Positions 1 through 64,000 of a stretch of 64,000 bases of DNA are shown here, piece after piece. Positions within the stretch are counted from its first letter, which is position 1. Each line of letters opens with the position of its first letter. The stretch is from Crambe crambe (lineage: Eukaryota > Porifera > Demospongiae > Poecilosclerida > Crambeidae). Below the pieces are notes generated by a model, which had not been told where the DNA came from, searched no databases, and worked only from the letters and a program-made list of their open reading frames with translations. The DNA is taken from NCBI GenBank assembly GCA_963924555.1, contig OZ004584.1, positions 2,231,001-2,295,000 of the forward strand, in the 5' to 3' direction. The position numbers and the translations under genes are program-made.

Positions 1-37
1 TATAAATTTCCTTATCAAGTTTCCTTCATGTTTCAGG

Positions 38-164
38 CTACACTGTAAAAACGAAAGTGTGTACTGCACACTAAATTGTCCCAATACACACACCAAAAAC
101 AAAAACAGTGTGTGCATTGGGACAAAAATGGTGTGCAGTAAACACTTTCATTTTTACAGTGTAG
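38..164. repeat. Palindromic foldback / MITE-like element
   Basis: The two ends are inverted copies of each other. The left end starts CTACACTGTAAAAACGAAAG, and the right end finishes CATTTTTACAGTGTAG. Homology continues inward through GTGTACTGCACAC / GTGTGCAGTAAACAC and TTGTCCCAAT / ATTGGGACAA, so almost the whole 127 bp can fold into one hairpin. There is no coding capacity. No clear target duplication was seen at the borders. Confidence 0.75.
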
Positions 165-976
165 GATATCTCCTAGTGATAATATTCCCCATTTCCAAAT
201 GTAGGTTCTTAATTACTGCACATAGTATATAATTTATTATGGCAAATTATTCACCTCAATTAAGTTCTTTTTTTTTCTTTTCTTTTTTTCTCTTTCTTCC
301 ATGCTTCCTTTTCACTCCTTTTACAAAATCCAATGAATAATGTCATTTCAATCAACTTGAGATTCATATTCCAAATGCCAATATCATTGAAATTTGAAGC
401 TGTGGTTACAAATGTTACTATCATAAACCAACAAGAATTTGTGGCCACTAGTGGTAAATAAAAATAAGCAATGTGATCTTTCGATATCTTGATGGGAGAA
501 TACCTGAAGGTCACCTTTTAGCAAGCCAGCCTAATCCTGCTAGGTCATGGAGCTGATTATGAATTCACATAATGTTCATGCATTCAATATCAGTTTGCTT
601 CAGACACTTTACTGCATGGCTGTGGTAAGTCATGTTATAGCCAGTTAATGAACAAGCAGTCATTAATTTTTATGAAGGGTGTGACTTTATCAAAATCAGA
701 GAACATATTACTGCTCAAAATTTAATGCTAATAGCAAGTTTGATTTCTTATTGTTTTCCTGTGCTTTGTTCTTCTACGTACATCAGGAGTTGTTTTTTTT
801 ATAATTATAACAGTTACAGTGTGCGATACATATAGGCCAATTTTCAATGGTATGCTCTCCTCTTCCCCCCACCAAAAACTTTGCTATCACTAGTTAATAT
901 TAAGTGTTATTAGAAGTCTGTCAGTTAGCTAACACAATAATGCTATAGTACTTTTTTCTCTCTCTCTCTCTAACAG
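165..976. other. Intergenic, no recognised gene
   Basis: AT-rich sequence with a pyrimidine tract near 268-300. A short plus-strand reading frame around 494-556 reads like coding sequence but has no convincing start or splice acceptor. Nothing here can be supported as a gene. Confidence 0.4.
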
Positions 977-1033
977 ATCAAAGTGGTAGTTCCCTGCAAT
1001 CAGAGCCACCAGTGAGCATCAGTGTCTCATCTT
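977..1033 (+). other. Candidate isolated internal exon (unidentified)
   Basis: A (CT)n tract ending in TAACAG forms a good splice acceptor just before this segment, and GTAAGC follows it as a donor. In between, one plus-strand frame is open and reads QSGSSLQSEPPVSISVSS, a serine-rich linker-like peptide. No neighbouring exons were recognised, so this could be chance. The confidence is correspondingly low. Confidence 0.2.
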
Positions 1034-1124
1034 GTAAGCTCGCACATACCTTAGAGTATCCCCCATAAACTAGGCATCAGCTTGTAAAGTGAGGAAATAG
1101 TAGTAGCTAGTTAGAGGGAAATTC

Positions 1125-1365
1125 ACAATGGTCACCGTTGAATAAAAGGGACATTGGGTAAATGGTCATCAATAGAGTAAAATTAATGGTCATCATTGAG
1201 TAAAAGGGGAGTCATTGATAGAGTAAATGGTAAGACCTGTCATCATCATCATGAGGGAATTGGATAGCTAAGATGATCATCATAGCATATGAGAAGATGG
1301 ACATTAGGTAAATGGTCATAAAAATTGTAAACAGTTGTTATCGGATATTGGGTAAATGAGTATAA
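1125..1365. repeat. Degenerate short-motif repeat (GTAAATGGTCAT-like)
   Basis: Imperfect tandem copies of a motif resembling GAGTAAAAGGGNCATTGRGTAAATGGTCATC. Related GGTAAAGGGTCATC / GATGACCCTTTACC motifs recur in introns and spacers near 47790-47940 and 51140-51250, so this is a dispersed low-complexity family. No gene was recognised in 1034-3050. Confidence 0.45.
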
Positions 1366-3060
1366 GAGCCCCTAGGTTGCCAGGGAAGATATAGCATGCG
1401 TTACTAATGGATGCTACCCTGTGAGGATGTGGGAGGGGCCACCTGGTAGTAAAGAGAGTTCTCTCACATGCACACAACTTAATGGAGCATACACAGGTGG
1501 GCTATAGCTATAGAGACCAGGCATGACCTTGTGGTTCAGTTTCCAGCTTTAGAGAAGCCAACAACAGCATTTTCTAGTTTTTCTCAAAGTTTTCTACCCA
1601 TCTACATGCCCTTGGGGCATGATTGGTTGTTGTTGTTGTTTTTTTTTTGGGGGGGGGGGTTCCCCAAACCTGCACCTTCACTATGTAGGGGTGGGATTTC
1701 CACCACAACACACACAACACACACAGTCTGATGCTGCACTATATATGATCCCTCCCAGGCGCAGTTACTGTCCATTGCAGGTTGGTTGTCAGGGAGGTTA
1801 GGGGGATAGGTGGATACAGTTTGTCCTATGGTTTACACAACTGCATGGATTGAATAGGACATAAAAGGATCAGGTTTCTTAGGTCCTTGTAAGCCACTAC
1901 CTATTTTTCATTCCTTATGGACAACCATCCTGAAATCTACAGTATAAGCCCTGTTACATGTTACACGAAGATTAGTCTACCAGAATTGCTGTATAAACTG
2001 AAGGTCAAAAATGATTCAACCCACCTTCTGATGTGGGGATTAAACAGCTGTATTGGGATTGAAAGATACAACTCAACTGGTTGAGGTCTGTTAGTTGTAC
2101 CATGTAGTTACACTGTAATAGGCTTTTAAAACATAAAAGTAGTGCTAATTCATTTTACAAGAAAGAGTGTGTGGACAGAACTCATATTGGATTGAATCCA
2201 GATTGAAATTGGATTAAAGTCTACATGTAGCTATATAGAGGTTAAGTTGGGGAAATGAGCAAGAGCAGCTAACTCTCAGATCATTGAAAAGAAGAAAGGT
2301 TATAGCTAGTTTGTATATAAAGTAAAACAAAAAATATTTCTTATGGTGACAGTAGTAACCCTGCATGTCAGTACAGCCATGCACAAGAATGCAGGAAGTT
2401 TATGGGTTGTTTTTACGTATGTGTTGAGCAGGTACCTCCAACTTAGTTGAGATGTTCCCCGCATGTATGCATGCACTAGTGCTTCATCTCACTGACAACA
2501 CTATTGTATTAGGAAAAAATGTCTTTGCTATAAGAATGCACGAATACCTAAGGTAGATGTTGGTATTATGAGTCAGTCTCTAATGTGGGTTTACCACTTG
2601 AGTTTATGAAAACTTCACAGAAAAAATGTGACCTCTTAAAATCGTGTAAATTATTATAATCTGAATAAAAAAAGCACAGGGAAGCAATGATGCTACAAGA
2701 TGGGAGTGAATTTTAAAGTAATCTTAGGTTTATTTTGTAGAAATGTTAACTATAATATCATCGAGACAAAAATCAAGCCAGTGACTCCATAATTCATACC
2801 TCGACTCATAATATCTTCCTGAGTGTGTCATAATAAGATCATGACTCCTATTAAGTCATAAGATGTAAGATGTATTACTTTCTCCACACATTAGTTCTAT
2901 ATGATCTATTTTATATCTGGAGCACTCTAAGATTGTCCATTTCCAAGAAAAGACAACAATACCTACATCCATCCTAACTCTAGTTTAAAGGCTATATTAG
3001 CTAGCTATATAGCTAGTAATACACCACACTAATTTTATAGTTTCTCTTATAATTAGAGGG

Positions 3061-3098
3061 CTACTTCACTCCTAGGACGCCTAATAGGAGTGAAGTAG
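3061..3098. repeat. Short perfect-arm hairpin
   Basis: CTACTTCACTCCTA and its inverse TAGGAGTGAAGTAG flank a roughly 10-base loop. The motif GAGTGAAGTAGG recurs at about 3181. The reading frame across this stretch (minus strand, 3053-3322) has no recognisable features and is not called. Confidence 0.5.
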
Positions 3099-3590
3099 GA
3101 ATAGTATTTTGGTAATATTGCTGTGGTTCTTGAGTTTGGTGATGGATGGTTACTTGACTCACTTGTTGTTGCTGAAGGGGGAGTGAAGTAGGGATTTAAG
3201 TTGGATATAGGTGTGGTTACTGAAATTAGGAGAGCTGAGAGTGATAGGAATAGTAATATTTTATGGCTATCCCTACTTAACTTTTTATTTAGAAGAAATT
3301 TTTTGTGCTCACTTGTTTCCATTCTTTTTCTTTGTAATTAGATAGCTATAGAAATTCATCAGTATAACATAACCGATTTATTATCTTCCTCTTGTAGGTA
3401 CATAGCGCTGATGATCAACAATTGAAGAAATTTGTGTATTATTCAATATCAAACTTAACAGCAATAGCAATGTGTGTATGGCAAAGCCTACCATACTGAT
3501 TCCGAAGTATTTTTACTGAAAAATACTCGAGGAATTTAACTTATACATTTCATATTACAAAATCGCTTAAATTCATGATATTTTTTATAG

Positions 3591-3610
3591 CCCGTTGCCA
3601 TGGTAACGGG
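3591..3610. promoter_or_regulatory. X-box-like (RFX) palindrome
   Basis: CCCGTTGCCATGGTAACGGG contains GTTGCC-AT-GGTAAC. This fits the RFX X-box consensus GTNRCC-(0-3 nt)-RGYAAC with a 2-base spacer. RFX factors drive ciliary genes in animals. No gene start was identified beside it, so any role is conjecture. Confidence 0.4.
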
Positions 3611-3693
3611 CCGATTTACATGGATTTATAAATGTGATACAGTGCATGTAATCGTAGCCTGGGGTGGTGTTTACAGGGAAAAGTTAGATATAG

Positions 3694-5411
3694 CATAGAT
3701 ACTATAAACTACGTGTACGGGATTGGAAACCCGCCCCCGCATTCGTATATGGCAATGTCTTGTCCGAGGTTTCCTAGACAAGTTAGTTTCCTGTTTTGGC
3801 GAATTTCGCGTGTTCTACGTATCCCAAGTTCATCTCCAAAGGAGGAATAGTTCCTGCGGTGGATTAGCAAGGTAACTATGCAAAGCTTTTACACGAAAGA
3901 GTTGCAGAAATAGTTCATAAACTCTAGTTACCGTGAAAATGGCTACTTTTTTTGCATGTTAGTAACATTAACTTGCCTAGAACTCACAGTGAACAGTAAT
4001 GACAATGAAAATTAGTTGGAGAATAGTTTCTTACATGTACTTAGCTAACCATATTTTAAGTCATGTAATACTATTACATTCAGCAGAGTGAACAATTTGG
4101 ATGAAAAAAACCAGTTCAACTGTAGTAACACTTCCTACATTACTATTAGCTAAAATGCCTACCACTCTATTGAAAGTGGTAGAGCAATGCTTACCATATG
4201 TACCTGTAACAAGCTTTTGATCCTAGAGAAAACAGTTAATTTGTTACACTTTTTTGAAAATGACTATTATTAAAATTGAATTATAGCAATGAGTCAAAGA
4301 AATGTATGTATTCCAATGCTAAAAGACAGCAACAGTCTCACAGTGCTAGTGATGATTGGGTCGAATCTGCAGAGATGTAAAAGAGGCAGAATTAGGGGAG
4401 ATAATCATTCAGAACATCTTGTTAATGTGCATGGGAGAGTATCTATTCCTGTTATATTAAAATGGCACCATGTACTATATTCTATGGCACATAGGGTATA
4501 ATAAAAGCTGTGGATTAAACCTCTCCTATCGATGGCACACCACACATCCATTCCTCCGATTCAGATGGTTCCATGTTATCGTCACTGTTGTAAGTCGTCA
4601 AGTCCAAGTAAAATTTCTTTGACTGTGCAGTCTTTGTGAATGGATCTGACTATGTAGCCTCCAATATACCTAATTGCACACTGTCCTTCGTATATTAGCT
4701 CCTTTATATTGGTGTGTACATCATCATCAACTGTCACAGGTAATGCTTTTTCTATCAGTGAGATGAATAAATTCAGAGTAAGTTGCTGATAAAATAGGGG
4801 CTCAATGGTTATGCCGCAATCAGTGAGGAATTTCACCCACTTATCAATAAATGAAGATGAACTCCGGAGTGAGTGAAACTCAATCCATAATTTTTCCTTA
4901 ATACTTGAAAATTTTCTATACCTTTTGTAATGATTTTTGAGATAGAATCTAGAAGCCATATACTGAACTCAGTAATAATGGAATTGGGTTGCTGGTATAG
5001 CTCATATAACTTAGTAGCCATGTCAATTAAAATCTTACAATTATCCATGGAGGTATCATAATCTGCATCCATGCTCATATTATGGCAAGCAGCTTTTATA
5101 GCTTCCACACAACTATCTGCAGATATGAAGTAGCCTCTAACTTAAATATCACCTAGCTACCTATTTTTCATTTTTCTCTCTCCCTTTTTTATACAATAAT
5201 AAGTTGTCAGCTAACCTTTAACTTGTGGAATGCAAGTGGCCATAGGTAACTCAGAGGATCACAGAGATCAGTAGCTAGCTACTTAGCTCGATGCAGCGGC
5301 GCGTTACGTTGCTCGCGGATAAAGAGTTAAGCAAGGCCACGCCCTCGGACACGGATTCAACGGGTTAATGTGCCGTTTCCAATCCCGTACACGTAGTTTA
5401 TAGTATCTATG
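3694..5411. mobile_element. DNA transposon with 37-bp TIRs and 7-bp TSD
   Basis: Perfect 37-bp terminal inverted repeats lie at 3694-3730 (starting CATAGATACTATAAACTACG) and 5375-5411 (ending CGTAGTTTATAGTATCTATG). The direct repeat GATATAG lies immediately outside at 3687-3693 and 5412-5418, as expected for a target-site duplication. The 1718-bp interior holds a frameshifted minus-strand coding remnant, so this copy is probably non-autonomous. The 7-bp duplication does not fit Tc1/mariner (TA) or piggyBac (TTAA). P-like or another 7-8-bp-TSD superfamily is possible, but I cannot assign one. Confidence 0.85.
4582..5108 (-). pseudogene. Frameshifted transposon-encoded protein remnant
   Basis: Two overlapping minus-strand frames (5108 to 4833 and 4959 to 4582) look like one protein broken by a frameshift near 4850-4960. 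The first part reads MEAIKAACHNMSMDADYD and onward; the second contains ECAIRY-like QCAIRYIGGYIVRSIHKDC near its C terminus. That motif resembles the YVGGYV-type tail seen in some eukaryotic transposases and THAP-type proteins, but I cannot name the family with confidence. The remnant lies wholly inside the TIR-bounded element at 3694-5411, which supports a transposon origin. No catalytic residues were identified. Confidence 0.45.
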
Positions 5412-5904
5412 GATATAGATTCTGCAAAGTTGATATTGCACTTTAAGGAGTTGTGACTAGACTGAAAGGTGAGTATGTGACAGTATAGAGTTCTGTCCTT
5501 ATACTAACTACTCTCAGAAAAGAATTTTATCATTGAACACGGTGCGCACGCTATAATGATATTCATTGACCACATTCCACATTTCAAACCCAACAAGCTT
5601 TTCAGAAAGTAGCCAGCATAAAAGGCAGAACTTGCGAGCTGTGTAACAGCGTGGCTGGTATTCTGCACTAGCTGCCCTATTCCCATTCAGCGTCCAACCA
5701 TAATTATGACGCTGTGCCCCTACCTTACGTGAGCAAGTTAAAGCACAGCGAGTGGGTGGGTTATAGAGTGAAAGATAGTTCGGTACCGTATGAATCACGA
5801 CGTTGAAGTGGGATGGCCATATTCTTGTAAGCAGCCATAAAGTAGCTACATCGCTATAGAGACAGAAGCACTGAGCATGCGTAGTACACTCGCGCGGGCT
5901 ATAA

Positions 5905-6023
5905 AATAGTTATTAACCGCGCGCGTGCGGTTTGTAGTGAATTATAAGCACTCGCCCCTCGGGCTTCGCCCTCGGGCCTCGTGCTTATAATTCGACTACA
6001 AACCTAGTGCTTGGTTAAACTAT
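5905..6023. repeat. Foldback element with GC-rich loop
   Basis: A near-perfect inverted repeat. AATAGTTATTAACC and GGTTTGTAGTGAATTATAAG on the left pair with CTTATAATTCGACTACAAAC and GGTTAAACTATT on the right. The apex CCTCGGGCTTCGCCCTCGGG is itself self-complementary. No coding content. It is MITE-like in form. Confidence 0.7.
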
Positions 6024-6026
6024 TAC

Positions 6027-6355
6027 ATATGAAATCAAAGTTGACATGTTGGAGGTGCACACACTGGCACGATGAAGTAAGCAGACTACATAGCTACAGC
6101 CATGTAGGATGAGCATGTATACTGAGGAATGGCTGGAACACCATCTGATCAGGATAGATAGTTAGCTAAACTTGAAGAACTAGTTTAGCTATGGGAGCCT
6201 GAGATCAAAATTCACACTGACAGGTTGGAAGCACTGGCATGGTGAAGTGACAGAGCTAAGTACTGACTATGTGTAGGATGAGAATCTGTACTGAGGAATG
6301 ACTGAAACACCATCTGACCAGAAGAAATAGCTAGCTAAAATCGTTGAACAGCTCT
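6027..6355. repeat. Tandem duplication, about 165 bp x2
   Basis: Two diverged direct copies share GACATGTTGGAGGTGCACAC / GACAGGTTGGAAGCACTGGC, TGTAGGATGAGCATGTATAC / TGTAGGATGAGAATCTGTAC and CTGAGGAATG...ACACCATCTGA. No gene was recognised. Confidence 0.6.
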
Positions 6356-6769
6356 AGCTAGCGCGCACCTACGCGGCCCCGCCCCTTAAAATGGCGAAGA
6401 AAGGGATATCACTGAATGTGAAATAGAACTGTAGTGAAAACTAATAGCAAAAGATCAGCCTCTAGGTGCCGCTTTATCTGATCGCCATGTTATAATTGTG
6501 ACAACTATAGCCAGTTAGTCAGTACGCCGATCTGATTATTATTATGTTGCAAAACTAGCAATTTTTGAAATAGTTTTTTGTTAATGTTATAGAATGAATT
6601 TTAGATTATTATACATTGTCCTGTCTTCTGTGTAGATGTAGGGATAGGGCCATGACTTGTGAGAACCTGTAGAGTAAGGATAGAAGAGAAAGAAGAGTTT
6701 TTAGTTTATACAGTCTTAATGACCTTTGACCTGCCATCCCTACTTAGAGAGTGCTACCGCACTCTCTGA

Positions 6770-6975
6770 TAAAGTCAGTTGATTAAGTAATAATGTATGT
6801 GATCAGAGCATGCAGCTAATAATGTTTACATGTATCATACTAAGAAAAAAAAAAGGGTGCGAGTGGGTGTTAGCTAAAGGGGTAGCTAGCTATATGAATT
6901 GAGCTGGTAGCTAAAGGTAAAGGGGTGTGTGAATTGTGGACTAAGCAGTACGCAACTGAAAAAGGGGGAAGTTGA
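6770..6975. repeat. Relic of the cluster duplication unit
   Basis: The segment beginning AAAGTCAGTTGATTAAGTAA and running into GGGTGCGAGTGGGTG / AAAGGGGTGTGTGAATTGTGG repeats matches sequence at about 32370-32590 and 43720-43890 inside the duplicated ARHGAP/Ank units. It shows that fragments of the unit extend to the left part of the window. Confidence 0.55.
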
Positions 6976-7048
6976 TCCTTAGGCTCCCATTTTAGTTATA
7001 GCACAGTGCCACTGGAGGGAGTGCTGTATGTTCATAGGTGCTGGAAAC

Positions 7049-7105
7049 AATGCCCCCCCCCCCCCCCCCCCAGACTTTGAGCTGGGGGGGGGGGGGGGGG
7101 GGGGG
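7049..7105. repeat. Poly-C / poly-G inverted tracts
   Basis: A run of about 20 C, a short spacer, then a run of about 24 G. The pair can form a hairpin. The proline/glycine reading frame across it is an artefact of the tracts. A further poly-C run lies at 7611-7641. Confidence 0.8.
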
Positions 7106-7269
7106 CCTTGGGGGCACTCCTTAATAGCCATTAACAGAGCAAGCACAAGCAAGCCTGTAAAATTGCAATACTGTACATTAAGGCCAATTTACAGGCATGC
7201 TTATTGCCTGACTGTGTGCTAAGCAGTGTTCTTTAACTGGCTGGATTTCAAAAACAAGAGCAGAATGCA

Positions 7270-7607
7270 TACTGAAAGGTAAATTATTAAAAAATTTTGT
7301 TTGCTAGATACATGTCATAAAAAAGAAAACGATTTTTTGGTGTGATCAATAATAACTAATTATGTTTTTTGTACATATAGCTATTTGAATGATCATGAAA
7401 TGTGCACTCAAAAATAGCTTCCAGCCCTAATATGTAATATAGCACTCGTGTGGTCAAGAGGCACAATATGACCTTCAATGCTCAATTTTGCATCATGGGT
7501 GGATTACAAAAGGAGCTATACCACGTTATCCTAATGTGGACAAATCAAGAGTATACAATTCTAAGTTCAATTTGATGAGTACGATTGGTTAATTCGATGA
7601 CCTAATC

Positions 7608-7642
<35 letters not shown>

Positions 7643-7911
7643 AAAATAGAGTCAATCAAATTTACCTTTTTCTTAGAGACTCCAAGTGGTTTTGATTTAA
7701 TGCAGTGGTTACAGCAGGCCAGACAGAGCCCAAGAAGAGCTAGCACTATAAATAATGAGCTGCTATGTTTTTAAAAAGTGGGCATGGTCAACGAAAAATT
7801 TTCCCATGCGCAAGCACAGATCTTAGAAACCCCCAATTCAAGGCCACTGTAATGTGTCCCGGTTAGATTTCAAGGTCAATAATCACATTATTTTGAAACC
7901 ACACACATACT
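7270..7911. other. Intergenic, no recognised gene
   Basis: AT-rich sequence apart from the long poly-C run at 7611-7641. No exon, repeat family or structured element is supported here. Confidence 0.4.
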
Positions 7912-8618
7912 GTAACACTGTGATAGGGTCTGCAACGTGAAAAATTGATATCCTAGTTTTGCATAACTTGCACCTGTTTTAACTCCTGAAACAGAGCCTT
8001 GGACCCCTTATTCGCAAGCAGATGAGTTATCTTGGAGAGAATAATCACCTGTGCTAGATGGGGGTCCATGAGAGGGCAATCCCTCAATGTTCAGTTGTTT
8101 GGGGCTTGGTCCAAGATATGTAATGATGAAATTAGAATGAGCCCAAGGGGTCCTTTGCCATCTGGGCAGTGTACTTCCAGTTGGTGTGTGGTTAGTAACT
8201 CCCCCTTAATTTTGATTCCAGTTGTAGAAATGAGTGCACCAACATATCAACATTCTGTCCATGGCATAACAGTTCACCGCTAAGTTTTCAGAAGTCTATC
8301 CCCATATCAAAATTGGGAGACCAGGCCAGTGTTTGGGAACTGTACACAGGATCGAAGCTCCAATAAGAAGTGGGAAACTGAAGGGGTCTGCTCCCTGAAA
8401 AGGCAGTGGCTACCAAGGACTAGAAATGTGACTTCTCAGTGTAGAGGTAGGTCTGAGGTATTGCCGTCACTATCAATTATTTTGAAAGGTCTAGCAGCTA
8501 GACTATGCCCTCACATAATAGACTATAGCAATAGGCCCCAGATTAGTCATGCAATGCAAATGAGAATGTGGTTAATATTGCTATGCTAGTTTTGCCCATC
8601 TGTTCCTAGATCCTGTGG

Positions 8619-9045
8619 TTGTACCCTCCGAGATGCTTGTGTCAAAGTATGTGCATATTCATTATTGTGGATAGCAAACATGAATCTAGTAGCAGTGAAG
8701 TTGAGCATGTCGTGTTTTGTTTGTCCCTTGCTTATCACTCCATGCCATTTCCTAGTGAACTTGGTTATTATGGCCTGACGATCAAGAAACTGATCGACAA
8801 ACAGTTACAAGAAAGGGGGAGGTACCCATACAACACATACAAATTTGTAGAAAAGGTGGTATCCTCAGATGTGCCCAATCCCCAATGCATCCCTAATGCT
8901 AGAAGAATTTGCAGGTGAAAATGCAAGGTTAGTTTGAGTTTTGGATGACAAGATGAAGGAACAAGAGAAAATAGAGAAGTTGGTAGATTTACCAGAGAGT
9001 GAAATGAAAGGAAGTAGACTTATCTTTGACAAGGAAACTATTTGA
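8619..9045 (+). pseudogene. Decayed coiled-coil-like coding remnant
   Basis: A plus-strand frame (8619-8918) ends at a stop, but a second frame picks up just downstream near 8895 and runs to about 9045 with one internal TGA-type break. It is rich in K/E (KMKEQEKIEKLVDLPESEMK), typical of a coiled coil. I read it as a protein broken by a frameshift and a stop inside the inverted-repeat structure. The family is not recognised. Confidence 0.3.
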
Positions 9046-9266
9046 ATCATTCTTGTTTGTTTTCAGCAAGGTAAATTTATCTTTTGGTGATCAAAAGTCT
9101 TTTTAAGATAATTCTATGTCTCCATCAATGTTGATGATCTGTTTCACATTATTATGCAAGTGCGCATATGCCTGATTACAACACCATGGAACCACTTCTC
9201 CTCCATGGACATCATGAACACACTATAAAAATTATGTGGGCCTGACTCTTACTCAGCCTCCTGGAG

Positions 9267-10032
9267 CAGAGCTGGATCCAGGGGAGGGGTTTGAGGGGGT
9301 TGCAAACTCCCTTTTTGTTCCCAAGCTATTATACAATTTGACCATGCCTACTTGCTTAGCCATGTCTATTTTTCTTTGATAATTTGTGTTTCTCTTCTAA
9401 AGTAGTGTAATTAGAAGAGAGAACATGTTACATGTGTGGGCTAACTAAACTAGGAACTAATGTGGTTACTATAATAATTATCATCTAAGGCTACGGTCAA
9501 AGAAAGAAACAATCTATGTATACATGATACATCCATTTTGGCTTTCACTTTCAAGGTCACACATTGGATAACTTGGTACATACTAACTGTGATTTCCTTT
9601 TACGATTGCACCTGTGACCATGCACATGTCATTCAAAGATATCTTTCGGAGTATGTGATTTCCTTAAACAATCACACCTGTAATCTTGTATGTGTCACTT
9701 CAAAGATATCTTTTGTAGCACTTTGGCTTACTTTTCAAGGTCACACATTAGATAACTCGGCGCATACTAACTGTGATTTGAGGTGTGACCTTGCATGTGT
9801 CACTTAGCTACAACACAAATTTTGGGATGCTTCATCTCTTTGCCTACACTCATGATGCACACAAACCGGATTCGATTTTGTGCAACTAATAATTTAAGCA
9901 ATGCTCAATAGTGGTAGCCTACCAGTGAAGCCAACATGGGTCCTCCAAAACTAATATGCTTTCCTCATGGTCCAGTGTTTGTGCTCCTAATCCTGCAACC
10001 CCACCTATCTAAAAACCCTGGATCCAGCCCTG
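9267..10032. mobile_element. Element with CTGGATCCAG-type terminal inverted repeats
   Basis: The left end CAGAGCTGGATCCAGG and the right end CCCTGGATCCAGCCCTG are inverted copies. A much shorter relative lies at 21226-21297. Inside, 9538-9800 holds two diverged direct copies sharing CAAGGTCACACATTGGATAA and CATACTAACTGTGATTT. No transposase frame was seen, so this looks like a MITE-like or non-autonomous element nested in the 7912-10605 structure. Confidence 0.5.
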
Positions 10033-10739
10033 TAGAGTAGTTTTGATATGTTGGTGCACTCATTTCTACAACTGGAATCAATTATATGCCATTAAGGGGG
10101 AGATACTAACCACACACTTATTATACCAACTGGAAGTACACTCCCCAGATGGCAAAGGACCCCTTGGGTTCATTCTGATTTCATCATTACATATCTTGGA
10201 CCAAGCCCCAAACAACTGAACATTGAGGGATTGCCCTCTCATGGACCCCCATCTAGCACAGCTGATTGTTCTCTCCAAGATAACTCATCTGCTTGCAAAT
10301 AAGGGGTCCAAGGCTCTGTTTCAGGAGTTATAGCAGCTCAATTTGAAGCAACTTGGCAGTCAAGGTGAGCACAACACTTAGAACCACCAAAATTTGAATT
10401 CCAAATTTGACCCTTGACCTCATTTTTGCTGACACCGCAAAAATGTACATCGTGAGTGAATTTCTCTGTTGAGCAATCACAAACCCAGGATTTGAAGGTG
10501 TGGCTGTTTAAGCTTCAACCCCCTCTACTTAAAACAGGTGCAAGTTATGCAAAACTAGGATATCGATTTTTCATGTTGCAGACCCTAACTGTGAACAGCA
10601 TAGCTAGTGCTGCATGCGCAAATTGCACTAAGTCACTGATCCCGCCGTGCACCAATTAGAACATGCTAGAACAGTTACAAAACAAGTCAAGGACTCCTTT
10701 TAAATAGTGCATGGGCTGAACTGTATGATTATGAGGTTA

Positions 10740-11160
10740 TACAAATTAATATAGGCCCAGTAGGGTACTCCATTCCAGAGATGCAACACATTTCCTATAG
10801 TCCCATTGGAAGTCTGTTTATTATGCTGGAAATTTATGGTCACAACACTTCGTTGGTGTGTCTATGAAAGGTCTGTAAAGCTTAAAAGGAATGAATGGCT
10901 CAAGTACAGTATGAGGCAACCAGTGATGATGTTGAGTCTGACCACTCAGGGAAGCTTAGTTAGGTCAATTGGTGGGTATACTGTGACCTCCAGTCCTCAA
11001 TTCAATGGTAAATTATACATGTGGGGTTCAGAAATGTTACTTGCTCAACTACATCTCTCTCAAGAAGAAATCACTTGATTATTGAAGCAATGGATTGGAA
11101 ACCACATGCTGTTTGAGTTTACAATGCCAAGGAATACCATTTCCACCCAATAAATTGGTG
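10740..11160 (-). pseudogene. Decayed RhoGAP middle-exon copy 3' of Ank0
   Basis: On the minus strand, about 10840-10965 aligns with the RhoGAP middle exon of the ARHGAP gene (46142-46276). TGTCTATGAAAGGTCTGTA, TGAATGGCTCAAG, GAGGCAACCAGTGATGATGTTG and CTGACCACTCAGGGAAG on the plus strand are all shared. Substitutions and indels destroy the frame. The whole block is homologous to 21540-22020, which lies at the same distance beyond the stop of Ank2. The exon relic and the Ank gene therefore travelled together. Confidence 0.7.
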
Positions 11161-11239
11161 TGTGGCCTATGAAGAAAGAGGTGATTAATTAAACCTTATA
11201 CATCAGAAATAAATAGAATGAATGAATGAGAGCTGCTAG

Positions 11240-12138
11240 CTAATTAGTCTTTCTGATTTTTTGTGCAATTGTTTGATCTGTGAATTCAATAGCTTCTGCT
11301 AGGCTTTCCCATGTTGGAGGAGGATTGACTCTCTTCAACCATTCAGCTAGCATTTCCCGTAAACAATCTGTTGGTGAGTTGTCACAGTCATACTTGATAT
11401 TCTTCAGTGAGTTATGCTCGATGCCCAGGAGAACACCTATATTCTACCAGTCATGAGCTATGGGGATGAGTATTTTGAATGAATCCTTCAGTGTTGGCAT
11501 TTCAGAGTAATCTCTACTTTTTTCAGACTCAGTTAGATGCCTCTCCTTCAGTAAATCTTGTAGTATTTGTTCATATCGATCGTATCTTTCTTCGAATTCG
11601 GATCTTGTAATAAAGTCAGGCATTATGTTTGTGTTTCCACTTGTAGATTCTCTCATGGATAGAATTCGTTTTCTAGACACTGTACAGGGAAAAGGACCCT
11701 TGCTGGATGAATAATCAATGGCACCATATTCGATGAGCAATTCTGATATTCTTTCATGTTTGCTTAGTTTGAGAGCTGTCATGCCATTACTTGTTATTGT
11801 GTTAACATCAGCTCCATATCTCATCAGGAGTTCTACTATCTCCATGTGTCCATTATAAACACCCATCATCAGAGCTGTCATTCCAAATATGTTCTGAAGG
11901 CTGACATCTGCTCCATGTTCAAGTAGAATGCTAGCAACCTCCTTCTTGCCAGTAAAGCAGCTCAACATCATAGGTGATGTTCCATTGACATCCTGAGCCC
12001 CTCGTTCCAGCAGTGAAATGATCACACTTAAGTGGCCATCTGGAACAGCCATCATATACTCCAGTAACAGTTCAATGAGTCTAATATGCTCTTCACTGGA
12101 GGCAATACTAAGTGCAAACGATCCTGAAGTGTCCTGGT
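11240..12138 (-). pseudogene. Ank0: 5'-truncated Ank-Death copy with a nonsense codon in the Death domain
   Basis: A partial copy of the neighbouring Ank-Death genes. Homology begins abruptly at about 12138, inside the motif QDTSGSFAL, where the coding sequence runs into minisatellite DNA. The copy then keeps the C-terminal ankyrin repeats and the PDFITRSEFEERYDRYEQI linker in an open frame. At 11444-11446 a CAG codon of the other copies has become TAG, just after LIPIAHDW. The same frame then continues for 67 more codons of intact Death domain (through TWESLAEAIEF) to the ancestral stop at 11240-11242. Several ankyrin segments are missing by in-frame deletion: after LLLEY, INIQ in GAQDVNG, and part of LSKHERIS. 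An ATG at 12160 opens a 238-residue frame, but its first residues come from the minisatellite. Probably a pseudogene; a short ankyrin-only protein is possible. Confidence 0.8.
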
Positions 12139-12640
12139 GGTCCTCTACAAGGTGTCCCAATTAGAGGTGCCCTTTACAGAGTGTCCCGATTAGAGGTGTC
12201 CTCTACAAGGTGTCCCGATTAGAGGTGTCCTCTACAAGGTGTCCCGATTAGAGGTGTCCTCTACGAGGTGTCCCGATTAGAGGTGTCCTCTACAAGGTGT
12301 CCCGATTAGAGGTGTCCTCTACGAGGTGTCCCGATTAGAGGTGTCCTCTACGAGGTGTCCCGGTTAGAGATGTCCTCTACAAGGTGTCCCGATTAGAGGT
12401 GTCCTCTACAAGGTGTCCCGATTAGAGGTGTCCTTTACAAGGTGTCCCAATTAGAGGTATCCTTATACTATAGGTAGAATGGGTGAATCGATAATAGTAA
12501 TGGGACAGAATAAAGTATCCTGATTAGAGAGTTGTCCTTGATAAAGTGTCCTGTGTCTTTATAATAATTGTGTCCTGATTAGAGAATATCTAACCTCTCA
12601 TGTAACAGCTGGTAATAGTGAGTAGTGTACAATTTCATCA
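12139..12640. repeat. 29-bp minisatellite between Ank0 and Ank1
   Basis: About 11 tandem units of GATTAGAGGTGTCCTCTACA + AGGTGTCCC (12139-12462). A diverged stretch follows (GGGTGAATCGATAATAGTAA, GTGTCCTGTGTCTTT) that is shared with the RhoGAP-containing spacers at 19600, 30480 and 36030. Its presence here marks the remnant of a duplication-unit spacer. Confidence 0.85.
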
Positions 12641-12721
12641 AGATGTACTATTATATATGTCCCCAGATACGTACATACAATAAATAATATTATAGCTCGA
12701 AAGTAATGATTTGAAGTTATA

Positions 12722-15700
12722 CTAATCAGTTTTTCTGATTTTTTGTGCAATCGTTTGATCTGTGAATTCAATAGCTTCTGCTAGGCTTTCCCATGTTGGA
12801 GGAGGATTGACTCTCTTCAACCATTCATCTAGCATTTCCCGTAAACAATCTCTTGCTGAGTTATCACAGTCATACTTGATAATCTTCAGTGAGTTAGGCT
12901 CGATGCCCAAAAGAACACCTATATTCTGCCAGTCATGAGCTATGGGAATGAGCATCGCGAATGATTCCTTCAGTGTTGGCTTTTCAGATTTGGTTGATTG
13001 TTTTTCCTTTTGAATATCTTCTAGTATTTTATCAATTTTTCGATCAAATTTTTCTTCTAATCGATTTAATCTTCTTTCGACTCTTGTAATAAAGTCAGGC
13101 ATTAAATTTGTATTTCCACTTACAAAATCTCTTGTGGATAGAACTCGCTTTCTAGGCACTGTATAGGGAAAAGGATTCTGCCAGTCATGAGCAATGGGAA
13201 TGAGTGGATGGAATGAATCCTTCAGTGTCAGCTTTTCAGAGTAATCTCTACTTCTTTCAGGCTCAGTTGGTTGCCTTTCCTTTAGTAAATCTTGTAGTAT
13301 TCGTTCATGTCGATTTAATCTTCCCTCAAATCTTGTGATAAAGTCAGGCATTATGCTTGTACTGTTCACACTTGCACAATCTCTTGTGGATAGAACCTGT
13401 TTTCTAGATACTGTACAGGGAGAAGGACCCTTGCTGGATGAATAATCAATGGCACCACATTCGATAAGGAATTCTGATATTCTTCCATGGTCATTATCTT
13501 TGCTTAGTTTGAGAGCTGTCATGCCATTGCTTGTCATTGTGTTTACATCAGCTCCATATCTCATCAGGAGTTCTACTATCTCCATGTGTCCATTATAAAC
13601 ACCCATCATCAGAGCTGTCATTCCAAACGTGTTCTGAAGGTTGACATCTGCTCCATGCTCGAGTAAAATACTGGCAACCTCCTTCTTGCCAGTAAAGCAG
13701 CTCAACATCAAAGCTGATGTGCCGTTGACATCCTGTATGTTAATCTGAGCCCCTCGTTCCAGCAGTGAAATGATCACACTTAAATGGCCATCTGCAGCAG
13801 CCATCATTAACGAAGTCCATCCTTTCGCATCTTGTAAATTGATCCTTGCTCCATAGCGCAGGAGCAGTTGACATATTTTGCCTTCACTGTCTTGTAAATC
13901 CACATGAGCTCTATGCTCCAGTAACAGTTCAATAAGTTTAATATTTTCTTCACTGGAGGCAATTCTAAGTGCAAACGATCCTGAAGTGTCCTGATGATTG
14001 ATGTCCAGTCCATTTTTTATTAATGTTGAAAGAATGTTCTTATAATTCAACCAGTTCACTTGATGTATCAGGTCTGTAATGTCTCTTGTTTCCTTTGAAG
14101 AAGCTGAAAGTAAAGTACCTTTACTAATAATAGTGATCAGGTATTTCCAATAGGTGGACCCACTGTCATCTGTTCTGTAGAGATCATCCACTTCCATTCC
14201 AAGTTGAAGGAGAAGCTCAACCATTTCTATCACACCAAATACACAGGCCAAATACAAGATGCTGGGCTTGGTGTGTTTTACACGTTCTAAAAGGTCAGCA
14301 TCATGAGCAAAAAGTAATCGAATAATCATATTATATCCTTCCCAAATGTGATTTGTACCAGTAGAAGCTGAACTCTTAAGAGTACTTACATCGATTCTTC
14401 TTTCATCTCTTGCTTTTGCTTGTAATAATATGATACTTCTCAGCAAGTAGAATAGATTTTGAACTTTAGCTCCACCTTCTAAGAGTAAGGATACTATTTC
14501 AACATTGCCACAAATCACTGCTTTGTCCAATGCACTCCCTTTTATATTGTGTTGGAGGTTAGGTGGCAGCAGTTCAGTCTGATGAGGCAGTTGATGCAGG
14601 GATTGATAATCTGTGAAGTTACTGATGTTAACTCGTGCTCCTGCTTTAAGAAGTAATTTCACTAATTCAGTATGTCCATGTAAACTTGCAAGCATCAAAG
14701 CGGTTTCTCCAAAATCATTGCATTGATCAATTTCAGATTCCAATATGTAAAAGTTTGTTTTTAAAATTTGATCCACAACTTCCCAATTATTGATGATACA
14801 TGCTAACATGAGAGCAGACCATCCACCTACGCTTTTTTTGGTTATATCAGCATCATACTTCAAAAGTAAGGACACTGTACTCATATTGTTACACATGATA
14901 GAAAGCATTAATGCTGTAAAACCCCTTTTATCTTGTAAATTGATATCTGCACCATGTTGAATAAGGAGCTGAATAATATTTATATGCTTGGCATGGGGAA
15001 CATCATGTGCCATAATTCCAGCACTTGTAGCTTTGGTGTTCAGTTTTTTCAATTCAGCATCCAAAAAAATTATACTTGCTAACATCAGGGATGTCAACCC
15101 ATTGATATCTTGCATGTTAACATGTGCACCATTTTGAAGCAGTAGAGCAACTGTTTCGGTGTGTCCATTCTGACTTGCAATCATTAAAGAAGAAAATCCA
15201 TCCTTCTCTTGCATATTAACGTGTGCACCATTTTGAAGCAGTAGAGCAACTGTTTCAGTATGTCCATTCTGACTTGCAATCATTAAAGAAGAAACTCCAT
15301 AGTTCTTTTGCATATTAACGTGTGCACCATTTTGAAGCAGTAGAGCAACTGTTTTGGCATGTCCATTCTGACTTGCAATCATTAATGAAGAAACTCCATT
15401 GTTCTTTTGCATATTAACGTGTGCACCATTTTGAAGCAGTAGAGCAACTATTTCGGTGTGTCCATTTTGACTTGCTATCATTAAAGAAAAAGATCCATTT
15501 TTATTTTGAATATTAACGTGTGCACTATTTTGAAGCAGTAGAGCAACTGTTTCGGTGTGTCCATTATGACTTGCAATCATTAAAGAAGAAACTCCATAGT
15601 TCTCTTGCATATTAACGTGTGCACCATTTTGAAGCAGTAGAGCAACTGTTTTGGTGTGTCCATTCTGACTTGCAATCATTAAAGAAGAAGATCCATTGTT

Positions 15701-17977
15701 CTCTTGCATATTAATGTGTACACCATTTTGAAGCAGCAGAGAAACTGTTTCGGTGTGTCCATTCTGACTGGCAATCATTAAAGAAGAAAATCCATTGTTC
15801 TCTTGCATATTAACGTGTGCACCATTTTGAAGCAGTAGAGCAACTGTTTCGCTGTGTCCATTCTTACTGGCAATTATTAAAGAAGAAAATCCATTGTTCT
15901 CTTGCATATTAACGTGTGCACCATTTTGAAGCAGTAGAGCAACTGTTTCGCTGTGTCCATTCTTACTGGCAATTATTAAAGAAGAAAATCCATTGTTCTC
16001 TTGCATATTAACGTGTGCACCATTTTGAAGCAGTAGAGCAACTGTTTCGGTGTGTCCATTATGACTTGCAATCATTAAAGAAGAAACTCCATTGTTTTTT
16101 TGCATATTAACGTGTGCACCATTTAGAAGCAGTAGAGCAACTGTTTTGGTGTGTCCATTATGACTTGCAATCATTAAAGAAGAAACTCCATAGTTCTTTT
16201 GCATATTAATGTGTGCACCATTTTGAAGCAGTAGAGCAACTGTTTTGGTGTGTCCATTCTGACTGGCAATTATTAAAGAAGAAAATCCATTGTTGTCTTG
16301 CATATCAACGTGTGCACCATTTTTAAGCAGTAGAGCAACTGTTTCAGTGTGTCCATTCTGACTTGCAATTATTAAAGAAGAAACTCCATTGTTCTCTTGC
16401 ATATCAACGTGTGCACCATTCTTAAGCAGTAGAGCAACTGTTTCGGTGTGTCCATGCTGACTTGTAATAATTAAAGAAGAAGATCCATTGTTCTCTTGCA
16501 TATTAACATGTGCACCATTTTGAAGCAGTAGAGCAACTGTTTCAGTATGTCCATTTTGACTGGCAATCATTAAAGAAGAAATTCCATAGTTCTCTTGCAT
16601 ATCAACGTGTGCACCATTCTGAAGCAGTAGAGCAACTGTTTCGGTGTGTCCATTATGACTTGCAATCATTAAAGAAGAAAATCCATAGTTCGCTTGCATA
16701 TTAACGTGTGCACCATTTTGAAGCAGTAGAGCAACTGTTTCAGTATGTCCATTCTGACTTGCAACCATTAAAGAAGAAACTCCATTGTTTCTTTGCATAT
16801 TAACGTGTGCACCATTTAGAAGCAGTAGAGCAACTGTTTTGGTGTGTCCATTATGACTTACAATCATTAAAGAAGAAATTCCATTGTTCTTTTGCATATT
16901 AACGTGTGCACCATTTTGAAGCAGTAGAGCAACTGTTTCGGTGTGTCCATTATGACTTGCAATCATTAAAGAAGAAACTCCATCCTTCTCTTGCATGTTA
17001 ACGTGTGCACCATTTTGAAGCAGTAGAGCAACTGTTTCAGTGTGTCCATTTAGACTTGCAATCATTAAAGAAGAATGTCCATTGTTCTCTTGAATATTAA
17101 TGCATGCACAATTTTGAAGCAGTAGAGCAACTGTTTCGGTGTGTCCATTCTGACTTGCAATCATCAAAGAAGAAAATCCATCGTTCTTTTGCATATCAAG
17201 ATGTGCACCATTTTGAAGCAGTAGAGCAACTGTTTCAGTGTGTCCATCATGACTTGCAATCATTAAAGAAGAAAATCCATAGTTCGCTTGCATATTAACG
17301 TGTGCACCATTTTGAAGCAGTAGAGCAACTGTTTCGCTGTGTCCATTCTTACTGGCAACCATTAAAGAAGAAAATCCATTGTTCTCTTGCATATCAACGT
17401 GTGCACCATTTTTAAGCAGTAGAGCAACTGCTTCGGTGTGTCCATTCAGACTTGCAATCATTAAAGAAGAAATTCCATTGTTCTCTTGCATATTAACTTG
17501 TGCACCATTTTGAAGCAGTAGAGCAACTGTTTCAGTGTGTCCATTCTGACTTGCAGTCATTAATGAAAAAAATCCATTGTTATCTTGCATATTAACTTGT
17601 GCACAATTTAAAATTAGTTGTTTAATTATTTCTGTATGCCCATAGAAACTTCCCATAATTAATGGAGATACTCCTCTATTGTTTCTTAAGTTTACTAGAT
17701 GCTTTGGATTTTGGACAACATTGAGTATAAGTTGTGCCACTTCAACATACCCTTGTCTGCAAGCACACATGAGGGCATGCTGTCCTTTATTGTTCTGTAG
17801 ATCAATCTTTATTCCAGGAACTTGAAGTAGCTCTTTAATATAGTCCACATTTCCATGTAGACAAGCGACCATCAACTGTGAACACTGCTGTCCATTGACT
17901 TCCACTAAACTATTAATGTCACTGCTTTTCTCTACAGCTAGAGCAAGGAGAGACTCATCTGACCAGCTTGTGTCCAT
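12722..17977 (-). CDS. Ank1: ankyrin-array / Death-domain protein, 1751 aa
   Basis: A long single-exon frame. Start chosen at MDTSWSDESL (17977): Ank2 and Ank3 start there with an in-frame TAG two codons upstream. In this copy a 7-bp insertion removes that stop and extends the frame 31 codons to 18070, but that part is not conserved. Residues 1-131 are an N-terminal cap with three divergent ankyrin repeats. Residues 132-956 are 25 near-identical 33-aa repeats of the SSLMIASQNGHTETVALLLQ type. About 957-1560 hold divergent ankyrin repeats and non-repeat loops. A charged linker and a C-terminal Death domain (last 80 residues; LREMLDEWLKR, TWESLAEAIEF) follow. There is no signal peptide or membrane segment from MDTSW, so it is probably a cytosolic scaffold or receptor-like adaptor. 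Oddities: a 13-residue gap at DSEG-KICQ and a duplicated linker. Death folds mediate apoptotic and immune signalling in animals; the ligand is unknown. Confidence 0.85.
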   Translation of the reverse strand: MDTSWSDESLLALAVEKSSDINSLVEVNGQQCSQLMVACLHGNVDYIKELLQVPGIKIDLQNNKGQHALMCACRQGYVEVAQLILNVVQNPKHLVNLRNNRGVSPLIMGSFYGHTEIIKQLILNCAQVNMQDNNGFFSLMTASQNGHTETVALLLQNGAQVNMQENNGISSLMIASLNGHTEAVALLLKNGAHVDMQENNGFSSLMVASKNGHSETVALLLQNGAHVNMQANYGFSSLMIASHDGHTETVALLLQNGAHLDMQKNDGFSSLMIASQNGHTETVALLLQNCACINIQENNGHSSLMIASLNGHTETVALLLQNGAHVNMQEKDGVSSLMIASHNGHTETVALLLQNGAHVNMQKNNGISSLMIVSHNGHTKTVALLLLNGAHVNMQRNNGVSSLMVASQNGHTETVALLLQNGAHVNMQANYGFSSLMIASHNGHTETVALLLQNGAHVDMQENYGISSLMIASQNGHTETVALLLQNGAHVNMQENNGSSSLIITSQHGHTETVALLLKNGAHVDMQENNGVSSLIIASQNGHTETVALLLKNGAHVDMQDNNGFSSLIIASQNGHTKTVALLLQNGAHINMQKNYGVSSLMIASHNGHTKTVALLLLNGAHVNMQKNNGVSSLMIASHNGHTETVALLLQNGAHVNMQENNGFSSLIIASKNGHSETVALLLQNGAHVNMQENNGFSSLIIASKNGHSETVALLLQNGAHVNMQENNGFSSLMIASQNGHTETVSLLLQNGVHINMQENNGSSSLMIASQNGHTKTVALLLQNGAHVNMQENYGVSSLMIASHNGHTETVALLLQNSAHVNIQNKNGSFSLMIASQNGHTEIVALLLQNGAHVNMQKNNGVSSLMIASQNGHAKTVALLLQNGAHVNMQKNYGVSSLMIASQNGHTETVALLLQNGAHVNMQEKDGFSSLMIASQNGHTETVALLLQNGAHVNMQDINGLTSLMLASIIFLDAELKKLNTKATSAGIMAHDVPHAKHINIIQLLIQHGADINLQDKRGFTALMLSIMCNNMSTVSLLLKYDADITKKSVGGWSALMLACIINNWEVVDQILKTNFYILESEIDQCNDFGETALMLASLHGHTELVKLLLKAGARVNISNFTDYQSLHQLPHQTELLPPNLQHNIKGSALDKAVICGNVEIVSLLLEGGAKVQNLFYLLRSIILLQAKARDERRIDVSTLKSSASTGTNHIWEGYNMIIRLLFAHDADLLERVKHTKPSILYLACVFGVIEMVELLLQLGMEVDDLYRTDDSGSTYWKYLITIISKGTLLSASSKETRDITDLIHQVNWLNYKNILSTLIKNGLDINHQDTSGSFALRIASSEENIKLIELLLEHRAHVDLQDSEGKICQLLLRYGARINLQDAKGWTSLMMAAADGHLSVIISLLERGAQINIQDVNGTSALMLSCFTGKKEVASILLEHGADVNLQNTFGMTALMMGVYNGHMEIVELLMRYGADVNTMTSNGMTALKLSKDNDHGRISEFLIECGAIDYSSSKGPSPCTVSRKQVLSTRDCASVNSTSIMPDFITRFEGRLNRHERILQDLLKERQPTEPERSRDYSEKLTLKDSFHPLIPIAHDWQNPFPYTVPRKRVLSTRDFVSGNTNLMPDFITRVERRLNRLEEKFDRKIDKILEDIQKEKQSTKSEKPTLKESFAMLIPIAHDWQNIGVLLGIEPNSLKIIKYDCDNSARDCLREMLDEWLKRVNPPPTWESLAEAIEFTDQTIAQKIRKTD
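15110..17584 (-). repeat. Ank1 homogenised 99-bp ankyrin-repeat array (25 units)
   Basis: 25 consecutive 99-bp units, each encoding one ankyrin repeat. Framework residues G4, L8, A11, G15, H16, V20, L22-L24, G27 and N31 are almost invariant. Positions 1 (E/K/D/A/R/N), 3 (N/D/Y), 5 (F/V/I/S/H), 13 (Q/H/K/L) and 25 (Q/K/L) vary. Units 17 and 18 are identical in protein. Unit 3-4 and unit 9-10 pairs resemble each other, which suggests block duplication. Plus-strand frames across the array are shadows. Confidence 0.9.
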
Positions 17978-18070
17978 TTGTAAATAGCTAACTCTTTGCA
18001 GAATGTGTACAAAGAGCAGCCAGAAAAAGGGGTGTGGGAGTTGTGTAAAAATTGTGGGTGGCAACCCCAA

Positions 18071-18720
18071 TCATGAATATACTTCACTATAATTATTATG
18101 TACATGCATGTATGACTCCTCATGTGCTAAAGTACATTCATGTTCAACTGTGACACAGAAGTAGCCACATATTGTAAGCTTACAAACTTACATACCTAGA
18201 TTATTTATAATTTTCTTCAGTCATCAATGTAGCTGTATATCTAAAAAGAAAAAAAAGACAAGTTGGTACAAAAATAAAATGATGAATGTCTTTTAATGTT
18301 TTAATGGAACCTCCAAATAAAAGACACATTTCGAAACATCCTTTGTAGTTATCTTCTTTCAGATGTTATTTTGGTATAGAATGCTAAAATTTCACTGTTG
18401 CAGTGGTGTAAACTAGCATACTCCCTGGGATGCAGTGAGGGTGTACCCACCATTTCACTTCAGCGGAACAATACCGTGCTTCAGGATGGTATGGGGAAGA
18501 TACGTAACAAGAGAGTTATGAGGGAAACCTTTCAGGTAAGCCAATCCCTTCTAGGTGGTTAAAAAATTATCCTCATGAGTAGATACCCCACACATTCTTT
18601 TGATGGTAGGACCACTTAAATTGCATGTGGAGGATCATTCCTCATGAGTACAGATTATCTGAGATAACCCACACATTCTTTAAATGGTGTGGTGAAAGCC
18701 TTGTTTATGGTAAAATTCCA
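18071..18720. other. Ank1 5' flank, no recognised gene
   Basis: Upstream of Ank1. The segment near the start (GGGTGTGGGAGTTGTGTAAA, GGGTGGCAACCCC) is shared with the 5' flanks of Ank2 (about 26540-26580) and Ank3 (about 42110-42150), so a common upstream region was duplicated with the genes. It is the likely place for a promoter, but no TATA or initiator could be assigned. Confidence 0.4.
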
Positions 18721-18721
18721 T

Positions 18722-18780
18722 TGTAACTATAGGCCATGTTGGTGTGTGGCATCTTGTCCACACTTCCCTTCTCAATGACT
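18722..18780 (-). pseudogene. Decayed copy of the last RhoGAP exon
   Basis: The minus strand reads RVIEKGSVDKMPHTNMA before losing the frame. The intact exon at 45156-45330 reads RVIEKGSVNKMLPTNVA. The CAG acceptor context (GATGCAG) is preserved. The remaining two-thirds of the exon, including the stop, is not recognisable. Confidence 0.7.
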
Positions 18781-18910
18781 CTGCATCAATAAAAGAGCAG
18801 GATTAAAAGCTGACTTCAAGGATAAGTATCAATGTAAGGAGAAGAGGTATTGTATCATCCTTTTTGGGTGAGAGAGAGAGATTGCCAACTGTTACAAGGA
18901 GATGGACTGA

Positions 18911-18996
18911 CCTTTTATTGCATTCAGAGTGAAGTAATTGGCCGTGGGTTGACTCATGACATAATTTGCTGTACTCTCTGAGGCTGTGATGGTGCC
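18911..18996 (-). pseudogene. Decayed copy of RhoGAP exon 3
   Basis: The minus strand matches the intact exon at 45656-45761. In its frame it reads APSQPQRVQQIMS and then hits TGA where the parent has CGA (R), followed by a short deletion. A frameshifted reading of the same stretch (GTITASESTANYVM) is open but meaningless. It sits just upstream of the decayed last exon at 18722-18780, in the order of the parent gene. Confidence 0.7.
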
Positions 18997-19159
18997 CTGA
19001 AATGAAAATACTACAGTGACCTGGTATATATGTATGTACTTGTACTTTTGTTTTATTTCAAGGAAATTGTTGACCAAATCAACCCCTTCCACATAGTTAC
19101 AATTTTTCCACAATGCTACGTAATTGCCACTCACTTGCTGCATCTTTGAAAGCAACCAA

Positions 19160-19310
19160 CCAAATCAACCCCTATAGCTACATCTAATTAACTTACTGCC
19201 ACACTCACTTACTGCATCTTTGAAAGCAACCAACAAATCAACCCCTATAGTTACATCTAATTAACTTACTGCCACACTCACTTACTGCATCTTTGAAAGC
19301 AAATCAACCT
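19160..19310. repeat. Short tandem duplication
   Basis: Two to three copies of a roughly 65-bp unit containing CAACCCCTATAGCTACATCT, AATTAACTTACTGCCACACT and CACTTACTGCATCTTTGAAA. The unit derives from the intron next to the RhoGAP middle exon (compare GCCACTCACTTGCTGCGTCT at 46132). Confidence 0.6.
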
Positions 19311-19319
19311 ACATGTAAT

Positions 19320-19930
19320 TAACTGCCACACTCGCTGCATCTACGTATGAAATGTCTGTAGAGTTTGAAGGGAATACGTAAGCAACTCTCGAAGGTAGTG
19401 TTTGAGGCTACCAGAGACAATGTTGATGTCTATCCACTCAGGGAATTGCTTCATCTACAAAGATTAGAGGTGTCCTTTACTAAGTGTCCTGATTAGAGGT
19501 GTCCATTACAAAGTGTCCTGATTAGAGATGTCCTCTACAAAGTGTCCTGATTAGAGGTGTCCCTTACAAAGTGTCCTGATTAGAGGTATCCTTGTACTAT
19601 AAGTAGAATGGGTGAATCTATAATAGTAATGGGACAGAATAAAGTGTCCTTATCAGAGAGATGTCCTTGATAATGTGTCCTGTGTCTTTGTAATAATTGT
19701 TTCCTGATTGGAAAGGTATCATTAATAATAATTATGTCCTAATCAGAGAGGTGTCCTTGTATCAATAATGTGTGGATTAGAGAGATGTTGCTTCTTGTAT
19801 TTCAGCAGTGAAAAGTGTCCTAAATAGAGAAATGTCCTCATTAGAGGTGTCCTGATTAGAGAGGTGTCCTGATTAGAGTGGTGGTGTCCTGATTAGAGAG
19901 GTGTCCTGATTAGAGAACTGTCCCAATTAG
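19320..19930 (-). pseudogene. Decayed RhoGAP middle exon followed by minisatellite
   Basis: 19320-19460 matches the minus-strand RhoGAP middle exon with many changes (TTTGAAGGGAATACGTAAGC, CAACTCTCGAAGGTAGTGTT, CCACTCAGGGAATTGCTTCA on the plus strand). From 19460 to 19930 follow diverged units of the GATTAGAGGTGTCC minisatellite, as in the other spacers. Confidence 0.65.
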
Positions 19931-20797
19931 AGGTAAAAGTGCAAGGGTGTAGATAAGTTTTTTCAACTGGGGGGGCTAAATATGCATGCATGAATGTATA
20001 TTATGTGTGAAATGCAGCACTGCATTATCTAGAGGGGTCCAGTGGCATGCTCCCCCGGGAAAATTTTGAATCTCAGGTGTTCTGAGATTGCTTCTTGTGT
20101 GATATGAGGTGATTATATCACTATTAATTTACTATATAACAGTACATACCAGGGACTGATCCAGGTAGGGGCCTAAGGGACCTGGGCCCCCCCTTTTCCA
20201 TTACCATTAGCCACAGTACACTCACTGCATGGTTCAATGTAGCTGTAGATATATTTATTGTGATTTAAATGAAAGGTAAATTAAAGACATACTTTGAGCC
20301 AGAGAAAGACTACATGTAGCTAGACAAGAACAGAAGTATGAGCCAAAAATTTTCCGTGTGCACAGGGCCGGAGCTAGCTATTTTATTGTGGTATGGCTTG
20401 TGACCACATACTGTGCAAAAGTGCATCATCTTGGCCCAGAAAAAAAATTAGATTTTAGGGTGTCTCAGATTCAGTCTGGTGCAATATGGAGCATCAAATT
20501 TGTCAAAAATGATCTTAGTCTACCTTCTCTACTACTAACAAATTAATTTGCAACTGAACTTGGATAAACTATCGGTTTCATCTGTGTGAATGTGCAGCAC
20601 CATTAGGTTATTCAAAGCATCTCAGGTAAGGACACTTGAGAATGCTAGTCTCTGAGTGATACAACTTTATTATATAATCATGAGCTTTTAAAAAGGGGTG
20701 AACAATAAATAGTGCCAAAATTTAGAAATCACATTGTGCACCCATGGTTCGCCATGCTTTCTTAAATCAGCTAGGCTATAGAATTACAACTTCATTG

Positions 20798-20945
20798 TGG
20801 GTGGATGAATACCACATAACTTGCAATTAATGAAGTGTGAAATTGAAATTGCTGCAAGTTATGTGGTATTCATCCACCCACTAATTAGAGTAATGGAGTA
20901 TGAAATTGCTGCAAGTTATGTGGTATTCATCCACCCACTAATTAA
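20798..20945. repeat. Palindrome with duplicated arm
   Basis: TGGGTGGATGAATACCACAT and AACTTGCA on the left are inverted as TGCAAGTTATGTGGTATTCA + TCCACCCA, ending at 20880. The right arm, with its GAAATTGC lead-in, is then repeated directly, ending near 20938. Non-coding foldback repeat. Confidence 0.7.
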
Positions 20946-21225
20946 TTATTGGAACGGGATGTGGTGTGATCACAAATAATTTACACAATCTCACAGGTGA
21001 ACACTTGCTAGCAAAACTTGTCTACGGCCCTAAAGGACTGTTGAACATCAGACCCAGTGATATGCATCAGGTTGTTACAATGTGTTGCTCATTTGAGAGG
21101 GACCCATTTCATCCCTAGAGTCTCCACTACAGTTTTCTGGGTTTTGAAATAATTAATGATGCTTATGTTCATGCACTGAAATCCAACATCTTGATTGAGA
21201 TACTTCAAAGTTAACCATACATAAT

Positions 21226-21297
21226 CAGGAGCTGATCCAGGGGCCATGGTGCAAGCACACAGCCCCCTTCTTTCCAAAAACTCTGGATCAGCCCCTG
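21226..21297. mobile_element. 72-bp MITE-like element, CTGATCCAG termini
   Basis: Left end CAGGAGCTGATCCAGGGGCC, right end CTCTGGATCAGCCCCTG. The termini are inverted copies and resemble those of the 9267-10032 element. Non-coding. Confidence 0.55.
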
Positions 21298-21539
21298 CAC
21301 TACATGTACACAAGAACAAAACTGACCATTCCTTTACAGTTGCAAAATGAGTTCATCATATATAATACTAAATAATAAGATATACGATTCAAAAATTCTG
21401 GGGGGCTTTAGCCCCCCAAACCCCCCCCCCCCCTTACCTACACCCTTGCATTTCAATTCTCTATGAGGCTGCCAGTTTTACAAATTCTGGATTGACCGTA
21501 AGGTACGTATAGCTAACTTTGTTCCCCTAACCTCGTAGT

Positions 21540-22020
21540 AGTTGCATGCAAATATGGGCTCAGTAGGATATTCTATTCCAGAGATGCAACATTTCCTATG
21601 GTCCCATTGAAAGTCTGTATATCATGCTGAGAATTTATGGTAACACTCCGTTGCTGCGTCTATGAAAGTTCTTTAAAGCTAAAAAGGAATGAGTTGCTGG
21701 AGCAAAGTTTGAGGCAACCAGTGATGATGTTGATACGTCTGACCACTCAGGGAAGTTTAGTTGCCGGCACTGTGACCTGCACTCCTCAATACAATCATGG
21801 CATATTACGTAGGTTCCACTGTACGTGATCTAGTTGGAATTGTTCATTAATTTTAGTGCATTTTAGAAATGTTACTTGCTCAAACTATACACACACAGCA
21901 ATCACTTGACTATTGAAGCTATGATTGGAAACCACACAAGTTGTCTGAGTTGACATAGTCCCAATGGTTCCATCCACTAGGGCAGTACTTTTCCACCCTC
22001 TAAATTAAGTGTGGCCTGTA
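21540..22020 (-). pseudogene. Decayed RhoGAP middle-exon copy 3' of Ank2
   Basis: 21640-21775 matches the RhoGAP middle exon on the minus strand (GTTGCTGCGTCTATGAAAG, AGGAATGAGTTGCTGGAGC, GAGGCAACCAGTGATGATGT on the plus strand) with frame-breaking changes. The whole block parallels 10740-11160 beside Ank0. This is the second example of an exon relic fixed just beyond an Ank stop codon. Confidence 0.7.
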
Positions 22021-22088
22021 CATACATATACAAAGAAGAAAGTAGAATTAATGAATGAATGAACGAATGAATGAATAACTAAAAGCTG

Positions 22089-25000
22089 CTAATAAATTTT
22101 TCTGATTTTTTGTGCTATTGTTTGATCTATGAATTCAATAGCTTCTGCTAGGCTTTCCCATGTTGGAGGAGGACCGACTCTCTTCAACCATTGAGCTAGC
22201 ATTTCCCGTAAACAATCTCTTGCTGAGTTATAATCATGCTCAATATTTTTCAGTGAGTAATGCTCGATACCCAAAAGAGTACCTATATTCTGCCATTCAT
22301 GAGCTATGGGAATGAGCATTTTGAGTGAATCCTTCAGTGTCGGCTTTTTAGAGTAATCTATATGTGTCGGCTTTTCAGAGTAATCTCTACTTTTTTCAGG
22401 CTCAGTTGGTTGCCTTTCCTTCTTTAAATCTTGTAGTATTTGTTCAAATCGACCTAATCTTCCTTCGAATTCGGATCTTGTAATAAAGTCAGGCATTATG
22501 TTTGTGTTCCCACTTGCAGAATCTCTTGTGGATAGAACTTGTTTTCTAGACACTGTACAGGGAAAAGGACCCTTGCTGGATGAATAATTGATGGCACCAC
22601 ATTCGATAAGGAATTCTGATATCCTTCCATGGTCATTATCTTTGCTTAGTTTTAGAGCTGTCATGCCATTGCTTGTCATTGTGTTTATATCAGTTCCATA
22701 TCTCATCAGGAGTTCTACTATCTCCATGTGTCCATTATAAACACCCATCATCAGAGCTGTCATTCCAAATGTGTTCTGAAGGTTGACATCTGCTCCATGC
22801 TCGAATAGAATACTAGCAACCTCTTTCTTGCCAGTAAAGCAGCTCAACATCAAAGCTGATGTGCCATCGACATCCTGTATGTTAATCTGAGCCCCTCGTT
22901 CCAGCAGTGAAATGATCACACTTAAATGGCCATCTGGAACAGCCATCATCAACGAAGTCCATCCTTTGGCATCTTGTAAATCGATCCTTGCACCATAGCG
23001 CAGGAGCAGTTGACAAATTTTATCGTTTCCACTAACACATGCTTCCATTAAGCTGGAAATGCCATCACTGTCTTGTGAATTTACACGAGCTCTATGCTCA
23101 AGTAACAGTTCAATAAGTTTAACATGCTCTTCACTGGAGGCAATTCTAAGTGCAAACGATCCTGAAGTGTCCTGATGGTTAATATCCAGTCCATTTTTTA
23201 TCAATGTTGAAATGATGTTCTTATAATTCAACCAGTTCACTTGATGTATCAGGTCTGCTATGTCTCTTGTTTCTTTTGAAGAAGCTGAAAGTAAAGTACC
23301 TGTACTAATAATAGCGATCAGGTTGTTCCAATAGGTGGACTCACTGTCGTCTGTTCTATAGAGATCATCCACTTCCACTCCCAGTTGAAGAAGAATATCA
23401 ACCATTTCTATCACACCGAATGCACAGGCCAAGTACAAGATGCTGGGCTTGGTGTGTTTCACACGTTCTAAAAGGTCAGCATCATGAGCAAAAAGTAATT
23501 GAATAATCATATTATGGGCTTCCCAAGTGTCACTTGTATAAGTAGAAGCTGAACTCTTAAGAGCACCTAGATCGATTCTTGTTTCATCTCTTGCTTTTGC
23601 TTGTAATAATATGATACTTCTCAGCAAGTAGAATAGGTTTTGAACTTTAGCTCCACTTTCTAAGAGTAAGGATACTATTTCAACATTGCCACAAATCACT
23701 GCTTTGTCCAATGCACTCCCCTTTATATTGTGTTGAAGGTTAGGTGGCTGCAGTTCAATCTGATGAGGCAGTTGATGCAGGGATTGATAATCTGTGAAGT
23801 TACTGATGTTAACTCGTGCTCCTGCTTTAAGAAGTAATTTCACCACTTCAGTGTGTCCACGTAAACTTGCAAGCATCAAAGCAGTTTCTCCAGAATCATT
23901 GCATTGATCAAGTTCAGATTCCAATATGTAAAAGTTTGTTTTTAAAATTCGATCTACAACTTCCCGATTATCGATAAGACTTGCTAACATGAGAGCAGAC
24001 CATCCACCTACACTTTTTTTGGTTATATCAGCATCATACTTCAAAAGTAAGGACACTGTACTCATATTGTTGCATATAACTGAAAGCATTAATGCTGTAA
24101 AACCATTTTTATCTCGCAAATTGATATCTGCACCATATTGGATAAGGAGCTGAACACAATTTGTACTATTTAAATGCTTGGCATGGAGAACAGCATGAGC
24201 CATAATTTCAGCACTTGGAGCTTTGGTGTTCAGTTTTAGGAAAAAATCGTTCAATTCATCATCAGTAAAAATGATACTTGCTAACATTAAAGATGTCCAT
24301 CCGTTGATATTTTGCATGTTAACGTGTGCACCATTTTGAAGCAGTAGAGCAACTGTTTCGGTGTGTCCCTTTTGACTTGCAAACATTAAAGAAGAAATTC
24401 CATCCTTCTCTTGCATGTTAACGTGTGCACCATTTTGAAGCAGTAGAGCAACTGTTTTGGCATGTCCGTTCTGACTTGCAATCATTAATGAAGGAACTCC
24501 ATCGTTCTCTTGCATATTAATGTGTGCACCATTTTGAAGCAGCAGAGAAACTGTTTCGGTGTGTCCATTCTGACTGGCAATCATTAAAGAAGAAAATCCA
24601 TTGTTCTCTTGCATATTAACGTGTGCACCATTTTGAAGCAGTAGAAAAACTGTTTCGGTGTGTCCATTCTGACTGGCAATCATTAAAGAAGAAAATCCAT
24701 CGTTCTCTTGCATATTAACATTTGCACCATTTTGAAGCAGTAGAGCAACTGTTTCGCTGTGTCCATCCTTACTGGCAATTATTAAAGAAGAAAATCCATC
24801 GTTCTCTTGCATATTAACATGTGCACCATTTTGAAGCAGTAGAGCAACTGTTTCGGTGTGTCCATTCTCACTGGCAATTATTAAGGAAGAAAATCCATTG
24901 TTCTCTTGCATATTAACGTGTGCACCATTTTGAAGCAGTAGAGCAACTGTTTCGGTGTGTCCATTTTGACTTGCTATCATTAAAGAAGAAGATCCATTTT

Positions 25001-26483
25001 TATTTTGAATATTAACGTGTGCACCATTTAGAAGCAGTAGAGCAACTGTTTCGGTGTGTCTATTTCGACTTGCTATCATTAAAGAAGAAAATCCATTTTT
25101 ATTAATATTAACGTGTGCACCATTTTGAAGCAGTAGAGCAACTGTTTTGGTGTGTCCATTTTGACTTGCAATTATTAAAGAAGAAGATCCATTGTTCTCT
25201 TGCATATTAACGTGTGCACCATTTTGAAGCAGTAGAGCAACTGTTTCGGTGTGTCCATTTTGACTAGCTATCATTAAAGAAGAAGATCCATTTTTATTTT
25301 GAATATTAACGTGTGCACCATTTAGAAGCAGTAGAGCAACTGTTTCGGTGTGTCCATTTTGACTTGCAATCATTAAAGAAGAAACTCCATTGTTCTCTTG
25401 CATATTAATGTGTGCACCATTTTGAAGCAGTAGAAAAACTGTTTCGATGTGTCCATTTTGACTTGCTATCATTAAACAAGAAGATCCATTTTTATTTTGA
25501 ATATTAACGTGTGCACCATTTAGAAGCAGTAGAGCAACTGTTTCGGTGTGTCCATTTTGACTTGCAATCATTAAAGAAGAAGATCCACTGTTCTCTTGCA
25601 TATTAACGTGTGCACCATTTTGAAGCAGTAGAGCAACTGTTTCGGTGTGTCCATTATTACTTGCTATCATTAAAGAAGAAGATCCATTTTTATTTTCAAT
25701 ATTAACGTGTGCACCATTTTGAAGCAGTAGAGCAACTGTTTCGGTGTGTCCATTCTCACTGGCAATTATTAAAGAAGAAAATCCATTGTTCTCTTGCATA
25801 TCAACGTGTGCACCATTTTGAAGCAGTAGAGCAACTGTTTCGGTATGTCCATTCTGACTTGCAATCATTAAAGAAGAAGACCCATTGTTCCCTTGCATAT
25901 TAATGTGTGCACCATTTTGAAGCAATAGAGCAACTGTTTCGGTATGTCCATTCTGACTTGCAATCATTAAAGAAGAAGACCCATTGTTCCCTTGCATATT
26001 AATGTGTGCACCATTTTGAAGCAATAGAGCAACTGTTTCAGTGTGTCCATTTTGACTTGCAAACATTAAAGAAGAAAATCCATTGTTCTCTTGCATATTA
26101 ACTTGTGCACAATTTAAAATTAGTTGTTTAATTATTTCTGTATGCCCATAGAAACTTCCCATCATTAATGGAGATACTCCTATATTGTCTCTTAAGTTTA
26201 CTAGATGCTTTGGATTTTGGACAACATTGAGTATAAGCTGTGCCACTTCAACATACCCTTGTCCGCAAGCACACATGAGGGCATGCTGTCCTTTATTGTT
26301 CTGTAGATCAATCTTGATTCCAGGAACTTGAAGTAACTCTTCAACATAGTCTACATTTCCATGCAGACAAGCAACTATCAACTGTGAACACTGCTTTCCA
26401 TTGACTTCCACTAAACTATTAATGTCACTGCTTTTCTCTACAGCTAGAGCAAGGAGAGACTCATCTGACCAGCTTGTGTCCAT
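22089..26483 (-). CDS. Ank2: ankyrin-array / Death-domain protein, 1464 aa
   Basis: A single long frame. The start MDTSWSDESL is fixed by an in-frame TAG two codons upstream. Residues 1-131 are the N-terminal cap and divergent ankyrin repeats. About 132-724 hold 18 homogenised 33-aa repeats; one repeat is a residue short where HVNI joins NKNG. About 725-1290 hold divergent ankyrin repeats with loops, including SLMEACVSGNDKICQ, which Ank1 lacks. The linker (PDFITRSEFEGRLGRFEQIL) carries a tandem DYSEKPTHIDYSKKPT segment. The last 80 residues form the Death domain (HEWQNIGTLLGIE, LREMLAQWLKR, TWESLAEAIEF). A tetranucleotide (AATG)n tract lies just past the stop, as in Ank0 and Ank3. Signalling by death-fold assembly is expected from the family; the partner is unknown. 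Confidence 0.88.
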   Translation of the reverse strand: MDTSWSDESLLALAVEKSSDINSLVEVNGKQCSQLIVACLHGNVDYVEELLQVPGIKIDLQNNKGQHALMCACGQGYVEVAQLILNVVQNPKHLVNLRDNIGVSPLMMGSFYGHTEIIKQLILNCAQVNMQENNGFSSLMFASQNGHTETVALLLQNGAHINMQGNNGSSSLMIASQNGHTETVALLLQNGAHINMQGNNGSSSLMIASQNGHTETVALLLQNGAHVDMQENNGFSSLIIASENGHTETVALLLQNGAHVNIENKNGSSSLMIASNNGHTETVALLLQNGAHVNMQENSGSSSLMIASQNGHTETVALLLLNGAHVNIQNKNGSSCLMIASQNGHIETVFLLLQNGAHINMQENNGVSSLMIASQNGHTETVALLLLNGAHVNIQNKNGSSSLMIASQNGHTETVALLLQNGAHVNMQENNGSSSLIIASQNGHTKTVALLLQNGAHVNINKNGFSSLMIASRNRHTETVALLLLNGAHVNIQNKNGSSSLMIASQNGHTETVALLLQNGAHVNMQENNGFSSLIIASENGHTETVALLLQNGAHVNMQENDGFSSLIIASKDGHSETVALLLQNGANVNMQENDGFSSLMIASQNGHTETVFLLLQNGAHVNMQENNGFSSLMIASQNGHTETVSLLLQNGAHINMQENDGVPSLMIASQNGHAKTVALLLQNGAHVNMQEKDGISSLMFASQKGHTETVALLLQNGAHVNMQNINGWTSLMLASIIFTDDELNDFFLKLNTKAPSAEIMAHAVLHAKHLNSTNCVQLLIQYGADINLRDKNGFTALMLSVICNNMSTVSLLLKYDADITKKSVGGWSALMLASLIDNREVVDRILKTNFYILESELDQCNDSGETALMLASLRGHTEVVKLLLKAGARVNISNFTDYQSLHQLPHQIELQPPNLQHNIKGSALDKAVICGNVEIVSLLLESGAKVQNLFYLLRSIILLQAKARDETRIDLGALKSSASTYTSDTWEAHNMIIQLLFAHDADLLERVKHTKPSILYLACAFGVIEMVDILLQLGVEVDDLYRTDDSESTYWNNLIAIISTGTLLSASSKETRDIADLIHQVNWLNYKNIISTLIKNGLDINHQDTSGSFALRIASSEEHVKLIELLLEHRARVNSQDSDGISSLMEACVSGNDKICQLLLRYGARIDLQDAKGWTSLMMAVPDGHLSVIISLLERGAQINIQDVDGTSALMLSCFTGKKEVASILFEHGADVNLQNTFGMTALMMGVYNGHMEIVELLMRYGTDINTMTSNGMTALKLSKDNDHGRISEFLIECGAINYSSSKGPFPCTVSRKQVLSTRDSASGNTNIMPDFITRSEFEGRLGRFEQILQDLKKERQPTEPEKSRDYSEKPTHIDYSKKPTLKDSLKMLIPIAHEWQNIGTLLGIEHYSLKNIEHDYNSARDCLREMLAQWLKRVGPPPTWESLAEAIEFIDQTIAQKIRKIY
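24312..26090 (-). repeat. Ank2 homogenised 99-bp ankyrin-repeat array (18 units)
   Basis: 18 units encoding near-identical ankyrin repeats. Units 2 and 3 share the GNNGSSSLMIASQNG variant and are almost identical at DNA level. A NKNG(S/F)SSLMIAS variant recurs (units 5, 7, 9, 11, 12), often alternating with ENNG units, a sign of two-unit duplication. One unit is 96 bp. Confidence 0.9.
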
Positions 26484-26701
26484 TTGCTAACTCTTTGCAG
26501 TAATAGAGATCACTTGTGTACAACAAACTTTATGTACCTAGGGGTGTGGGAATTGAGTTAAATTTGTGGGTGGCAACCCTAATAATGAATATTCTTGCAT
26601 ATTCTGCACTGTGACTTGAAAATCACTATGGTTGGATGATAGACTAATTGAAGTACTTGGACTGGTCAAAGATCACGTATTTGATCCAAAAAAACAACAA
26701 A

Positions 26702-26751
<50 letters not shown>

Positions 26752-27389
26752 CACTGTTGTGTGGACTAGTGCATGGGAAGATGGTCATGTATTGCAGTGA
26801 CAGGTGATTATACCAAGGTTCTAGCTATCTATGGGAGGGGGAGGGTGGGAAAGTGTCTCTATGTCCTAGACATACTGTGGCAATCACACACCATGAGCAT
26901 ATCCATGATGCCAGCTGATTAACCACAATGGTCCTGATTAGAGGGAGCTAGTTCACTGTATGCATTATGACCACCCTTTACTATGTTGAAAACCATTTAC
27001 CAAATTCACACACCTCTGATCTGAGTCTTCCTTTTCCCTTACCAGACACTTCCTGTATGACCCAAGCCCCTGGAGGTTGCAGTAAACAGAGGATATTGAA
27101 AGGACTTGGTGTGTACTTGTTTGTGGCCTGATCCTTTCATATATTATGACAATCAAATTCATATCTACTTGTGTAGCTAGTTATAATCACACAATGTGCT
27201 TTTACCATCATTATCCACACAGTTTTCCTCCAAAATAATCAGTCATATCGAACGACTTTTCAAAACTATATGTTAGCCATTTTGAAATTAATGATGTCAT
27301 TTGTCACATAGGAGTGTAATTTCAGAGTCTGATATTGCAGCTGCTAGCTATATCATTGTTTAAAATGATTGCATATTTTGCAAAACATC
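26484..27389. other. Ank2 5' flank, no recognised gene
   Basis: Contains a (CAA)n/(AAC)n tract at about 26695-26752. The segment around 26755-26820 (GTGTGGACTAGTGCATGGGA) is shared with 42290-42350 upstream of Ank3. Promoter elements could not be assigned. Confidence 0.45.
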
Positions 27390-28802
27390 AAGTGGGATAT
27401 CCAAAAAGTTGAAAAAAAAAGGGTGCGAGTGGGTGGTAAAAGGGGTATATGAATTGAGGGTGCGAGTGGGTGGTAAAGGGGTGTGTGAATTGATCTAAAC
27501 AGTGAGTAGTAAAGGTGTGTGTGAATTGAGCTAAACAGTGGGTGCGTGAATTGTGGACTAAACAGTACACAACTGTTGAACCCAAACTATGAATAATCCT
27601 CACTGCAAATCCATTCTCTCTCCATCTTAGTCTACATCTGTCCTACCAAACATCTCACTTGGGGGGATGATTAATAGCCTTGAGTTAGCTACTTACCACC
27701 TACTACTCATCTCACTGACAAAAGTTAAAATTATTTTGACATGGCTAACTCAAGTCAGTGGAACCTGGACCCAGCCTTTTTTTCTTTTGTAGAGAGGTTG
27801 TCCTCTTTCAAAGTTTATTTGGTATAGATCCACACAGCTATAAAATTGGAGGTTCCACATACTCAACACCCAAAGGCTACACACACCATTGATACTTATT
27901 TTTCAGTGCTTCTATTTTTTACAGTCTTGTAAGAGGGAAACTGTAACACTATGGTGATCAGTGCATGCAGAATAATCATCAAGAAAAATAATGAGATAGT
28001 GGGTGGCATGGCAACCCCAATAGCTATGAATATTCTTCATTGAAGTAATTACTTCATTATCTTTGACCTCCACTCCACCACAGTCTGTCTACACCCAAAG
28101 AAACACCAGTCTGTTTACAAGTGTAGCTTGGGCACTCTAGTAATGATACAAGTTGGTTGTCCAAATGTAAAGCGCACAATAAAAACTTGCATCTATTGAC
28201 AAATCTATATATTCAGGAACAGCCTTAAGTTTACGCAGCTCTTTTAGATTTTGCATCATGCCAAAAGGCAATTCACTGTAGATAGATGTTAACATCAGAG
28301 TGCACACTTTTTCCAATTATTTTCAAAAATTGAAGCGTGAGCCATTATCCCTGTTTTAGTGTATTGTTACCAGACCCAAATTTTTCCTGTATTTATTTAG
28401 CAATTATGCTCAGCTGAAGCCTGCAGGTGCCATTAAACACTATTATAATAATTATTACTCAATAGGATGGATATTTTTGTGTGGCACAATTGAGATAAGT
28501 CAATGTTGTACAAAAATCAATGAATTAGCACCAGGTTAAAGTGCTAATGCTTTACACAATCACGACAAAAAAAAAATCAAAATCTTAATCATAAAAAAGG
28601 AAGAGAATATTTGCAATCGATGGTTAACAAAAGAGTAATACAATAATTGTGAGGCTACCAAAAAATGGTTAATACAAAAGATACATGAGCTGAGCTACGT
28701 GTGCACCAAACGAAGAAGAATAAAGAAGAGTTAACAAAAAATTAAACATCATACCATAACTGTTACAAACACATGATTTCTATACATACGTACGGACATA
28801 CA

Positions 28803-28977
28803 TCACTTGCGGAAAACTGAGTCAAACTCGTTCAGCATGATTTCTACAATGCCATTCTGTATGGGCATGAGGGTGGCCATCTCTATGGAATCCATCTCTG
28901 CTCTCATCACCGTCGGACCAAACACTATAGCCACGTTGGTGGGGAGCATCTTGTTCACACTTCCTTTCTCAATGACT
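28803..28977 (-). pseudogene. Duplicated last RhoGAP exon, unit B, frame intact
   Basis: Same length (175 bp) as the parental exon at 45156-45330, with an open frame from RVIEKGSVNKML to NEFDSVFRK and stop, and with an intact ATACAG acceptor. It follows an intact copy of exon 3, but the upstream RhoGAP exons in this unit are decayed. It is therefore an orphan fragment unless it is spliced to a distant donor. Confidence 0.8.
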
Positions 28978-29166
28978 CTGTATCAATTAAAGAGAAGGAG
29001 TATAAACTTCAAGGAGAAGTCAACAATATGGATTATGCAGGGAAAGAGGGAAGGCTGTGTAGATTAAATTTATACATTCATATGATTATTGCAGTGAGTG
29101 AAGCAAGCCCCACAGTGATGATGACCTTTCACCCTCATATGCAAATAGCATGACTCGTGCTAACAT

Positions 29167-29167
<1 letters not shown>

Positions 29168-29219
<52 letters not shown>
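29168..29219. repeat. (AG)n microsatellite in duplicated intron
   Basis: A pure AG tract between the two orphan RhoGAP exons. The equivalent tracts at 34795-34862 and 45548-45645 differ in length, as expected for slippage after duplication. Confidence 0.95.
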
Positions 29220-29223
<4 letters not shown>

Positions 29224-29230
29224 GATTGAC

Positions 29231-29336
29231 CTTCTCAAGTGTTGAATCAGTGCTTTCAGAGTGAAGTAATTACATGTGGGAAGATCTTTGACTCGTGACG
29301 TTATTTGCTGTACCCTCTGAGGCTGTGATGGTGCCC
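29231..29336 (-). pseudogene. Duplicated RhoGAP exon 3, unit B, frame intact
   Basis: 106 bp, the same length and phases as 45656-45761. It reads APSQPQRVQQITSRVKDLPT then CNYFTLKALIQHLRR. The acceptor CAG is kept; the donor is GTCAAT instead of GTCAGT. Beyond it, at 29613-29664, lies a second, partial and broken copy of the same exon. Confidence 0.8.
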
Positions 29337-29527
29337 CTGAAGCAAAAACATGAAATATTACAGTGACCCGTGTATGTATCTCCATATTGCTACTCTTCAA
29401 TGGTTGACCAAACCAACCCTATCCACTTATAGTTATAGCACCTCTAGCTTTGGGACTCGACTACCGGAATTATCATGAAAGGGAATCAGGGTTTTCATGC
29501 AGGACTGGGTGGGGAAGTGGGTTTGCA

Positions 29528-29604
29528 CGAGTAGCACATGAAACATTTTTGGATCCACAGTTAGTTCTTTGGTGTGGATCCAAAAATGTTTCATGTGCTA
29601 CTCG
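29528..29604. repeat. Hairpin with 31-bp arms, unit B
   Basis: CGAGTAGCACATGAAACATT + TTTGGATCCAC is inverted after a short loop, ending TGTTTCATGTGCTACTCG. An identical structure with one mismatch lies at 35173-35249. The ARHGAP copy near 45945-45980 has only the left arm and part of the loop. Confidence 0.85.
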
Positions 29605-29612
29605 CTCACACT

Positions 29613-30912
29613 TGACTCATGACATAATTTGCTGTACTCTCTGAGGCTGTGATGGTGCCCTGAAGTGAAATATGCAATACTACAGTGACCTGGTATATAT
29701 GTATGTACTTATACTTTTGCTGTTTATTTCATGACCAAATCAACCCCTTCCACATGCATGGTGTGTGGTGATTTAACATAACATGCCTCCAGCTATGGTT
29801 AGCCTAGTTACAACTTTACCACGATGCTAATTGCCACTCACTTCCTGCACAACCAACCAACCTATGTAATTAACTGCCACACTCACTTACTGTAGAGTTT
29901 ACGTGGCTCAAACAACTCTCGAAGGTAGTATTTAAGGCTAACAGAGACAATGTTTATGTCTGCCCACTCAGGGGAAGTACAAATTAAAATCGAAAAGTGT
30001 CTTGATTAGAAATGTCCTGACCTTTACAAAATGTCCTGATTAGAGGTGTCCTTTACAAAGTATCCCGATAAGAGGTGTCCTTTACAAAGTGTCCCGATAA
30101 GAGGTGTCCTTTACAATTTGTCCCGATAAGAGGTGTCCTTTACAAAGTGTCCCGATTAGAGGTGTCCTTTACAAAGTGTCCTGATTAGAGGTGTCCTTTA
30201 CAAAGTGTCCCGATTAGAGGTGTCCTTTACAAAGTGTCCTGATTAGAAGTGTCCCAATCAGGACACTTTGTAAAGGACACCTCTAATCAGGAGGTGTCCT
30301 GATTAGAGAGGTGTCTAATCAGGACACTTCTAATCACATAATAAGTGATTAGAAGTGTCCTTTACAAAATATCCTGACCTTTACAAAATGTCCTGATTAG
30401 AGGTGTCCTTTACAAAGTGTCCTGATTAGAAGTGTCCTTTACAAAGTGTCCCAATTAGAGGTGTCCTTATACTATAGGTAGAATGGGTGAATCAATAATA
30501 GTAATGGGACAGAATAAAGTCTCCTGATTAGAGAGGTGTCCTTTACAAAGTGTCCTGTGTCTTTGTAATATTTGTGTCCTGATTAAAGGTATCATCATAT
30601 TAATAATATGTCCTGATTTGAGAGGTGTCCTTGTATCAATAATGTGTGGATTAGAGAGATGTTGCTTCTTGTATTTCAGCAGTGAAAAGTGTCCTAAATA
30701 GAGAAATGTCCTTATTAGAGGTGTCCTGATTAGAGAAATGTCCTGACTAGAGAACTGTCCTGATTAGAGGTGGAGGTATCCTGATTAGAGAGGTGTGGAC
30801 TAAAATGGAGTCCACATTTGAGAGGTTGTACTGTATTCATATGTACGTATGTATTTGTAGACCAGGAACATGACCAAGTTATTGACAGAAGCCACAGGCT
30901 GATATTAGTACA
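29613..30912 (-). pseudogene. Unit B relics of RhoGAP exons 3, 2 and 1 plus minisatellite
   Basis: In parental order on the minus strand: 30846-30912 resembles the first RhoGAP exon end (GTAGACCAGGAACATGACCA, TTATTGACAGAAGCCACAGG on the plus strand). 29885-29990 resembles the middle exon (CAACTCTCGAAGGTAGTATT). 29613-29664 is a partial exon 3. All are frame-broken. Between 29995 and 30790 lie many units of GATTAGAGGTGTCCTTTACA + AAGTGTCCT, with an orientation switch near 30247-30360. Confidence 0.7.
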
Positions 30913-31639
30913 ACTCGTATAAAGTTCTGCATTTATGTATGGAGTATTATAAATGTCAAACAAATAATATTATTACTGTTGACACACATGGCACCCTATT
31001 TTTTGTTCACGTATAATGGACTGGCTGTATTTATAGATGGAGCACTCTATTTATATATGAAGGGTTCCATTTATATGGAGTGCTCTATTTCTAAATGGAG
31101 GCTGCATTTATAACACATTTGGCGCCCCATACTTGAGGGGTGAGTGGAATATTGACCCTTTGTTCTTTATGCACCAGAACTCCTTTAGATATACAACCCA
31201 ACATGTGAAATTTAATAAAAGAAGACATTCAAGCTGCATGTACGTAAGTTATGTAATCCTTATCATATTCTCCTGATATAACCTTCATCCCCCTATAGCT
31301 AAAAATTTAGCTGGGCTGAAAATGGTAATGAAATTTAGAATGCTACACATGGGATATAATGCATGATATCAGCAGTCACAGTAATCATTGGCAGGTTCTA
31401 TTCACACACCCTTTTTTCTTGGTGTTACAAGTTAACTGTGTAGCATTATGACTTGATATGTAGGTTGAAAAGTACATGTTATTATATACTGTACGTATAT
31501 AGTTGAAGCACCATTGGAAACAACCGTATTCTTTATTAAGAGTTGTCCTTTGTACGTAAGCGTACAACCAGAACATGCAACTAACATGCTATGCAGCTAG
31601 CCAGTCACACCAAGGTGTCATTGTGTGAAATGAGCTTAA

Positions 31640-31935
31640 CAGTGGATGCACTAGACACACCAAGAAAAAGGGGTATGTGAATTGGACCAACAGTGAACAG
31701 GGGGTGGTAAAAGGGGTATGTGAGTTGGACTAACAGGGGGTGGTAAAAGGGATGTGTGAGTTGGACTAATAGTGGATGGTAAAAGGGGTATATGAGTTGG
31801 ACTAATAGTGAGTGGTAAAAGGGGTGTGTGAGTTGGACTAATAGGGGGCGGATGAGTTGGACTAACAGGGGGTAGTAAAAGGGGTGTGTGAGTTGGACTA
31901 ACAGTGGTTGGTAAAATATGTGTGTGAGTTGGATG
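31640..31935. repeat. GGACTAACAGGGGGTGGTAA tandem repeat
   Basis: Around seven units of about 35 bp: GGTAAAAGGGGTGTGTGAGT + TGGACTAACAGTGGGT. Related arrays lie at 27415-27560, 32470-32590, 42960-43085 and 43795-43890. The reading frame across it is repetitive and not a gene. Confidence 0.85.
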
Positions 31936-33747
31936 GTGAAAAGTTTATGAATTGAACTCCTAGTAGTACACACAACAGTTGAACCCAAACTATGAATAAT
32001 CCTCACTGCTATTCCATTCTCTCCCCAGTGAATATGCTAGTTGGGATTGCTACCCACTGTCAACACACCCATCCCTTTTCCAACTAATAGCTATGGAAGT
32101 GTGTAAACTGGGAAATACCTCATTTTTAAAAGGATCTGATTGTTGGGAGAACAGTTCTAGAGGAGAGGGGTGCGTACATGGAGCAGTTATTAATTATTAA
32201 TCATCCAAGTAACGTACTTGTGTTTCATCTCACTGACAGCACTAAAATTCAATAATGTGAGAATACATAACTCAAGTTTAGTGTTACAGTGAACCTCCAC
32301 ATTAAAAAAGACATTCTGTACAAAGGAAAAAAAATATGGTTGTTTCCAATGGTGCTTCAACTATAATTTAAAGTCAGTTGATTAAGTAATAATGTATGTA
32401 ATCAGAACATGCAGCTAATAATGTTTACATGTATGTTGTCAATGTTTACATGTATGTTGTCATACTAAGAAAAAGGGTGGTAAAAAGGGATAGTTACGTA
32501 TACAAATTGAGCTAAAAAGTGGGTGGTACAGTAAAGGGGTGTGTGAAGTGGGTGGTAAAGGGGTGTGTGAATTGTGGACTAAGCAGTATGCAACTATTGA
32601 ACCCAAACTATGAATAATCCTCACTGCAAATAATTCTCTCCCCATCTTAGTCTACACCTGTCCAGATAATCCTTTTAAATGGGTGTGTGAGTTGAACGGA
32701 ACATTTCCCTTTGTCTTGTAAGTGTTATGTATAGGAGTTACTTTTAGACTTCCTTCATTGAGAAAGACTTGTCCTTTTTGGAATGTCCTTTATTAGATGT
32801 TCCACTGTGTATGAGTACATGCACTCATTGTCGATGTCTCCTCCATGAACACAACAACATCATAGTGAATGCTATTTTGGGGTTGCTACCGAACATCTCA
32901 CTTGGGGGGATGATTAATAGCCTTGAGTTACTTACTACCTGCACATCTCACTGACAAAAGTTAATTATTTCGACATACTGTAGCTAGAATACCTAATTTA
33001 AATCAGTGGAACCTCCAAAAATAATGGACCCAGGCTTTAAATTTGTCCTTTGTAGAGAGGTTATCCTCTTTCAGAGTTGCATAGGTACTTAGATTGTCCT
33101 TTATAGAGGTTTATCTTCTTTCAGAGTGTTGTTCCAAATACTCAACACTCAAAGGCTACACACACCATTGATGCTTATTTCAGTGCTTCTATAAATCTTT
33201 TACAGTGCATTATAAGAAACTATGGAGATCAGTGCATGCAAACTAAATAATTGTCAGGAAAATGAGATGGTGGGTGGCATAGCAACCCCAACTATGAATA
33301 TCCTTCACTGAAGTAATTACTTCATTATCTCTTCAATCTCCACTCCACCAGTCTGTTTACACTCAAAGAAACACCACAGTCTGTTTACATAGCTAGTTCC
33401 ACAAGTGTAGCTAATTGTAAGTAGGGACTGGCACACTATGCTTTTTTGCTTCCCTATTATTCTATTCTATAATTCCAGCTGTATAAAGTCATTATTCTTT
33501 TTCTACTGACTTATTATTCTTTGATTATGCTCATAGCTGATGTCATATGTATTTGAAAGACTACATAAATAGTTATTAGCAGACAAGTTTGGTCCAGCTA
33601 GGCTAGCTAGTGTAGGCACACATGATAAATACATTCAAGATCAACCATGGAGTTCACTTTCCATAGCCTATTATGCCAGCATTATGCTTCCTGCTCTGAT
33701 AGACCTATTATTCCCAAAACTAATGCTGGCAGAATGTGCCAGTCCCT

Positions 33748-33903
33748 AATTGTAAGTTGGTTGTCCAAATGTAAAGCGCAAATTGACTGCAATAAAAACT
33801 TGCATCTATTTGAGGAAAAGCCACACATCTATTCAGAAACAGCCTCAAGTTTACACAGCTCTTTTAGATGTTGCATCTTACGTTGGACAACCAACTTGCA
33901 ATT
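33748..33903. mobile_element. MITE-like element, TIR AATTGYAAGTTGGTTGTCCA
   Basis: The left end AATTGTAAGTTGGTTGTCCA and the right end TGGACAACCAACTTGCAATT are inverted copies. A second copy in the D unit (about 44495-44625) keeps both ends with more decay, and unit B has only the left half (about 28148-28170). Non-coding. Confidence 0.6.
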
Positions 33904-34442
33904 GCACTGTACAACACAGATTTTAATGTTGAAAAACATCCAAGTGCACACATTTCCAAAATTAAATTGAAGTGTGATCTATTATTCCCATAATTATTGT
34001 TACCGGAAACCTTTCCTGTATTTGGCAATTATGCTCAGTTGAAGCCTGTAGGTGCCATTAAACACTTTTATTATTATAATTATTACTCAATAGGATGGAT
34101 ATTTTTGTGTGGCACAATTGAGATAAGTCAATGTTGTACAAAAATCAATGAATTAGCACCAGGTTGAAAGTGCTAATGCTTTACACAATCACGACAAAAG
34201 AAATCGAAATCTTAATAAAAGAGGAAGAGAATATTTGCAATCGATGGTTAACAAAAGAGTAATACAATAATTGTGAGGCTACCAAAAAATGGTTAATACA
34301 AAAGATACATGAGCCGAGCTACGTGTGCACCAAACGAAGAAGAATAAAGAAGAGTTAACAAAAAAAAATAATTAAACATCATACCATAACTCTTACAAAC
34401 ACAATATTTGTTATGATTTCTATACATACGTACGGACATACA

Positions 34443-34606
34443 TCACTTGTGGAAAACTGAGTCAAACTCGTTCAGCATGATTTCTACAATGCCATTCTGT
34501 ATGGGCATGAGGGTGGGAGTCCATCTCAGCTCTCATCACTGTCGGACCAAACACTATAGCCACGTTGGTGGGCAGCATCTTGTTCACACTTCCTTTCTCA
34601 ATGACT
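34443..34606 (-). pseudogene. Duplicated last RhoGAP exon, unit C, 11-bp deletion
   Basis: Otherwise close to the unit B copy, but 164 bp long. Eleven bases are missing at the codons for MDSIEMATL, giving a frameshift. The parental R before the terminal K is H here. This copy cannot encode the end of the domain. Confidence 0.85.
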
Positions 34607-34794
34607 CTGTATCAATTAAAGAGAAGGAGTATAAACTTCAAGGAGAAGTCAACAATATGGATTATGCAGGGAAAGAGGGAAGGCTGTGTAGATTAAATTT
34701 ATACATTCATATGATTATTGCAGTGAGTGAAGCAAGCCCCACAGTGATGATGACCTTTCACCCTCATATGCAAATAGTATGACTCGTGCTAACA

Positions 34795-34795
34795 T

Positions 34796-34862
<67 letters not shown>
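34795..34862. repeat. (AG)n microsatellite, unit C
   Basis: Pure AG tract in the duplicated intron. Confidence 0.95.
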
Positions 34863-34867
<5 letters not shown>

Positions 34868-34875
34868 GGACTGAC

Positions 34876-34981
34876 CTTCTCAAGTGTTGCATCAGTGCTT
34901 TCAGAGTGAAGTAATTACATGTGGGAAAATCTTTGACTCGTGATGTTATTTGCTGTACCCTCTGAGGCTGTGACGGTGCCC
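34876..34981 (-). pseudogene. Duplicated RhoGAP exon 3, unit C, frame intact
   Basis: 106 bp with intact acceptor and GTCAGT donor. It reads RVQQITSRVKDFPTCNYF and onward to QHLRR. It differs from the parent mainly at DLP to DFP and SNYS to CNYF. The next exon is broken (34443-34606). Confidence 0.8.
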
Positions 34982-35172
34982 CTGAAGCAAAAACATGAAA
35001 TATTACAGTGACCCTTGTATGTATTTCCATATTGCTACTCTTCAATGGTTGACCAAACCAACCCTATCCACTTATAGTTATAGCACCTCTAGCTTTGGGA
35101 CTCGACTACCGGAATTGTCATGAAAGGGAATCAGGGTTTTCATGCAGGACTGGGTGGGGAAGTGGGTTTGCA

Positions 35173-35249
35173 CGAGTAGCACATGAAACATTTTTGGATC
35201 CACAGTTAGTTCTTTGGTGTGGATCAAAAAATGTTTCATGTGCTACTCG
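35173..35249. repeat. Hairpin with 31-bp arms, unit C
   Basis: Copy of the 29528-29604 hairpin with one substitution in the right arm (GGATCAAAAAATG). Confidence 0.85.
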
Positions 35250-35261
35250 TTCACACTTGAC

Positions 35262-36445
35262 TCATGACATGATTTGCTGTACTCTCTGAGGCTGTGATGG
35301 TGCCCTGAAGTGAAATATGCAATACTACAGTGACCTGGTATATATGTATGTACTTATACTTATTTCATGACAAAATCAACCCCTTCCACATGCATGGTGT
35401 GTGATGATTTAACATAACATGCCTCCAGCTATGGTTAGCCTAGTTACAACTTTACCACGATGCTAATTGCCACTCACTTCCTGCACAACCAACCAACCTA
35501 TGTAATTAACTGCCACACTCACTTACTGTAGAGTTTACGTGGCTCAAACAACTCTCGAAGGTAGTATTTAAGGCTAACAGAGACAATGTTTATGTCTGCC
35601 CACTCAGGGGAAGTACAAATTAAAATCGAAAAGTGTCTTGATTAGAAATGTCCTGACCTTTACAAAATGTCCTGATTAGAGGTGTCCTTTACAAAGTATC
35701 CCGATAAGAGGTGTCCTTTACAAAGTGTCCCGATAAGAGGTGTCCTTTACAAAGTGTCCTGATTAGAGGTGTCCTTTACAAAGTGTCTGTCCTTTACAAA
35801 GTGTCCTGATTAGAAGTGTCCCAATCAGGACACTTTGTAAAGGACACCTCTAATCACATAATAAGTGATTAGAAGTGTCCTTTACAAAATATCCTGACCT
35901 TTACAAAATGTCCTGATTAGAGGTGTCCTTTATAAAGTGTCCTGATTAGAGGTGTCCTTTACAAAGTGTCCTGATTAGAAGTGTCCTTTACAAAGTGTCC
36001 CAATTAGAGGTGTCCTTATGCTATAGGTAGAATGGGTGAATCAATAATAGTAATGGGACAGAATAAAGTGTCCTGATTAGAGAGGTGTCCTTTACAAAGT
36101 GTCCTGTGTCTTTGTAATATTTGTGTCCTGATTAAAAAAGGTATCATCATATTAATAATATGGAGAGGTGTCCTTGTATCAATAATGTGTGGATTAGAGA
36201 GATGTTGCTTCTTGTATTTCAGCAGTGAAAAGTGTCCTAAATAGAGAAATGTCCTTATTAGAGGTGTCCTGATTAGAGAAATGTCCTGACTAGAGAACTG
36301 TCCTGATTAGAGGTGGAGGTATCCTGATTAGAGAGGTGTGGACTAAAATGGAGTCCACATTTGAGAGGTTGTACTGTATTCATATGTACGTATGTATTTG
36401 TAGACCAGGAACATGACCAAGTTATTGACAGAAGCCACAGGCTGA
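35262..36445 (-). pseudogene. Unit C relics of RhoGAP exons 3, 2 and 1 plus minisatellite
   Basis: Same content and order as 29613-30912: a partial exon 3 near 35262-35309, middle-exon relic 35520-35630, minisatellite 35640-36340 (fewer units than B, with the same inverted segment near 35820-35880), and first-exon relic near 36390-36445. Confidence 0.7.
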
Positions 36446-37149
36446 TACAACTCGTATAAAGTTCTGCATTTATGTATGGAGTATTATAAATGTCAAACAA
36501 ATAATATTATTACTATTGACACACATGGCACCCTATTTTTTGTTCACGTATAATGGACTGGCTGTATTTATAGATGGAGCACTCTATTTATATATGAAGG
36601 GTTCCATTTAGCTATATGGAGTGCTCCATTTCTAAATGGAGGCTGCATTTATAACACATTTGGCGCCCCATACTTGAGGGGTGAGTGGAATATTGACCCT
36701 TTGTTCTTTATGCACCAGAACTCCTTTAGATATACAACCCAACATGTGAAATTTAATAAAAGAAGACATTCAAGCTGCATGTAAGTTATGTAATCCTTAT
36801 CATATTCTCCTGATATAACTTTCATCCCCCTATAGCTAAATTTTTAGCTGGGGTGAAAATGGTAATGAAATTTAGAATGCTACACATGGGATATAATGCA
36901 TGATATCAGCAGGGAATTCATGCATACATGTGAAATGTATTTTGAATGTAGCTCAACTCATAAAAGAATAAAATGTACTGATTAGAGAGGTGTCCTTAAT
37001 AAAGTGTCCTGATTAGAGGTGTCCTTGTGTCCTGTGTCTGTGTAATAATCAAGATGCTTTGATGTAGCATTCAAGGGCATTACGTTGCTGTTGTACTAAT
37101 ATCAGCCTCTAGCATGATGTAATGGCTAATTAAACACAGGAATTTAAAT

Positions 37150-37164
37150 GAATAAATGAATGAA

Positions 37165-37203
<39 letters not shown>

Positions 37204-37215
37204 ATAGAATGAATG
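37150..37215. repeat. (AAAT)n / (AATG)n microsatellite past the Ank3 stop
   Basis: A tetranucleotide tract directly downstream of the Ank3 coding end. Ank0 (about 11216-11230) and Ank2 (about 22047-22077) have related (AATG)n tracts in the same place, showing common descent of the 3' flanks. Confidence 0.9.
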
Positions 37216-37222
37216 AAAGCTG

Positions 37223-40200
37223 CTAATTAGTTTTTCTGATTTTTTGTGCAATCGTTTGATCTGTGAATTCAATAGCTTCTGCTAGGCTTTCCCATGTTGG
37301 AGGAGGATTGACTCTCTTTAACCATTCAGATAACATTTCCCGTAAACAATCTTTCGGTATGTTATCATAATTATACTCAATATTCTTCAGTGAGTTATGC
37401 TCAATGCCCAAGAGAACACCTATATTCTGCCAGTCATGAGCTATGGAAATAAGCATTTGAAATGAATCCTTCAGTGTCGGCTTTTCAGAGTAATCTATAT
37501 GTGTCGGCTTTTCAGAGTAATCTCTACTTTTTTCAGGCTCAGTTGGTTGCCTTTCCTTCTTTAAATCTTGTAGTATTTGTTCAAATCGACCTAATCTTCC
37601 TTCAAATTCGGATCTTGTAATAAAGTCAGGCATTATGTTTGTGTTCCCACTTGCAGAATCTCTTGTGGATAGAACTCGTTTTCTAGACACTGTACAGGGA
37701 AAAGGACCCTTGCTGGATGAATAATTGATGGCACCACATTCGATAAGGAATCCTGATATTCTTCCATGGCCATTATCTTTGCTTAGTTTGAGAGCTGTCA
37801 TGCCATTGCTTGTCATTGTGTTTACATCAGCTCCATATCTCATCAGGAGTTCTACTATCTCCATGTGTCCATTATAAACACCCATCATCAGAGCTGTCAT
37901 TCCAAACGTGTTCTGAAGGTTGACATCTGCTCCATGCTCGAGTAGAATACTAGCAACCGCCTTCTTGCCAGTAAAGCAGCTCAACATCAAAGCTGATGTG
38001 CCGTTGACATCCTGTATGTTAATCTGAGCCCCTCGTTCCAGCAGTGAAATGATCACACTTATGTGGCCATCTGGAACAGCCATCATCAACGAAGTCCATC
38101 CTTTGGCATCTTTTAAATCGATCCTTGCTCCATAGCGCAGGAGCAGTTGACAGATTTTATTGTTTCCACTAACGCTTGCTTCCATTAGGCTGGAAATGCC
38201 TTCACTGTCTTGTAAATTTACACAAGCTCTATATTCCAGTAACAGTTCAATGAGTTTAATATGCTCTTCACTGGAGGTAATACTAAGTGCAAACAATCCT
38301 GAAGTGTCCTGATGGTTGATGTCCAGTCCATTCTTTATTAATGTTGAAATGATGTTCTTATAATTCAACCAGTTCACTCGATGTATCAGGTCTGCAATGT
38401 CTCTTGTTTCCTTTGAAGCAGCTGAAAGTAAAGTACCTTTACTAATAATAGTGATCAGGTTGTTCCAATAGGTGGACCCACTGTCGTCTGTTCTATAGAG
38501 ATCATCCACTTCCACTCCCAGTTGAAGAAGAAGCTCGACCATTTCTATCACACCAAATGCACAGGCCAAATACAAGATGCTGGGCTTGGTATGTTTCACA
38601 CGTTCTAAAAGGTCAGCATCATGAGCAAAAAGTAATTGAATAATCTTATTATGTGCTTCCCAAATATCACTTGTACCAGCAGAAGCTGAACTCTTAAGAG
38701 CACCTACGTCGATTCTTGTTTCATCTCTTGCTTTTGCTTGTGATAATATGATACTTCTCAGCAAGTAGAATAGGTTTTGAACTTTAGCTCCACCTTCTAG
38801 AAGTACGGATACTATTTCGACATTGCCACGAATCACTGCTTTGTCCAATGCACTCCCCTTTATATTGTGTTGGAGGTTAGGTGGCAGCAGTTCAGTCTGA
38901 TGAGGTAGTTGATGCAGGGATTGATAATCTGTGAAGTTACTGATGTTAACTTGTGCTCCTGCTTTAAGAAGTAATTTCACTGCTTCAGTGTGTCCATGTA
39001 AACTTGCAAACATCAAAGCAGTTTCTCCAGAATAATTGCGTTGATCAATTTCAGATTCCAATATGTAAAAGTTTATTTTTAAAATTCGATCCACAGCTTC
39101 CCGAGCAGACCATCTACCTACACTTTTTTTGGTTATATCAGCATCATACTTCAAAAATCTATTGTTCTTTTGCATATTAACATGTGCACCATTTCGAAGC
39201 AGTAGAGCAACTGTTTTGGTGTGTCCATTCCGACTTGCAAACATTAAAGAAGAAAATCCATTGTTATTTTGCGTATTAATGCGTGCACCATTTTGAAGCA
39301 GTAGAGCAACTGTTTTGGTGTGTCCATTCCGACTTGCAATTATTAAAGAAGAATATCTATTGTTCTCTTGCATATTAACGTGTGCACCATTTTGAAGCAG
39401 TAGAGCAACTGTTTCGGTGTGTCCATTCTGACTGGCAATTATTAAAGAAGAAAATCCATTGTTCTCTTGCATATTAACGTGTGCACCATTTTGAAGCAGT
39501 AGAGCAACTGTTTCGGTGTGTCCATTCTGACTTGCAATCATTAAAGAAGATCCATCGTTCTTTTGCATATTAACATGTGCACCATTTTGAAGCAGTAGAG
39601 CAACTGTTTCGGTGTGTCCATTCTGACTGGCAATTATTAAAGAAGAAAATCCATTGTTCTCTTGCATATTAACGTGTGCACCATTTTGAAGCAGTAGAGC
39701 AACTGTTTCGGTGTGTCCATTCTGACTTGCAATCATTAAAGAAGAACATCCATTGTTCTTTTGCATATTAGCATGTGCACCATTTTGAAGCAGTAGAGCA
39801 ACTGTTTCAGTGTGTCCCTTATGACTTGCAATCATTAAAGAAGAAAATCCATCGTTCTCTTGCATATTAACATGTGCACCATTTTGAAGCAGTAGAGCAA
39901 CTGCTTCGGTGTGTCCATTCTCACTTGCAATGATTAAAGAGAAAAGTCCATCGTTCTCTTGCATATTAACGTGTGCACCATTTTGAAGCAGTAGAGCAAC
40001 TGTTTCAGTGTGTCCCTTATGACTTGCAATCATTAAAGAAGAAAATCCATTGTTCCCTTGCATATTAATGTGTGCACCATTCTTGAGCAGTAGAGCAACT
40101 GTTTCGGTGTGTCCATTTTGACTTGCAATCATTAAAGAAGAAAATCCATCATTATTTTGCATATTAATGTGTGCACCATTTCGAAGCAGTAGAGCAACTG

Positions 40201-42034
40201 TTTCGGTGTGCCTATTCTGGCTTGCAATCATTAAAGAAGAAAATCCATTGTTCTTTTGCATATTAATGTGTGCACCATTTTGAAGCAGTAGAGCAACTGT
40301 TTCGGTGTGTCCATTGTGACTTGCAATCATTAAAGAAGAAGATCTATTGTTCTCTTGCATATTAACGTGTGCCCCATTTCGAAGCAGTAAAGCAACTGTT
40401 TCGGTGTGTCCATTTTGACTTGCAATCATTAAAGAAGAAGATCCATTGTTCTTTTGCATATTAATGTGTGCACCATTTTGAAGCAGTAGAGCAACTGTTT
40501 CAGTATGTCCATTTTGACTTGCAATCATTAAAGAAGAAAATCCATTGTTCCCTTGCATATTAACATGTATACCATTTTGAAGCAGTAGAGCAACTGTTTC
40601 AGTGTGTCCATTCTGACTTGCAATCATTAAAGAAGAAGATCCATTGTTTTTTTGCATATTAATGTGTGCACCATTCTTGAGCAGTAGAGCAACTGTTTCG
40701 GTGTGTCCATTTTGACTTGCAATCATTAAAGAAGAAAATCCATCATTATTTTGCATATTAACGTGTGCACCATTTCGAAGCAGTAGAGCAACTGTTTCGG
40801 TGTGCCTATTCTGACTTGCAATCATTAAAGAAGAAAATCCATTGTTCTTTTGCATATTAACGTGTGCACCATTTTGAAGCAGTAGAGCAACTGTTTCGGT
40901 GTGTCCATTGTGACTTGCAATCATTAAAGAAGAAGATCTATTGTTCTCTTGCATATTAACGTGTGCCCCATTTTGAAGCAGTAAAGCAACTGTTTCAGTG
41001 TGTCCATTCTGACTTGCAATCATTAAAGAAGAAGATCCATTGTTTTTTTGCATATTAATGTGTGCACCATTCTTGAGCAGTAGAGCAACTGTTTCGGTGT
41101 GTCCATTTTGACTTGCAATCATTAAAGAAGAAAATCCATCATTATTTTGCATATTAACGTGTGCACCATTTTGAAGCAGTAGAGCAACTGTTTCGGTGTG
41201 TCCATTTTCACTTGCAATTATTAAAGAAGAAGATCCGTTGTTCTTTAGCATATTAATGTGTGCACCATTTTGAAGCAGTAGAGCAACTGTTTCAGTGTGT
41301 CCATTTTGACTTGCAATCATTAAAGAAGAAAATTCATTGTTTTCTTGCATATTAACGTGTGCCCCATTTTGAAGCAGTAGAGCAACTGTTTCGGTGTGTC
41401 CATTTTGACTTGCAATCATTAAAGAAGAAGATCCACTGTTCTTTTGCATATTAACGTGTGCACCATTTTGAAGCAGTAGAGCAACTGTTTCGGTGTGTCC
41501 ATTTTGACTTGCAATCATTAAAGAAGAAAATCCGTTGTTCTTTAGCATATTAATGTGTGCACCATTTTGAAGCAGTAGAGCAACTGTTTCAGTGTGTCCA
41601 TTTTGACTTGCAATTATTAAAGAAGAAGTTCCTTTGTTCTCTTGCATATTAACTTGTGCACAATTTAAAATTAGTTGTTTAATTATTTCTGTATGCCCAT
41701 AGAAACTTCCCATCATTAATGGAGATACTCCTCTATTATTTCTTAAGTTTACTAGATGCTTTGGATTTTGGACAACATTGAGTATAAGTTGTGCCACTTC
41801 AACATACCCTTGTCTGCAAGCACACGTGAGAGCATGCTCTCCTTTATTGTTCTGTAGATCAATCTTGATTCCAGGAACTTGAAGTAACTCTTCAACATAG
41901 TTCACATTTCCATGCAGACAAGCCACCATCAACTGTGAACACTGTTGTCCATTGACTTCCACTAAACTATCGATATCACTACTTTTCTCTACAGCTAGAG
42001 CAAGGAGAGACTCATCTGACCAGCTTGTGTCCAT
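37223..42034 (-). CDS. Ank3: ankyrin-array / Death-domain protein, 1603 aa
   Basis: A single long frame; start MDTSWSDESL, with an in-frame TAG two codons upstream. Residues 1-131 are the cap and divergent ankyrin repeats. About 132-955 hold 25 homogenised 33-aa repeats, one lacking a residue (KNDGSSLM). A deletion then fuses the array directly to KYDADITKKS, removing roughly 100 residues that Ank1 and Ank2 have (SLMLASIIF... to ...SLL). A further 27-bp loss follows at GRWSA-REAVDRIL. Both keep the frame. Divergent ankyrin repeats, a linker with the doubled DYSEKPT segment, and the Death domain (HDWQNIGVLLGIE, LREMLSEWLKR, TWESLAEAIEF) complete it. It is the closest Ank gene to the ARHGAP gene. 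Function is inferred only from family: death-fold adaptor or receptor-like scaffold. Confidence 0.88.
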   Translation of the reverse strand: MDTSWSDESLLALAVEKSSDIDSLVEVNGQQCSQLMVACLHGNVNYVEELLQVPGIKIDLQNNKGEHALTCACRQGYVEVAQLILNVVQNPKHLVNLRNNRGVSPLMMGSFYGHTEIIKQLILNCAQVNMQENKGTSSLIIASQNGHTETVALLLQNGAHINMLKNNGFSSLMIASQNGHTETVALLLQNGAHVNMQKNSGSSSLMIASQNGHTETVALLLQNGAHVNMQENNEFSSLMIASQNGHTETVALLLQNGAHINMLKNNGSSSLIIASENGHTETVALLLQNGAHVNMQNNDGFSSLMIASQNGHTETVALLLKNGAHINMQKNNGSSSLMIASQNGHTETVALLLQNGAHVNMQENNRSSSLMIASHNGHTETVALLLQNGAHVNMQKNNGFSSLMIASQNRHTETVALLLRNGAHVNMQNNDGFSSLMIASQNGHTETVALLLKNGAHINMQKNNGSSSLMIASQNGHTETVALLLQNGIHVNMQGNNGFSSLMIASQNGHTETVALLLQNGAHINMQKNNGSSSLMIASQNGHTETVALLLRNGAHVNMQENNRSSSLMIASHNGHTETVALLLQNGAHINMQKNNGFSSLMIASQNRHTETVALLLRNGAHINMQNNDGFSSLMIASQNGHTETVALLLKNGAHINMQGNNGFSSLMIASHKGHTETVALLLQNGAHVNMQENDGLFSLIIASENGHTEAVALLLQNGAHVNMQENDGFSSLMIASHKGHTETVALLLQNGAHANMQKNNGCSSLMIASQNGHTETVALLLQNGAHVNMQENNGFSSLIIASQNGHTETVALLLQNGAHVNMQKNDGSSLMIASQNGHTETVALLLQNGAHVNMQENNGFSSLIIASQNGHTETVALLLQNGAHVNMQENNRYSSLIIASRNGHTKTVALLLQNGARINTQNNNGFSSLMFASRNGHTKTVALLLRNGAHVNMQKNNRFLKYDADITKKSVGRWSAREAVDRILKINFYILESEIDQRNYSGETALMFASLHGHTEAVKLLLKAGAQVNISNFTDYQSLHQLPHQTELLPPNLQHNIKGSALDKAVIRGNVEIVSVLLEGGAKVQNLFYLLRSIILSQAKARDETRIDVGALKSSASAGTSDIWEAHNKIIQLLFAHDADLLERVKHTKPSILYLACAFGVIEMVELLLQLGVEVDDLYRTDDSGSTYWNNLITIISKGTLLSAASKETRDIADLIHRVNWLNYKNIISTLIKNGLDINHQDTSGLFALSITSSEEHIKLIELLLEYRACVNLQDSEGISSLMEASVSGNNKICQLLLRYGARIDLKDAKGWTSLMMAVPDGHISVIISLLERGAQINIQDVNGTSALMLSCFTGKKAVASILLEHGADVNLQNTFGMTALMMGVYNGHMEIVELLMRYGADVNTMTSNGMTALKLSKDNGHGRISGFLIECGAINYSSSKGPFPCTVSRKRVLSTRDSASGNTNIMPDFITRSEFEGRLGRFEQILQDLKKERQPTEPEKSRDYSEKPTHIDYSEKPTLKDSFQMLISIAHDWQNIGVLLGIEHNSLKNIEYNYDNIPKDCLREMLSEWLKRVNPPPTWESLAEAIEFTDQTIAQKIRKTN
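39170..41641 (-). repeat. Ank3 homogenised 99-bp ankyrin-repeat array (25 units)
   Basis: 25 units. A four-unit block (KNNGSSS, ENNRSSS, KNNGFSS with NRH, NNDGFSS) occurs at units 7-10 and again at 13-16, a 396-bp higher-order duplication. The unit variants NRHTETV and LLLRNG mark the block. Framework residues are nearly fixed. Confidence 0.9.
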
Positions 42035-42660
42035 TTGCTAACTCTTTACAGTAATGAAGATCACTCAGATCACTTGTGTACAAAGAGCTTTTATGTACCT
42101 AGCCAGAAAAAAGGGTGTGGGAAATGAGTTAAAATTGTGGGTGGTAACCCTGATTATGAATATTCTTGCATTGTGACTTAAAAATCACTATTAATTATAT
42201 ATGGTTGGATGATAGTTGAAGTACATACTGATATAGCTATGGACTGGTCAAAGAGATCATTATAACTTTGATCAAGGGAAACACTGGTGTGTGGACTAGC
42301 ACATGGGAAGATGGTCATGTATTGCAGTGACAGGTGATTATACCACAAGGTCCAGCTTCCTGTGTCTTGTACATGTCCCAGACCTGTGTCCAGCAATGTA
42401 GCTAAGTCATTGATTAAAATGATTGTATATTTTGCAAAATATCAAATGGGCATGGTTTTAATATCCAAAAAGGGTGTGGTTAGATAAAAATGGGTGTGAC
42501 TAGCCTTTTACCCTCAACTATCACATGTACATACAGTTACTGTAACATCAAGAGAAAAGGGAGTGTTTAAACAGTGAGTGATACACAACAAACTATGAGT
42601 GTTTGCATTAATGTGTTAAAATATGAAAAAATAATTAGGATAAAAAGTGTGCAACCAAAA
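42035..42660. other. Ank3 5' flank, no recognised gene
   Basis: Shares the GTGTGGGAAATGAGTTAAAA / GGGTGGTAACCC segment and a CATGGGAAGATGGTCATGTA segment with the Ank2 flank. A likely promoter-bearing region, but no core element is identifiable. Confidence 0.4.
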
Positions 42661-45155
42661 CATGGTCAAGTCACAGTAATTATTGACAGGTTCTATTCAC
42701 ATGCCCTTTTTTTTCTTGGTGTTACAAGTTCAACCATTAGCTAATTGTGTAGCATTATGACTTGATAGATTGAAAAGTACATGTTATTATATACTGTACG
42801 TATATGTAGTTGAAGCATCATTGGAAATAACTTATTAAGAGTTGTCCATTGTAGAACATGCAGCTAACATGCTATGCAGCTATAGCCAGTCACACCAAGA
42901 AAAAAAGGTGTCATTGTGTGAAATTAGCTTACGAGTGGATGTACTAGACACACCAAGAAAACGGGGTATGTGAATTGGACTAACAGTGGGTGGTAAAAGG
43001 GGTATCAGTGGGTGGTAAAAGGGGTGTGCGAGTTGGACTAACAGGGGGTGGTAAAAGGGGTGTGTGAGTTGGATGGTGAAAAGTATATGAATTGAGCTCC
43101 TACATGTGTAAGTAGTACACACAACAGTTGAACCCAAACTATGAATACTCCTCACTGCTATTCTATTCTCTCCCCATCACAGTCTATACCTGTCCAGATA
43201 ATCCTCACTATGAGTTGAGCTGAATCTCAAGATAATAGACACACATGGGACCCAACCTTTCACTTTGAGAGCTCATCCTTTTTCAGTGTCCTTTGGAGGT
43301 TTATGGATAATCTTCACTGCATGTGCATGCAATCATTGTCAATTCATGTGCATGCAATCATTGTCAATTCATCATCTCCCCAGTGGATATGCTACGTAGT
43401 TGGGATTGCTACCCACTGTCAACTCACCCTTCATTCATCCCTTTTCCAAATTAATAGCTATGGAAGTGTATAAACTGGGAGGTACCTCACTTTTAAGGAT
43501 CTGATTGTCAAGAGAACAGTTCTAGAGGAGAGGGGAGCAGTTATTAATTATTAATCACCCCCCCCCCCCCCCCCTCCCCCAAGTAGCACACTATTGCTTT
43601 ATCTCACTGACAGCACTAAAATTGTTTTGATATACGTACAATGTTAGAATACATACGTAAATCAAGTTTAGTATTACAGTGAACCAAATCTGTATTAAGA
43701 AAGTTTCCAATGGTGCTTCAATAAGTCAGTTGATTGAAGTAATGATGCATGTGATCAGAGCATGTAGCTAATAATGTTTACATGTACACTAAGAAAAAAA
43801 AAGGGTGCAAGTGGGTGATAAAAGGGTGAGCTAAACAGTGGGTGGTAAAGGGTAGATAGTAAAAGGGTGTGTGAATCGTGGACTAAACAGTACACAACTG
43901 TTGAACCCAAACTATGAATAATCCTCACTGGAAATCCAATCTTAGTCTATATTTGTCCTACCGAACATCTCACTTGGGGGAATGATTAATAGCCTGAAGC
44001 TACTACCTGCTCATCTCACTAACAAAGTTAAAATATTTTGACATAACTAGCTAGGATACCTCAGTGGAACCTCCAAATAATGAACCCAACCTTTTGTCCT
44101 TTGTAGAGAGGTTGCATAGCTACAAAAGTTAGTTTAGATTGTCCTTTATTGAGAGGTTTGTTCTCTTTCAGAATGTCCTTTATCAGAAGTTCCAAATATA
44201 TATGTACTCAATACCCAAAGGCTATTCACACCATTGATGCTTATTTCAGTGCTTCTATAAAAAAATTATCTTTTATGGTGTATTATAAGAAACTATGAAG
44301 ATCAGTGCATGCAGACTAAATAATTGTCAGGAAAATGAGATGGTGGATGGCATAGCAACCCCAACTATGAATATCCTTCACTGAAGTACACAGTCTGTTT
44401 ACATCCAAAGAAACACCACAGTCTGTTTACATCCAAAGAAACACAGTCTGTTTACATAGTTGCACAAGTGTAGCTTGGGCACTCTAGTAATGGTGAATTG
44501 CAAGTTGGTTGTCCAAATGTAAAGCATGCAATACATCTATTGAGGAAAAGCCACACATCTATTCAGGGAAAAGCCTCAAGATTACACGGCTATTTTTCAT
44601 ACATTGGACAACAGATTTGCAAATTGCATTGTGTTGAAAGAACATCAGAGTGCACACATTTTCCAAAAATTAAAGTGTGATCTATTATTCCCATAATTAT
44701 TGTTACCGGAAACCTTTCCTGTATTTGGCAATTATGCTCCTCTGAAGCCTGTAGGTGCCATTAAACACTTTTATTATTATAATTATTACTCAATAGGATG
44801 GATATTTTTGTGTGGCACAATTGAGATAAGTCAATGTTGTACAAAAATCAATGAATTAGCACCAGGTTGAAAGTGCTAATGCTTTACACAATCACGACAA
44901 AAGAAATCGAAATCTTAATAAAAGAGGAAGAGAATATTGGCCATACGATGCAATCGATGGTTAACAAAAGAGTAATACAATAATTGTGAGGCTACCAAAA
45001 AATGGTTAATACAAAAGATACATGAGCTGAGCTACGTGTGCACCAAACGAAGAAGAATAAAGAAGAGTTAACAAAAAAAAAAAATTAAACATCATACCAT
45101 AACTGTTACAAACACAATATTTGTTATGATTTCTATACATACGTACGGACATACA
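42660..45155. repeat. Parental (D) copy of the duplicated spacer and ARHGAP 3' region
   Basis: Matches 31376-34440 of unit C and, in part, 27390-28800 of unit B. It includes GGTGTGTGAGTTGG-type repeats, a poly-C tract (43557-43574), the decayed MITE near 44495-44625 and the presumed 3'UTR of ARHGAP (about 44690-45155), the best-conserved part among copies. Confidence 0.75.
44770..44775 (-). terminator. Possible polyadenylation signal of the ARHGAP gene
   Basis: AATAAA on the minus strand about 380 bases beyond the ARHGAP stop, inside a block conserved in units B and C. Unit C keeps the hexamer and unit B has lost it. Chance occurrence in AT-rich DNA cannot be excluded. Confidence 0.35.
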
Positions 45156-45553
45156 TCACTTGCGGAAAACTGAGTCAAACTCGTTCAGCATGATTTCTAC
45201 AATGCCATTCTGTATGGGCATGAGGGTGGCCATTTCTATGGAGTCCATCTCAGCTCTCATCACCGTCGGACCAAACACTATAGCCACGTTGGTGGGCAGC
45301 ATCTTATTCACACTTCCTTTCTCAATGACTCTGCATCAATTAAAGAGAAGGAATATAAACTTTAATAAGATATCAATATGGATTATGCAGGGAAGGAGGA
45401 AGGCGGGAAGGCTGTGTAGATTATACATACTAGTGATGATGACCTTTCACCCTCATATGCAAATGTGTAGTTAATTTTCGTGGTAAACTGAGCATGCACG
45501 CTCACCCCCTGGGGGGGGGGAGGAAGGAACAGAAAGGGAGGGAGGAAGGGAGG

Positions 45554-45648
<95 letters not shown>

Positions 45649-47051
45649 GACTGACCTTCTCAAGTGTTGCATCAGTGCTTTCAGAGTGGAGTAATTAGAC
45701 GTGGGAAGATCTTTGACTCGTGACGTTATTTGCTGTACCCTCTGAGGCTGTGACGGTGCCCCTGAAGCAAAACATGAAATATTACAGTGACCTGTGTATG
45801 TATCTCCATATTATTGCTACTCTTCAATGGTTGACCAAACCAACCCTATCCCCTTATAGTTATAGCACCTCTAGCTTTGGGACTCGTGAAAGGGAATCAG
45901 GGTTTTTATACAGGACTATATTTTTGGGTGGGGAAGTGGGTTTGCATGAGTAGCGCACAGAAACATTTTTGAATCCATACCAAAGAACTAAAGGAAGTAA
46001 ATTTTAATGAAGTGTTAGGCAACAGTCATAGAATTATTTGACTTCCTATAAATTTTTTTTTTTTGGGGGGGGGGGGGGATTTGAGGGGTGGGGGAATCCC
46101 CCCTGGTGATTATGTGATTACAATCACTAACTGCCACTCACTTGCTGCGTCTATGAAAGGTCTGTATAGCTTGAAAGGAATGAGTGGCTCGGGCAACTCT
46201 CGCAGGTAGAGTTTCAGGCAACCAGTAACGATGTTGATGTCTGACCACTCAGGGGAGTCTAGGTCAATCGCTTCATCTATAAAATAATTGAAAAGTGTCC
46301 TGATTAGAGAGGTGTCCTTTACAGTGTCCTGATTTAGAAAGGTGTTTTTATATTAATAATGTGTCCTGATTATGAGAGAGGTTCTTGTATATCAGTAATT
46401 AGTAATAGCTTATGTCAAAGCTTAGGACAATCATTTCATTTACAAAAGGTGTCCTGATTTGAGGGGAGAGAGAGAGAGAGAGAGATGTCCTGATTACATG
46501 TAATAAAAGTGTCCTAATAATATTGCTAGAGTTTTTTTAGACACGAGGTTACAGTGTATTCATATGACATTGTATATAGTTGTAGACCAGGAACACTGAC
46601 CTTGTTCTACCATGTATCTCAGCTTATTGACAGAAGCTGCATTTCCTGAGAGCCTGTAGATGCCCACTACATCCAGACCAACCTTCTCTATATGCTGCAT
46701 GAACTGTGTGAAGAAGCGTGGCACATTCGTCCCTTGTCTCTCACACAGCTTTGTCAGTTCACAGCCAAACACAGTTTCTATAGAATATGAGAGTGTAATA
46801 TTCCATTACCAGCTTTACCTATAAGCAAGAATCATTTTCAAACATGTTTTGATGGAATTGCATCTCAAACTTGTCATTTTTATAAGCTTCACATCAAATC
46901 TCAGCCCCCAAGGCTACTGTAGGCCAAATGCCTCAGTATCATGTGCAACATTTTACACTGTTTTGCTGACCTTCAAGAATTCCTTTTGATTTGAGTTGAT
47001 CTTTCTCCGGCCGCCTGGCCATCAGCTTCTTCAGTCTGCCTCGAATGTGAA
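45156..47051 (-). CDS. ARHGAP RhoGAP-domain exons
   Basis: Five exons: 47051-46971 (IHIRGRLKKLMARRPEKDQL, the KKxxxRRP lead typical of ARHGAP12/15/27), 46777-46601 (ETVFGCELTKLCERQGTNVP ... GLDVVGIYRLSGN with the catalytic Arg), 46276-46142 (INIVTGCLKLYLRELPEPLI), 45761-45656 (RVKDLPTSNYSTLKALMQHL) and 45330-45156 (VNKMLPTNVAIVFGPTVMRA to NEFDSVFRK and stop). The domain is full length and catalytically plausible. Copies of the last four of these exons were scattered through the Ank cluster. Confidence 0.93.
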
Positions 47052-49768
47052 CTAAAAGTGAGTACATGATAAAGTACACGTCATAAGATCCAGGCTTTGT
47101 ATGTGTGATAATGGATTATGGATAAAACAGTTCATTTATGATATTAATGATCCTTTACCACATGGTGGGGATGCACTGAGCACATATGTATGCATCATGA
47201 GATCCAATACAATCATGGTTTTGGATTATGCATAAAATTTGATGCACCAGCTATTAAGTGACATTAACGATCCTTTACCACATGGTAGGGATGCTCTCAG
47301 TTATATAATCATAAAGACTTACTACTCCTGTCTGCCGCAGTGCTTTCCAAGTCATCCATTGGGTCCTCGTCATCTTCCATTGCAGCATCATCTGTATATA
47401 AATGCATGATCAGCATAATTATAGACATGATCACATGACAAGCATGCAAAACTGTGCCAAAGGATATTGCAGGGCATCATGTGACAATATTGTTGACTTA
47501 GCAGCCAATAATGGGAATCTTGACCGAATACTGACTGGCTAGAAATATCCAGTGTCAAAGTACTAGAGGACCCTTTGAGTTATTTCTAAGGGTAGCTAAC
47601 CGACGCTGTGGTTCCTGTTGGTACGACGACTGCTCTTTTCTCTCTTGATACTGTTGACTTTAAGCGAGCCTTCTGAATCTTCTGGCAGAGGTTCTAACAG
47701 GATACTTCTGAATCTGTCTGGGCTCTCTTTGAAGTCATGGTTCTACGAGTACAGTAGGAACAGTATGTGTCATGTAGTTATATAGTTTTTGATGACCTTT
47801 TACCCAATATAAACTATGCAGGCAATTATATATTTAGTTTGATAACTCTTATCAGTAAATGGTAAAGAACATGTAGCTCTGATGACCCTTTACCCAATAA
47901 AATATTAGAGTGCATTTAACCTTGATGACCCTTTACCCACTAGACATCACACTGTACTAACTTTTAATCACTGTATCCAATCAGAATAACTATGCCAACT
48001 TACAGCCTTGTCTATAGCAGCCTGAATGGTGGTATACCATTCATTCATCAGATTGGAAGTCTCAGCTTGAAGAAGAAACTGTTCTCCCAAGTGTGAGCTC
48101 AACTATTAACACACAGAATATCACATCAATACCAGTATATGTAATGTGCCACATTAAAGCCCAGGCATCTCAGAGGAGAACCCTTTAATCTGTGAGCATT
48201 ATTCCAGGCCTCACAATAGCATCAGTCACAGGACATTTGTCTGGCCATTTTTCTGACCATTTTTTTCTATTATAGCTTATAACTGCTATTAGATAATCAT
48301 GTCCAGACAATAATAGAGCGTTACTGTGAGCCCTGTTATTGTTATTCATTGATTTGAGAGTATACAAACTGGGTCAATGTCAGTGTTAGGCAAGGACTCT
48401 GAGTTAAAAATAGATTTTGTGATAGATTAGTCCTATGCATGTACACACCAAGGTTCTCCCCTAAGGGTGTTAGAGAGGTGCAACACCACTCTGATGGGGG
48501 CCCATTTTTCTTTCATGTGGTTAAAATAATGTATTTTAATAGCCACAAAAATCCTTTAATGTGGTATTCAAGCACCGCTCTGATCAGTTTCACTGGGGAT
48601 AACCCTGCACAATACATACATACATTATTATATGGAAATCAAAGTTCACCATGTCTTGGGCAGAATAACTTTGAAACAGAATCAAGTTTTGATTGAAGTG
48701 CAAAGTTAGTGTAATGTTGTATCAGTGAAACTAGGTACTGGTCCAGTACGGTGTACCTTAGACCACCTGTCCACACAAAATGGTTACTTACAGACCTACA
48801 CACATAACTACACAACTGAACTTCAGTCGATCCTCTTAGCAGTCTATGGTTACCAGTAGGTGTGTACTGTATAGCGAAAAAAAATTTCGTGGGTCAAAAT
48901 TTTTGTGGTTTTGCAAATATTGATGTGTGAACCATATAAATTCCCTTATTCTCATGTATTATTTTTCGAAACCACGAAATCCACAAAAAAATGACCCACG
49001 AAAATTTTGCTCTATACAGTATATTCATAACATTGAGTAGTGAGAAACTGCATGTCTGATCTTGTGAAATGGGAATAAGTGGCTGTCACAATTCTATTTC
49101 AGTACTGGGTGTGTATTCCTTAACATTGATCAGTGAGAAATAGATTCTCTCTCTTTGAGGGACAGTCACATTTAAAAAGCTAAAGAATGCAGTACTATTG
49201 CTATCTGGGATATTGGTTAAACTTCTATTGGTAAAGTCATTTCCATGGAAATTGAGTGTATTTGAGCCAATAAGGGAATACATTTGACTGTATCTGTCTG
49301 GTCTCCAAACTTGGAATTCCACAATTCCAGTACTGTGCAAGCCTGCTGACCTGAAATGCATTGGGTCTCTTCTTGTCCTTGTTGTATGGACTGACTGTGG
49401 TGTGCAAGAGGCAGAAAACAGTGCTGGGTTTGTTCCCCATGTCCTTTGCCTTTATGTCAGAGTAGAAGAGAAGTTCGTAGTTTTGCAGCGTGACGTAATG
49501 TTTCTGCCAACTCCTCTCCTTTGCCCTGTGGATATGGAAAAGGGGGAAGTATGAAGTTAAGTGTGTGAGTCTAATGACTGCCAATTCTTTTACACGACAT
49601 AATTACAGAACTAGACTAACTAACTTACTTTTTGCCATGAAGATCAAAGAGTCTTTTCCGATGAAGGTATCCGTGTCTTTTCTGCAGGATTGAATAAAAT
49701 TATGACTCTCTCTCCCCCTCCAACCCACCCACCTCTCTCTCTCTCTCTCTCTCTCTCCCTCCAACCCA

Positions 49769-49821
<53 letters not shown>

Positions 49822-52800
49822 AACACCCTTCAGTGTTTACTATCTTCAATCTTCATTTTGAAAATCAACTTGATCTTAAGTTACATTCCAAGCTCCCAAA
49901 TATGCACAGTACTGACAAACATGCCTTACCAGGACATCGGATAGGGATGAAGCGATGACATTGGCGGAGGAAGTGTGCATGGGGGAAGAGGAAGGGGTGC
50001 TTGGTCCCTGCAATTTATCGAGAATTAATGAAAGCCAGAGAGCAAGTAAAGGAACAGCTTAACCTAATAGTGAAACTTGTCTATAGCGATCACTTCTGGG
50101 CTACCAACAGGTGGGAGGTCAAAAAATCAATGTATTGGGATTGGGACATAACCAAGTGGTCTTTAAAGAGAGGTGTCTCTGAATAGGGTGGTTTCTTAAT
50201 GGAGGTCTGGTCTCCTTATAGAGGTCAAAATCACTATTGAGACATAACCAAGTGGTCTTTAAAGAGAGGTGTCTCTGAATAGGGTGGTTTCTTAATGGAG
50301 GTCTGGTCTCCTTATAGAGGTCAAAATCACTATTGAGACATAACCAAGTGGTCTTTAAAGAGAGGTTGATGAGGTGGTCACTTAATGGAGGTCTCCTTAT
50401 AGATCAATGGTACAAGCACTATCGAGACATAACCAAGCGGTCTTTAAAGAGAGGTTAGTCTCTGAATAGGGTGGTCTATTGAGACATAACCAAGAGAGGT
50501 TGGTCTCTGAATAGGGTGGCATCATTCAAAGTTGATCGATCTCACTTATAACAGGGTTAGACCAATTATTTGATTGAACAGTTTATATAGGGCTACGTTG
50601 GTGTGTAACCTTTATAGAGTACCTTATTAATGGGTATCAGTGAATCATAGACGTTATCTGAGTTATTCGATGGAGGAACCTGGATGAGTGAGAGAAAGGT
50701 GAGCGAGCGGAGAGAGTGAGTGAGTGAGTGAGAGAGAGAGAGAGAGAGAGAATGTGTTAACAATGACATGTAGCTGGCATCATGAAGAAAACCCACACAT
50801 TTGTCAAGTTTAGCACTTTCACACACCCAAGAAGCCTTTAGTGTATCGTAAAAGGCTTTTTGATGCCATCACAGAAGATATAAAAGTGAGAAAAAGAAAA
50901 TCTCCCAGGAAGCTAGAAGCTCTACCATTGCATACATTCACACACTGCCAAAAGCACATTCTTCAATATAATAATTATGTAGATGCTTCAGGCTACATGA
51001 ATGTGCTTCTGTAAATTCCATACTCTTTGTGTGACTTCCGGGATTCCCGGCCCTAGCAACTCTAAGCAAAATCAATTCGTTAACAAAGTCAAACACATCC
51101 AATCCATTCAGACTACTCATCTATTAGCTGATCCCATCAATCTTTAAAGGGTCACCAAGTGAGCATGTGGCACTTGCATACTGCCTTTGTATAGGTAAAG
51201 GGTCGACAAGTGAGCTTCCGCCTCCCTTGGGTTAATTGGTAAAGGGTCGACTAGTCCATATACACATTTGTATTGCACTCACATCATCAATGACTTCAGG
51301 TAGTTCCCCAACAGTGAGGGATGAGTTGGCCATATTGTAGTAATAATAGTTACCCTTGCCATCACTGGCCAGACTCCATCTCTCTCCAGTTCTACTGTTG
51401 GTGTACACAGGTGTCTGCGTGATCGGGTTGATCTCCTTCGTCCACCCACGAGGAGCCACTTTCTGCAACAACAAATAACAAACAACATAAAACAAATAAG
51501 TTAAAGAAACAAATTAAACAAAACACAAATTACTTCATTTTATTTAACAACTTTATGGACACTTTTAGGATGAGAAAAGTGTCCTGTTTCGAGATCAAAA
51601 GTGTCCTTGGTATCCGATAAGGGACACAACTCTGTGTCACCATTACAGGGGAGGAGGGGAGGGGCCACGAAAGCTAGGGGAGAGGGGAGGGGAGGGGCCA
51701 CGAAAGCTAGGGGGGAGGGGGGTAAGACCTAAGAAATACAGTTTTCTTTGGGGAGGGGAGGGGAAATTCACTGAAATCCCTGAATGTATAGTCCTGTGTG
51801 ATGAAGTCAGTAGTTTTTTGGGGGGAGGGAGTTTCTGTTGATGTGTTAAATGTGTATTGTGTTGTACTGGTCCACTGGCTTCTGTTGCCAGTCAGGTGTC
51901 AGGTGGTGACATTATAATATTAACACTTGACCTGATGCATGCATGCATGCATTGTGTGTGATGTAGGCAGCCCCACAACAACATCACATAAATACATACC
52001 TACATGCAAAATGCAAATCATCTAGCTAGCTGCCACTGAGTGGTCACGTGCACCTGGTCAAGCCAGGATGCCTGTGCACTAAGCAGGCAGTAGTGCTGGC
52101 AACCTCCTGGAGCCCGGGCTAGGAACTTGCAGGAGGACTGACTACCTCTTCTCAGCAAGTGGTGTGGGCACCTGAAGTCCCACCTGGACCACAGCTGATA
52201 TTGGAGAGATAGCCAGTTTGATTTGCACCCTGGAAATTCCAGGTACCCATTTTCAGCTGGGTGGACTAATGGCATGGTGTTAGGTGGAGTGGTGCTTGAA
52301 AGGCTATTAAATACATTGTTTTAACCACATGAAAGAAAAATAGGCACCTCTCTAGCATCTCTTTTTTTAGGGAGACGTTAGCAGTTAGTCAGTCAACCAT
52401 CAGACAGTTGATAGTATGCAAGACTCATATGCTGTTAGCTTGAGCAAGTATGTATGTAGGCTTTCCTTCTGAAGCATGTTTGCATTCAGACCAACAGTTT
52501 CACCTTAACAGTCATCCACAACTGTTTTCTTCTTGGCCAAATTAATTATAAAGACATCAACAGCTAGTGCTCAGAGAGTGCATGTGTGGGTTCTTGAGAA
52601 CAGAAAATACATATGTACATATCGCAGATTGCGGACCTGCTACAGCCAATCAGATCACTTGTCTAGTGTCTTTACAGCAACAAATTCTACATAGCAACAG
52701 CTGTGAATGAGGCTAAACTGCTTAGCACACTTGGAGAGAACTGGATAGGTTCTGGAATGAGGGAAACTCATTATCCATGCATGCTGTGGCATACAGAAGT

Positions 52801-53358
52801 CTAACAAGAACTGTTTGGTTCCCCTGACACGGTTCTCTGTGGTTCTCATCACCATCTGGTTCTCCCCACCAACTAACTTTCAATCATGCAATCGAGTATT
52901 GGTAGGTTATCTGTCCAACAATGTATGCACATTTCTTCAGCTACTTCCAGTGGCCTAATTATTACAGGGGCAGACTCATTTCAGGGGTCCAGTGGCCTAA
53001 TTATTACAGGGGCAGGAGTCCATAATAGTAGAGGGAGTTCGCCATACCGACAGAGACAGTTTATAAAATCGACAGGTAGCAGTTGTGTTGTTGTATAGGA
53101 AAACTTGCATGGAGAAAATTTCCACGGGGCAGTAACCATGACCACACCCACATCGTAAACCTATAGTACATTCCATACCTCCAAGTGTTCGTTCTCAGCC
53201 TCGCTCCCTTCTCCCCGGGGGCGTGTCCATGAGGACTGTCCTGTTGCACTGTTGTAATAGTAAGTCTGTCCTGAAGCTGTCTTGTGCTCCGTCCAACCAG
53301 CGGGAAGGGCAGGAGGGGGAGACGAAGTGACCACAGGGGGAGAGGAGGGAACAGCCGT
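45156..53358 (-). CDS. ARHGAP12/15/27-like RhoGAP, 14 exons, 5' end missing
   Basis: Exons, 5' to 3': 53358-53179, 51462-51283, 50679-50623, 50007-49930, 49681-49629, 49525-49351, 48102-48004, 47742-47601, 47391-47323, 47051-46971, 46777-46601, 46276-46142, 45761-45656, 45330-45156. All borders are AG/GT and the phases join without a break into 1707 bp (568 residues plus stop). Domain order is WW, a WW-like pair, Ser/Pro linker, PH, acidic linker, RhoGAP, as in vertebrate ARHGAP12/27. The arginine finger (GIYRLSGN), YLRELPEPLIPF and NVAIVFGPTVMR are present. RhoGAPs of this family speed GTP hydrolysis by Rac/Cdc42-type GTPases at membranes. The family's usual N-terminal SH3 was not found; earlier exons may lie above 53.4 kb. 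This gene is the apparent source of the RhoGAP relics between the Ank genes. Confidence 0.9.
45548..45645. repeat. (AG)n microsatellite in the last ARHGAP intron
   Basis: About 49 AG units, the longest of the three homologous tracts. The Arg/Glu reading frame it makes is not a gene. Confidence 0.95.
46290..46530. repeat. Minisatellite remnants in ARHGAP intron
   Basis: A few GTGTCCTGATTAGAGAGGTG-type units, interrupted, between the first and middle RhoGAP exons. This is the position from which the expanded arrays in the duplicated units could derive. Confidence 0.7.
47087..47305. repeat. Tandem duplication in ARHGAP intron
   Basis: Two diverged copies of about 113 bp, each ending GATCCTTTACCACATGGTRG + GGATGC. 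Confidence 0.65.
47323..47742 (-). CDS. ARHGAP acidic/basic linker exons
   Basis: Exons 47742-47601 and 47391-47323. The first is mixed charge and basic at its end (IKREKSSRRTNRNHSV); the second is acidic (DDAAMEDDEDPMDDLES). They lie between the PH and RhoGAP domains, as in ARHGAP12/15. Phases are 0 to 1 and 1 to 1. Confidence 0.8.
48004..49681 (-). CDS. ARHGAP PH-domain exons
   Basis: Three exons (49681-49629, 49525-49351, 48102-48004). They encode KRHGYLHRKRLFDLHGKK, AKERSWQKHYVTLQNYELLF with YSDIKAKD, a loop ending KKRPNAFQ, and LSSHLGEQFLLQAETSNLMN then EWYTTIQAAIDKA. This is the complete PH fold, ending in the tryptophan-bearing C-terminal helix. PH domains of this family direct the protein to phosphoinositide membranes. 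The intron at 48103-49350 carries a MITE (48865-49021). Confidence 0.9.
48865..49021. mobile_element. MITE, TIR TACTGTATAG...
   Basis: The left TACTGTATAGCGAAAAAAAA + TTTCGTGGGTCAAAATTTTT is inverted on the right, ending GACCCACGAAAATTTTGCTC + TATACAGTA. 157 bp, non-coding, within the PH-domain intron. TTTCGTGGGTC-type MITEs with these ends are common in invertebrate genomes. Confidence 0.75.
49725..49817. repeat. (TC)n microsatellite pair
   Basis: Two TC tracts separated by a duplicated CCTCCAACCCACCCACC. It lies in the intron before the PH domain. Confidence 0.9.
49930..50679 (-). CDS. ARHGAP linker exons (50679-50623 and 50007-49930)
   Basis: Two small phase-0 exons join the WW and PH parts: VPPSNNSDNVYDSLIPINK, and a Ser-rich exon containing GPSTPSSSSPMHTSSANV then IASSLSDVL. 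NVYDSL could be a tyrosine motif. The intron between them holds the roughly 96-bp tandem repeat at 50113-50520. These are less certain than the domain exons but fit in phase. Confidence 0.65.
50113..50520. repeat. About 96-bp tandem repeat in ARHGAP intron
   Basis: Four to five units containing GACATAACCAAGTGGTCTTT, AAAGAGAGGTGTCTCTGAAT, AGGGTGGTTTCTTAATGGAG and GTCTCCTTATAGAGGTC. The first two are nearly identical and later ones are truncated. Confidence 0.85.
51283..51462 (-). CDS. ARHGAP exon: two degenerate WW-like modules
   Basis: 60 codons, phase 0. Module 1 (RGWTKEINPITQTPVYTNSR TGERW) keeps both tryptophans but has VYTN for YYYN. Module 2 begins at that second W (WSLASDGKGNYYYYNMANSS) and ends LTVGELPEV, with V where the second tryptophan should be. 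The second module is therefore probably a structural rather than a ligand-binding WW. The acceptor is TTGCAG; the donor is GTGAGT. Confidence 0.85.
51463..53178. other. Large ARHGAP intron, no exon recognised
   Basis: Holds G-rich direct repeats (GGGGAGGGGAGGGGCCACGA twice, about 51640-51720), a GC-richer block at 52020-52275 whose 85-codon minus frame lacks recognisable features, and duplicated CAGTGGCCTAATTATTACAG at 52950-53015. No splice-compatible exon was found. Confidence 0.5.
53179..53358 (-). CDS. ARHGAP exon: canonical WW domain
   Basis: 60 codons, phase 0 at both ends. A Pro/Ser-rich lead (PSSPPVVTSSPPPALP) precedes a textbook WW domain: AGWTEHKTASGQTYYYNSAT then GQSSWTRP. Both tryptophans, the YYYN and the final proline are present, so it should bind proline-rich ligands. 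The acceptor is TTTATAG; the donor is GTATGG. Confidence 0.9.
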
Positions 53359-53859
53359 CTATAAAGGAGGAAGAAGGGGGGACAGTAATAAAAATATTGC
53401 CTAACGGATACTGAAATTTATTTTTGTGAATTTTGGCAGAAAGTTTTCAGTACTGATGCTAAAATTCACTTCATCTATAACTGCTAGAACTTTCTCCAAA
53501 TTTCATATTCAAGCTTATAGATCAGCTCTCTGCTGGTGTTTTAAATGGGAAATTTATCAAGAGATAGTGAATGCAAATAGAATTGACCTTCACCATAACT
53601 TACATGGTTAATTTGTGTTTTGAAGCAATATCAGTTTGAACTTTGAACTAGCTACATTAGCACCCAACTGCTAATAGGAATTTGACCACACAAAGACAGA
53701 AATTGCCATGCGTTAGGCTGTTAATTCAAGCACTAAGCATCAATAACTTGTTTATTGATCTGAAATTTGGCATAATTTGTGCTCTGAATGAATTCCTGAA
53801 ATTATGATGTGATCCCTTCAGTCACAAAATGATGCCTATTAGCTTATTTCCTATGAATA

Positions 53860-54620
53860 ATACTGTGCACATAAAATGAGACAGTCCCTTCTAATTAGCA
53901 GTTACACTTCCTGTGCACAATAATGTGCACATAAAAATGAGGCAGCCCCTTCTAATTGGCTGCATAATTTCCTACACTTTCTATGCACAGTAGACTAGTG
54001 AAATGAGGCAGTCCCTTCTAATTAACACTTCCCAGTGTATATTATGAGTGTATATTATGAATGAGGCAGTCCCTTCTAATTAACACTTCCAAGTGTGTAC
54101 ATGAAATGAGGCACCCCCCACACTTCCCAGTGTGTATATGAAATGAGGCAGTCCCTTCTAATTAACACTTCCCAGTGTATATTATGAGTGTATATTATGA
54201 ATGAGGCAGTCCCTTCTGATTAACACTTCCAAGTGTGTACATGAAATGAGGCACCCCCCACACTTCCCAGTGTGTATATGAAATGAGGCAGTCCCTTCTA
54301 ATTAACACTTCCCAGTGTATATTATGAGTGTATATTATGAATGAGGCAGTCCCTTCTAATTAACACTTCCAAGTGTGTACATGAAATGAGGCACCCCCCA
54401 CACTTCCCAGTGTATATGAAATGAGGCAGTCCCTTCTAATTAACACTTCCCAGTGTATATTATGAAATGAGGCAGTCCCTAACACTTCCAAGTGTGTACA
54501 TGAAATGAGGCACTCCCCACACTTCCCAGTACATATGAAATGAGGCAATCCCTTCTAATTAACAATTTCCAGTGTGTACATGAAATGAGGCAGTCCCTTC
54601 TAATTAACTGCACTTCCTAT
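53860..54620. repeat. Higher-order satellite, monomer GAGGCAGTCCCTTCTAATTA
   Basis: A short monomer (GAGGCAGTCCCTTCTAATTA + ACACTTCC, with variable AGTGTGTACATGAAAT or AGTGTATATTATGA tails) is organised from about 54012 to 54420 into a roughly 140-bp higher-order unit repeated three times, and is irregular on both sides. Confidence 0.9.
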
Positions 54621-55604
54621 ATGTACAAACAACTCACACACACACACTACGCAAGAGAGTGTTGGCATGGAAATGATACACTTTCTCAGTTTGAACAACA
54701 GACAGTGAAATAATAAAGGATTGTATGCACAAAGCTTCCGCAGAAATTCCTTATCCTGGAAAATCCACGTTCCCTAGGGACCACAGAACATACCATACTT
54801 AATTAATGAGTTTACATATAGTTAGTTGGCCATGAATCCATAAATAAAGAACACGATCACTTGTTACAGTCTTGGTTACAGTTATTCAATAAGGGCTTAT
54901 ATAGAATCACTACAATCAAGGGAATGTGAAGGGTCGGTCCCAGTATCATTATGATTGTGAGCTAAGACTGGTCTGAAGAATGCTAGCTAAAATATTGATA
55001 AGTTTCCAAATAAGGAACTGTTAAATTTCTTTTTGGCCCTGTCATGCATAGTGCATTGATCAATGCACTCCTTGAAAATATCTCAGTAATCAGAATCTCA
55101 TCCAAAAGGAGTCCACACTGAACTGACGTTCTGGAAATAGTAAGTGTTACTGAGGGGGGTTTCCACAGTATTGAGGGGTTGTGGAGTTTGTTCCCTTTTC
55201 AGTTGAAATTCCACTGCACCAGAGGTGGAATTAGTTGATATGAATGTATAAATACGAGATTAATTGTTATGGTACTCAGTGAAACATACAAAAGGAGGAG
55301 GAAATCGTCCATTTGTCAATGGAGATTCTATGCAAACACTATGGAATTGACACCATGTACTACGTTATTACAATTATTGCATACTTAAGGTCTTGTAGAG
55401 TAGACAGAAGATACAAAACTGTTTACAGCCAGAAAAAGTTATTTAATTTGCGCATTCAATACTGTACTATAGAGTCTGTGAAATAAGTGTTATTAGCTGG
55501 CTAATATGCGAACTACACTACACATGATTGTACATAACCTGGTCCCTCTACACACACAGATCACACTCCCTGTCACAAAACAGGACACAAAGCTGCTTAC
55601 TTAC
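54621..55604. other. Intergenic or 5' intron, no recognised gene
   Basis: AT-rich with no repeat family or open coding frame of note. The 5' exons of ARHGAP should lie here or further up if the unrelated gene end at 59501 bounds them. Confidence 0.35.
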
Positions 55605-55636
55605 ATCAGAAGTCCTCATCTGTGGTACATCCAAAT
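55605..55636 (-). CDS. Candidate small upstream ARHGAP exon
   Basis: The minus strand has CTATCAG before and GTAAGTAAG after a 32-bp segment reading (x)LDVPQMRTSD, ending in phase 0 as the 53358 exon requires. A very small exon with a strong donor. There is no homology support, and nearby diverged repeats with similar GCTTAC motifs make chance possible. Confidence 0.25.
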
Positions 55637-55929
55637 CTGATAGGTTTGCACATTATGTATGCAAGTACACATAAATATATATCCACTGTGGTCAGATTAA
55701 TTCTTAGAAACATGATACAATGCTGCTTACAGCAAAGAGTCATATGACCTCCAGGGTCTCGATTGGTACATTCAATAATACTAGATGGTCTGTAGGTATC
55801 AGCATACTCTTAGAAACACGATACAAAGGTGCTTACAGCAAGAATGAAGTTGGTGTAAGTACTATTATAACACCACATACATCAGCACAGCATTCACATC
55901 ATTGTTGCCAGCATTGCAACCAGATACCA

Positions 55930-56755
55930 TTAATTTTCAATGTCCTAGAGGTGTTTATAAACACACAATTTGCCTCGAAGTAGATTGTGGGTTTTAATTG
56001 GTACATTGTAAACACTATTATAACACTCTCATACATCAGCACAGCATTCACATCATTGAGTTATTCACATCATTGAGTTGCCAACATTGTAATGAGATAC
56101 CCTATTTCAGTAGAATACTGACAGTGGCTTCTAGTATAGCATTCACATACTGAGCAGCCATGCATTGCAATGAAGCAGTAATAAGACAGAACTTGATCTA
56201 CTGACAGCATTGCAACAAGATACCAATTGCTTTCAAGAACCAATTGCTTTCAGTGTAGCTAATATTTAACAACAACTTGGCAAATCATTTGAACAACACC
56301 CTTGGAGAGAATCATTAGAATATGCAAGTTTTTGAGTATGCAAATATGTATACATGTAGATTACAGAGATTTACAAGCAGAGAATACAGTCATTATTTAC
56401 TAGTATTTAGAGCATGCAAGTCTTAGAGTATGCAAGTAGATTACAGAAATTTACAACATTATTAGTGTGCATGTGGAAAGAATACTGAGAGTATGCAAGT
56501 AGATCATAAAAATTTTCTCAAGTAGAGAATACATTATTAGTGTGCATGTAGAAAGAAAATTGGAATACTGAGAGTATGTAAGTAGATTACAGAATTTTAC
56601 AAGTAGAGAATACATTATTAGTGTGGATGCAGAATGCAACACGGGGACCACACTTCAAAAAATCAAAGTCCATACTTATGCAATTAATCCAATTAATCTA
56701 CTTCGAGGCAAATAGTGTGTTTATAGACACCTCTAGGACATTGAAAATTAACTGC
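55930..56755. repeat. Inverted repeat, about 60-bp arms
   Basis: TAATTTTCAATGTCCTAGAG + GTGTTTATAAACACAC and TTTGCCTCGAAGTAGATT at 55930-55990 recur inverted at 56690-56755. Between them lies a set of roughly 75-85-bp direct repeats (56330-56640; GTGCATGTAGAAAGAA, GAGTATGCAAGTAGATTACA). It could be a long-TIR element. Confidence 0.6.
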
Positions 56756-57119
56756 CCAGGTGTACACTGGTGTGAAGAATGAGTATTTGAAACTGCTCCA
56801 AATAAACACAAGGTTATCAAAGCATGTGTAACTATAGCGGTCTTGAATGTTGCATTTCAAATAAACATTGGAGGGATCCCTCATCGAATGAATGAATGGT
56901 AATATGTACAACCATTAGTGATATCGAATGTAAAGTTATGATCAGATAAAACGTAACATTAGAGGACTCGGGGAAGTATTGAAGATGGCAAGATTGTGGT
57001 GAAATGACCACAATAATGTACAAGAAGTGAGTCAACAGTGCATGGACCTTTGAAGGACATTCTGAAAGAGGACAAACCTCTCAGCAAGTATCTTTGTGCG
57101 AATACTTGTGCACTCTATA

Positions 57120-57720
57120 TGAAATAACCTCCCACTAAAATTGGTCTAACCACAGGGTTCTGCCTGGGATTCTTGGAGTGGTGGCTGAAATTTCCCATGT
57201 TAAAAGATTAGGGGTGTCTGGATGATCAAAACCAAGCCTAAAGTTAATACTACAGCCAAGTATAATGAGTGGTGGTCAAAATGGCCACTGTCAACCAGCG
57301 TGGGAAGAACCCCCACACTAATACCATTTTTTCCCCTTCCTCTTCTTCTTCTACTGGTCAGGGCTCTGCCCAGAATTCTTGAGTTCAAGTAACAGGTGTA
57401 GAATGGGCTGAAGCTATGAAATTGCAGGGAAAGGGGAAAATACTTGGTGGCCATACTATCTAGTGTGAGGCCAAAAAAAAATAAAAAAATATGCCACTGT
57501 GGAGCAGTGTGGGAAAAACCCTGCACATCCTCTCTCCTACATCCTATCCCCATCCCCCTTTCATTCTAGGACCACAAACCATTTTTGTAAGGAAAAGGGG
57601 GATAATATGGTGGCCAAACTACGCCTCATCTCTCCCCCCAGGACCACAGGGGGTCAAATGAAATAATTATATTCCCACATCCTCAATCATACTCCATCCA
57701 GTCAGCCCTGGGCAATTAGT
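57120..57720. repeat. Diverged direct repeat, about 180-200 bp x2-3
   Basis: GGTTCTGCCTGGGATTCTTG / GGCTCTGCCCAGAATTCTTG, and GTGGGAAGAACCCCCACAC / GTGGGAAAAACCCTGCACA, mark successive copies. The 117-codon minus frame across it is not gene-like. Confidence 0.5.
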
Positions 57721-58989
57721 TAGTGGTATATACTTGACTTGTAATCATCCATGGGTGGTAATGAGATTTGATGAGTTAATTTGCAAATACAATGAAACAC
57801 TTTGCAGTAGGGAAGGCTACACTTGGCACAGCAAAGAGTTTGTTTGTACTATTTACCAATGGAATGGAATAAAGTGCTAATGGCCAGCATGACTTTTGGT
57901 CTGCAAGTAAAATGGTTCCCCCCCCCCCCCCCTCCCCAAAAAAAAAGCCACTCTACAATCAGGATACTTTTCTGCATCTCACTGCAACATAAATGAAACA
58001 ACAAACAAACAAACAAACAACAACAAATAAACAACGTATCTGTAATCATTTATAGGTGTAGATGAATAACTTGTAGAAATGTAATGTAGAAATGTAAAAC
58101 CTTGGGATGTCTCCCCCCCCCCCCCCCCCCCCCCACTCACTACATAATGGACGTGCTATTGAAAATAATGGTGTCTGTTACTATGGTAATTGTGGTATGT
58201 TAGTCCACAGTGAGAGGCTGATACTGTATTTTCAGTGGGGGAAATACATACGTACGTACATTTAATATTAGTTCACTTTTTCCCTCTAAAAAAAGTCTGT
58301 TATTCCAAATGTATAGCATAGATACATCACACAGCGTCATAGCAACAGCTCAATTATTACGGACGCAGCTTACTGTGGAGAAAAGGTCTCCAATTCCAAA
58401 TAAGACCTTAGTGTACGCAAGTCGGAAAAATGCATTGCCACGTTTACTAAATGTTTCCCACTTGTAATGATCAAAATGCAAACAAAGGGAGCGTGTGTAC
58501 TACTTGAAAAGAGAAAAGTTATCACATCAAAGAGTTTTCATGAGAGTAGAGCTCAATATAACATAAAAACACTACATGAACCTAATATGGGGGGGGGGGG
58601 GGGGGTTTACAAAGATCAAGACCTGCACACACACACACACACACATCTCTCTCTCTCTCTCTCTCATTAGGGGAACAACAAACATTCAAGCATGAGACAT
58701 AGGTACATACTGTATGGTTGATCTTCCATGAATAAGACACACACACACACAGAGATATACATGTCACTACATGTCCACTTTATGTCAACTACATGTCCCA
58801 TGTGTGACTGCTCACCTCCCTACGTACATGGAGTAGTGGAGAGTCACTACTTTTGAAGGAAGCCCATGCAGAGAACAAGTATCTTCCACTACTCCAATGA
58901 CACAAAACATTGTCCCAAATCCACTAAGTCTTAATCACTAGTGGTACAGTCATTTAAAATGACTAACTTCAACATGTCAGGGTGCATGA

Positions 58990-59044
<55 letters not shown>

Positions 59045-59500
59045 TGATAAAACATGTGGCACATTATGAAATGTCGAGGTACATCACTAGACACTGTGAT
59101 TCTTTCTACACGACAGGCAAGACTGTTATGTAAGCATAATCCATTACAATTATAGCATGCAAGTGTAGGTCAACCAGCATGTTTGATACCTGTTTGTGTG
59201 TATGTGTGTGTGTGTGTGTGTGTGTGTATGCATGTGTGTGTGTGTGTGTGTGCGTGTGTGTAGATCATTGGGCACTTATTACTTCCTAACCAAGTATGTA
59301 CACTTTTAAAATTGATGATGACAGGAGAGAAGACCATGCAGCCATGCAAACATACATACATGTAGTTGTACACACCAAATTAAAGGCCCTCCCTCCTCCC
59401 CTCCCCTCCCTCACCACAGACACAATGCAGAGTTACACATAGCAGTCACTGGCTTCCATACAAGGAAGGCTTCAATGTTCTGTAGCAAAGATTATACATA
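57721..59500. other. Simple-repeat-rich spacer
   Basis: Poly-C at 57917-57931 and 58112-58133, poly-G at about 58589-58605, (CA)n + (TC)n at 58624-58665, (TC)n at 58990-59042, (TG)n at about 59197-59260. It would include the 3'UTR of the exon at 59501. No exon was recognised. Confidence 0.6.
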
Positions 59501-59609
59501 TTAGTCTCCTCCTCCAGCTGTACTTTCAAACAGACCCAGCCCACTTTTCTTGATCCAAACAGGGTGGCCCGCCTTGCATTTAGGGTATGTATAAACATCA
59601 TCACAAGTC
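59501..59609 (-). CDS. Terminal exon of an unidentified gene
   Basis: A good branch/acceptor context (CTAATCTAATCCCTTAGCTT + TAG) precedes a 109-bp stretch that enters in phase and stays open for 35 codons to a TAA at 59501-59503. It reads TCDDVYTYPKCKAGHPVWIK then KSGLGLFESTAGGGD. Residue composition is protein-like, with two Cys, one Trp and a Gly-rich tail. I do not recognise the family, and no partner exons were identified above 59.6 kb. If it is real, a second minus-strand gene ends here, and ARHGAP must begin between 53.4 and 59.5 kb. Confidence 0.45.
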
Positions 59610-60289
59610 CTAAAGCTAAGGGATTAGATTAGGAGTGCAACGAACTAGCTCTTATGTTCAGACAATGCCATTGTCCTCTTTAAACACCGCTGCATCACAT
59701 TACTATGTCCCCATCCGAGAGATATTGGTTATTGGCACTGGCCAACACGAAAGTTAATAAACTCTGTTTTGAGATCACTTGCATTATAAAAATAACAAGT
59801 GTAGGTACCTTCAGATAACATACCAGAGGAAGAAGATCAACATTACACTCCTCCCTTAAGAATACAAACATGTCCTTCTTTTCTTAAGAAAACAGGACAG
59901 TGAAATAGTGACAATAAACTGATACTAGAAGAAATGTACGATTAAAAAGTCTAATTTGCATTTGCTATATCTGATCTAACTTTCACATTTAAAACACCAG
60001 CTCCCACTCTACCAGCTGGTTTTTTTTTTGTTTGTTTTTGTTTTGTTTTTTTTTGAAATTAAGAAAGTAATAGTAGTTATAATGAATGATCAAGCTTGGT
60101 AATAGGAGTCCTCATTATAATGGAGGTTTTTATTGAACTTTACAATTTGGGAAGGAAGGGGGGTGGGGTGGGGTGGAGGGGGGGGGGGTAATTTTATGGT
60201 TCACACTTTGAAAAATTTTACTCTGAAAAATTTTCACTACTGCAATATTTGTATGTATGCATGTAGTAACATAATTAATTATGCCATGG

Positions 60290-60421
60290 AGATTTAGAAA
60301 CAGACTCTGTGATTCACCTCACTTAGAGTAAGGGAGCAAGAATCACCATTTTACACATTTAGAAACGGACTCTGTGATTCACCTCACTTAGAGTAAGGGA
60401 ACAAGAATCACCATTTTACAG
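60290..60421. repeat. Tandem duplication, about 65 bp x2
   Basis: TTTAGAAACAGACTCTGTGA + TTCACCTCACTTAGAGTAAG is repeated almost exactly. Confidence 0.85.
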
Positions 60422-60721
60422 GAACCTTTTGTGTTGTGAATTATGCCTACACAGACTTGAAAGAGCATAGGCCCCTAACCCTAACAATGTAACATGCAGT
60501 TCTCTTGTTGCAAAGGTAATGAAACATGCACTTGATCTATTCATCCATGATAACATACACTTGCAGCACATATGGCTGTCAGCAAATTCATTGGTGGGAA
60601 CACCACAGACTGCTTATTGGTTCAATGTATGCATATCAAATAAATCCACCACTTCTTGAATAACACGAGCACAAAGAATTTGCATTGTTTACTAAAAACA
60701 TTCCAATGTTGCTTTTGTCTT

Positions 60722-60735
60722 GAATAAACAAGAGA

Positions 60736-60793
<58 letters not shown>
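60722..60793. repeat. (AG)n microsatellite
   Basis: About 35 AG units. Confidence 0.95.
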
Positions 60794-60795
<2 letters not shown>

Positions 60796-60799
60796 TTGT

Positions 60800-61860
60800 T
60801 ACGACTACTATTACATACAGGGACTTGCCAAGTAAATATGCATCTGTCATGATTTCCACAGGCAGGTAAGTTTCTGTAAGTGATTCACACGCTACCTATG
60901 TACTGTACTGTGATTCTATTGAAAGCTTGGAAAGTGAAGCGCCCTATTTGTAGTCCTTAAAATCATCACCAACCTAACCCAACCTTGACCCAAGCAACTT
61001 GAAACTTATCCAGGGAACAAACACTGAAACATTGTCCCAAACCCACCGTTATTACGGTTTAAAGGGTCTACCTAACTATGAGGGAACGTGACCTGTGCAG
61101 AGTTCATCAGGTCATCTCTCAGCCCCAAGGCGTACTAGTAACAGAAGAAGTGACCGAATGTGTCAGGCCTCTGAGCCACTTACAGGGAATGACTATACGT
61201 AGCAAGGTGGATCGCATACAGTATAACCATTCACTTCCTAACATGCATGCTTGCCAAGCACAAATACATTCATGGTAGGCATATAACAAATGTAGGGTGG
61301 GCCACCACCCAGTTGGATAAAGGAGTGGGCGGGGTATATTCTCATGAATATACTTAAGCACCCTATTTGAAAAAGCAAGGGGTATTCACGGCCATAACTG
61401 CTCATAAGGTCAATTTGGCACCTTTGAGTATCTAGACAATTATACATTAGGACTACCTTTAGATGTTATCATTAATAACTTGGACAATAAAAGAAGGTCA
61501 TTTTTAACAGCCTGTCACATTTTCACTTTCTGCCTTTATTTTGCCAAACAAAAGTTTTCTATTATTCATAACTCGTTACACATTCAAAACTGCTCAGTGT
61601 GTGGATCGAGAGTTTCAAGACTACTGACTATATATATATACTGTAGCCAATGCTGCATGTGCCCATTTAAGATTCAATGGCCATTCACACACTACACTAT
61701 GATAACCTAATATGTGCAATATGTGGAATTCCTTCCAACCCCATATATGCATAAATCCAGGAAAGAGAGTATAGGGTCTGTGTAGCGTACTGTTACAGCA
61801 ATGCTTCAACACTGTTAACTAAGGCCAAAGCTTCTTCATCTCCTCTTACATGTATGCACT
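60800..61860. other. No gene supported
   Basis: The block 61085-61215 is less AT-rich and open in both directions for 60-80 codons, with a GTAAGT on the minus strand near 61180. No acceptor, homology or matching phase was found, so it is left uncalled. Confidence 0.35.
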
Positions 61861-61869
61861 CAGACACTG

Positions 61870-62780
61870 TTATTCAAGTCACATGACTGCTTACATGCAC
61901 TCAATCACTGCAATGCAAGTCACATGACTACTTGTCAAGTAGCAGTATGCCAGTTACAGACTGTACTGTCAGTATGCAAGTCACATGACTACTTGTCAAG
62001 TAGCAGTATGCCAGTTACAGACTGTACTGTCAGTATGCAAGTCACATGACTACTTGTCAAGTAGCATTATGCCAGTTACAGACTGTACTGTCAGTATGCA
62101 AGTCAACTGTCAGTATGCAAGTCACATGACTACTTATCAAGTAGCATTATGCCAGTTACAGACTGTACTGCTCAGTATGCAAGTCACATGACTACTTATC
62201 AAGTAGCAGTATGCCAGTTACAGACTGTACTGTCAGTATGCAAGTCACATGACTAGTTGTCAAGTAGCAGTATGCCAGTTACAGACTGTACTGTCAGTAT
62301 GCAAGTCACATGACTAGTTGTCAAGTAGCAGTATGCCAGTTACAGACTGTACTGCTCAGTATGCAAGTCACATGACTACTTGTCAAGTAGCATTATGCCA
62401 GTTACAGACTGTACTGCTCAGTATGCAAGTCAACTGTCAGTATGCAAGTCACATGACTACTTATCAAGTAGCAGTATGCCAGTTACAGACTGTACTGTCA
62501 GTATGCAAGTCACATGACAACTTGTTAACTACTGTCAAGAAGCAGTATGCAAGTCACATGACTGCTTAAATACGAAGGCCAAAGCTACCAGCAACACTCG
62601 GTATGCAGTGAACCACTGCACTGTCATGTGTATGCAAGTCACATGGCAGTCATTCATGTAGATGTAAGTCACATGACATATGACTGCGGTATGCAGTGAA
62701 CCACTGCACTGTCAAGTGTTAGTCACATGACACATGACTACAGTATGCACTGCACTGTCGTGTGTTAGTCACATGACACA
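61870..62780. repeat. 61-bp tandem array rich in GTCACATGAC
   Basis: About ten units of ACTACTTGTCAAGTAGCAGT + ATGCCAGTTACAGACTGTAC + TGTCAGTATGCAAGTCACAT + G (61920-62520), then irregular derivatives to 62780. Nearly every unit has GTCACATGAC, an E-box-type octamer (TCACATGA). CTTGTCAAG is a short internal palindrome. Frames through it are repeat artefacts. Confidence 0.9.
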
Positions 62781-63800
62781 TGTGTACAGCAAAAAGTTTC
62801 ATTTCCTCCAACACTGAATGTGTTGAGCTTGTCCAACACAGTGTGCAATAACCTCTGCATAGGCTTATGTTATTTGAGCAGCAGGACTCAAAATAACAGC
62901 CCTGCCATCATACAACATTTTCCTATCCAATTTCCCCACTTGTCCAAGTCAATTTTTCAGTCAAATTCTTATTAGCACATGATGTATGAGGGGTTTTACC
63001 ACACACTGTGGCACAATGCACGCATTGTGCATTAATATAATGAAAATAACGGGAAATTTAAGAGGGGAAATTTTTTTTTGTGAATTTCATGGTTCTGAAG
63101 AGTATTATAATCCTCTCTTTATAGAAGTACGTACAGAGCAGCACTGAAGCGGAATCTCTACACTTTGGGACCAGTTATTTCATCCTTATTTCCTTAATTA
63201 GTATCAGCAGTATGGTTTGATTCCTTGAGAAATGTCACCAATAGGGAGGCATTTTGCATTGTGGCCTGAATACAGAGAGTTCACTAGGAGAGGTATTAAA
63301 ACTGTCGGTCCAGGGTAAAATCAAACCTTATCTCACATTCAATTAACTTGTCTCAAATATCCATTTGTCATAATCCCCAAGCAGCTGTCATGTTTTTTTT
63401 TATCTGACCTATTGTTTCTACTTGTGGACTATCACAGTATTCATGTAAGCATAGTATCTGATGTAAGGAACAAATTACTCCCTTTTTGCTTACATATGTG
63501 GCAGCTGAACACAGTAACAAAAAAAAACAACAGTTGTCTTCAATTTGCATTATGCAGGCACAAATTATCCCCCCCCCCCCAAATGAAATTAACAGGGACC
63601 TCCCCTCAATGGACTAACAGTACAATTGGCCTCCAACTTCTCATCTATAAATTGAATCTCCATTACATAACTTCAGTATACTAATACTAAGGTACCACAC
63701 AGGCTTCAAGGCATTAAGAGTTCTCAGAAGTCAAAGTACATTCAATATCCAGTCTATATTCCACCAACAGTCCATTACAATACAACCTGCTAGAATGATT
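62781..63800. other. No gene supported
   Basis: AT-rich with a poly-C run at about 63569-63580. Short frames only. Possible upstream intron of the unidentified gene, or intergenic. Confidence 0.35.
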
Positions 63801-63803
63801 TAG

Positions 63804-63807
<4 letters not shown>

Positions 63808-63857
<50 letters not shown>
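63808..63857. repeat. (TC)n microsatellite
   Basis: About 25 TC units. Confidence 0.95.
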
Positions 63858-63860
<3 letters not shown>

Positions 63861-64000
63861 GCACTACAAATGAAATTCCTAGGTTTTAATTCCATGTTGG
63901 ATGACAACTGCAGTCTTGTCTCAGGCCATTACAAAAACTTGTTGATATGCAAACACAGATCTCCTGCTATGGCTACCAAATTTGCCTACACCATTGGACT

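What the first reader, a model, noticed from the sequence alone, without database searches (positions are those of the whole stretch)
11240..42034. Local family of Ank-array / Death-domain genes as a candidate diversifying recognition system
Seen: three intact single-exon genes and one broken copy in tandem on one strand. All have a conserved cap, a highly repetitive ankyrin array that differs in unit number (25, 18, 25) and order, and a conserved Death domain. Known: Death domains recruit signalling partners in apoptosis and immunity, and ankyrin arrays bind proteins. Inference: repeat shuffling joined to a constant signalling tail resembles the logic of variable innate receptors such as LRR-based ones. 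No ligand or function is shown by the sequence.
Basis: partly seen in the sequence, partly recalled or inferred. Interest (0 to 1): 0.8.

Follow-up and report, generated by a model that had tools for sequence, protein, structure and literature searches.

The report
Sponge ankyrin-Death genes with reshuffled arrays
A probable sponge genome carries a small cluster of genes in which a reshuffled ankyrin-repeat region, likely a binding surface, is joined to a cell-death signalling domain, a design reminiscent of fungal self/non-self receptors but with no known target here.

Summary
Three long minus-strand frames (12722-18070, 22089-26486, 37223-42037) each carry a cap, 25/18/25 near-identical 33-residue ankyrin (Ank) units and a Death domain; 11240-12160 is a broken copy without cap or array. 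A paralogue 78 kb away has about 3 units. Unit order between the three genes is no better than shuffled, although their post-array parts are 85-89% identical to g2 and dN/dS outside the Death domain is 0.07-0.42. Variation is greatest at positions 1, 3, 5 and 13, on the Ank ligand-binding face. Positive selection is only hinted at: no site survives correction. The Death domain evolves fastest of four parts measured, so it is not a 'constant tail'. Related cap-plus-array modules lie upstream of ZU5-like frames elsewhere on the contig and after NACHT-LRR on another. A silicatein exon supports 'sponge'. Best reading: a family of intracellular Ank-Death receptors or adaptors evolving like fungal high-identity Ank/WD NLR arrays (PMC4986451). 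Polymorphism, expression, ligand and immune function are untested; neutral repeat turnover is a close rival.

The parts
12722..17977 (-). g1: Ank-Death gene, ATG at 17977, stop at 12722 (the open frame runs to 18070)
17585..17977 (-). g1 N-terminal cap
15110..17584 (-). g1 array of 25 homogenised Ank units
12734..12967 (-). g1 Death domain (a partly duplicated linker/Death segment lies just upstream)
22089..26483 (-). g2: Ank-Death gene
26091..26483 (-). g2 cap
24312..26090 (-). g2 array of 18 Ank units
22098..22337 (-). g2 Death domain
37223..42034 (-). g3: Ank-Death gene
41642..42034 (-). g3 cap
39170..41641 (-). g3 array of 25 Ank units, with an internal block duplication (units 7-10 like 13-16)
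37235..37471 (-). g3 Death domain
11240..12160 (-). broken copy: late Ank repeats, linker and Death domain with one in-frame TAG; no cap, no array

Best explanation
A lineage-specific tandem family of intracellular Ank-Death proteins in a probable sponge. Shown: arrays of near-identical Ank units that differ in number and order between paralogues, while cap, middle and C-terminal Ank parts are under purifying selection; in g1-g3 amino-acid differences lean to hairpin-tip and inner-helix positions. Inferred: unequal crossing-over and conversion between 99-bp units (frame-neutral, since 99 bp = 33 codons) remodel the arrays in the germ line and yield new combinations of a concave binding surface; ligand binding on the array exposes or clusters the C-terminal Death domain, which nucleates a PIDD/RIPK1-type Death-domain assembly leading to cell death or NF-kB-like signalling. 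The ligand class would be microbial or symbiont proteins, or alternatively self/non-self markers.
For: Architecture. Unit numbers 25, 18, 25 in g1-g3 and about 3 in g4 (by eye; the strict pattern counted 1), although g4's post-array part is 85% identical to g2's. Order lost among g1-g3: the best register is equalled or beaten by 228, 477 and 434 of 500 shuffles. Homogenisation: nearest unit in the same array 47.2 of 68, shuffled mean 22.4, 0 of 2000 shuffles reach it (g1-g3 only). Block duplication within g3. dN/dS 0.07-0.42 for cap, middle and C-terminal Ank in all 6 pairs of g1-g4. The four most variable positions are 5, 1, 13 and 3 in each of g1, g2 and g3, all in the binding-face set; pooled piN binding/other exposed 2.58, bootstrap 1.96-3.68, against 1.28 in the diverged C17 relative. 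Death domain: Pfam; best PDB matches PIDD E=9e-4 and RIPK1 E=0.0035. AlphaFold model of g2's post-array part: Ank-like helix pairs at pLDDT mostly 70-90; six helices in the Death region but at pLDDT under 50. Setting: 150 Death and 150 NACHT-like places, both lists capped at 150 scored. Related cap + array after NACHT-LRR on C18 and upstream of ZU5-like frames at C6 4.5 Mb. In two other sponges Ank- and DEATH-containing genes are up-regulated by microbial patterns (PMC6208332, passages; not shown to be this family).
Against: Positive selection is not established: array piN/piS at binding positions 0.78 (0.57-1.09); no site survives 33 tests (position 30 p=0.004, mostly a V/I change; position 5 p=0.019); g3 alone gives 0.45. 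The binding-face set was fixed after I had seen the units, and position 1 was added by me to the recalled DARPin set; without it p is 0.078, 0.025 and 0.027 for g1-g3. The lean is not uniform or special: of 5 other arrays tested, C18 (p=0.27) and L015 (p=0.22) do not show it, L020 (0.009) and L012 (0.048) do, and the non-homogenised C17 also does (0.047; 0.022 without position 1) though with a smaller ratio. Homogenisation is not universal: in L012, 0 of 10 units are nearest to their own array. Mean unit divergence within g1-g3 (0.093-0.105) is hardly below that between them (0.097-0.102). Fast horizontal divergence of repeats is general in proteins (PMC5120217, passages). No expression, polymorphism or ligand data; no NACHT in these genes.
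Confidence: 0.45

Rival explanations
1. Neutral repeat turnover: the array is a coding minisatellite on a scaffold or adaptor protein. Unequal crossing-over homogenises and reorders units; fold-critical positions are constrained, and the hairpin tips vary because little selects on them.
For: piN/piS at binding positions is near 0.8, not clearly above 1; no corrected hit in the site test; horizontal dN/dS of repeats is generally relaxed (PMC5120217, passages); the non-homogenised C17 array leans the same way and C18 and L015 do not lean significantly; many other minisatellites lie in the window.
Against: In the window arrays other exposed positions (17, 18, 21, 25, 26, 29, 32) are 2.6 times less variable at nonsynonymous sites than the binding positions, which plain relaxation of surface sites does not predict. 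Cap and C-terminal Ank are under purifying selection. The frame stays open through 18-25 units in three genes.
Confidence: 0.37
2. Ordinary Death-domain regulator (in the manner of ANKDD1A or the ANK-DD tail of NF-kB p105, both recalled): long Ank arrays bind a fixed partner and the family grew by local duplication without a recognition role.
For: Ank repeats plus a C-terminal Death domain is an existing animal architecture (recalled; one search showed only search listings and abstract starts for ANKDD1A). The Death domain resembles those of PIDD and RIPK1.
Against: A fixed partner should preserve unit order, which is lost among g1-g3. Arrays range from about 3 to 25 units among close paralogues.
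Confidence: 0.12
3. Decaying tandem family: duplicates on the way to pseudogenes, with the lesions outside the array as early decay.
For: Broken copy 11240-12160 with a stop; another broken copy at C6:2691-2693 kb with stops; in-frame deletions in g1 and g3 seen by eye.
Against: Frames of 1465-1782 codons open; dN/dS 0.07-0.42 in cap, middle and C-terminal Ank for all 6 pairs of g1-g4; upstream sequence looks alike by eye in the four genes (not measured).
Confidence: 0.06

Closest known systems
Fungal NLRs with high-internal-conservation ANK/WD/TPR arrays (Podospora HNWD family, Pa_3_8560; PMC4986451: section 17 read whole, passages)
   Same: Near-identical tandem repeats, repeat-number variation, homogenisation, variable sites on hairpin and inner helix of the concave Ank face.
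   Different: The fungal genes carry NACHT/NB-ARC, differ between wild isolates and have sites under positive selection. Here the window genes have no NTPase, the comparison is among paralogues of one genome, and positive selection is not significant. Kingdom and signalling domain differ.
ANKDD1A/B-type animal proteins (architecture recalled, not from a call)
   Same: Ank repeats followed by a C-terminal Death domain.
   Different: Here: large homogenised arrays, a tandem family, an extra middle region and linker. Orthology not tested.
Ankyrins / PIDD (ZU5-Death proteins; architecture recalled)
   Same: Ank array and Death domain; the Death domain's best PDB match is PIDD.
   Different: No ZU5 reported by Pfam at E<=0.001 in the window genes. 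Separate frames near relatives at C6 4.5 Mb match ZU5 below Pfam's cut-off.
Sponge NLRs (Dysidea avara repertoire: 128 DEATH, 230 NACHT genes; PMC12909245, passages)
   Same: Large Death/NACHT repertoire; NACHT-Ank and NACHT-Zu5 architectures are mentioned there.
   Different: The window genes have no NACHT. The word 'ankyrin' does not occur in that paper's main text, and the passages I saw do not treat array homogenisation.
LRR-based variable receptors
   Same: Repeat array joined to a conserved part.
   Different: Different repeat type; nothing in the sequence suggests somatic assembly.

Membership tests
Fungal-type high-internal-conservation (HiC) repeat receptors | Repeats over 85% identical across at least 100 aa | tested here: inconclusive
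   Mean identity to array consensus 0.88-0.90; mean pairwise 0.81-0.84; 4-unit windows at or above 0.85: 3 of 22 (g1), 0 of 15 (g2), 11 of 22 (g3), 23 of 34 (C18). Their exact measure was not reproduced.
Fungal-type high-internal-conservation (HiC) repeat receptors | Repeat-number polymorphism between individuals | not testable with these tools
   One genome only. Among paralogues: 25, 18, 25 and about 3.
Fungal-type high-internal-conservation (HiC) repeat receptors | Variable sites on the concave binding face | tested here: met
   g1-g3: top four positions 5, 1, 13, 3; binding vs other exposed exact p 0.039, 0.013, 0.014; 0.078, 0.025, 0.027 with position 1 dropped. Positions are assigned by recalled consensus numbering, not from a solved structure. 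Not met in C18 and L015; the C17 control is also at 0.047.
Fungal-type high-internal-conservation (HiC) repeat receptors | Positive diversifying selection on those sites | tested here: inconclusive
   Position 5 p=0.019 and position 30 p=0.004 in the pooled set, uncorrected for 33 sites.
Fungal-type high-internal-conservation (HiC) repeat receptors | NACHT or NB-ARC NTPase | tested here: not met
   No such Pfam match in g1-g3. NACHT present in the C18 relative.
NLR (NOD-like receptor) | NACHT domain | tested here: not met
Ankyrin family (ANK-ZU5-UPA-Death) | ZU5 domain between Ank and Death | tested here: not met
   No ZU5 in g1-g3 at E<=0.001
ANKDD1-type Ank-Death proteins | Ank repeats plus C-terminal Death domain and no other recognised domain | tested here: met
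   The remaining Pfam rows are further Ank-type models (KRIT1, LRRK2) or scattered hits (DUF7320, DUF2195, Flavodoxin_1, Imm_superinfect) whose best stretches lie in the array and which, but for one Ank_KRIT1 stretch in g3, have no stretch that passes on its own.
ANKDD1-type Ank-Death proteins | Orthology by tree | not tested
   No animal proteomes were available in the tools used
Death domain superfamily | Significant profile match | tested here: met
   g1 8.9e-7, g2 7.5e-10, g3 6.7e-7, all above the cut-off (100-aa pieces)

The most novel reading that the evidence does not exclude
An animal counterpart of the fungal HET/HNWD system: a germline-remodelled cap-plus-Ank recognition cassette, hypervariable on its binding face, that has been mounted on at least three signalling chassis in one sponge genome (linker-Death in the window, ZU5-like/Death at C6 4.5 Mb, NACHT-LRR on C18), providing polymorphic recognition of microbes or of other sponge individuals and triggering Death-domain signalling.
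Probability: 0.25. Interest if true: 0.87.

Novelty: new variant of a known kind. Interest (0 to 1): 0.6.

Why it matters
Sponges tell self from non-self and live with dense microbial communities, and candidate molecules with enough diversity for the task are few (recalled). If these arrays vary between individuals, this would be an animal receptor family generating diversity by array remodelling as fungal incompatibility NLRs do, and it would suggest that the trick works on a plain Ank-Death protein without an NTPase. It also makes a sharp, cheap test possible: long-read typing of four arrays.

Tried and rejected
Rejected: membership in NLRs or ankyrins (no NACHT or ZU5 in g1-g3). A 'constant' Death tail. 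Conserved unit order between g1, g2 and g3, though the last units of g1 and g2 differ at only 5% of bases, so array ends may be partly kept. An N-terminal Death domain in the C18 NLR-like frame is unproven: Pfam gave none at E<=1 for that piece and the PDB search only a chance hit; of two homologues scanned, L036 has a marginal one (22.4 bits, cut-off 22.6) and L032 none. The C18 array runs on past the end of its frame (frame ends at L023:6365, TRF array to 6630), so that gene may be frameshifted at its 3' end; what follows looks by eye like mobile-element coding. A targeted mutator was considered by eye only and not tested. Rfam and tRNA scans of the window found nothing. Paper searches aimed at this family or at homogenised Ank-Death arrays in animals: 1 of 1 listed; 15 of 76; 12 of 14; 12 of 19; 5 of 5; 10 of 13; 12 of 14; 6 of 6; I saw titles and abstract starts only, and none names such a family. 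That is an open-licence library and partial listings, so absence from print is not claimed. The structure job for g2's post-array region finished only: mean pLDDT 65.9, pTM 0.54, Death region under 50; no fold search was run on it. A second job (cap plus array) never started. Arrays put through the variability tests: g1, g2, g3, C18, L020, L012, L015, C17 (8); other fetched cap relatives (L013, L014, L016-L019, L021, L022, L025, L026, g4) were not.
Full report
What is there. The window (C6:2231001-2295000 of an unnamed 143-Mb, 119-contig genome) has three minus-strand frames of at least 250 aa: g1 1782, g2 1465 and g3 1604 aa. Each has the same cap (MDTSWSDESLLALA...), then 25, 18 or 25 near-identical 33-aa Ank units, then a middle region, more regular Ank repeats, a linker and a Death domain. 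Pfam calls Death above its cut-off in all three. The fourth copy, 11240-12160, keeps only late Ank repeats, linker and Death domain, with a TAG in the Death domain. Sequence between g2 and g3 holds a local duplication of its own (28150-31375 like 33754-36912, 89%). An AlphaFold model of g2 residues 700-1465 from a 5-sequence alignment shows Ank-like helix pairs through most of the post-array part (pLDDT mostly 70-90), a lone helix in the linker and six helices in the Death region, the last at pLDDT under 50, so it adds little on the Death fold.

Which organism. A search for papain-family proteases and a fetch led to an exon in L045 whose best PDB match is silicatein alpha 6zq3 (E=3e-14, ahead of a cathepsin-silicatein chimera and cathepsins); it carries CGASYAFSA, i.e. 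serine in place of the catalytic cysteine (the meaning of that change is recalled). A second exon, L044, is nearly tied between silicatein and fibroinase or cathepsins and keeps the cysteine. This supports a demosponge; the species was not identified.

The family. The middle region (210 aa, a mixed query) gives ten matches: five full-length (g1, g2, g3, a fourth gene g4 at C6:2351-2354 kb, and a diverged relative on C17, 1590 aa, 52%), two that together make a broken copy at C6:2691-2693 kb, and three weak ones (E 3e-4 or worse). g4 is 903 aa with about 3 array units by eye (the strict pattern counted 1). A wider circle shares the cap at 54-70%: a cluster at C6 4.49-4.77 Mb and places at C6 2.4-2.7 Mb and on C18, C15 and C17. 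A 31-base unit core (up to 2 mismatches) matches 236 times in the genome and 0 times in the reversed control (only the first places are listed).

Array dynamics. Mean nucleotide divergence is 0.093-0.105 between units within g1, g2 and g3 and 0.097-0.102 between them, so the means barely differ. Units are nevertheless nearest to units of their own array in 47.2 of 68 cases (ties shared), against 22.4 +/- 4.4 after shuffling (0 of 2000 reach it). This is not universal: among the relatives, 34 of 37 C18 units and 21 of 23 L015 units are nearest only to their own array, but 10 of 18 in L020 and 0 of 10 in L012. There is no shared order among g1-g3: the best register of each pair is equalled or beaten by 228, 477 and 434 of 500 shuffles. 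A block of units 7-10 in g3 recurs as 13-16. The rest of the genes is still alike: post-array identities to g2 are 86, 89 and 85% for g1, g3 and g4, and 50% for C17. The Death domain is the exception at 0.34-0.65.

Where the variation sits. In consensus numbering (position 1 = the D of DxxGxTPLH, recalled) the most variable positions are 5, 1, 13 and 3 in pooled units and, in differing order, in each of g1, g2 and g3. These are hairpin-tip and inner-helix positions; 3, 5 and 13 are among those randomised in DARPins (2, 3, 5, 13, 14, 33, recalled), and I added position 1 after seeing the units. The chance that the top 4 of 33 all fall in a set of 7 is 0.0009, but core positions are constrained in any Ank protein, so the fairer test compares binding with other exposed positions. 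Exact p with position 1: g1 0.039, g2 0.013, g3 0.014, L020 0.009, L012 0.048, C18 0.27, L015 0.22 and, for the non-homogenised C17, 0.047 (8 arrays, all shown; the C17 set of 24 units holds one repeat from outside its array). Without position 1: 0.078, 0.025, 0.027, 0.015, 0.085, 0.45, 0.32 and 0.022. The entropy ratio binding/exposed is 1.9-3.7 in g1-g3 but only 1.3-1.4 in C18, L015 and C17. Pooled piN in g1-g3 is 2.58 times higher at binding than at other exposed positions (bootstrap 1.96-3.68), and piN/piS is 0.78 (0.57-1.09) against 0.46 (0.36-0.60) at all other positions. A per-site codon test that I wrote (FEL-like, on a FastTree tree, kappa fixed at 2, recombination ignored) marks positions 5 (p=0.019) and 30 (p=0.004) as positive in the pooled set, and 7, 11, 12, 16, 17, 22, 29 and 31 as negative at p<0.1. 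Neither positive survives 33 tests, and position 30 is mostly V/I. Binding piN/piS is 1.65 in g1, 0.98 in g2, 0.45 in g3. I read this as a real lean to the binding face in the window genes, partly shared by ordinary Ank arrays, with positive selection unproven.

Link to other immune-type genes. On C18 a 2905-aa frame has NACHT (E=1e-23), LRRs, then a cap-like stretch matching from residue 15 of the cap and 37 Ank units. Its units are nearer to the C6 4.5-Mb arrays (0.11-0.14) than to the window's (0.16-0.18). The array runs past the end of the frame, so the 3' end may be frameshifted. At C6 4.5 Mb, 4 of 4 separate downstream frames scanned (L013, L015, L017, L020) match ZU5 below Pfam's cut-off, while the long cap-array frames L012, L019, L022 and L025 gave no ZU5 at E<=0.001; in L015 a Death domain lies further downstream (E=3e-7). 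Exon joins were not proven. On C15, L028 is an Ank-Roc-Death frame (Roc at 25.1 bits, cut-off 27). The Death search returned 150 places over the cut-off and the search with the C18 NACHT 150 places, both capped lists; one NACHT-like frame lies at C6:2323 kb between g3 and g4.

How it probably works. Shown: architecture, array differences between paralogues, constraint on the rest, and the lean of variation. From established knowledge (recalled): Ank solenoids bind proteins on that face, and Death domains assemble into oligomers. The nearest solved Death domains are PIDD (E=9e-4) and RIPK1 (E=0.0035). Inferred: ligand-driven clustering of the Death domain, and a recognition role. Sponge papers report Ank- and DEATH-containing genes induced by microbial patterns (PMC6208332, passages) and Ank-repeat genes among those responding to LPS (PMC8242945, passages), which fits but does not concern this family.

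What is known. The closest system by working is the set of fungal NLRs with near-identical ANK/WD/TPR repeats: repeat-number polymorphism among five wild isolates, sites under positive selection, concave-face location (PMC4986451; section 17 read whole, passages). The same paper puts such repeats at 0.8% of metazoan repeats. By membership the window genes fail the NTPase criterion and cannot be tested for polymorphism. Hence: works like, plausibly; member, no. By architecture they are Ank-Death proteins of the ANKDD1 sort (recalled).

Verdict. A clear case of array reorganisation in an animal Ank-Death family; immune or allorecognition function is a hypothesis with a cheap test. Interest 0.60.

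Noticed in passing
L027:2651-5000 and L023:1-6365 (C18:5181651-5190365): 2905-aa frame with NACHT, repetitive 28-residue LRRs (84-bp array, about 17.7 copies) and a cap-plus-Ank array of the window family; the array continues past the end of the frame.
   Followed up: partly
L028 (C15:1490001-1498000) and further long frames at C15:1.39-1.69 Mb: Death-domain matches inside long open frames (several of 2002-2557 aa); the one fetched, L028, is Ank-Roc-Death, like a DAPK/ROCO protein without a kinase hit.
   Followed up: partly
34 places matched by the C18 N-terminal segment, e.g. L032, L036: NLR-like frames, many 1200-2900 aa long, on C21, C10, C16, C9 and C1. L032 has Ig domains (I-set E=1.5e-21); L036 has NACHT, a marginal Death and a weak Ig match. 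Only these two were scanned.
   Followed up: partly
L045 (C15:871601-873100) and L044 (C9:8678801-8681000): L045 holds a silicatein exon (serine for cysteine); L044 a cathepsin/silicatein-like exon that keeps the cysteine. Both lie in clusters of papain-family exons.
   Followed up: partly
L029 (C9:8063001-8070000): Frame with a Death-like match and a serine-rich repeat of the STGSHLSVDSGLVGSRHS type; another repetitive array beside a Death domain. No Pfam scan was made.
   Followed up: no
12140-12463, 19462-19593, 30021-30254, 35657-35787: A 29-bp minisatellite, similar by eye in the four places, recurs between the genes and might mark duplication breakpoints.
   Followed up: no
28150-31375 and 33754-36912: Duplication of intergenic sequence (89% identical), parts also at 44496-45977.
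   Followed up: no
49240-49602: PH-domain exon on the minus strand (E=2.7e-6); an unrelated neighbouring gene.
   Followed up: partly
53999-54608 and 61854-62512: Short satellites (periods 140 bp and about 61 bp).
   Followed up: no
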